Of a DNA stretch of 28,080 nucleotides, positions 1 through 28,080 are shown one piece after another. Below the pieces are notes generated by a model that was not told where the DNA came from, did not search any database, and saw only the letters and a program-made list of their open reading frames with translations. Every line of letters starts with the position of its first letter. Within the stretch, counting starts at the first letter, position 1. Origin of the DNA: a virus. Location: positions 1-28,080 of the IMG/VR virus record IMGVR_UViG_3300018417_002152; one strand, written 5' to 3'. The position numbers and the translations under genes are program-made.

Positions 1-561
1 ACCGGCTGGACCTTGCCTACCGGATATGTGTACATTGCACTTCGCATCTTGGAAGGACTTGCCGTATCCCATCCAGCGGAAGACATCGGTGTGATATTCA
101 AATTCTTCTATGCTCCTTTCTACGATATCAGGATTATCTGACGCAAGTACAGTAAACTGACCAGGATGCATAGACACCCTGACATCAAGTTCACGAGCCT
201 TTGCGCCGACGTGAGCGAAGTTAGTCTCGCAATATTTTCGTACATCAGGCTTGCGCCAGAAGTAAGACCAAGTAGGCTCAGTATAAACAGGTAGGACGTC
301 ACTTCCCAACCTAACCATTCTAAGTTCATTCGGTAGTCCTCCTACATAGTTAACAAGGTTAAAATACGATTGTATGTTGTGAACCATAATGTCCCACAAT
401 CGTTCTTCAGCAACTTCTTTAGTTTGCCTATTAAGCCACGCAACAGTTGTACTGCGTGTGTTCAATGGACGCTGAATCTCCTCAAGAAGTTTCTTCTTCT
501 GAGTCTGATCAGGGTGCATATATTTGCAGGCAAAGCCTATTCTTTTCGTAATATTTTCCAC
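1..561 (-). CDS. uvdE: UV damage endonuclease UvdE-like, C-terminus beyond window edge
   Basis: Reading the minus strand from 561 gives 187 codons open to the window edge. UvdE is a TIM-barrel, metal-dependent endonuclease that nicks 5' to UV photoproducts and some other lesions. What shows it: NTRSTTVAWLNRQT near residues 34-47, the RMVRLGSDVLP strand near 80-90, SMHPGQF near 130-136 (a hallmark metal-site motif), ERSIEEFEYH near 148-157, and NVHISGRQGP near 176-185. No ATG precedes the conserved N-terminus. The GTG at 561-559 follows GGGAAGAGAC and places the start 25 bases inside the upstream phosphomannomutase-like gene, so translation is probably coupled to it. It is the last visible gene of the QueD-KdsA unit. 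The family call is strong; the exact start is less certain, because ATT or TTG alternatives exist nearby. Repair of sunlight damage suits a surface-ocean phage (inference). Confidence 0.88.
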   Translation of the reverse strand, partial: MENITKRIGFACKYMHPDQTQKKKLLEEIQRPLNTRSTTVAWLNRQTKEVAEERLWDIMVHNIQSYFNLVNYVGGLPNELRMVRLGSDVLPVYTEPTWSYFWRKPDVRKYCETNFAHVGAKARELDVRVSMHPGQFTVLASDNPDIVERSIEEFEYHTDVFRWMGYGKSFQDAKCNVHISGRQGPAG

Positions 562-1241
562 GTCTCTTCCCAATTTTTAACATTATAACAGAGACCTAAG
601 TCTTTGTCAATGATTTCTTTCTTTAATGGATAATCATTTCCTTCAGGGTGCATTGCATCGCCAAAGAAATGTAACTCGTCATTGGGATCAAAATCTCTTA
701 ATATTTGTGATTTATCACTGCCTTTTGGAAAAATATCAATACCTGTTTCGCCGCCTACTTTGGCATCTATATCTGGGAATATTGTACAAAATGCTTTTGC
801 AATTGTATTACGTTCATCAAAACCTGTATCGTGCTTAACATATAATTTACGTTGTTCTTGGTTTGCATTGCGACCTACAACACTAAAGTTACACATACCA
901 GGTCTATGTTCGAAGTGTAAACCTGTTCTTAGTTCAAACATACTTTCATTCATACATTGTGTTAAAAAATTAATAGCAAGTTCAGGTAATTTCCATTCAC
1001 TTGTATACACATTTTTTCCTTGTTCGTAAACGTCGCTGCCAGAACAATTGTAAACTCTATCAGCAAAGTTATAAACCATCTGTCCAACTTGCTCTAATGT
1101 TTTATCTTTGTCACTACCAGTAACAAGATAAACAAAATTGTGTTCTTGGAAGTTAAGGAACCATCGTTGAAAGTCTGGATCCATAGAACATCTACTAGGT
1201 GTTAATGTTCCGTCAACATCAAATATAAATCTACGAGTCAT
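537..1241 (-). CDS. Phosphomannomutase-like HAD hydrolase (eukaryotic PMM type)
   Basis: 234 residues. This is a HAD-superfamily protein closest in pattern to eukaryotic phosphomannomutase, which interconverts mannose-6-phosphate and mannose-1-phosphate for GDP-mannose synthesis. Visible motifs: DVDGTLT at residues 8-14, giving the nucleophile Asp8 and Asp10; VTGSDKDKTLEQVG near 40-53, as in PMM; FEHRPGMCNFSVVGR near 110-124, matching the cap-domain substrate strand with its paired arginines; GGETGIDIFPKGSDKSQ near 162-178; and FFGDAMHPEGNDYPL near 192-206, which carries the Mg-binding acidic residues. The length fits the family (about 245). It overlaps the upstream oxygenase gene by 11 bases and the downstream uvdE start by 25, so it sits mid-operon. 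Neighbouring KdsA and glycosyltransferase genes suggest a nucleotide-sugar or glycan role. It could instead be a sugar phosphatase of the same fold. The family is clear; the exact substrate is inferred. Confidence 0.85.
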   Translation of the reverse strand: MTRRFIFDVDGTLTPSRCSMDPDFQRWFLNFQEHNFVYLVTGSDKDKTLEQVGQMVYNFADRVYNCSGSDVYEQGKNVYTSEWKLPELAINFLTQCMNESMFELRTGLHFEHRPGMCNFSVVGRNANQEQRKLYVKHDTGFDERNTIAKAFCTIFPDIDAKVGGETGIDIFPKGSDKSQILRDFDPNDELHFFGDAMHPEGNDYPLKKEIIDKDLGLCYNVKNWEETWKILRKE

Positions 1242-1809
1242 AAGTATACCAGCCAGTGATAATATACTTGTAACCTTCGTAGATAGGATTGCCCCTATGT
1301 GGATGTGTATAACCTGCAGGCCAAAATACTAGTTTGCCCTCTTCAGGTTTTACTTTCACGCCTTGATAAAGATATTCTGTTTCTCCACCTTCTTCTACAT
1401 CATTAAGATATAATGTGTAAGCAACTACTCTATTGCAACTTGCTTGTCCACCATCTTCAACGTGCCATACGTGATATCCTTGTTTAGGACCTGTCCTTTG
1501 AATGCACATTCCTTTTGGACTATGACCTTCAATTGTTTCTAATATATCATACTCGCCAACATACTTGTCGTAGAATTGGTGTACTGTTTGGAAAAAATGT
1601 TGACAAAACTTATGATCATAATACTGTATACCATTACCAGGTGCCCAGTCATACATAATTCTGTCGTCTTGATTTTTCTTGATATTATTCTGTTCTATAG
1701 TTTGTCTTTGTTCCTTCATCATTTCAAAGACTTCTATTGCTTTTTTACAGTATTCACTGCTAAATGCTTTTTTATATTCTTTTATAAATGTGTCTTGTTT
1801 CATTGCCAA
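1231..1809 (-). CDS. Prolyl 4-hydroxylase-like 2OG-Fe(II) oxygenase
   Basis: 192 residues with a double-stranded beta-helix signature of the prolyl 4-hydroxylase-like 2OG-Fe(II) superfamily. The core runs from residue 110 to the end: YHVWHVED (metal residues probably His116 and Glu118 or Asp119), TLYLNDVEEGGETEY near 132-146, PEEGKLVFWPAGYTHPHRGN near 155-174 with the distal metal His169 or His171, and Lys181 in GYKYIITGW as the likely 2-oxoglutarate-binding basic residue. The first facial pair is HxE-like instead of the usual HxD, which is seen in some relatives. The protein is expected to hydroxylate a peptide, nucleotide or sugar substrate; the sequence does not say which. It overlaps the upstream glycosyltransferase gene by 10 bases and the downstream PMM-like gene by 11. 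The fold call is firm; the substrate is unknown. Confidence 0.87.
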   Translation of the reverse strand: MAMKQDTFIKEYKKAFSSEYCKKAIEVFEMMKEQRQTIEQNNIKKNQDDRIMYDWAPGNGIQYYDHKFCQHFFQTVHQFYDKYVGEYDILETIEGHSPKGMCIQRTGPKQGYHVWHVEDGGQASCNRVVAYTLYLNDVEEGGETEYLYQGVKVKPEEGKLVFWPAGYTHPHRGNPIYEGYKYIITGWYTYDS

Positions 1810-2615
1810 TTATCCACTACAAATTTATCTTGCACTTGTGCAGGATTAGGTTCACCGTGGAAAACTGCAATACAGCATTCTTTGTCAGGAACAATATCAT
1901 CACGTATTGTTTTAAATTTTCTTATACCGTGCTGCATTCCTAACTCACTGCGTGATCTTATTTCCCACTTGTAACTTTGTATCCACTTATCTGGCCAAAA
2001 CTTCATATGTTTTTTAGCCTGTGCCCAAGTCCAGTCTTGGTCTCCTTGCATTCGCATAGCATATTCTGGATTTTGTTTAAACTTATCAAAAATATAATTT
2101 TGACTACCAGCATTCCACGCCATTACTGAACTGTTCAAGTACTTATATCCAGGATGAAACTTCCTATTAAAATCTCTAATTCCAACAAAGTCTTCTGTCC
2201 ACATAGTTGCAAGTTTATCTATATTATTATGTATCACTACATCTAGATCCATATATAATATTCTACCCGGAATAGGCATAGAACTTTCAAACATATGTAC
2301 TTTGTGCCACCAACCTTTTTTATAACCTTGATTAGGACGTATGATACTAGTAACACCTTCTATTGGGGCTGGATCATCTGTTAAGCACCAAAATTTATAA
2401 GGAACATTCAAATGGCGCTCCACCATATTCCTTAACCTAATGACGTATTCTTGTCCGTACTTGTTACCAAAGCGAACACAAAGAACATTTATTTGTACTG
2501 ATGCATCGGTCGTAACATTTTCTTGCAATCGTTGTCTTGCTACCTTCTCAGCACGAAGTAGTGCTTTCCTTGCTTTACGTTGCTCTTTAGTTTCTTTGGA
2601 TTTGTCGAATGCCAT
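1800..2615 (-). CDS. Glycosyltransferase with DXD motif (GT-A fold)
   Basis: 271 residues. A strongly basic N-terminal 30 residues (many Lys and Arg) is followed by a GT-A type nucleotide-sugar transferase domain. Evidence: INVLCVRFGNKYG near 42-54, typical of the first Rossmann strand; KFWCLTDDP near 74-82; WWHKVHMF near 102-109; and ILYMDLDVVIHNN near 119-131, containing the metal-binding Asp123-x-Asp125. Later, MRMQGDQDW near residue 190 resembles the GDQ helix common in small glycosyltransferases of marine phages. It should transfer a sugar from an NDP-sugar onto a glycan, DNA base or protein; which one cannot be read. KdsA lies 11 bases upstream and the oxygenase overlaps downstream. Together with the PMM-like gene this makes a carbohydrate-oriented cassette. 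The catalytic family is probable; donor and acceptor are unknown. Confidence 0.8.
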   Translation of the reverse strand: MAFDKSKETKEQRKARKALLRAEKVARQRLQENVTTDASVQINVLCVRFGNKYGQEYVIRLRNMVERHLNVPYKFWCLTDDPAPIEGVTSIIRPNQGYKKGWWHKVHMFESSMPIPGRILYMDLDVVIHNNIDKLATMWTEDFVGIRDFNRKFHPGYKYLNSSVMAWNAGSQNYIFDKFKQNPEYAMRMQGDQDWTWAQAKKHMKFWPDKWIQSYKWEIRSRSELGMQHGIRKFKTIRDDIVPDKECCIAVFHGEPNPAQVQDKFVVDNWQ

Positions 2616-2626
2616 TAACCATCTTC

Positions 2627-3403
2627 CTAACCTGTGTAAGAATATTTAACAATGTCTGCGACAACTGTTTTAAAATCTTTTAAATGTAATGCATTAGGTC
2701 CATCACTAGGTGCATTATCTGGATCTTCGTGAACTTCTAAAAAGAATTCTGTTACACCCATTGCAGATGCAGCACGAGCCAAGCCAGGCACATACTCACG
2801 ATTACCGCCACTGCTAGTGCCCATACCTCCGGGTTTTTGAACTGAGTGCGTAATGTCATAAACAATGGGAACGTTATAATTAGACAGCATAAACTGAAGG
2901 CCAGTGAAATCAGTGACCAAAGTATTATATCCAAAACTTGTTCCCCTTTCTGTAATCCAAACTTCTTTAGCACCTTCTGTTTTAGATAAAATGTTTTCAA
3001 CGTCCCAAGGTGCAAGGAACTGTCCTTTTTTAATGTTTACAATCATTCCTGTTTTGACCGCAGCACGGACCAAATCAGTTTGTCTACACAAGAAAGCAGG
3101 AATCTGTAATACATCAATTATGTCTTGATAATATGCTCCTATTTTTAAAACTTCGTTGACGTTATGCACGTCTGTTATAATTTTTAAACTAGGTATTACT
3201 TTTTTAAGACTTTCAAAGTCTTGCATAGTAGTTTGTAATCCCTGTCCTCTTTTGCCTTTGATACTTGACCTATTTGCCTTATCGTAACTTGCTTTAAAAA
3301 TATAATCAACACCGTGCTTATCACAAACACGTTTACATTCTTTTGCTATTCTTAAACTCTGTTCTAGAGTTTCGTGTTGACACGGTCCTGCTATAATTCT
3401 CAT
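2627..3403 (-). CDS. kdsA: 3-deoxy-8-phosphooctulonate synthase (KdsA)
   Basis: 258 residues, nearly full length for KdsA. It condenses phosphoenolpyruvate with arabinose-5-phosphate to give Kdo-8-phosphate, the precursor of the inner-core LPS sugar Kdo, in the cytoplasm. Nearly every family block is visible: AGPCQHE at 5-11, FKASYDKANRSS near 36-47, TDVHN, DVLQIPAFLCRQTDL, NIKKGQFLAPWDV, ERGTSFGY, THSVQKPGG, EYVPGLARAA, FFLEVHEDPDNAPSDGPN. Cys8 in AGPC corresponds to the metal-ligand Cys of the metal-dependent class, so this is likely a metalloenzyme. The ATG follows the stop of the QueD-like gene with no gap. A cellular LPS-precursor enzyme in a phage operon suggests either rerouting of sugar precursors or synthesis of a Kdo-like sugar for a modified glycan (inference). 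No kdsB or arabinose-5-phosphate isomerase is visible in the window. Confidence 0.95.
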   Translation of the reverse strand: MRIIAGPCQHETLEQSLRIAKECKRVCDKHGVDYIFKASYDKANRSSIKGKRGQGLQTTMQDFESLKKVIPSLKIITDVHNVNEVLKIGAYYQDIIDVLQIPAFLCRQTDLVRAAVKTGMIVNIKKGQFLAPWDVENILSKTEGAKEVWITERGTSFGYNTLVTDFTGLQFMLSNYNVPIVYDITHSVQKPGGMGTSSGGNREYVPGLARAASAMGVTEFFLEVHEDPDNAPSDGPNALHLKDFKTVVADIVKYSYTG

Positions 3404-3853
3404 CTATGCCTCGTAAATTGCGGAGTTGGCTCCGTGTTCTGCACACTCGACCTTGATACAATAGCAACGATTATTTGTTGCTTCTCTAATTAATTTGTCT
3501 GCAAAGTTAAATGCGTGTTCTGCAAACTTCTCTGCACCTACACCATCAAACTCTCTTACTTCACATAAGTCTTTATCTTGTAAATCATAAAAGTCTTGTT
3601 TATGCGGATCATTAACATCTACACAAGTCTTATGATCAAAACTATCTTCCAACCAAGCCTTCAAAGGCTTTAGTCCACCAAAGTCAACTGCCCAATTTTT
3701 ATTATCTAGTTCATCACAACCAAATGTAAATGTAAATGCTAAACTATATCCGTGCAATAAATGGCAGTGTGAATGATCTGCGTTAGGCTGTCTAAAGACT
3801 GCCGATAGTCCAATATTGTGTCCATAGTGTTTAGTACTGTAATGTTTTCCCAT
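3404..3853 (-). CDS. QueD / 6-pyruvoyltetrahydropterin synthase-family protein, altered zinc site
   Basis: 149 residues of the T-fold QueD/PTPS family, which converts dihydroneopterin triphosphate to 6-carboxytetrahydropterin (queuosine and 7-deazaguanine path) or to 6-pyruvoyl-tetrahydropterin. Family blocks: GLSAVFRQ near 15-22, DHSHCHLLHGYSLAF at 26-40, WAVDFGGLKPLKAWLEDSFDHKT near 54-76, and VECAEHGANSAIYEA at the C-terminus with the conserved Glu/His region. Two canonical zinc positions differ: SAxH reads SAVF (Phe20) and HGH reads HGY (Tyr36), while Cys30 and His34 remain and His27, His29 and His31 could substitute. It is first in its operon. The ATG has AGGAG at 3860-3864 with a 6-base spacer, and an exact sigma70-type promoter lies about 75 bases upstream. 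No queC, queE or folE is in view, so a role in DNA deazapurine modification is unproven. Confidence 0.82.
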   Translation of the reverse strand: MGKHYSTKHYGHNIGLSAVFRQPNADHSHCHLLHGYSLAFTFTFGCDELDNKNWAVDFGGLKPLKAWLEDSFDHKTCVDVNDPHKQDFYDLQDKDLCEVREFDGVGAEKFAEHAFNFADKLIREATNNRCYCIKVECAEHGANSAIYEA

Positions 3854-3859
3854 TATTTT

Positions 3860-3864
3860 CTCCT
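3860..3864 (-). promoter_or_regulatory. Ribosome binding site of the QueD-like gene
   Basis: AGGAG, 6 bases upstream of the ATG at 3853. It fixes the start of the first gene in the QueD-KdsA unit and sits at the end of a roughly 70-base leader after the promoter. Confidence 0.75.
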
Positions 3865-3927
3865 GTTTTAAATAATGGCGGCAGAATTAGAAGGGTTGAC
3901 GCCAAGTCCTTGTTAAACATAAAATTA

Positions 3928-3956
3928 ATTATACGATCTATTTAGGCAGTTGTCAA
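3928..3956 (-). promoter_or_regulatory. Exact-consensus sigma70 promoter for the QueD-KdsA-UvdE operon
   Basis: On the minus strand, TTGACA (3956-3951) and TATAAT (3933-3928) are separated by 17 bases, a perfect match to the sigma70/housekeeping consensus. The -35 box falls inside the last codons of the upstream MptE-like gene. Predicted initiation is near 3921, leaving a leader of about 68 bases before the QueD-like ATG. The same arrangement occurs at 6754-6782 and 8624-8652. Host-sigma promoters of this strength are typical of phage early genes (inference). Confidence 0.88.
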
Positions 3957-4547
3957 GAGCTGACTTGACACATTGGGCAGTTTCCATTGTGTTGGAGTTT
4001 GCCAATCTTTTGCATTTATGATATTAAATTCTATCTGCGGATTGTGAACAAAAACTTTTTGTGCTTGGTACACCCAATAACTAAAGTCTACAGGTTTATC
4101 ATCCTTTTTAGCATAGTGCATTGTGTTTTTGTAAATGTTATTCACCTTACTATTTTTATCGTATAGGTCAAAACCAATTATTCTTACCTCGGTAATGTCT
4201 GGCAAACTTGCTGCAACTAAAAGTGCATAAGTTCCACTGCCCCAATGTAAAGGTTGATCTATTTTCTTTTCACCTTTGTAAGGTAAGTCTGGTAAATGAT
4301 TTATTCTTTTGTCTTTTTTAATCTTTCTAAAATACTTGAACCACATATCTCTAACATAAATTTTAGTGTTAGCAGTGTTATCACTTTGTATTGCTTCATC
4401 TACCATACGTCTGTCGCAGCATATTAAATGATCTACAGCGAGATCTCTGTGTAATGCATTACAACCTACTACTGTTTTATTTTCTGTTAGTTTAGGAAGG
4501 TTTAAGAATCTTCGGCTTTCACCATTACCTATGCAATAGGCAATCAC
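3942..4547 (-). CDS. MptE/DUF115- or sialyltransferase-like Rossmann protein
   Basis: 201 residues, starting at a GTG after TTAGGTAGTAACT. N-terminal pattern MIAYCIGNGESRRFLNL ... VVGCNALHRD ... DHLICCDRRM resembles phage and bacterial proteins of the DUF115/MptE-like or GT29/GT42-like Rossmann group, in which a GNGxS loop is followed by a N-containing strand and a D-H-hydrophobic-D segment. A second conserved-looking block is HWGSGTYALLVAA near residues 100-112, then VRIIGFDLYD near 119-128. Members include 6-hydroxymethyl-7,8-dihydropterin pyrophosphokinase-like enzymes and glycosyltransferases. A sugar role fits the adjacent KdsA/glycosyltransferase genes, and a pterin role would fit the QueD-like gene; the sequence alone does not choose. 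It starts 5 bases after the fibre-like gene ends, so it is likely co-transcribed with that gene, and its 3' end carries the next promoter. Confidence 0.68.
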   Translation of the reverse strand: MIAYCIGNGESRRFLNLPKLTENKTVVGCNALHRDLAVDHLICCDRRMVDEAIQSDNTANTKIYVRDMWFKYFRKIKKDKRINHLPDLPYKGEKKIDQPLHWGSGTYALLVAASLPDITEVRIIGFDLYDKNSKVNNIYKNTMHYAKKDDKPVDFSYWVYQAQKVFVHNPQIEFNIINAKDWQTPTQWKLPNVSSQLLTTA

Positions 4548-4552
4548 AGTTA

Positions 4553-5386
4553 CTACCTAATGTCGCCGAATGGTGCCCAGTTACCAGGATTGCCGGCTCT
4601 AATACATACCCAACCAATGTGTCCTCTTTGTTGTGGAGCATCGTTCCATACAATATCACCTTGATTGAATTGTCCACCTGTTGGAGGAGCAGTACCGGCT
4701 AAATGTTTTTTATTGTTAAACTTGATAGCACCTCTTACGTGTAAGTCTACATCACTATCTGGATTATTAACACCAATAGCAAGTTTGCCGTTGACTGAAA
4801 CTTTTATAGGTGCAGCATTGCTGTTACCTAGTGCAATATCGCCGCCTGCTTTAATTGCTACTCTAGTTGTGTTATCTGTTTTAAATTCTAAATCGTGACT
4901 GGCAAATGTACCAACAAAACCTTTTACAAAGTCTTCAGTACCAACCATCACTTCAATACCATCTTCTGCAACTGAAAGTGCTGCATTAGGTTCTTCAGTA
5001 CCAACACCTAGTCTATCACTGTTTGCATCAAAGTAAACGTATTGATTAATGCTTACGCTACCATCAACAATAAGACCTTTTAGTCTACCTACTTCACGTA
5101 AATTACTTTTTGTAACGCTTCTGCCTAGTTCTTGTTCAGCAAGGACTGCGTTGCCGTTAATAGCAAGATGTTTGCCGCGGCCAATATCAATTGTTTCTGA
5201 TGAAAAAAGTCTATCTTCATCAGCAACCATAACGAATTTTTTAGTATAGTCTCTACCCGCCCAGTAGAACCCTTTATCATAAATGTTCCCACTAAAACTA
5301 ACCGACGAATTTGCTGTAATTGAGCCGTCTTCGGTAAGTGCTAGTGTAAGATCTTGTAGTGCTTTTTCAACTGCTGTACTGTTCAT
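4553..5386 (-). CDS. Phage fibre-like structural protein
   Basis: 277 residues, low in Cys and rich in short beta-strand repeats: SVSINQYVYFDANSDRLGVGTEEPNAAL, KAGGDIALGN, KVSVNGKLAIGVNNPDSDVDLHVRGAIKF. The recurring pattern 'LGVGTxEPxxxLxV' and 'LAIGVNNPDxDxxLHVRG' is typical of phage tail-fibre and head-decoration proteins of marine T4-like phages and of chaperone-domain fibres. The C-terminal third (TGGQFNQGDIVWNDAPQQ ... GWVCIRAGNPGNWAPFG) looks like the small carbohydrate-binding or tip segment seen at fibre ends. No signal peptide or membrane segment is visible. A late-promoter-like AATAAATA lies 5 bases before the ATG, which suits a virion gene. The exact part (tail fibre, whisker or baseplate appendage) cannot be assigned. 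Confidence 0.75.
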   Translation of the reverse strand: MNSTAVEKALQDLTLALTEDGSITANSSVSFSGNIYDKGFYWAGRDYTKKFVMVADEDRLFSSETIDIGRGKHLAINGNAVLAEQELGRSVTKSNLREVGRLKGLIVDGSVSINQYVYFDANSDRLGVGTEEPNAALSVAEDGIEVMVGTEDFVKGFVGTFASHDLEFKTDNTTRVAIKAGGDIALGNSNAAPIKVSVNGKLAIGVNNPDSDVDLHVRGAIKFNNKKHLAGTAPPTGGQFNQGDIVWNDAPQQRGHIGWVCIRAGNPGNWAPFGDIR

Positions 5387-5391
5387 AATAG

Positions 5392-5399
5392 TATTTATT
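5392..5399 (-). promoter_or_regulatory. T4-type late promoter-like motif
   Basis: AATAAATA followed by CTATT and then the fibre-gene ATG (5386). T4 late promoters have TATAAATA as the only strong element, often followed by CTATT or CTCC. The match is 7 of 8. The motif is so close to the start codon that a transcript would have almost no leader. AT-rich sequence makes chance matches common, so this rests mainly on its position before a structural gene. Confidence 0.5.
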
Positions 5400-5412
5400 C
5401 TCTTTATCTATA

Positions 5413-5433
5413 AAGCGTCTTTACAAAACGCTT
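5413..5433 (-). terminator. Small hairpin at the end of the 430-residue gene
   Basis: On the minus strand, AAGCGT and ACGCTT form a perfect 6-bp inverted repeat around a 9-base loop. The hairpin overlaps the stop codon of the upstream gene and is followed by TTTATAG, with no clean T-run. It could be a weak terminator or an RNA-stabilising stem separating that gene from the fibre gene. Confidence 0.35.
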
Positions 5434-6724
5434 AATATGCTGCTATTAATACAGTTTCAGCGTTTATACGACCGTTCATTTTAATTGGTGTTGTTGTAAG
5501 TTTTGCAAACCAATTCTCGAACTTCTTACGTGTATTTAGCGATTTTACTTCACGTAGTTGTTCTACGGGTTTTCGCAGTGTACAAGCAACGCTTTTATCA
5601 TCATCAAAACGCTGTAATGTTGTTCCTTTAATGTCTAGTCCTGTACCATCACGCATACCGCCTAATGGATCTTCATTGCTTGTGTAGTATATTCCCAGTT
5701 TACGAGTTTTACCATTAAACACAACCAAGCACGTTGCACCTACTAGTTTCCAAGCAGGAATACTTGAAATGCTATACTTGTCGTCTGAAACTTTATACTT
5801 CATTTTTGCTACAAGTTGCTCTGGTGATTTTCTAGCAATTTTACGTGGCTTTCTATTTGCTTTTGATTCAGCAATAATAGCATCACAAGCGCCTTGCACT
5901 GCAATATAAAAAGCATACAGTTTCTTAATATCTGTTTTCTTAAGATGCGCATACCCTTCTTTAAGTTGTTGTGCATAGTCCTTTTCTAATTCTGTAGCAT
6001 CTTTTCCTAGTTTTTTAGGATTAAGTAATTCTTCATATTCCTTAATTTGTCCATCATATGAAGCCTTAATCATTCTAGCGTGTGGCTGCTTACACTCCAT
6101 TTGTCTAAGTCTTGTTGCAGGCTTGATATCTTTAAAGTCTGTAATTTTTCCGTCTAAGTAATCGTCGTGTGCTGCTTCAATAAACTCACACATAAGATAT
6201 GATGCTTGTCTAATTCTATCTTGGATACTTGGCTGACTTAGTTTTTTGTTTTCTTCTTTTGCTGCCGCTGCTGCATCTTCTTTTTCTTTTTGTTCAGTTT
6301 TATCTTTACCTTCGTTCAGTGCTTCGGCGATTCTTTTCTTTACAAATTCTGTAACAGGTCTAAGTTCTCCAGAAGTTCCTGGTAGACTATCCCAATATTC
6401 TGCTGCTGGCTTGTAAAAATCAGGCATACCATTGTTAAGCATTTTGCAAGTAATTGCAGCGGTTGTGCTTACTGTGCTATCTGCTGCTGCTTTTGCTTTT
6501 TTAATATCATCTTTAGTGTATCCATTGGCTTCCATCCAGATCCAAACTGCTGGCATAAGGTCTTTACTTGCAAAGTTAGCATAGTACCATTGGTGTGAAC
6601 CTTGTTTCTTACGATGAAACTCTTCGCCAGATAACTGTTCCCAACCATCCCAAGATGGCTCTGTTAGTTTGGCGCCTTTACGCAACCTAGGTGCGCTTCT
6701 TATTGTTTTTCTTTTACCAGCCAA
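5432..6724 (-). CDS. Conserved T4-like marine phage protein, putative virion-associated
   Basis: 430 residues starting at a TTG (6724-6722), with AAGGAG about 10 bases upstream; no ATG fits better. The N-terminus is very basic (MAGKRKTIRSAPRLRKGAK). The middle, about residues 140-170, is a charged, Ala/Lys/Glu-rich stretch likely to be a coiled coil, followed by helical regions with several Tyr/Lys pairs. The C-terminal 130 residues look like a compact beta-rich domain (WKLVGATCLVVFNGKTRKLGIYYTS, GLDIKGTTLQRFDDDKSVACTLRKP). I recall similarly patterned proteins labelled as virion structural proteins in cyanophages and pelagiphages, but cannot check that here. It is transcribed alone from an exact sigma70 promoter. 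There is no enzymatic motif I can name, so the function remains open. Confidence 0.72.
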   Translation of the reverse strand: MAGKRKTIRSAPRLRKGAKLTEPSWDGWEQLSGEEFHRKKQGSHQWYYANFASKDLMPAVWIWMEANGYTKDDIKKAKAAADSTVSTTAAITCKMLNNGMPDFYKPAAEYWDSLPGTSGELRPVTEFVKKRIAEALNEGKDKTEQKEKEDAAAAAKEENKKLSQPSIQDRIRQASYLMCEFIEAAHDDYLDGKITDFKDIKPATRLRQMECKQPHARMIKASYDGQIKEYEELLNPKKLGKDATELEKDYAQQLKEGYAHLKKTDIKKLYAFYIAVQGACDAIIAESKANRKPRKIARKSPEQLVAKMKYKVSDDKYSISSIPAWKLVGATCLVVFNGKTRKLGIYYTSNEDPLGGMRDGTGLDIKGTTLQRFDDDKSVACTLRKPVEQLREVKSLNTRKKFENWFAKLTTTPIKMNGRINAETVLIAAY

Positions 6725-6753
6725 TGTCAGTTTGCTCCTTCAACAAAAATTAG

Positions 6754-6782
6754 ATTATATGATGATATATATCCTTTGTCAA
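6754..6782 (-). promoter_or_regulatory. Exact-consensus sigma70 promoter for the 430-residue gene
   Basis: TTGACA (6782-6777), 17 bases, TATAAT (6759-6754) on the minus strand. It is preceded by CTC exactly as at the 3928-3956 promoter. The transcript start is expected near 6747, about 23 bases before the TTG start codon, leaving room for the AAGGAG ribosome binding site. Confidence 0.88.
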
Positions 6783-6825
6783 GAGAAATTACTTTTTTCC
6801 GAGCAATTTAGATTCAAAACAGATA

Positions 6826-6984
6826 TTACCATAGCTCTAATGTTCTACCGTTACCTGCTATAATAGCCAAACAAGTAACAATGTGCAGTATAATCCACAG
6901 AGTACGAATAACCGCAACTCTGTCTGCTTGTTTATCATCTTCAAATGCCTTTCTTCCTATTGCTTTACACCAAAGTTCCCACAT
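6826..6984 (-). CDS. Small conserved phage membrane protein, 52 residues
   Basis: A 52-residue gene read on the minus strand from ATG at 6984 to TAA at 6826, beginning MWELWCKAIGRKAFEDD and ending NGRTLELW. GAAGGA lies about 9 bases before the ATG. The N-terminal 25 residues are amphipathic and charged; residues about 29-43 (LWIILHIVTCLAIIA) form one membrane-spanning segment. I recognise the pattern as that of a tiny protein common in marine T4-like phages, from memory only. It starts 5 bases after the end of the 63-residue gene and is the last gene of the ThyX unit. A role at the host inner membrane is possible; nothing specific is visible. Confidence 0.75.
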   Translation of the reverse strand: MWELWCKAIGRKAFEDDKQADRVAVIRTLWIILHIVTCLAIIAGNGRTLELW

Positions 6985-6989
6985 AAAAA

Positions 6990-7181
6990 TTATCCTTCGT
7001 ATTCAACTACCATTACATTTTCTTCCTTTCCTGGTTCGATCCAATCTTCAGCAGCAATAAGTGCTTCATCAAAGTCATCGAACAAAATAGGTTGCCGTAT
7101 AAATGCTTCTCCAGAATCTTCTGTAACAAACATCCAATCATCGTCCCCGTCTATGCACACCATTATACCGTACCTTTTCAT
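6990..7181 (-). CDS. Small acidic conserved phage protein, 63 residues
   Basis: 63 residues, strongly acidic (GDDDW, EDSGEAF, DDFDEAL, EDWIEPGKEEN). The layout is strand-helix-strand: KRYGIMVCIDG, WMFVTED, FDDFDEALIAAEDW helix, NVMVVEY strand. This resembles small single-domain proteins found beside thyX in marine T4-like phages; I do not know a function. The ATG shares its A with the stop of a 12-codon open frame upstream (TAATG), and there is no good ribosome binding site of its own, so it is probably translated by coupling. It lies 5 bases before the 52-residue membrane protein. Confidence 0.72.
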   Translation of the reverse strand: MKRYGIMVCIDGDDDWMFVTEDSGEAFIRQPILFDDFDEALIAAEDWIEPGKEENVMVVEYEG

Positions 7182-7219
7182 TAGGTCACACCACGAGTAA
7201 AGTAAAAACTGTATTCCAT
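7181..7219 (-). other. Possible 12-codon leader open frame with strong ribosome binding site
   Basis: ATG at 7219 opens MEYSFYFTRGVT and stops at TAA 7183-7181, whose last A starts the 63-residue gene. AGGAGG (7225-7230) is ideally placed 5 bases before this ATG, inside the thyX stop region, while the next gene lacks such a site. It may serve to load ribosomes for the next gene, or be a real short peptide. Length alone gives no proof of coding. Confidence 0.4.
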
Positions 7220-7229
7220 TTTAGCCTCC

Positions 7230-7892
7230 TTAGACTAAATCTGTTGCTAGTGGAAAAATATCAGCAATGACTTTAGCACAGGCGTGTGCAATATCCATAT
7301 GCTCTTTCTGTGTTCCGTTTGCGCCACGTAGTTCAATATAATGAATCCACGAACGCAGTGTTCCGTTCATATACAAACGTGTTTTTGTGTTACCTTCAGG
7401 CAAGACAACACGAGCCTGCTCTTTAGCAATACCGTTGTCGATAGCCCAGTTATATACTTCTTTTGCTTTTTCAATTACTTCTTGTTGTTTTGAAGCCCAA
7501 TCATAATGTAATTCACTTTCATCATCAAGTTCAATTGAATTTTGTCTGTTTTGTTTGTCTTGTAAACGTGCTTCACGTGTTACAAACATTTCACCAAACT
7601 CTGCAGGATTTGCATAGCGTTGGCTAAACTCTTGGAAACTAAAACTACGATGTCTTACAATTTGATGTGCAATATCTCGTGTTGTGTTTATTTCTAAACA
7701 AGCACTTACCATTTCAAGTGGAGACCAATGAGCGTGTTTAATTAGATACTTGATAAGTTTCTCACTTGTCTCACTGTTCATTTGATTGCTTGGATTGCTT
7801 ACTCTAGCACAATAAGCAATAAGTTCTTGACAGTTGTCTAAACCTACTCCTTGTGGTGCTGTGCTATAGGAAATCAATTTTACTTCAGTCAT
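7230..7892 (-). CDS. thyX: Flavin-dependent thymidylate synthase ThyX
   Basis: 220 residues, the usual ThyX length. It makes dTMP from dUMP with methylene-tetrahydrofolate, FAD and NADPH; phages carry it to supply thymidine for replication. The diagnostic motif RHRSFSFQEFSQR lies at residues 80-92 (consensus RHRxxSxxxxSxR), where the Arg/His/Ser residues bind FAD and dUMP. Further family blocks are AHWSPLEMVSACLEI near 54-68, ARVVLPEGNTKTRLYMNGTLRSWIHYIELR near 160-189, and AQ/ACAKVIADIFP at the end. The Arg and Asn residues of the LPEGNTKT/TLRSW region are present, so it looks fully active. Its start overlaps the preceding gene by 8 bases. An AT-rich phage genome makes extra dTMP supply understandable. 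Confidence 0.97.
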   Translation of the reverse strand: MTEVKLISYSTAPQGVGLDNCQELIAYCARVSNPSNQMNSETSEKLIKYLIKHAHWSPLEMVSACLEINTTRDIAHQIVRHRSFSFQEFSQRYANPAEFGEMFVTREARLQDKQNRQNSIELDDESELHYDWASKQQEVIEKAKEVYNWAIDNGIAKEQARVVLPEGNTKTRLYMNGTLRSWIHYIELRGANGTQKEHMDIAHACAKVIADIFPLATDLV

Positions 7893-8094
7893 CTATTTGT
7901 CCTTTTAACTGTCTAACTCTGTGATGTAACCAACTTATAGCCGTATTTATATGGCCTGTGTCGTGTGGTTGTAATTGCTTTGTAGCGTATTCTATCTCAT
8001 CTTGGAGAAAGTCTATACGCATTATATCTCTGAATAACTTATTTTTATCTTTAGAAGTTTGGACCTTCTTTTTCGTCCTCGTCATCAATTTCAC
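7885..8094 (-). CDS. Small conserved phage protein, 69 residues, helical
   Basis: 69 residues, basic at the N-terminus (TRTKKKVQTSKDKNK) and mostly helical afterwards, with IMRIDFLQDEIEYATKQLQ followed by HDTGHINTAISWLHHRVRQLKGQI, which suggests a two-helix hairpin. The start shown is GTG at 8094 with AAAGG just upstream; ATG at 8085 (MTRTKKK) is an alternative. It overlaps the preceding gene by 44 bases and ThyX by 8, so it is embedded in the ThyX unit. No function is recognised. Confidence 0.65.
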   Translation of the reverse strand: MKLMTRTKKKVQTSKDKNKLFRDIMRIDFLQDEIEYATKQLQPHDTGHINTAISWLHHRVRQLKGQIDD

Positions 8095-8392
8095 ATAACC
8101 TTTCTATATGTTTGTAGTGTTCGTATGCTTTTTTAAGTGCTTCAAATTTTTCTAACTTTTTAGGATCTGGAACTAAAATGTTTAGTCTTGATTCAATGGC
8201 TTCTAGTCGTTTGCGCATAGCACTGTCGACTTCAAGGCTGTCTGTACTATAAGACCAATCAGTTGCACTGTCAAGAGTAGATGAAGTATCAAAAGTAAAA
8301 TTGGTATCATATGATGTTACGGCAGAGCCAGAGGCCCCACCGTAGATATCATCATTATCTAATGTAATAGTAAAAGTGTTATCATCACCCAT
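8051..8392 (-). CDS. Conserved phage protein with C-terminal helical motif, 113 residues
   Basis: 113 residues in two parts. Residues 1-58 are acidic and Ser/Thr/Asp-rich (TFTITLDNDDIYGG, SSTLDSATDWSYSTDSL), probably disordered. Residues 59-100 are helical: MRKRLEAIESRLNILVPDPKKLEKFEALKKAYEHYKHIERLC. The 'LNIL.PDP..L.KFEALKKAYEHYK' pattern resembles the short C-terminal motif of several T4-like marine phage proteins with an otherwise variable N-terminal part. The start overlaps the preceding gene by 8 bases. It may be a small virion or scaffold component; no enzymatic residues are visible. Confidence 0.65.
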   Translation of the reverse strand: MGDDNTFTITLDNDDIYGGASGSAVTSYDTNFTFDTSSTLDSATDWSYSTDSLEVDSAMRKRLEAIESRLNILVPDPKKLEKFEALKKAYEHYKHIERLCEIDDEDEKEGPNF

Positions 8393-8579
8393 TAAGTTTT
8401 GCCTCTTTACGAGAGTTTTTTGTATCAGTGATTTCTTTACGTCTTTCCTTGATAGCCTTAGTCATCTCTTGTAGGGCCTTTCTTGCTCTGGTTCCGGCAG
8501 CACCGTTACCTGCTTCAAATTTCTCATCTTCAGCAAGAAAAACATCCATTGCTGCTTTGATAGCGTCTGTATTTGACAT
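8385..8579 (-). CDS. Histone H1-like (Hc1-type) small phage protein
   Basis: 64 residues. The pattern KFEAGNGAAGTRARKALQEMTKAIKERRKEI is very like Chlamydia histone H1-like protein Hc1 and the small phage proteins related to it (KxExGNxAAGxRxRKxLxxL). The N-terminal 20 residues form an acidic helix, and the rest is a basic helix with a Lys/Arg-rich tail (TKNSRKEAKLNG). It may bind DNA or compact it, perhaps helping to redirect the host nucleoid, but that is inference from the family. It is the first gene of the ThyX unit, with AGGAG about 11 bases before the ATG and the promoter at 8624-8652 upstream. Confidence 0.72.
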   Translation of the reverse strand: MSNTDAIKAAMDVFLAEDEKFEAGNGAAGTRARKALQEMTKAIKERRKEITDTKNSRKEAKLNG

Positions 8580-8623
8580 ATTATTTGTTCTCCTAATAAT
8601 AAAATGAACCTTATTTGTTCTTT

Positions 8624-8652
8624 ATTATATAAGCCTTGAATGCATTTGTCAA
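8624..8652 (-). promoter_or_regulatory. Exact-consensus sigma70 promoter for the ThyX unit
   Basis: TTGACA (8652-8647), 17 bases, TATAAT (8629-8624) on the minus strand. Initiation is expected near 8617, giving a leader of about 38 bases before the histone-like ATG at 8579. The 91-base gap 8580-8670 between divergent genes is otherwise free of genes. The right-hand gene of the pair has no matching plus-strand sigma70 promoter. Confidence 0.88.
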
Positions 8653-8670
8653 TATGTAAAGTGGTTAAAT

Positions 8671-9660
8671 ATGTTTATAATGAATGATTTTACTCTTATT
8701 CCGTTCCAAAACATTGTAAAGTTCGGCCAAAAAACTATGCTAGATCAACCTTTATTCAATGTTAGTTGGATACTTGGTCGCTTTTGCAATTACAGTTGTA
8801 GTTACTGTTGGCCATATGCAAGAACGGATAAACCAGATCATCAAGAACTAGATGTCTACAAAAATACGATAGATGAAATTAAACGCCAGGCAAGAGATAA
8901 TGGATTTACTGAATTCCATTTTAGTTTTAGTGGAGGCGAGCCAACAGCGTACAAACACTTTGGAGAGCTTATAGAGCATTACTGTAGTGATACAGAAGCA
9001 CCTTACCAAAGTATACATATGACCACTAATCTATCTCCAGGTAGCAAATGGTGGAACAGATGGCTAGAAGCAACGAGTAAATTACAACGCAGAAGTATTA
9101 CTGCTAGTTTCCATTCTGAGTTTGCAAAGGAGCAAGAGTTTGGAGACAAATGTTTACAACTTATGGCTGACGGTGTATTAGTTACAATCAATCAAGTAAT
9201 GGTTCCTCACCATTTTGACGAGTATTATGAAAGGTGCAAACGATTTTCAGAAAGGGGTATTAATGTAACACTTAAACCACAAAGCGATCCAACTGCTAGT
9301 TTTATTGTAGATGGATATACTGTGAAACAACACTTAATGATGCAAGAACAATTTCCACAACACATAAAAGGTGAACAAGTTATGCAAATGTATTTTGAAG
9401 ATCACAAAGGTAACGATTACGGATTGGATCAAGCAGAAAGAATGAACGCATTTGACTTCAATAAGTTTAAAGATTGGAATTGCGCAGCAGGGTATCAAAG
9501 TTGCGTTATAAGGGGGGTGGAAGTTAAGAGAGCATATAGTTGTGCGGAAGAGCCTTTAGGCACGCTTACAGACGGTTTTACGCTGTTTAAAGCACCATCT
9601 AAATGCATTACTAGCACCTGTGTAAGTTCTGCAGACAGTAAAATACCAAAATCAAGATGA
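8671..9660 (+). CDS. Radical SAM protein with C-terminal Cys domain (rSAM 1)
   Basis: 329 residues. The radical SAM core starts early: the cluster-binding triad is Cys39, Cys43 and Cys46 in FCNYSCSYC. The SAM-binding strand reads FSFSGGEPTAYKHF near residue 88, and HMTTNLSPGSKWW follows near 115. The C-terminal 60 residues hold extra cysteines (NCAAGYQSC, AYSCAEEPLGTL, SKCITSTC) that look like a twitch or SPASM-type auxiliary Fe-S site. Such enzymes cleave SAM to a 5'-deoxyadenosyl radical and act on peptides, sugars or other small substrates. ATG at 8671 is open, but ATG at 8680 (MNDFTLIPF) is equally possible; neither has a good ribosome binding site. The stop overlaps the methyltransferase start as ATGA. 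It is closest in design to the proteins at 13212 and 19830. Confidence 0.9.
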   Translation: MFIMNDFTLIPFQNIVKFGQKTMLDQPLFNVSWILGRFCNYSCSYCWPYARTDKPDHQELDVYKNTIDEIKRQARDNGFTEFHFSFSGGEPTAYKHFGELIEHYCSDTEAPYQSIHMTTNLSPGSKWWNRWLEATSKLQRRSITASFHSEFAKEQEFGDKCLQLMADGVLVTINQVMVPHHFDEYYERCKRFSERGINVTLKPQSDPTASFIVDGYTVKQHLMMQEQFPQHIKGEQVMQMYFEDHKGNDYGLDQAERMNAFDFNKFKDWNCAAGYQSCVIRGVEVKRAYSCAEEPLGTLTDGFTLFKAPSKCITSTCVSSADSKIPKSR

Positions 9661-10262
9661 AAATAGATATACAAGATATAAAATTTTGGATGGATGCTAT
9701 TCGCAACAGCGATGACAGAAGTCGAACACTTGAAAGTTTTTGGGGAGGACAACTTCAATCCAAAACTTGGTTAATAGAATCTCTTGAAAGAAAATCACGT
9801 ATTGCAAATGCATCAGTTATTATTTTTGGTGGATGGAATGGTGTACTTGCTAGTATGTTGTTTAACAGTGAAATAGGAATAAAACATATTACAAGTGTAG
9901 ATATTGATCCTGTTTGCGAAGAAATAGCAAGAACAATGAATAAGCGACAAGAAATGGAAGGCAAGTTTGTTGCTGTTACAGAAGATATGTGTAACTTCCA
10001 TTACGACAAAAAACCTGACATAGTTATTAATACAAGTTGTGAACATCTGACCAAAGCACAATATAAAAAATGGTTGCAAAATGTTCCTAAAGATTGTAAA
10101 ATAGTACTACAAAGTAATGATTATAAAGAACTAGATGAACACGTAAATTGTGTATCATCTTTAGCAGCATTTAAAAAAAGCAGTGGCTTATCTTCATATA
10201 TGGTTGAGGATGAGTTACAATTACAAAAGTATATAAGATTTATGCTTATTGGACACAAGTAA
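9657..10262 (+). CDS. Class I SAM-dependent methyltransferase
   Basis: 201 residues with a Rossmann methyltransferase signature. Motif I is VIIFGGWNGVLASML near residues 54-68, in which the usual GxGxG is loosened to FGGWNG. Motif II is ITSVDIDPVCEEIA near 77-91, with the acidic SAM-ribose ligand Asp82 or Asp84. Further on, DMCNFHYDKKPDIVINTSCEHL near 108-129 corresponds to motifs III and IV. It transfers a methyl group from SAM; the acceptor is not evident. It sits between two radical SAM genes, overlapping the first by 4 bases and the second by 1 (TAATG), which implies one co-expressed pathway. I recall proteins of this pattern in marine phages. Confidence 0.8.
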   Translation: MKIDIQDIKFWMDAIRNSDDRSRTLESFWGGQLQSKTWLIESLERKSRIANASVIIFGGWNGVLASMLFNSEIGIKHITSVDIDPVCEEIARTMNKRQEMEGKFVAVTEDMCNFHYDKKPDIVINTSCEHLTKAQYKKWLQNVPKDCKIVLQSNDYKELDEHVNCVSSLAAFKKSSGLSSYMVEDELQLQKYIRFMLIGHK

Positions 10263-11260
10263 TGTATAACATAGATCAAATCAAATCAGTTCACCTTGAA
10301 GTGACATCTAAGTGTCAAGCAAAGTGCCCTATGTGTCCTCGCAGAATACAAGGCGGACCGCTCCTTGATACTTTATATCTTGAAGAAATAGATTTAGGCA
10401 CTTTTGTTAATTGGTTTCCAAGAGACTTTGTAAAACAGTTAGATGAATTGAATATGTGTGGTAATTTAGGAGATCCTATAATTGCAACAGACACTTTAGA
10501 AATATACAGATATCTTAGAGAAACCAATCCTATAATGCATTTACAAATGCATACTAACGGCAGTGCAAGGTCTATAGATTGGTGGAAAGAATTAGCAAGT
10601 TTGAATGTGCAAGTTGTGTTTGGTATAGATGGTTTAGAAGACACTCACTCTCTTTATAGAGTAAACACAGACTTTAACAAAATAATAAAAAATGCAACAG
10701 CATTTATACAAGCAGGTGGAGATGCTCGTTGGGATATGTTAGTGTTCAAACATAATGAACACCAAGTTAGTAAATGTGAACAGATGTCAAAAGAATTAGG
10801 CTTTACACATTTCTATCAAAAACACACAAGTAGATTCAGAGACGGTAAACTAGATGTTATAGATGATAATTACAATATAACACATACTTTGTATCCAACT
10901 ACGCATAGTGATAAAAACAGTGCAGGAGTTGAAAAAGCAAAACAAGATGTGTTACCTAACATCACTTGTAAAGCACAAAAATATAACCAAATATATGTTG
11001 CTGCTAACGGCGGTGTAAGTCCTTGCTGTTGGTTAGATTTAGAATGGGTGCCGCAGCATAGTTTTTCTCGTATAGATTATATGAGCAAAGTTAAAGAATA
11101 TCCTAATCTAAATAATAAAAGTCTTAGCGATATATTTGCAAGTGGCTTTTTTAGCAAAATATCAAGTTGCTGGTCAACTACAGGTTTGAAAGAATGTACA
11201 AGGCAGTGCGGCAACTTTGATAAATTAAATAAACAGTTTGTAGGGATACCAAATGAGTAA
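10262..11260 (+). CDS. Radical SAM/SPASM-like protein (rSAM 2)
   Basis: 332 residues. The radical SAM triad is Cys18, Cys22 and Cys25 in SKCQAKCPMCPRR. MCGNLGDPI near residue 64 takes the place of the usual GGEP motif, a change shared with the protein at 20794. MHTNGSARSIDWW and FGIDGLEDTHSLYRVN follow. The C-terminal part carries an auxiliary cluster set: CKAQKYNQIYVAANGGVSPCCW near 240-261, then CTRQCGNF at the end, as in SPASM domains. The protein is paralogous to the one at 20794-21798: IDGLEDT, RWxMLVFxHNxHQ and the closing C...C segment are shared. The first shares its ATG with the methyltransferase stop, and the end overlaps the next gene by 8 bases. Confidence 0.9.
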   Translation: MYNIDQIKSVHLEVTSKCQAKCPMCPRRIQGGPLLDTLYLEEIDLGTFVNWFPRDFVKQLDELNMCGNLGDPIIATDTLEIYRYLRETNPIMHLQMHTNGSARSIDWWKELASLNVQVVFGIDGLEDTHSLYRVNTDFNKIIKNATAFIQAGGDARWDMLVFKHNEHQVSKCEQMSKELGFTHFYQKHTSRFRDGKLDVIDDNYNITHTLYPTTHSDKNSAGVEKAKQDVLPNITCKAQKYNQIYVAANGGVSPCCWLDLEWVPQHSFSRIDYMSKVKEYPNLNNKSLSDIFASGFFSKISSCWSTTGLKECTRQCGNFDKLNKQFVGIPNE

Positions 11261-12569
11261 AACGTTTTGCCCGCTACCTTGGATACATATGGCGACTAGG
11301 CCTAATGGTGATGTGAGAGTTTGCTGTACAGCAAATGCAAGTGGTGCTGGCCCGGAAGATAATAAGACTGCAGGACTTGTAAAGAAAGACGGTATTGCTA
11401 TGAACTTGAGAGACCATACTATTGAAGAAGTATGGAATAGTGAACATATGCGTAACACAAGACTGCAAATGTTAAATGGTGAAGTACCTGTAAGTTGCAC
11501 AAAATGCTTTGATGAAGAAAGTAAAGGTGTAGTGAGCAAACGTCAATGGGAAACACGTGAATGGGAAGGAAAAATTGATATGAAAAACCTTGTAGATAAA
11601 ACACAAGAAGATGGTAGTTTGGAGGTTGATATTCCTTACTTTGATTTACGCTTAGGAAATGTATGTAACCTAAAATGTGTAATGTGTTCGCCGCACGATA
11701 GTTCAAGTTGGATTAAGGATTGGAGAAGTCAACAACCTAATTACAAAAATCCTATTCTAGCAAGTGATCAAGATTGGGATCAAAACTTTGATTACACTTG
11801 GTACAAGAAGGGAAGTTTTATTGAAAGTATGATGCAGCAAAGTCATAACATTCAGCAGTTATATTTTGCTGGCGGTGAGCCATTAATGATTCCCGAGCAT
11901 TGGAAAATATTACAAGAGCTAATAGCAGATGGTCACGCAAAAAATATTAAGTTAAGATATAACACCAATGGACACCCTCCTAGTATGAGAAAGGCTGTTA
12001 ACTATTGGAATCAGTTTAAAGAAGTTGTTGTAAATTTTAGTATGGATGGAACTGAACGTGTAAACAATTACATAAGACATCCAAGTGTATGGAGCGATCA
12101 ACTTGATGCATTCTATTACATTACACAAGAACTAGATAAAAATCATCAAGTTAATATTGCTTGTGCTGTACAAGCACTTAATGCACTTGACTTAACAAAT
12201 TTTGTAGAATGGTCAATACAAGCAAATCAAATTAATAATAAAAGAACACATATGGCTGCACCTTTTATTAATACACATTTTGTATATCTACCAAGTTATA
12301 TGAATATTAAAGTATTGCCTATAGAAATTAAAAACAAGGTGCGTAGAAATATCGAAGACTTTCTAATTAGGCATTCAAATGACAAGTACTTCAATGATCA
12401 TCCTATGGGCAGACAGCGTTGGGAAGGTATAATTAAATTTATGTACGCAGAAGATTGGAGTCATAAATTACCTGCATTAGTAGAATATTTAGACAGTTGT
12501 GATAAAACAAGAGGGACTGACTGGAGAGAAACATTTCCAGAGTTAGCGGAAAGTATAGATGGACAATAA
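11253..12569 (+). CDS. Radical SAM protein with N-terminal twitch domain (rSAM 3)
   Basis: 438 residues. An N-terminal Fe-S-type domain comes first: Cys6 in FCPLPWIHM, Cys24-Cys25 in VRVCCTA, and Cys82 and Cys85 in CTKCFDEE, followed by a conserved 'G..S.RQ.W' segment. The radical SAM core then begins with Cys138, Cys142 and Cys145 in NVCNLKCVMC; LYFAGGEPLMIPEH near 206-219 is the GGEP strand, and RYNTNGHPP and VNFSMDGT follow. This arrangement, an auxiliary cluster before the core, matches the family known as N-twitch radical SAM proteins; the spacing of the cysteines is the evidence. I infer a role in peptide or small-molecule modification. The 8-base overlap with the upstream gene and 11-base overlap with the following oxygenase point to one operon. 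Confidence 0.9.
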   Translation: MSKTFCPLPWIHMATRPNGDVRVCCTANASGAGPEDNKTAGLVKKDGIAMNLRDHTIEEVWNSEHMRNTRLQMLNGEVPVSCTKCFDEESKGVVSKRQWETREWEGKIDMKNLVDKTQEDGSLEVDIPYFDLRLGNVCNLKCVMCSPHDSSSWIKDWRSQQPNYKNPILASDQDWDQNFDYTWYKKGSFIESMMQQSHNIQQLYFAGGEPLMIPEHWKILQELIADGHAKNIKLRYNTNGHPPSMRKAVNYWNQFKEVVVNFSMDGTERVNNYIRHPSVWSDQLDAFYYITQELDKNHQVNIACAVQALNALDLTNFVEWSIQANQINNKRTHMAAPFINTHFVYLPSYMNIKVLPIEIKNKVRRNIEDFLIRHSNDKYFNDHPMGRQRWEGIIKFMYAEDWSHKLPALVEYLDSCDKTRGTDWRETFPELAESIDGQ

Positions 12570-13215
12570 AGAAATAGAAAGAGCATTACGTTGGCAAAGT
12601 CTAGTAAATCTAGGTAACCAAGTCAAACTTAAATGGAGCATAGATCATTATGCTGTTGAAAAACAATTAGAACAGTTTAAAGACAATTGGTGTCCGTATA
12701 ATGCTAAAAAGGATACACACAATAACAGATGGGGATTACCTATTACTAGTCACACAGGTGATGTTATGGACAATTATCATCTTAACAGTTTTGGTCATAT
12801 GCAAAAATATCACGATGTAGAAATGAAGGAAGAAAACTTCAATACACCTACAGACGTATATCATAAAATACCAGAACTTAAAAAAATAGTTGATGTGTTT
12901 TATCCTGACATAGGCCGTGTACATTTAGTACGTGTAGATCAAGGAGGATTCTTTCCTCCACATAGAGATTTTCACGGTACTAGTCCAGAGTATTTTAGAT
13001 TGTTAGTTGTATTTGGACGTTGTAGTCCAGAAAATTATGTACAACTTATCGATGGAAAGCCTTTGTATCCAGAAGCAGGATATGTGTACTTTACAAACTT
13101 TCAATTAGATCATAGTGTGTTTAGTTTTAGTGATAATTTGTACAGTCTTATTTTAACAGTGAAACTAAATGAGCGTACACAACAACTAATATTAGATAAC
13201 ACGATGGCAGAATGA
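12559..13215 (+). CDS. AspH/2OG-type non-haem iron oxygenase, arginine-less
   Basis: 218 residues. The C-terminal half carries a cupin/AspH-like fold: VHLVRVDQGGFFPPHRDFHG near 121-140 with metal residues His135 and Asp137, RLLVVFGRC near 147-155, AGYVYFTNFQLDHSVFSF near 173-190 with the distal His185. Where the 2-oxoglutarate-binding Arg is expected about ten residues later, the sequence reads DNLYSLILTV, without Arg, so co-substrate binding may differ. Aspartyl/asparaginyl hydroxylases act on side-chain beta carbons; the substrate here is unknown. The N-terminal 100 residues are helical and have no recognisable motif. It is flanked by radical SAM genes, overlapping them by 11 and 4 bases. 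Confidence 0.75.
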   Translation: MDNKEIERALRWQSLVNLGNQVKLKWSIDHYAVEKQLEQFKDNWCPYNAKKDTHNNRWGLPITSHTGDVMDNYHLNSFGHMQKYHDVEMKEENFNTPTDVYHKIPELKKIVDVFYPDIGRVHLVRVDQGGFFPPHRDFHGTSPEYFRLLVVFGRCSPENYVQLIDGKPLYPEAGYVYFTNFQLDHSVFSFSDNLYSLILTVKLNERTQQLILDNTMAE

Positions 13216-14117
13216 AGTTAATATATCAAGATACATCAAAAGAAAATTGGTTTTTAGTTAGTTGGACACTTAGCAATAAGTGTAACTATCGTTGTTCCTA
13301 TTGTCCTGAGCATTTACATAATGGTAGTACAGGCCAACCTAGGTGGGATACTGTTGAAAGATTCGTCAAAAATTTTACAGTACCCGGTAAAGATATTTGT
13401 TATAGACTAAGCGGTGGCGAACCTACATACTGGAAACATTTCATTGACCTTGCTAAACTTGTAAAAGAACAAGGGCATACTTTTAGTTTTCTTACAAATG
13501 GTAGTAGAGAAATAGAATACTATAAAGAAATAAGCCAATACACAGATGGTTATATTATTTCATATCATAATGAATATGCAAACTTACAACACATAAAAGA
13601 CATTATAAAAGTAAGTGATTGTCCTGTGTTTATAAATCTAATGCTTTCTCCTGATAACTTTGATGAAATGTTTGACATCGCAGAAGAAATTTATTTTAGT
13701 TCAGACAATGTAAGTATTTGGCCAAAAATTATTTTAGATAAATCCAATATAGATGCAATTACAAATACGCCTGCAAACTATAACAAAATACAATTAGAAA
13801 CAATTGACAACTGGCCATTCTTTAGAAAGTTACCTGATGCTAATTTACATAGAGGTGAACTTTTGTTAGATGAAAAACCTGTTACAGCAAACAATTTAAT
13901 AACTAACAATCAAAATACATTTTACGGTTGGAAGTGTTGGGCAGGATTACATATGATCAATGTAGATATGTGGGGCAACATATACAGAGCAGATTGTAAA
14001 GAGGGCGGAGCATTAGGCAATATAGAACGTTACAAGTTGCCTAAAGAAACAATTCAATGTGGCAAAGCAGTATGTGCTTGTCTAAGTGATATCTACTTAC
14101 GTAAAGAGACTGTCTAG
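13212..14117 (+). CDS. Radical SAM protein with C-terminal Cys domain (rSAM 4)
   Basis: 301 residues. The core opens with WTLSNKCNYRCSYC, ligands Cys24, Cys28 and Cys31; YRLSGGEPTYWKHF near 65-78 is the SAM-binding strand, and FLTNGSREIEYY near 95-106 is the next. The C-terminal domain is WKCWAGLHMINVDMWGNIY ... DCKEGGALGNI ... CGKAVCACLS, a twitch-like auxiliary site. It shares this layout with the proteins at 8671 and 19830. The stop lies 21 bases inside the end of the convergent gene at 14097, so the two transcripts overlap tail to tail. It probably ends the first plus-strand unit; no terminator is visible. Confidence 0.9.
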   Translation: MKLIYQDTSKENWFLVSWTLSNKCNYRCSYCPEHLHNGSTGQPRWDTVERFVKNFTVPGKDICYRLSGGEPTYWKHFIDLAKLVKEQGHTFSFLTNGSREIEYYKEISQYTDGYIISYHNEYANLQHIKDIIKVSDCPVFINLMLSPDNFDEMFDIAEEIYFSSDNVSIWPKIILDKSNIDAITNTPANYNKIQLETIDNWPFFRKLPDANLHRGELLLDEKPVTANNLITNNQNTFYGWKCWAGLHMINVDMWGNIYRADCKEGGALGNIERYKLPKETIQCGKAVCACLSDIYLRKETV

Positions 14118-15182
14118 TTCAGGGCAAACGTCAAGTACATTTGTACCACGCAATTTATCAACTTTATTTGTAAAATCAATAAACTGTTCAAGTTCAGCAG
14201 GGCGCGATGAATGTCTGTATCCTGTTCCTTCAAGTATATGTTCAGGAAGTATTTGTGGATTCAAGTAAGCAGGTGTTGTAACAACATTGTTTACATATAA
14301 TTCATAGTGTGGCTTTTTAATTTTAAAGAACCAGTCTACAATATCTTTTACGTGGCACACATTGTATGTCATAATAGTGCCTGCAAAAATTAGTCTATCC
14401 ATTTTATCTAAATGCTGTAAGTTATCTACTAGTTGTTCGAAAGGAAAGTTATCACCACCCCTAATGTATTCGTATAACTTGCCTGTGCCTTCAATACTAA
14501 TATGCCATTTAGTTTCTTTAAATTGATGAGCTAATTCGTCAAACTCTAAATCTACAACAGTACCATTAGTGCTAATATCAAGTGTAATATTTTTTGCAAG
14601 ATCAAGTTCAATAAGTTTTTGCATAATTTGTTTGTTAGCAGGTTCCATATATGGTTCACCTCCCTTGATATTAACATACTGTAAGTTCTTAAAATATTCA
14701 GGATATGCAAACAAATTATCTACAATGTCAGGTGAAAGATTTCTGTAACCAAAGTCTGGTTCGTGAATAGGTCTTTGTACACCCATTTTATCAAGTTTTA
14801 AATCTTCCTTAATCCAAGCAGTACTGTTTACACCACTACACATTCTGCACTTAAGATTACACAAATTACTCATATTAAATTCTAAGAAATATATGTCATT
14901 TCGTAAGTTGCTCTCTGGTTTTAGCATAGGATTTAGAACTTGCTCAAAAAACTTTCTTCTGCTATGTCCATTTGTATTTTCTTTAAGTGTACATTGAGAA
15001 CAATTACTAGGAAACTGACCTTGAGCAATAGTACGCTGAGTGTGTATCAATCCAGGATTACGGAATATAGTTGGTAGATCTTCTCTAAGCAGGTTACCGT
15101 GACGTCCTGTATACACACAGTCAGGTACAACATCTCCGTTGAATCTTATACTAAGAGCGTGCCAAGGTGCAAAGCACTTCAT
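14097..15182 (-). CDS. Radical SAM protein with N-terminal twitch domain (rSAM 5)
   Basis: 361 residues. N-terminal cluster: Cys3 in MKCFAPWHALS, Cys22 in PDCVY, Cys61 and Cys64 in CSQCTLKE, then the HSRRKFFE segment. The core triad is Cys108, Cys112 and Cys115 in NLCNLKCRMC. YVNIKGGEPYMEPAN near 168-182 is the GGEP strand, and LDISTNGT and WHISIEGTGKLYEY follow. The ATG follows AGAGGA by 8 bases and lies 32 bases inside the beta-propeller gene upstream. It belongs to the N-twitch group with the proteins at 11253, 17923 and 21831. Substrate unknown; coexpression with two repeat proteins and a small kinase suggests they act together (inference). Confidence 0.9.
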   Translation of the reverse strand: MKCFAPWHALSIRFNGDVVPDCVYTGRHGNLLREDLPTIFRNPGLIHTQRTIAQGQFPSNCSQCTLKENTNGHSRRKFFEQVLNPMLKPESNLRNDIYFLEFNMSNLCNLKCRMCSGVNSTAWIKEDLKLDKMGVQRPIHEPDFGYRNLSPDIVDNLFAYPEYFKNLQYVNIKGGEPYMEPANKQIMQKLIELDLAKNITLDISTNGTVVDLEFDELAHQFKETKWHISIEGTGKLYEYIRGGDNFPFEQLVDNLQHLDKMDRLIFAGTIMTYNVCHVKDIVDWFFKIKKPHYELYVNNVVTTPAYLNPQILPEHILEGTGYRHSSRPAELEQFIDFTNKVDKLRGTNVLDVCPELDSLFT

Positions 15183-16296
15183 AACTCAAATCCTCTTTTA
15201 TACTATACAGGTGGTGCTCCGACGATATTGTGTCATAGCCTATTACACACAGTTTGTCATCAAAAATTATTGGCCTTCCAAAAAGGGTGTTGCCAAAGTA
15301 AATGCTGTCAAGTTCATCTCCATCTTTACTTATTTTAAAAATAGGACAACTTGGTGTGCCACTTGGAATAAAATATGCATACCCTTTGTACTCTATACCA
15401 CATCTATATCTATACTTTCCACCGTGCGTTATACCTATATCAAATTGTTTACTTTGTTTTGTAACTGTATTGAATACAAGTCCCCAGTTGCTTTCTCCGT
15501 GTTCTGTGCCATAGGGTAATGCTACAATATTGTCCCCTACAAGTACACCGCCGTTATATTTTTTAGCAAAGTCTACACCTTTTATTTCGTGGTAAGTTGC
15601 TTTGTTTGTATCTGTATCAAATTCAACAATTGTGTTTAGACCTTTAGTTTCGCCAAATGGCAAACTGTATAAAGTATTACCTTTTACAATAATATCACTA
15701 TACTTTCTAGTAATGTTAGGATCAACTTCTAGTTCGTAACTTGTAAATTGTGTTCCGTCAAAACTTAGTAAACTTGTATATCCTGGTTGATCGCCTCTTG
15801 GCATACTCCAATAACGCCCATTACAAAACACTGTACCCATATGTAATTTTTTGCCTTTATGTGGTAAAGGGTGTATTGACAGTTTACCGTTGTTAATATA
15901 GATAGCATTATTTGTTCCTTCGTAGCCTAAAGGAAAACTAAAAGCAGAATTCCATTCGTAATTTATTGCTACACTATAGAATTGTCCTTTACCTGTAAAT
16001 GGTAATTTATGCTTTATAATTGCTCCTGGCTTCATTTCAGTAACAATATTTAGATCATCGTATATACCATAGGGTATGAACCAAGCACTGTCTCCTAGCA
16101 CTGCCACAGCATTTGTTTTACTTGTGCTAGGTGGCAAATCTAAATTCATATACTTTCCATCTAACCATACATCGCTGTAACTTTTACACAAGTCCGTAGC
16201 AAATGGAGGACTTAGTAACTTGCCTTGGTATTCAGCAAGTAACAGATGCTTAATCTTAGTTTCTTTGTAGTAATCTTGAAACTCTTTATATGCCAT
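15151..16296 (-). CDS. Repeat protein, putative beta-propeller (copy 1)
   Basis: 381 residues built from about seven blades of roughly 50 residues, each with a Gly/Pro-rich core: WFIPYGIYDD near 71-80, FSFPLGYEGTN near 118-128, WSMPRGDQPGY, YSLPFGETKG, VALPYGTEHGESN, YFIPSGTPSC, with the next strand often ending in a D/N such as LLSFD, IVEFD and LVFN. This 'hydrophobic-P-[YRF]-G-E' repeat fits a beta-propeller like kelch or WD folds, where such loops are exposed on one face. No signal peptide is visible, so it is probably cytoplasmic, and it has few cysteines. It overlaps the preceding propeller gene by 11 bases and the radical SAM gene downstream by 32. It may bind a glycan, protein or small molecule, or act as a scaffold or substrate of the neighbouring enzymes. 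Confidence 0.72.
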   Translation of the reverse strand: MAYKEFQDYYKETKIKHLLLAEYQGKLLSPPFATDLCKSYSDVWLDGKYMNLDLPPSTSKTNAVAVLGDSAWFIPYGIYDDLNIVTEMKPGAIIKHKLPFTGKGQFYSVAINYEWNSAFSFPLGYEGTNNAIYINNGKLSIHPLPHKGKKLHMGTVFCNGRYWSMPRGDQPGYTSLLSFDGTQFTSYELEVDPNITRKYSDIIVKGNTLYSLPFGETKGLNTIVEFDTDTNKATYHEIKGVDFAKKYNGGVLVGDNIVALPYGTEHGESNWGLVFNTVTKQSKQFDIGITHGGKYRYRCGIEYKGYAYFIPSGTPSCPIFKISKDGDELDSIYFGNTLFGRPIIFDDKLCVIGYDTISSEHHLYSIKEDLSYEVLCTLARS

Positions 16297-17509
16297 TTAG
16301 GTCTACCGTTTTAATTACTTGTTCTTTAATAGTATCAAATACTAACACAGTTTGGAAACTATCACTTTCTCCATATGGAAAAGCAAATATAATATCATCC
16401 TTAATAACACAATTGTTATATTTTTCTATAGTAGTACTATCTTTGAAATATTCACTTACATCTACAGTGTAAAATTCAGTTGTATCTGTATCGACAACTA
16501 AAACCTCTGCAAGGTCGCCTTGACTTTTCCAAGTATCTTCTGGTTCGCACACACAGCCTCCTCTTGGAATGTAATATATTTTACCGTGATTGTTTTCAAT
16601 ACCTGCAAAATATTTTTTGCTTTCTTTACCTATGCCAAGATCCATAGTTCTCCACGTATTAGTAAAACTATCTACAATAAGCATTTCGCTCCAATCTTCA
16701 TCGTGTCCAGCAGGCGGAAAAAATATTTTGCCATTACGTGCAACAGTATGAGCATAATATTTCCTACTAGTTGTCTGCTGTCCTGTTTTATTATATTGCC
16801 AACCTTTTTCTGTTTTCATTGCAAGAAAGTCAAAGAATTTACTTTCGCTGTAAGGCGGCGCAAAAAGTTTGTTACCTACTTTTGCAAGTGTTGTAAATTT
16901 TTTATTTGCAGTCCTGTCTTTATCATAATCAGCCCATACATCACTTATGTCAATAAGATTATAATTGTTATGCATACAATCATATTCTAGTCTGTAAGGA
17001 AAGAATACATCGTGTTTTTCACCTCGCGGCATTCCATATATGATACCATCTATCATTTGTGTTGTATGCCACATCTTTGTGTCTTGTACAGGAATATCTA
17101 ATTGCAATAATTTGTAAGTATGATCAATTATGTTAAAGTCTAAAACTAAATTGTAGTGTTCGTGTTCACCATATGGAATGGCAATTATGCGATCACCGTA
17201 TATGTGTCCTTGCACATATTTTCCTTTACCTGGTATTTGTAATTTAACATATTCTACATTATCATTATTAGTATCAACAATAAGAATACTGCTTTCATTG
17301 TAAGGTAAAAAATAAATTTTATTTCTGTAGACTATACCTTTCTGCCATTTTTCTGTGCTGCTATCTACTTGCAATGGTATTTTAGTTATGGCATACGTGT
17401 TAGGATCCATCTTTAGCATATAGTCAATAGATTCTGTAAGTCCATATGGTGGAACATAAATCATACCGTTGTTTCCAATGGTAGCGTAACTAAATGCTTG
17501 AGGGGTCAA
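16286..17509 (-). CDS. Repeat protein, putative beta-propeller (copy 2)
   Basis: About 407 residues with eight repeats of the same design: YVPPYGLTES, YFLPYNESS, IAIPYGEHEHY, YGMPRGEKHD, FAPPYSESK, FFPPAGHDED, YYIPRGGCVC and FAFPYGESDSF, each followed by a strand ending in Asp (LKMD, LIVD, VLVVD, VLVFD). The regularity supports a closed eight-bladed beta-propeller. The start is a TTG; the frame is open from TTG at 17521, but TTG at 17509 has GGAG six bases before it and is preferred. It overlaps the kinase-like gene by 20 bases. Copy 1 downstream is a diverged paralogue, since the loop motif is shared but the sequences differ widely. Binding partner unknown. Confidence 0.75.
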   Translation of the reverse strand: MTPQAFSYATIGNNGMIYVPPYGLTESIDYMLKMDPNTYAITKIPLQVDSSTEKWQKGIVYRNKIYFLPYNESSILIVDTNNDNVEYVKLQIPGKGKYVQGHIYGDRIIAIPYGEHEHYNLVLDFNIIDHTYKLLQLDIPVQDTKMWHTTQMIDGIIYGMPRGEKHDVFFPYRLEYDCMHNNYNLIDISDVWADYDKDRTANKKFTTLAKVGNKLFAPPYSESKFFDFLAMKTEKGWQYNKTGQQTTSRKYYAHTVARNGKIFFPPAGHDEDWSEMLIVDSFTNTWRTMDLGIGKESKKYFAGIENNHGKIYYIPRGGCVCEPEDTWKSQGDLAEVLVVDTDTTEFYTVDVSEYFKDSTTIEKYNNCVIKDDIIFAFPYGESDSFQTVLVFDTIKEQVIKTVDLNGI

Positions 17510-17936
17510 ATAATTCTCCAAATGCTGATTGTAGGTCTGCTTTTAATTTTGTATGTATAGTTTCTTTATCGTAAATGCCTACGTTGTCCCAATCTACCAT
17601 ATGCATAACATCTCCGTCAACTATAATATTACTTAACACCCAATCTCCGTGTGCATATGGAAGTGTGCTATTAATTTGGTTAACACAAAACTTACACACC
17701 TCATCACAAAACTCTGGTGTATGTTTTAATTTACTTGCAGGGTGTCCTAGGTATCTTGTGAAATCTATATAATTTTCTCCAACAAATTTAACATAACCAG
17801 GTTGCACCTTGTTTAGTATTTCAGCGTGTTGTTGCATCCATACTGAATCTTTATCATACCAAAACTTTCTAATGGTGTCACTATCTTTGAGATATACAGC
17901 ACGTTTCTTTTCTGTGTTTTGCTTAATCAAGTCCAT
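17490..17936 (-). CDS. Minimal aminoglycoside-phosphotransferase-like kinase
   Basis: 148 residues. The C-terminal part has the APH/choline-kinase catalytic signature: YAHGDWVLSNIIVDGDVMHMVDWDNVG, in which Asp98 of HGDxxxxN is the catalytic base, Asn103 binds metal, and Asp115 of VDWD binds the second metal. Upstream, EILNKVQPGYVKFVGENYIDFTRYLG near 39-64 could be what is left of the small lobe or hinge. A typical APH protein is 250 residues or more with a complete N-lobe and Lys; here the N-lobe is missing or much reduced. It would phosphorylate a hydroxyl of a small molecule, sugar or lipid if active. It overlaps the radical SAM gene upstream by 14 bases and the propeller gene downstream. 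Truncation, or use of a separate partner, cannot be told apart. Confidence 0.7.
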   Translation of the reverse strand: MDLIKQNTEKKRAVYLKDSDTIRKFWYDKDSVWMQQHAEILNKVQPGYVKFVGENYIDFTRYLGHPASKLKHTPEFCDEVCKFCVNQINSTLPYAHGDWVLSNIIVDGDVMHMVDWDNVGIYDKETIHTKLKADLQSAFGELFDPSSI

Positions 17937-18957
17937 ATGCTTTTGCTACCTCTGGCAAGTAATCTTTTATATGCACATTTCTAAATGTATCAAGTTTAGT
18001 AATATATTCTACAAACTTTGCCTGTGCTGTAGGATCTGCTTCACCTATTTTCCATTCGTCTATATATTTAAACTGTGACTTTAGACTATCAGGTGCATTT
18101 TTAACGTGCAGCCAATCAGGATATACAAGTAAATTATCCCATACTTTCATATTCATTTTATCTGCCCATTCTTTTATTTCATCTTGATACAATGCATTAA
18201 GCACACTAGTACAAGGTGCAACATCACACTTGTAAAGATCTTTGTATATATCTACATTGCGGCTTATAGTTTCCCAATTGCTACCATACCTAATGTATTC
18301 TATTTTTCTATCTACTGCATCTAAACTTAAACTCATTATAACACGATCGAAGCGTTTAAGCAACTCGTGTACTTTAGGATTGTAAAGTGTCGCATTCGTA
18401 TTAAAACGTACTGTTACACTACTGTCTAGTCTTTCTAAAAACTGCGGTAAGTGTTTTACCATCATAGGTTCGCCGCCTGTCAGATAAACTTCTTTCAAAG
18501 GTAAATTTTCAAAGTAATGTAGATATCTTTCGTCATACCAATTGTAGTTAGGTATGTCAAGTATTTGATGAACAGGTATAATGCCTTTGCGTTGCATTGA
18601 AACTGCTTCTTCTGCAATGCTGCTACTTGCACCACTATGACAACTTATACACTGTAGGTTACAACTATTTCCAAATCTCAAATCTAAATGTGTAAGTCCA
18701 GGGCCATAATGTTCTTTAAGTTGCCTTCGACTTTTCAAACCTTTTTCTTCGTGTAACTTACAACCTTCACAAGCATCAGGCCATTCATCACGTGCTAATT
18801 GTTCTTTTGCTTTTGTAACTGTAGCACTGTTTAACCATTGTTGAGGAGTGTGTGTATGTACATTTTCAATATTGTCTGGTTCGTTACTAGTACAACACAT
18901 ACGGTATTGACCGTTTGCAGCAATGTAACTGTGACTTTCTAATAAACTACATCTCAT
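17923..18957 (-). CDS. Radical SAM protein with N-terminal twitch domain (rSAM 6)
   Basis: 344 residues. N-terminal cluster: Cys3 in MRCSLLESHSYIAANGQYRMCC with Cys21-Cys22, then Cys63 and Cys66 in CEGCKLHEEKGLKSRRQL. The core triad is Cys99, Cys103 and Cys106 in NSCNLQCISC. YLTGGEPMMVKHL near 157-169 is the GGEP strand, VRFNTNATLYNP and VIMSLSLDAVDRKIEYIRYG follow, as in the N-twitch family. The start is coupled to the preceding gene through ATGA. Its downstream partner is the kinase-like gene, overlapping by 14 bases. The pattern matches the proteins at 11253, 14097 and 21831, with a shared arrangement but strongly diverged sequence. Confidence 0.9.
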   Translation of the reverse strand: MRCSLLESHSYIAANGQYRMCCTSNEPDNIENVHTHTPQQWLNSATVTKAKEQLARDEWPDACEGCKLHEEKGLKSRRQLKEHYGPGLTHLDLRFGNSCNLQCISCHSGASSSIAEEAVSMQRKGIIPVHQILDIPNYNWYDERYLHYFENLPLKEVYLTGGEPMMVKHLPQFLERLDSSVTVRFNTNATLYNPKVHELLKRFDRVIMSLSLDAVDRKIEYIRYGSNWETISRNVDIYKDLYKCDVAPCTSVLNALYQDEIKEWADKMNMKVWDNLLVYPDWLHVKNAPDSLKSQFKYIDEWKIGEADPTAQAKFVEYITKLDTFRNVHIKDYLPEVAKAYGLD

Positions 18958-19817
18958 AACATTTTTGCCTGCTGAATTAGTTCATCAGTGTTTTCTTTAA
19001 TAGGAGTAATTTTAACATCTACAATATTTTTGTATTCGCTTAAAAAGTAAGTCCATTCGTCACGTGCTTGATTGTGTACATTGTTCCATTCTAAAGGCAT
19101 AACAAGTTTACCTACAACAATATAACCTAGTGCCATATCAAGCGTAATTGGTTTATAGGTATGTTGCTTATACCATTCAACAAAATGTTTAGTGACAGTA
19201 TATGGTGTTTCGTATGCAGGCCTGTATAACATATAACCTTCACAATTTATGTGCTTCTGCGGTACGACACTATCTATTTTATCTGCTTCATTACGTCCTG
19301 CGATCTCTAACCAATGCTTACCAAGAGTGTTATATCCCATACATAAGTCACCGTACCCTCTGTCCATTTTAAAAAACAGATAATCTTCGTTACTAAGATC
19401 AGTAGTGGTTGCACCTTCAAATCTAAAAAAACTGTTTATGCGAGGTACATCTCTGTTACTTAGAAACTGTTCATAAACGTGTATTAGCCTATTAAGTTTA
19501 TCATAATCATCATTTGGATCTGCTTGTTCTACTAATTCGTGTAGTTCATTAAGTGTAAGTGATTTATCCAAACCTAACTTATCTATAAGTTCTGCCATTT
19601 GTTCTAATAATTTTTCTTCGTCTTTGTTATCTAAAACAAAACTTGTTTCTTGCACTAATGGCTTTGTTATATTTTCTTTTAACAATTGTAAAAATTTACA
19701 AGCAGGCGGATGATCGTACAACACATACGTCAATGGTAGTAAATCTTTTCCGTTAGAGTATGTGACAGTTAGGCCAGGTTTGTTCCAATATATACTGTAC
19801 TGGTTTTGTGTACTCAC
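18954..19817 (-). CDS. Unrecognised protein, about 287 residues
   Basis: I do not recognise this family. The gene starts best at GTG 19817, with GGAG six bases upstream (19824-19827); a TTG at 19835 would add six residues without a good site. Residues 75-125 are Leu/Glu/Asp-rich and helical (LLEQMAELIDKLGLDKSLTLNELHELVEQ), and the segment INSFFRFEGATTTDLSNEDYLFFKMDRGYGDLCMGYNTLGKHWLEIAGRNEAD, about residues 128-180 from the GTG start, looks like a mixed alpha/beta core. There is no signal peptide or membrane span and few cysteines, so it is not an Fe-S enzyme. It heads the minus-strand unit that includes rSAM 6, the kinase, the propellers and rSAM 5. It might be a substrate-binding or scaffold protein of the island (inference). 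Confidence 0.6.
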   Translation of the reverse strand: MSTQNQYSIYWNKPGLTVTYSNGKDLLPLTYVLYDHPPACKFLQLLKENITKPLVQETSFVLDNKDEEKLLEQMAELIDKLGLDKSLTLNELHELVEQADPNDDYDKLNRLIHVYEQFLSNRDVPRINSFFRFEGATTTDLSNEDYLFFKMDRGYGDLCMGYNTLGKHWLEIAGRNEADKIDSVVPQKHINCEGYMLYRPAYETPYTVTKHFVEWYKQHTYKPITLDMALGYIVVGKLVMPLEWNNVHNQARDEWTYFLSEYKNIVDVKITPIKENTDELIQQAKML

Positions 19818-19823
19818 TAAATA
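19816..19823 (+). promoter_or_regulatory. Late promoter-like ACTAAATA before rSAM 7
   Basis: ACTAAATA followed by CTCCGT and the ATG at 19830. The TAAATACTCC part is identical to the common extended form of T4 late promoters; the usual first T is replaced by C. On the other strand the same CTCC reads GGAG, the ribosome binding site of the divergent gene. Evidence is sequence similarity only. Confidence 0.4.
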
Positions 19824-19829
19824 CTCCGT

Positions 19830-20813
19830 ATGCAACTTACTAAATTAACAGATCATCATCCAAGCGAATTAGTCAATATTAACTATCAAATGGGTAATAC
19901 TTGTAATTATGCCTGTTGGTACTGCTTCCCAGGCAGTAATGAAGGTACATATCGCTGGCCAAATTTTGAACTAGCCAAAAATAACTTAGAACACATAATA
20001 GATTGTTATAAGAAATCAGGTAAGACACGCTTTAATATTGACCTAATAGGAGGTGAGCCTACACTGTGGCCGGAGTTAGGAAAGTTTACAAAGTACTTTA
20101 GACAATTAGGTTGTACTTTCCATTTAAGTACAAACGGTAGTCGCAGCATTAATTGGTGGAAAAAGCACGGTGGTGAATTTGATACAATTTACATTAGTTG
20201 TCATCATCAACGTATTGACGTAGAACACGTAAAAGAACTAGCAGATATGCTTTGGCAAGAACATAACAATGTTATTTGTGATGTACTTATGGACACAAAA
20301 GATTGGCAAAAATGTGTTAACATTGTAGATAGTTTATTAGATAGTAAAACAAGTTTTCCTGTAAATGTAAAACCTATCAAGTTAGGAGATGTTACACAAG
20401 ATACAAATTATGATCAATCACAGTATCTATTAGATCAAAGAAAACGTGATCCTAAACAAGACGAAATATTTAAACCTAAAAGAAAGAAGCCGCCAGTACA
20501 GTTAACATTAGAAGATGGAAGCAAACAAGATGTAAGCAAAAATTATATCCTAATTAATAATCTAAATAAGTTTGAAGGATGGACCTGCAACTTAGGAGTA
20601 GATACAATTTTTATAAACTTCGACGGAAGTATAGGAAGTGTATGTGGCAATAATTTATTAGGATTTAAATCAGGAACTTACAATTTATACGATATAGATC
20701 TACCTAATAAGTTTCATCCTGTTGTAAAACCAGTAACTTGCGAACAGAAGAAATGTATGTGTCAAGTTGGCTTTCTATTAGAAAAACACAATCCTACGTA
20801 CCACACACTTTAG
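19830..20813 (+). CDS. Radical SAM protein with C-terminal Cys domain (rSAM 7)
   Basis: 327 residues. The core triad is Cys25, Cys29 and Cys32 in NTCNYACWYC. NIDLIGGEPTLWPEL near 68-82 is the SAM-binding strand, and FHLSTNGSRSINWW follows near 97-110. A Lys-rich, probably exposed stretch (RKRDPKQDEIFKPKRKKPPVQ) lies around residues 205-230. The C-terminal segment is WTCNLGVDTIFINFDGSIGSVC ... CEQKKCMCQVGF, the same auxiliary Cys pattern as in the proteins at 8671 and 13212. It has no ribosome binding site but an ACTAAATA motif just before it. It is a single gene between two divergent and convergent neighbours: it starts near the divergent gene and its end overlaps the convergent gene by 20 bases. 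Confidence 0.9.
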   Translation: MQLTKLTDHHPSELVNINYQMGNTCNYACWYCFPGSNEGTYRWPNFELAKNNLEHIIDCYKKSGKTRFNIDLIGGEPTLWPELGKFTKYFRQLGCTFHLSTNGSRSINWWKKHGGEFDTIYISCHHQRIDVEHVKELADMLWQEHNNVICDVLMDTKDWQKCVNIVDSLLDSKTSFPVNVKPIKLGDVTQDTNYDQSQYLLDQRKRDPKQDEIFKPKRKKPPVQLTLEDGSKQDVSKNYILINNLNKFEGWTCNLGVDTIFINFDGSIGSVCGNNLLGFKSGTYNLYDIDLPNKFHPVVKPVTCEQKKCMCQVGFLLEKHNPTYHTL

Positions 20814-21798
20814 AACATATATCATATCTGTTTTCATTCTTCCAACTTTCAGGCAAGTAAGTTGAGAACCATTCACTATTAAGTATTTCTTCTAAACTGT
20901 AATCATCTACATTTAACCAATCAATACTTGCAACATCTTTAGCATATGGACTTTCAGGATTACGTGGCCATCTGTCACTAAGGAAATAACAGCAAGGAAA
21001 TACTTCTCCTGTATGACTAATTTGCACTTTACGTTTCACCTGCCATTTACATTTAATAACACTTGTGCTGAAATCTTGGATTGATTTAATACGTTCTACA
21101 TTATCAAGATATTTTGAATCATATTTTATTTCACGTGCTTTGTCTTTTTTATTTGCTTTAAATTTTTCAATTGCTTTATCAGCAAGACTATTAATCGCAC
21201 TGAATGTGTGTCCGCCATTAATATCAAACTTTTTAAATCCCATTGCAAATGCAAGTTCTTCACATTCTTCTATTTGATGTGCGTTATGTTCAAACACAAG
21301 CATACGCCATCTAGCCAAACCTCCTGCACCTATGTACGTTTGTGCATTGGCCATAATTTTATCCCATAAAACTCCTCGTCTATAAAGATGGTTTGTATCT
21401 TCTAGTCCGTCAATAGAAAAGGTTACGTGACTCGGCTCTGGAAACTTTTGCATTACTTGTGCTAGTTCTTTCCATTGTGTGCCTAAGCCGCCGTTTGTGT
21501 GTATAGTAATCACCGGAGGCGTATCTGAAATTTCCAAAATGTATTCTAGTGCAGGTATTAGGTTAGGGTTGAATATAGGGTCGCCATAACTGCCATTAAA
21601 TATAACTTCTTTGATTTGGTTTGCAACTTGCGGAGTAAACAGGTTTTTCCAAGTTTCTAAACTCATATGCTCTAATGGCATTCTTGGATTTACTGTTACA
21701 CCATCAATGTTTCTGCTGCAATTTCCGCACATAGAATTACAGTGACTAGTAAAATCTATCACAATCGCTTCTAAATCATTCAACTTTATGTATGGCAT
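20794..21798 (-). CDS. Radical SAM/SPASM-like protein (rSAM 8)
   Basis: 334 residues, paralogous to the protein at 10262. The core triad is Cys20, Cys24 and Cys27 in SHCNSMCGNCSRN. The usual GGEP strand reads FNGSYGDPIFNP near 68-79, IHTNGGLGTQWKEL and FSIDGLEDTNHLYRR follow, and RWRMLVFEHNAHQ is shared nearly word for word with the other copy. The C-terminal auxiliary domain is KCKWQVKRKVQISHTGEVFPCCYF ... CSKVCGT. The start ATG follows TATAAGTA by 5 bases with no ribosome binding site. Its stop region overlaps the end of rSAM 7 by 20 bases. Substrate unknown; paralogue pairs of this type often act on related but different substrates. Confidence 0.9.
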   Translation of the reverse strand: MPYIKLNDLEAIVIDFTSHCNSMCGNCSRNIDGVTVNPRMPLEHMSLETWKNLFTPQVANQIKEVIFNGSYGDPIFNPNLIPALEYILEISDTPPVITIHTNGGLGTQWKELAQVMQKFPEPSHVTFSIDGLEDTNHLYRRGVLWDKIMANAQTYIGAGGLARWRMLVFEHNAHQIEECEELAFAMGFKKFDINGGHTFSAINSLADKAIEKFKANKKDKAREIKYDSKYLDNVERIKSIQDFSTSVIKCKWQVKRKVQISHTGEVFPCCYFLSDRWPRNPESPYAKDVASIDWLNVDDYSLEEILNSEWFSTYLPESWKNENRYDICSKVCGT

Positions 21799-21813
21799 AA
21801 GTATACTTATACT
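21799..21813. promoter_or_regulatory. Palindrome in the 32-base divergent gap between rSAM 8 and rSAM 9
   Basis: AAGTATACTT (21799-21808) is a perfect 10-bp palindrome, and AGTATA with TATACT (21800-21813) forms a second inverted repeat. On the minus strand the same bases give TATAAGTA, one change from the T4 late TATAAATA, then TACTT and the ATG of rSAM 8. It may be a dual operator or promoter; chance in an AT-rich region is possible. Confidence 0.4.
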
Positions 21814-21830
21814 AGAAAAGTGCTACTATA

Positions 21831-23126
21831 ATGAATCAAGAACCGATTAAATTCGTCGATGCTGTAAAGGCTGCCAATTTAGATAAAACTCTAGATGGCA
21901 GTGCTATGTGTGCTATGAAGTGGATACACTTTTATATCCATCTCAAAGAAGGCATTGTAAAGAATTGTCACAATGTTCCACATAGGCATATTTCGCAACA
22001 AGAACTAGATGAGTATGGTAAAGACGTATTTGTAAACCATCCTTACGAAGTAGAACGTAGGAAAGAAAAACTTGCAAATATAAAACACTCCGACTGTAGT
22101 GCTTGTTGGCGTAATGAAGAAAGAGGAATACGAAGTCCTCGATTACCTAAAGCATATTATGACTTTCATAGAAAGAGATTTGACGAACCAATTGATGAAT
22201 TAAAAGCAATGCCTAGTCAATTAGAAGTTTATTTTAATAATACTTGTGATTTGAAATGTGTGTATTGTAATGAAACGTTCAGCAGTCAATGGGAGATAGA
22301 GAATCGTAAATTTGATGTAAAGCCAAGTGAAAAGAAAGTAGCACCAGAAGGTTTGAAAGAAGTGTTCTATGAATGGTTAGAACAAGATGCTGTACCTTAC
22401 ATATTACAGTATTATGTGCTTGGCGGCGAACCTTTGATACAAAATGAAACATATGAGTTTATAGATAGATTAATACCTATGCTAAAAGCACAACAAAATA
22501 AATTTAAAATTAAGCCTGTGCTAATTGTTATCAGTAACGGTAACACACCAAAAGCATATCTAGATAAGTGGTTACGTAAGATAGAAGAAATAGAACCTTA
22601 TGTTACTGTGCAAATGGATATCAGTATGGAAAGTTTTGGTCGCAGAGCAGAATTTGTAAGAACAAATTTAGTTTGGGATAGATTTGCTGCTAACATAGAA
22701 CGCATTATAGAATTTAGTGCTGACAAAGATATGCGTATTAGATTTAGTACGACTCATAATGTTTTAAGTATAACAAGTTGTTTAGATTTATTAAAATGGT
22801 TACATAGTTTATCTAAACAATACGATGTAAAATTAGATTTGATACGTAGTAATGTATCATATCCTAAACATCTAAGTCCGTGGATGCTTACCAGTAAATA
22901 TAACAATTATATTTCTGACATAGTATCTTGGATTACAGAACACGCACCTGAATGGAAAGACTATGCAGACTTTATGCAATCTATAGGCGACAGTTTTGGT
23001 AAGCACACTGAAGCAGATAGAATTGCAGCAGCAGAATGGATAGACACAATGAAAGTAAGACGTAACTTACACTTACTAGAATATTTTCCTGAGATGCGTC
23101 CTTGGGAGGAATATATCAATGGATAG
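21831..23126 (+). CDS. Radical SAM protein with N-terminal twitch domain (rSAM 9)
   Basis: 431 residues, the largest of the N-twitch group together with the protein at 11253. N-terminal cluster: Cys27 in MCAMKWIHFYIHLKEG, Cys46 in KNCHN, Cys89 and Cys92 in CSACWRNEERGIRSPR. The core triad is Cys139, Cys143 and Cys146 in NTCDLKCVYC. YYVLGGEPLIQNETY near 198-212 is the GGEP strand; a distinctive VLIVISNGNTPKAYLDKW near 227-244 and VQMDISMESFGRRAEF near 258-273 follow. It heads the plus-strand unit that runs through three oxygenase genes, an SDR and hemE to the window edge. It overlaps the first oxygenase by 8 bases. Confidence 0.9.
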   Translation: MNQEPIKFVDAVKAANLDKTLDGSAMCAMKWIHFYIHLKEGIVKNCHNVPHRHISQQELDEYGKDVFVNHPYEVERRKEKLANIKHSDCSACWRNEERGIRSPRLPKAYYDFHRKRFDEPIDELKAMPSQLEVYFNNTCDLKCVYCNETFSSQWEIENRKFDVKPSEKKVAPEGLKEVFYEWLEQDAVPYILQYYVLGGEPLIQNETYEFIDRLIPMLKAQQNKFKIKPVLIVISNGNTPKAYLDKWLRKIEEIEPYVTVQMDISMESFGRRAEFVRTNLVWDRFAANIERIIEFSADKDMRIRFSTTHNVLSITSCLDLLKWLHSLSKQYDVKLDLIRSNVSYPKHLSPWMLTSKYNNYISDIVSWITEHAPEWKDYADFMQSIGDSFGKHTEADRIAAAEWIDTMKVRRNLHLLEYFPEMRPWEEYING

Positions 23127-23898
23127 ATATATTGTCGATTATAATCCTGCAGAAATCACTAGTAGATTTATAGATAGCACAGAGTGGGATATAATCGAAC
23201 TCCCTTGGAAAATTGATATCGAACAATTACAAGATTGGTATAATATTGTAGATAGCGAATATGATCATTTGTATTTTAGTTGGCGCAAGTCAGAATACCT
23301 AAAAGACAAATACCATTTAGAAAACATCGATAATGCATTTGACGGAGATATTGGCCAAGCAGGTAGAGGTGTATATGATCAAGGATATCATATTGTAGAT
23401 TATATTAAAAACACAGAACTAGCAGAAATTCTTGTAATGGAAGTAAGTTGGTATTGTGAAAAAGAAATACCAGGAGTACCTAGTTGGGCAGGCCGTAAAG
23501 AACTATATCCTGAATGTTGGTTAGGTGAAGGGAAAAGCATACAACAAAAGTTTGATTTTGGATATGTTAAATTTATGAAAAGTTCACTAGGAGAACAAAT
23601 ACTAAAAGATCTCAGTATACGCAAACATCAGCCAACTGCTGTGCTTGGCAAACACGTTGATGGCCCAAATGTACAAAGACTGCATATACCCATTGATACA
23701 GACAATGAGGCAAAATTTTTATACGGACAAGACCTGGAAAGAGAGTATAACTTGTTACCTGGAAAGGCATATATTATAAATGCAGCAGTACCGCACGGTA
23801 CAGTAAATAACAGTAAAAACAACAGAGCTCATTTGCAAAGTAAGCCTATTAATGAAACTGTTGTAAAAATAGCAGGAATGAAATGGAACAGTTACTAA
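23119..23898 (+). CDS. 2OG-Fe(II) oxygenase-like protein
   Basis: 259 residues. The C-terminal third carries the 2OG-Fe(II) triad: LGKHVDGPNVQRLHIPI near 176-192 with metal residues His179 and Asp181; GKAYIINAAVPHGTVNNSK near 215-233 with the distal His226; and Arg236 in NNRAHLQ as the likely 2-oxoglutarate anchor. The N-terminal 170 residues hold a mixed helical part with many Trp and Tyr (WDIIELPWKIDIEQLQDWYN) and no recognised motif. This pattern (HxD ... PHxxxN ... R) resembles AspH/phytanoyl-type hydroxylases. It lies between rSAM 9 and a second oxygenase, overlapping them by 8 and 16 bases. The substrate is not evident. Confidence 0.83.
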   Translation: MDRYIVDYNPAEITSRFIDSTEWDIIELPWKIDIEQLQDWYNIVDSEYDHLYFSWRKSEYLKDKYHLENIDNAFDGDIGQAGRGVYDQGYHIVDYIKNTELAEILVMEVSWYCEKEIPGVPSWAGRKELYPECWLGEGKSIQQKFDFGYVKFMKSSLGEQILKDLSIRKHQPTAVLGKHVDGPNVQRLHIPIDTDNEAKFLYGQDLEREYNLLPGKAYIINAAVPHGTVNNSKNNRAHLQSKPINETVVKIAGMKWNSY

Positions 23899-24578
23899 AG
23901 TATTGGCAAGAGCATAACAACGAATATAAGTTTGAATATCCTGAACAGTTCGATCCTAAATGGATAGTGATGGAAAGCGGCTGGCCATTTTTTAAATTAA
24001 GTGCTTTAGACAATCAGCCTTGGAAAGAAATGTATGCAGAAGCCGAAGCATTATCAGATAAGTTTCACGTGCATAGAGATGAGTATGGAAAAGGTTGGCG
24101 CAGTTTAACATTGCACGGATTAAATGAGGATACACAAACACTTAACAGTTATGGTGACAGACAAAAAACTATAAAAGAATTAGATTGGACTTGGGTAGCA
24201 ATGGAATGTCCTATTACTAAGAAGTTTTTGACAGACGTATGGCCAGCAGAGTATTTGAATCGTGTGAGATTTATGTTACTAGAGCCAGGCGGATATATAC
24301 TGCCACACCAAGATAGAGCAGACGATGAAAAACGTTTAAGCGTTTGTAATATAAGTTTAAACAATCCTGATCATTGTGAGTTTGTAATGAAGGACCAAGG
24401 GCGTGTACCGTTTGATGATAATGGCAGTGCATTTTTAATGGACATAAGCAATGTACATAGTGTATGGAATAGAAGTAACAAGCCACGTATACATATGATT
24501 ATTCATTATGAACTAGGCAGACGTATTAGAGATTTTTTCTATGTGCTTAGACAAAGTTATTATACTAATAGAGGTTAA
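23883..24578 (+). CDS. Aspartyl/asparaginyl beta-hydroxylase-like oxygenase
   Basis: 231 residues. Residues 125-210 match the AspH fold well: VRFMLLEPGGYILPHQDRADDEKRL with metal residues His142 and Asp144, SVCNISLNNPDHCEFVMKDQG, GSAFLMDISNVHSVWNRSNKPRIHMIIHY with distal His192 and the 2-oxoglutarate-binding Arg202. It should hydroxylate a side chain or a small substrate. The N-terminal half includes a TLHGLN element and DWTWVAMECPITKKFL, which resemble the N-terminal part of phage AspH-like proteins. It overlaps the oxygenase before it by 16 bases and is immediately followed by the 491-residue gene. Two unlike oxygenases in tandem suggest consecutive oxidations. Confidence 0.85.
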   Translation: MEQLLKYWQEHNNEYKFEYPEQFDPKWIVMESGWPFFKLSALDNQPWKEMYAEAEALSDKFHVHRDEYGKGWRSLTLHGLNEDTQTLNSYGDRQKTIKELDWTWVAMECPITKKFLTDVWPAEYLNRVRFMLLEPGGYILPHQDRADDEKRLSVCNISLNNPDHCEFVMKDQGRVPFDDNGSAFLMDISNVHSVWNRSNKPRIHMIIHYELGRRIRDFFYVLRQSYYTNRG

Positions 24579-26054
24579 ATGAAAGACTGGAATAGCATAA
24601 CTGTTGATAGATATTGGGAACAAATAAAAGTTTCTAATGATATTGCTATAGGTATACTAGATACACGTAGAGATATAGATAGTGAAATAGTAAGTAAACG
24701 TTCGTTTGATATGACTTACTTTTATATTAACAGAATGGTAAAGATGGGCCTAAGCAAGTATGTAGGATCATATACAACTGTACAAGAAATACTAGAACGT
24801 GCTGCAAAAGAAAACAAAAAATACTGTATGGTTGCTGCACAAGGTTTATTGCTATATAGAGGTCCAAGTCTAGTTACACAAAGTTTAACATACGCAGAAA
24901 AGAATCCTAATTTTTTTGTTGTAGGACATATAATGGATAAAAAGAAACAGCACTATCTTACTAAAGGTGCTTATCCAGGATTACATAGACAGTATCTATT
25001 TGTTAATGTTGCAAAGTGGATAGAACTTGGTAAACCTGTATTTGACGAAATAGGAGTGTTCCAAGATCGTAAACCTATATTACAGAATTACGAAATGAGC
25101 GCAAACACTATGAACAGTAATTATACACCTGCGTGGATACGTAGAGCAGGTGGTACAACTGAATATCCTGTTACCAGCGATGGTAGCAACTGGATTGATA
25201 TTGCATTACGTAATGATATTGTTATTGAGAATTTAGATAATGATATGCGTGATTGTAAAGTGTATTTGTATCCTTATATAGAAACTAAAAAATTAGAGGA
25301 AGTATGGTATGAAAAAGATGTTGAAAAAATTGATCAGTTATCTAACCAGTCTCAGAAAGCCTGGTTGCGAAAACTCCAATACCAAGAGTACATCGAAAAA
25401 GACAGAGTCTATGTTTTTAACACGGAAACTCTATCTGCTGAAGGAGTAAGAACAGGAGGCAAAACTATTGATCATCTGTTTACTGCTGCTGCTGGATTTA
25501 AGCCTTTAGCAATTCTCAACGCAAACGGATTTAGTAATAGTACAACTGTGCATTACTTCGATTGGTGCGAATCAAGTCTTAACTATAAAAAACATCTTAT
25601 AGAAACTTGGGACGGGTATGACTTAGACAAATGGTTATTAGAACACGACTTAGATTACAACTTCAGTTCTACATACAGAGGAAACTATAAACAATTCTGG
25701 GATCAAGAAGTTGCAGAACACGGAGGTAGTTTAGCATTTCAACGATTGTGGGAACGCTATAGAAACTTAAGGCACGAGTTTTATGTATGTGATATTGTAA
25801 ATGAAAGTAAAAAGTTATTTGACGAAATAAACAAATACCACGGCACTAGAGTAATGTGGACAACAAACATTTGGTCAAGTGAAATGCTGCATTGGAACGT
25901 AGAACCTGAAGTATTAGAAATAAAATGGAAACAGTTTGAAGAACAAATCCCAGATGATCTTGTGTTATACGGACACGATTATATTGCTGTGGATATGAAT
26001 TCAAGAGTAAGGGATGGAGTGCAATTAACGCATCCAAAGTATAATGAAAGTTAA
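24579..26054 (+). CDS. Unrecognised large protein, two parts, glycosyltransferase-like N-terminus
   Basis: 491 residues with no clear family. The first half (to about 250) resembles a nucleotide-sugar or glycosyltransferase-like protein: AAKENKKYCMVAAQGLLLYRG near 74-94 and FFVVGHIMDKKKQHYLTKGAYPGLHRQYLFVNVAKWIELGKPVFDE near 111-156 follow a pattern of short strands with a LHRQ...W...G.P segment. The second half carries VYVFNTETLSAEGVRTGGKTIDHLFTAAAGFKPL and HYFDWCESSLNYKKHLIETWDGYDL, a mixed alpha/beta region that may be a second catalytic or binding domain. No signal peptide or membrane span is visible. It starts directly after the preceding stop and its end overlaps the fusion gene by 11 bases. 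Function inferred only from context. Confidence 0.6.
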   Translation: MKDWNSITVDRYWEQIKVSNDIAIGILDTRRDIDSEIVSKRSFDMTYFYINRMVKMGLSKYVGSYTTVQEILERAAKENKKYCMVAAQGLLLYRGPSLVTQSLTYAEKNPNFFVVGHIMDKKKQHYLTKGAYPGLHRQYLFVNVAKWIELGKPVFDEIGVFQDRKPILQNYEMSANTMNSNYTPAWIRRAGGTTEYPVTSDGSNWIDIALRNDIVIENLDNDMRDCKVYLYPYIETKKLEEVWYEKDVEKIDQLSNQSQKAWLRKLQYQEYIEKDRVYVFNTETLSAEGVRTGGKTIDHLFTAAAGFKPLAILNANGFSNSTTVHYFDWCESSLNYKKHLIETWDGYDLDKWLLEHDLDYNFSSTYRGNYKQFWDQEVAEHGGSLAFQRLWERYRNLRHEFYVCDIVNESKKLFDEINKYHGTRVMWTTNIWSSEMLHWNVEPEVLEIKWKQFEEQIPDDLVLYGHDYIAVDMNSRVRDGVQLTHPKYNES

Positions 26055-27162
26055 AAATTATAATAAAGAAGAGTTCGATAAATTTTGTGAACAACTTAAT
26101 ATCAATGATGCAACTGTTGAAGATACAGGTGAATATTTTATTTGTATTGATAACCACTGGGAAAAGAACAATAGATTTTTAAAGAAACATAATAATGTTC
26201 TACATTTAGGATTTGATGATGTTGCTGAAGATCAATACAAGTCCGTTGCTGATAACGATGATGATTTTGTAGTTGGTAGAGCATATGCAAGGGCAATGAC
26301 AACAGCACAGGCTGAAGAATGTTTTAACTTTATAGATAGTGTTCCAGATAATAGTAGTATAAGGATTTACTGCACACACGGAGAATCACGAAGTATTGCA
26401 ATAAAAGATTTTATCGATAGTTTCCGCAATAACATACCTACACAAGGCGGCAACAGACACGTAAGACAATTGTTAGACAATGTTCTGGCTGTAAAAGGCA
26501 AAGCAATTGAAGGTAAAAAGCGATATATTAGAAAATATGACGAAGCCAATCTAGGCTGGAAAATAAAGAAATGGTTTCCTGTAGACATAGAAAAACTGAG
26601 AGAATGGTTTACAACACTTGAAACCGAATACGGGGATTGGAAATTTGTTGTAGGAGAAAATGAACACGTATGGCAAACTCCTATTATTGATCCTACAGGT
26701 AAGACTGGACACAAGTTGAAATATGACACAGCATATTATACATTATGTTGGAATGATGATAGTCCAGGGCCTAAACCATTTGAACAAGGAAATGCCAAAC
26801 CTGAATATAGAGACAACGATAATGACGAACTTAATCCACGCAAATGTTTTTCAGGATATGGTTTAGATATTGTAAAGAATTTGCCAGTGCGTAGTAAAAA
26901 GTGGTTGGTAACAATGCACAGTCCGGGTACTGAACTTATTACACATCAAGATAGCCCAGATAAAATACGTGTGCATATTCCTATATATACAAACGCACAA
27001 AGTAATTGGGTAATAGGCGGAGAAGAATATCATATGGAAGCAGGTTGGGCCTATATTGTAAATACCACAGTGCCTCATAGTGTTGCAAACAAAGGCGACG
27101 GATATAGAATACATCTTTATGGTAAAGTATGGACAGACGATATAAAGGAACTTAATATATGA
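26044..27162 (+). CDS. Phosphatase-like / 2OG-Fe(II) oxygenase fusion
   Basis: 372 residues in two domains. Residues 30-125 look like a dual-specificity phosphatase: NVLHLGFDDVAED near 51-63 and IRIYCTHGESRSIAI near 106-120 contain the CX5R loop with Cys110 and Arg116. Residues 170-368 form a 2OG-Fe(II) oxygenase: WLVTMHSPGTELITHQDSPDKIRVHIPIY with metal residues His301 and Asp303, GWAYIVNTTVPHSVAN with distal His345, and Arg355 in GYRIHL. The CX5R loop appears intact; the general acid Asp cannot be placed with confidence. A phosphatase joined to an oxygenase suggests one protein dephosphorylates and oxidises the same or a neighbouring group, but the fusion is unusual. It overlaps the next gene by 4 bases (ATGA). 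Confidence 0.83.
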   Translation: MKVKNYNKEEFDKFCEQLNINDATVEDTGEYFICIDNHWEKNNRFLKKHNNVLHLGFDDVAEDQYKSVADNDDDFVVGRAYARAMTTAQAEECFNFIDSVPDNSSIRIYCTHGESRSIAIKDFIDSFRNNIPTQGGNRHVRQLLDNVLAVKGKAIEGKKRYIRKYDEANLGWKIKKWFPVDIEKLREWFTTLETEYGDWKFVVGENEHVWQTPIIDPTGKTGHKLKYDTAYYTLCWNDDSPGPKPFEQGNAKPEYRDNDNDELNPRKCFSGYGLDIVKNLPVRSKKWLVTMHSPGTELITHQDSPDKIRVHIPIYTNAQSNWVIGGEEYHMEAGWAYIVNTTVPHSVANKGDGYRIHLYGKVWTDDIKELNI

Positions 27163-27764
27163 AAGTAGTAATTACAGGTAGTAAGAAGTCTGGTATTAAA
27201 CCAGGTATACATAAAATGAATGCCTGGCTGCACGAATACTTTTCACAGTTTGATCTTGTTCAAATTAGTAGAACAACAGGATATGATTTTGATACTGACT
27301 ACGACAAAGCAGTAGAAGTAGCAAGGACTGCTGATATATTTGTAAACAGTGCTTGTGTAAAAGACTATCAATTAAAGTTTTTGAATGATGTATATGGACA
27401 CGTTCCTACAATAATATGCTTAGGAAGTATTGCAGGCGATATGTTTGGTGCACCACAGAAGTATGATAACCATCCTAACTATCCTGAAGTGAAACACGAA
27501 CTAAAAGAAAGATGCAAATGGATACAACTAGAAAAAAAGCAAGGTGTAAAAACAAATCTTTTACATTTAAATATCACAGAAACTAAAGAAGTAGAGTGGA
27601 ATACAGAGGGATTAGACAAAAATCAATTGTTTAATACATTAGACTTTTGGTTGAACAATCAATACATATCAAACATTGGTTATAAGTTTTGGTCAGAAAA
27701 CTACGGCGAGCAAAAACTTGCAAAAGTAAAAGGAGTGGTAGACCACTTCAAACAGAGGAAATAA
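27159..27764 (+). CDS. SDR-type NAD(P)-dependent oxidoreductase
   Basis: 201 residues, short for a classical SDR (about 250). The Rossmann start is [16 protein letters not shown], with the TGSxxxGI nucleotide-binding loop. ADIFVNSA at 59-65 corresponds to the NNAG strand, [10 protein letters not shown] at 85-94 to the Ser strand (Ser90), and Tyr108-x-x-x-Lys112 in NYPEVK to the catalytic YxxxK pair. It would oxidise an alcohol or reduce a ketone with NAD(P). It shares 4 bases with the fusion gene and its stop TAA shares an A with the hemE start. In the context of the oxygenases, an SDR could oxidise the hydroxyl that they add (inference). Confidence 0.8.
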
Positions 27765-28080
27765 TGAAAACTATATTACAGCGAACTATAAAAGACAAAG
27801 AGAAAAACTTATATCCTGTTTGGTTAATGCGCCAAGCCGGAAGGTATATGCCAGAGTATATGCATATTAAAAACAACAGTAATGGATTCTTAGATATGGC
27901 TCTTACACCAAGTAAAGCAAAAGAAATTACAATGCAGCCTATTAAAGAATTTGATATGGACGCTGCTATTATCTTTTCTGACATACTTATTATCCCCTAT
28001 GCTATAGGACAAGTACTAGATTATACTCCTGCGCCAGTACTTGGAACATTTAATAAAGATATGTTAAACACAGATATGAT
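27764..28080 (+). CDS. hemE: Uroporphyrinogen decarboxylase HemE, C-terminus beyond window edge
   Basis: 105 codons plus two bases to the edge, so about the first third of a protein of some 340 residues. HemE decarboxylates the four acetate groups of uroporphyrinogen III to give coproporphyrinogen III, a common step to haem and chlorophyll. The N-terminal signature is unmistakable: [15 protein letters not shown] near 18-32, [19 protein letters not shown] near 41-59, and [20 protein letters not shown] near 63-82, containing the substrate-binding Arg and Asp residues of the RQAGRY and FSDIL motifs. The ATG overlaps the SDR stop by one base and follows AGAGGA. It belongs to the rSAM-oxygenase transcript. 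I know of no common phage hemE; whether it acts in host haem synthesis or in a special phage role is unknown. Confidence 0.94.

Follow-up and report, generated by a model that had tools for sequence, protein, structure and literature searches.

Nine intact radical SAM (rSAM) genes lie in a conserved gene block of a marine phage, together with genes for methyltransferase-like, oxygenase-like, kinase-like and propeller proteins. The window, that is, the whole stretch of DNA analysed, is positions 1-28,080 (28,080 nt) of the IMG/VR record IMGVR_UViG_3300018417_002152, a fragment of the genome. The island as first noted spans 8671-23126, and the block extends over 8671-27764 once AspH2-4, X491 and X201 are counted in. 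The explanation that we favor, with about an even chance of being right, is that the island is a pathway of bacterial type whose radical chemistry modifies glycans of the surface or of the fibres.

The rSAM genes had been recognized from the letters alone, and all nine are upheld. CxxxCxxC is present in 9/9 ORFs, all at the starts originally given, and PF04055 matches all nine proteins (hmmscan), eight above the gathering score and R9 just below it (28.9 vs 29.5 bits). A separate genome-level PF04055 search found eight places, R9 included and R8 missing. Three architectures are present. The N-terminal twitch type comprises R3 (11253-12569, plus strand), R5 (14097-15182, minus), R6 (17923-18957, minus) and R9 (21831-23126, plus), which score 408, 236, 220 and 211 bits, respectively, with NF033640 (N_Twi_rSAM); R1, R2, R4, R7 and R8 score 19-48 bits and do not reach its cut-off of 170. 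R2 (10262-11260, plus) and R8 (20794-21798, minus) are of the C-terminal SPASM type, with both PF04055 and PF13186 above cut-off. In R1 (8671-9660, plus; PF04055 58.1 bits; twitch-like), R4 (13212-14117, plus; 49.1 bits) and R7 (19830-20813, plus; 43.1 bits), rSAM is followed by conserved C-terminal Cys, and all three score below every NCBIfam cut-off listed. When each of the nine families is aligned with its relatives (6-38 sequences each), CxxxCxxC and at least four more Cys are invariant. Purifying selection on the island genes is strong: dN/dS is 0.02-0.14 for 18 genes against two relatives (L002 and L003), and comparison with two further, more distant relatives, for which dS shows partial saturation, gives values of up to 0.27. 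The Pfam and NCBIfam scores, the invariant Cys and dN/dS rule out chance CxxxCxxC motifs. In sequence searches of solved structures, R4 matches tetraether synthase 7tol within the rSAM core (E 1e-5), R2 has just a doubtful partial match to 5jmu (E 7e-4), and R3 has no credible match.

Neighbouring island genes overlap by 1-32 bases, as had been seen at the outset, and the single gap, of 32 bases, lies between R8 and R9. By ORF coverage, these are the only uncovered bases among the 19,094 of 8671-27764. The block therefore has no room for a precursor-peptide gene, and such a gene within it is ruled out, although one may lie elsewhere in the genome. This bears on the comparison with proteusins made in the sequence-only reading. 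Proteusin (polytheonamide) pathways combine rSAM, Fe/2OG and methyltransferase enzymes, and have a nitrile-hydratase-like leader and a peptidase/exporter. The block likewise contains genes of the rSAM and Fe/2OG types and methyltransferase-like ones, joined in some relatives by AMP-binding and Trp_halogenase-family genes, as a phage-borne pathway for a RiPP or another small natural product of this kind might. Unlike those pathways, however, it is without a precursor peptide gene and has glycosyltransferase (GT)-like partners. Among the 30 scanned proteins of the window, itself a fragment, no Pfam match to a nitrile-hydratase-like leader or peptidase/exporter was found, and an unsystematic look through the relatives' ORFs of at least 40 aa revealed no precursor-like small ORF. 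Since a precursor gene does not fit into the block and its recurring partners are GT-like, the comparison is unsupported, and a pathway of this kind is improbable. SPASM/twitch enzymes acting on sugars, also raised earlier, are the better lead.

Searching viral collections for the gene order, as the sequence-only reading had proposed, shows that the block is conserved. MT, R2, R3, R4, kin, R6, AspH3 and X491 are present, at 40% identity or more, in all 43 distinct IMG/VR rows spanning the block, mostly in one order. MT (9657-10262, plus) is class I methyltransferase-like (PF13649 21.4 bits, below the cut-off of 27), and kin (17490-17936, minus) is a mini APH/choline-kinase-like protein with weak matches to PF01636, PF01163 and PF01633, all under cut-off, and invariant H96, D98, D115 and D117. 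The rows come from 136 loci recruited with propB or R3, of which 60 held X491 and either R1 or R2 over at least half their length; rows with identical rounded identities were then dropped as duplicates. X491, present in 43/43 rows, itself served as a selection criterion, and the rows are not independent lineages, at least one contig having entered twice (L039 and L130). R1 is missing from eight rows, in which the contig is cut at or near it. The core order recurs in newly fetched R1 loci (41 of 74 used, each extending 4 kb or more downstream, with the comparison limited to the same strand). The genes X287 (18954-19835, minus; 8/43 rows), R7 (8/43), R9 (9/43) and AspH2 (23119-23898, plus; 12/43) are mostly lineage-specific add-ons, and R8 is found in 28/43 rows. 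X287, first described as a 287-residue protein, is actually 293 aa long, counted from TTG; its one bacterial homologue (24%) lies immediately behind an X491 homologue.

These data support the block as a real unit. The earlier proposal of one dedicated multi-step, phage-borne system stands as regards the unit (gene order, co-occurrence, and T4-like gp23 on 6 of 20 related records) and has to be narrowed for the four add-on genes. That there is no joint pathway, and that separate auxiliary genes have simply collected in a hypervariable locus, would fit the variation of accessory genes between rows and the uneven identity to relatives along the block. However, the core genes occur in 43/43 rows (though propB, R3, X491 and R1-or-R2 served recruitment or selection), their homologues are adjacent on bacterial chromosomes, and purifying selection is strong. 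This explanation is already disfavoured, and we consider it very improbable.

The other genes of the block bring in the main rival of glycan modification. AspH1 (12559-13215, plus) is 2OG oxygenase-like, with invariant H135, D137 and H185 and a profile match to AspH3 (probability 88%, E 3e-6), and has no Pfam oxygenase match, PF05118 (cut-off 22.6 bits) included. It is the only such protein within 8671-23126, where more than one AspH/2OG-type oxygenase had been placed; AspH2-4 lie beyond. With PF05118, AspH2 is slightly under the cut-off (21.8 bits), and AspH3 (23883-24578, plus; 49.6 bits; 43/43 rows) and AspH4 (26044-27162, plus; 46.2 bits; phrog_5614) are over it. In AspH4 the Asp/Arg hydroxylase is fused to a phosphatase-motif domain (CTHGESRS, by eye). 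X201 (27159-27764, plus) has no clear family match. Two repeat proteins had been taken for propellers. PropB (16286-17521, minus) does model as a beta-propeller (pLDDT 87; propeller matches with Z up to 23.7), and its P-x-[GNSC] motif, which occurs eight times and hardly varies across 21 sequences, suggests that the blades probably number eight. PropA (15151-16296, minus), with no Pfam match, is presumed to be one. AspH1 (counted from 40% identity upward), propA and propB come and go together: 35 of the 43 rows have all three, and the other eight have none.

The joint occurrence of these three genes and the motifs of propB are what would be expected if rSAM, Asp/Arg hydroxylase and flavin enzymes modified a large virion protein (a tail fibre) or the propellers in trans, without a small precursor. 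Relatives of the block adjoin fibre-like genes of T4-superfamily phages, and a fibre-like homologue adjoins R1 in one bacterium; at 1/368 genomes, a fibre-like gene is ruled out as a general bacterial partner. The Trp_halogenase-family neighbour has the protein-modifying enzymes QhpG and LodB as its nearest NCBIfam models, with a score far under cut-off. Aeromonas phage 332-Vera, a cultured phage of another family (Chimallinviridae) that is compared here by description only, has eight rSAM genes located in a cluster of structural genes, five of them for tail fibres (PMC12390700). Against protein modification, most bacterial cassettes are without propeller and fibre-like genes, yet often keep GT-like genes. 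The link between AspH1 and the propellers is also weakened, because a distant AspH1 relative (30-33%) persists elsewhere in five of the eight propeller-less rows. We judge protein modification possible, though on the unlikely side.

Modification of glycans draws on the GT-like partners. When a GT-A-like gene of the relatives was recruited on its own, R1 was directly behind it in 63 of 77 viral loci (77 of 80 loci were taken into the count). In the other 14, R2 and then R1 followed in nine, an MT-like gene was just behind in three, MT was 5 kb off in one, and nothing was in reach in one. In the reverse count, the GT-A-like gene is directly upstream of R1 in only 35 of 68 R1 loci, and the window is without it at this position. 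In this family D57 is near-invariant and D59 invariant (DxD). With PF00535, one bacterial member scores 29.8 bits against a cut-off of 23.3. Of the 21 members aligned, only two are recognised by a GT model of Pfam (E 0.01). By sequence, neither the gene nor the family profile has a credible match among solved structures, and profile comparison gives no match between the family and X491. X491 (24579-26054, plus) itself is predicted to consist of a GT-A-like and a class I methyltransferase-like domain, as judged by fold comparison of its model (pLDDT 79). GT-A chains head the match list for residues ~16-266 (Z about 9), and methyltransferases reach Z 8.7 for residues 268-481; Foldseek gives 0.005 as its lowest E-value, and Z 8-9 is close to the background quoted by the fold tool. 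The X491 profile has no credible match among solved structures.

Homologous cassettes are found on bacterial chromosomes. In 368 genomes of one phylum (that of the bacterium G021), R1 homologues ~45-53% identical are present in 22. Homologues of R1, R2, R3 and MT are adjacent on chromosomes of Oligoflexia/Bdellovibrionales type (a label taken from MAG titles), as are those of AspH3 and X491, the latter two being directly adjoining in four of seven fetched loci. At 15 bacterial R1 loci (from 15 of the 22 positive genomes; read manually, with two, L270 and L280, near-copies), R3 at 40% or more is found in 14, an R2/R8-like gene in 14, the GT-A-like family in nine and MT in seven. The commonest Pfam family near bacterial R1 is Glycos_transf_2, with 13 of 119 other neighbours, counted without a control region. 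The cassettes thus resemble the island in having R1, R2/R8, R3, R4, MT, the AspH3-X491 pair and the GT-A-like gene in varied adjacent combinations. They differ in being without a full propB counterpart (one partial match in the 368 genomes) and in a gene set that varies between genomes. No description of these cassettes was found in the literature searched.

The surroundings of the block also include sugar genes. A KDO-8-phosphate synthase gene (2627-3403, minus; TIGR01362 321.8 bits, cut-off 314; NF003543 330.9 bits, cut-off 242) flanks it, next to a GT-like protein (1800-2615, minus) read by eye only, with no family match. In one relative, UDP-sugar dehydrogenase and DegT aminotransferase families adjoin the block. 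PTPS-family and HemE-family genes are also in the flanks, and a QueE-like PHROG weakly matches several island enzymes, as modification of a nucleic acid or cofactor, for example to queuosine-like bases, might predict. A DNA-modification partner was not recognised within the block, however, and GT genes accompany the bacterial counterparts, so we regard this as extremely improbable. The core order, the linkage of the GT-A-like gene to R1, the X491 fold, the bacterial cassettes, the KDO-8-phosphate synthase, the sugar-gene neighbours and the gene mix of the Vibrio phage K566 described below all favor glycan modification, which they leave evenly poised between right and wrong: the richness in GTs may just mirror a host-recognition locus, and the Asp/Arg hydroxylases and the Trp_halogenase-family neighbour fit protein modification equally well.

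Of 50,697 phage records, none has DNA closely matching 8000-28080, and propB, X491, AspH3 and the GT-A-like gene have no protein match. R5 and R3 match two Vibrio phages only, R3 also one short marine single-cell record; R3 was not found on plasmids. In the cultured Vibrio phage K566, the one examined of the pair K566/K567, four rSAM genes of the N-twitch type, two of which pass the NF033640 cut-off while two fall short of it, are interleaved with genes that are GT-like by eye, as in the island; unlike the island, only the N-twitch type is recognised, with ~21-31% identity over partial lengths. The sequence-only reading knew of no described phage system of this composition. The literature searched indeed has no description of the block or its function, although rSAM-rich phages are mentioned in passing (PMC5332604, PMC7029224, PMC12390700). 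The authors of the last of these find a large number of rSAM genes 'highly unusual' for a phage; their genome has eight, and the island has nine. The T4-like TARA_ERS488813_N000010, with 12 rSAM genes in 183 kb, is perhaps of the same kind, by description only; the relevant section treats the rSAM genes as Fe-S-related auxiliary genes and describes neither an island nor partners (PMC5332604). The pelagimyophage host recognition cluster is likewise a hypervariable locus with tail fibres and GTs, but the passages on it give no rSAM gene composition, order or function (PMC7029224). A pelagimyophage affiliation, suggested by papers, is not supported by gp23 of the relative G007, whose best matches are in T4-like jumbo phages that infect other hosts (Vibrio phage 2.275.O, 71%; PA5oct- and CBB-type, 67-68%).

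The unit, its conservation, the purifying selection, the homologous bacterial cassettes and the GT-like partners are observed; which way the genes were transferred, that the substrate is a glycan, which reactions take place and what role they serve are inferred. One multi-enzyme bacterial-type pathway would be held by T4-superfamily, jumbo-like marine phages beside their tail-fibre genes. The partner GTs, which are the GT-A-like gene that precedes R1 in many relatives and the GT-like part of X491, would build or extend a glycan, and the rSAM enzymes would rework its sugar carbons by epimerisation, oxidation, deoxygenation, cross-linking or similar reactions. Methyltransferases would methylate and Fe/2OG enzymes hydroxylate, with accessory steps left to the kinase/phosphatase-like and propeller genes. 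The product may decorate the envelope of the infected cell, where a receptor would be masked or replaced, or the phage's own fibres. Stated more broadly, and more tentatively, this may be a novel multi-rSAM maturation line common to Bdellovibrio-like bacteria and jumbo-like marine phages. As many as nine rSAM enzymes would work one after another on a single scaffold, either a glycan or a protein of the repeat/fibre kind, and so create a new chemical surface with which phages control adsorption to cells.

At least 581 IMG/VR contig stretches encode an R1 relative, the best 80 of which were kept, so the marine viral gene set with R1 is common; its chemistry is putative. The system can be tested through its bacterial counterparts and through the Vibrio phages in culture. 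Radical chemistry would be tied to host recognition by phages if what the pathway makes is a decoration of the surface or of the fibres.

All nine CxxxCxxC open reading frames that the sequence-only reading had described as radical SAM (rSAM) genes are found by our ORF calls, with the starts it gave; they are numbered R1 (starting at 8671) to R9 by position. By hmmscan, PF04055 matches all nine and eight exceed the gathering score; R9 falls 0.6 bit short yet passes NF033640. A genome-level PF04055 search returned eight places, with R8 missing among them. Four of the genes (R3, R5, R6, and R9) have an N-terminal-twitch architecture and two (R2 and R8) a C-terminal SPASM architecture, while R1, R4, and R7 have conserved C-terminal cysteines and score below every listed NCBIfam cut-off. 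In each of the nine alignments (6 to 38 sequences each) the Cys triad is invariant, as are four or more additional cysteines, and dN/dS against the fetched loci L002 and L003 is 0.02-0.14 for 18 genes of the block. The extent first proposed for the block was too short, however: it continues past the rSAM genes to 27764, which adds three PF05118-type genes, X491, and X201, and 32 of its 19,094 bases are uncovered. Directly after the island lies a gene of the HemE (uroporphyrinogen decarboxylase) family (27752-28078), full-length in the near-identical contig G018 (27590-28600; locus L138). The window is an entire IMG/VR virus record of 28,080 bases and, being classed as linear, perhaps a fragment.

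IMG/VR was scanned with propB, a beta-propeller gene (56 loci), and with R3 (the best 80 of 134 relatives). The locus map of the relatives has a recurring order: R1, MT (methyltransferase-like), R2, R3, AspH1 (2OG-oxygenase-like; AspH2 is Asp/Arg-hydroxylase-like, and AspH3 belongs to that hydroxylase family), and R4 on one strand, with MT and R2 exchanged in some contigs; then, in the opposite direction, R5, propA (a presumed propeller), propB, kin (mini kinase-like), R6, and R8; and last AspH3, X491, and a fusion gene (26044..27162) of a phosphatase-motif domain and a hydroxylase. Presence was counted in 43 distinct rows spanning the block. MT, R2, R3, R4, kin, R6, AspH3, and X491 are in all 43, X491 and R1-or-R2 being selection criteria. 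R1, AspH1, R5, propA, and propB are each in 35, the eight R1-less rows ending at R1 where the contig is cut. The fusion gene is in 32 and R8 in 28, followed by AspH2 (12), R9 (9), X287 and R7 (8 each), and X201 (7). In 41 usable loci recruited by R1, MT is downstream in 40, R3 in 39, and R2 in 30. Because the order repeats and the core genes co-occur in both the spanning rows and the R1-recruited loci, the proposal of one unit holds for the core, but X287, R7, R9, and AspH2 are add-ons, found for the most part only in the lineage to which the window belongs. How similar the block is to its relatives varies from gene to gene, as from exchange (in locus L008, the identity is 93% for AspH1 and 50% for propA).

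All 20 block-holding records have rSAM genes (6 to 10 matches each), and the T4 major capsid protein gp23 is encoded in six of them; the closest relatives of gp23 of contig G007 are from jumbo T4-like phages. No capsid gene was recognised within the 28,080-base window. Long fibre-like genes lie near the block in G007 and in contig G004, where a neighbour of 4,937 residues may be the counterpart of VrlC (PMC7029224). Locus L144 has an extra repeat protein (17356-18603), propeller-resembling by eye, that matches no Pfam family.

The partners of the block point to glycans. The gene ahead of R1 in G007 and G004 belongs to a family in which D57 is near-invariant and D59 invariant, a pattern we take to be that of GT-A glycosyltransferases; Glycos_transf_2 is matched by only 2 of 21 aligned members. 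When this gene was recruited alone (best 80 of 405 relatives; 77 loci counted), R1 followed it directly in 63 of 77 loci, and R2 then R1 in 9; counted from R1, it lies immediately ahead in 35 of 68 loci. The window has no such gene upstream of R1. In the model of X491 (pLDDT 79), one half resembles GT-A enzymes (Z about 9) and the other methyltransferases (Z 8.7), and we assign it this composition with modest confidence. A phage-encoded KDO-8-phosphate synthase lies in the flank of the window (2627-3403, above curated cut-offs), and UDP-sugar dehydrogenase and DegT aminotransferase families are near the block in G007. The cultured Vibrio phage K566 (255 kb; L154) has four N-twitch-type rSAM enzymes interspersed with genes that resemble GTs by eye; two of them pass the NF033640 cut-off, and the strong N-twitch rSAM matches in this phage number five. 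A separate gene of the window (537-1241; PF03332, 95 bits) is of the eukaryotic-type phosphomannomutase family, here in a phage.

Against this glycan reading, the chief rival is that the island modifies protein, to which the fibre-gene neighbourhood lends support. So does the linkage of AspH1 (at least 40% identity) to propA and propB, jointly present in 35 and jointly absent in 8 of the 43 rows, although an AspH1 relative of 30-33% identity is at another place in five of the eight propeller-less rows. The eight motifs of propB are nearly invariant, and a neighbouring Trp_halogenase-family gene has QhpG and LodB as its closest NCBIfam models, far below cut-off; both favour a protein substrate, as does Aeromonas phage 332-Vera, in which a structural cluster that includes five tail-fibre genes contains eight rSAM genes (PMC12390700). 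The halogenase-family gene is downstream of the block in relatives (L138 10175-11293; PF04820, 251 bits), and genes at L143 3620-4720 and L144 15194-16354 are like it by eye; halogenases are treated in PMC10452541.

Counterparts of the block occur in bacteria. Scanning genome contigs with R3 brought up three relatives, each from a MAG whose title names Oligoflexia or Bdellovibrionales; the rSAM genes of these MAGs are grouped in cassettes. One cassette has consecutive R8-, R3-, R4-, MT-, and R2-like genes; in others R1 (49-52%) adjoins R2, with R3 adjacent or nearby. The R1 alignment matches 22 of 368 genomes of that phylum (E ≤1e-30). By hand count, 14 of 15 fetched bacterial R1 loci have R3 (at least 40%), 14 have R2/R8-like genes, nine the GT-A-like family, and seven MT. 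Glycos_transf_2 is the commonest Pfam family among bacterial neighbours (13 of 119, a count without a control). Among 58 genomes of the class of genome G021, the MT alignment matched G021 alone. One fully supported branch splits phage from bacterial R1, and the MT tree has the same split, with long branches; both fit one old phage-bacteria transfer, which could have gone in either direction. X491 homologues are in 12 of the 368 genomes, five of them also R1-positive (hypergeometric p 3e-4, the genomes not being independent). An AspH3 homologue immediately adjoins that of X491 in four of seven fetched bacterial loci, and one X491 homologue has an X287-like gene right after it; propB has one partial match among the 368 genomes. 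Two bacterial loci form large arrays: within 19-20 kb, L294 has 9 CxxxCxxC ORFs and L295 has 10. A gene of the L294 array (2991-4067) resembles one of phage locus L141 (17421-18389; 22% identity, E 1e-9); both are amidinotransferase-like by eye, and neither matches Pfam. In one bacterial genome, the rSAM clusters L158 and L159 each adjoin a GldA/F/G-like ABC operon. On a further bacterial contig (L266, G136:C21), R1 has as neighbours homologues of fibre-like and GT-like phage genes; elsewhere on this contig are genes of housekeeping type by eye.

We note that rSAM-rich phages are already in print (PMC5332604, PMC7029224, PMC12390700). These and related papers describe 12 rSAM genes in one T4-like TARA genome (PMC5332604), rSAM cassettes within pelagimyophage host recognition clusters (PMC7029224), and prevalent rSAM and glycosyltransferase genes in Tasman Sea viral samples (PMC7150976). 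In the open-access literature searched, we found neither this block nor its partners or bacterial counterparts described. The block is therefore grouped with phage host-recognition or surface-modification loci; it could instead represent a categorically new maturation line.
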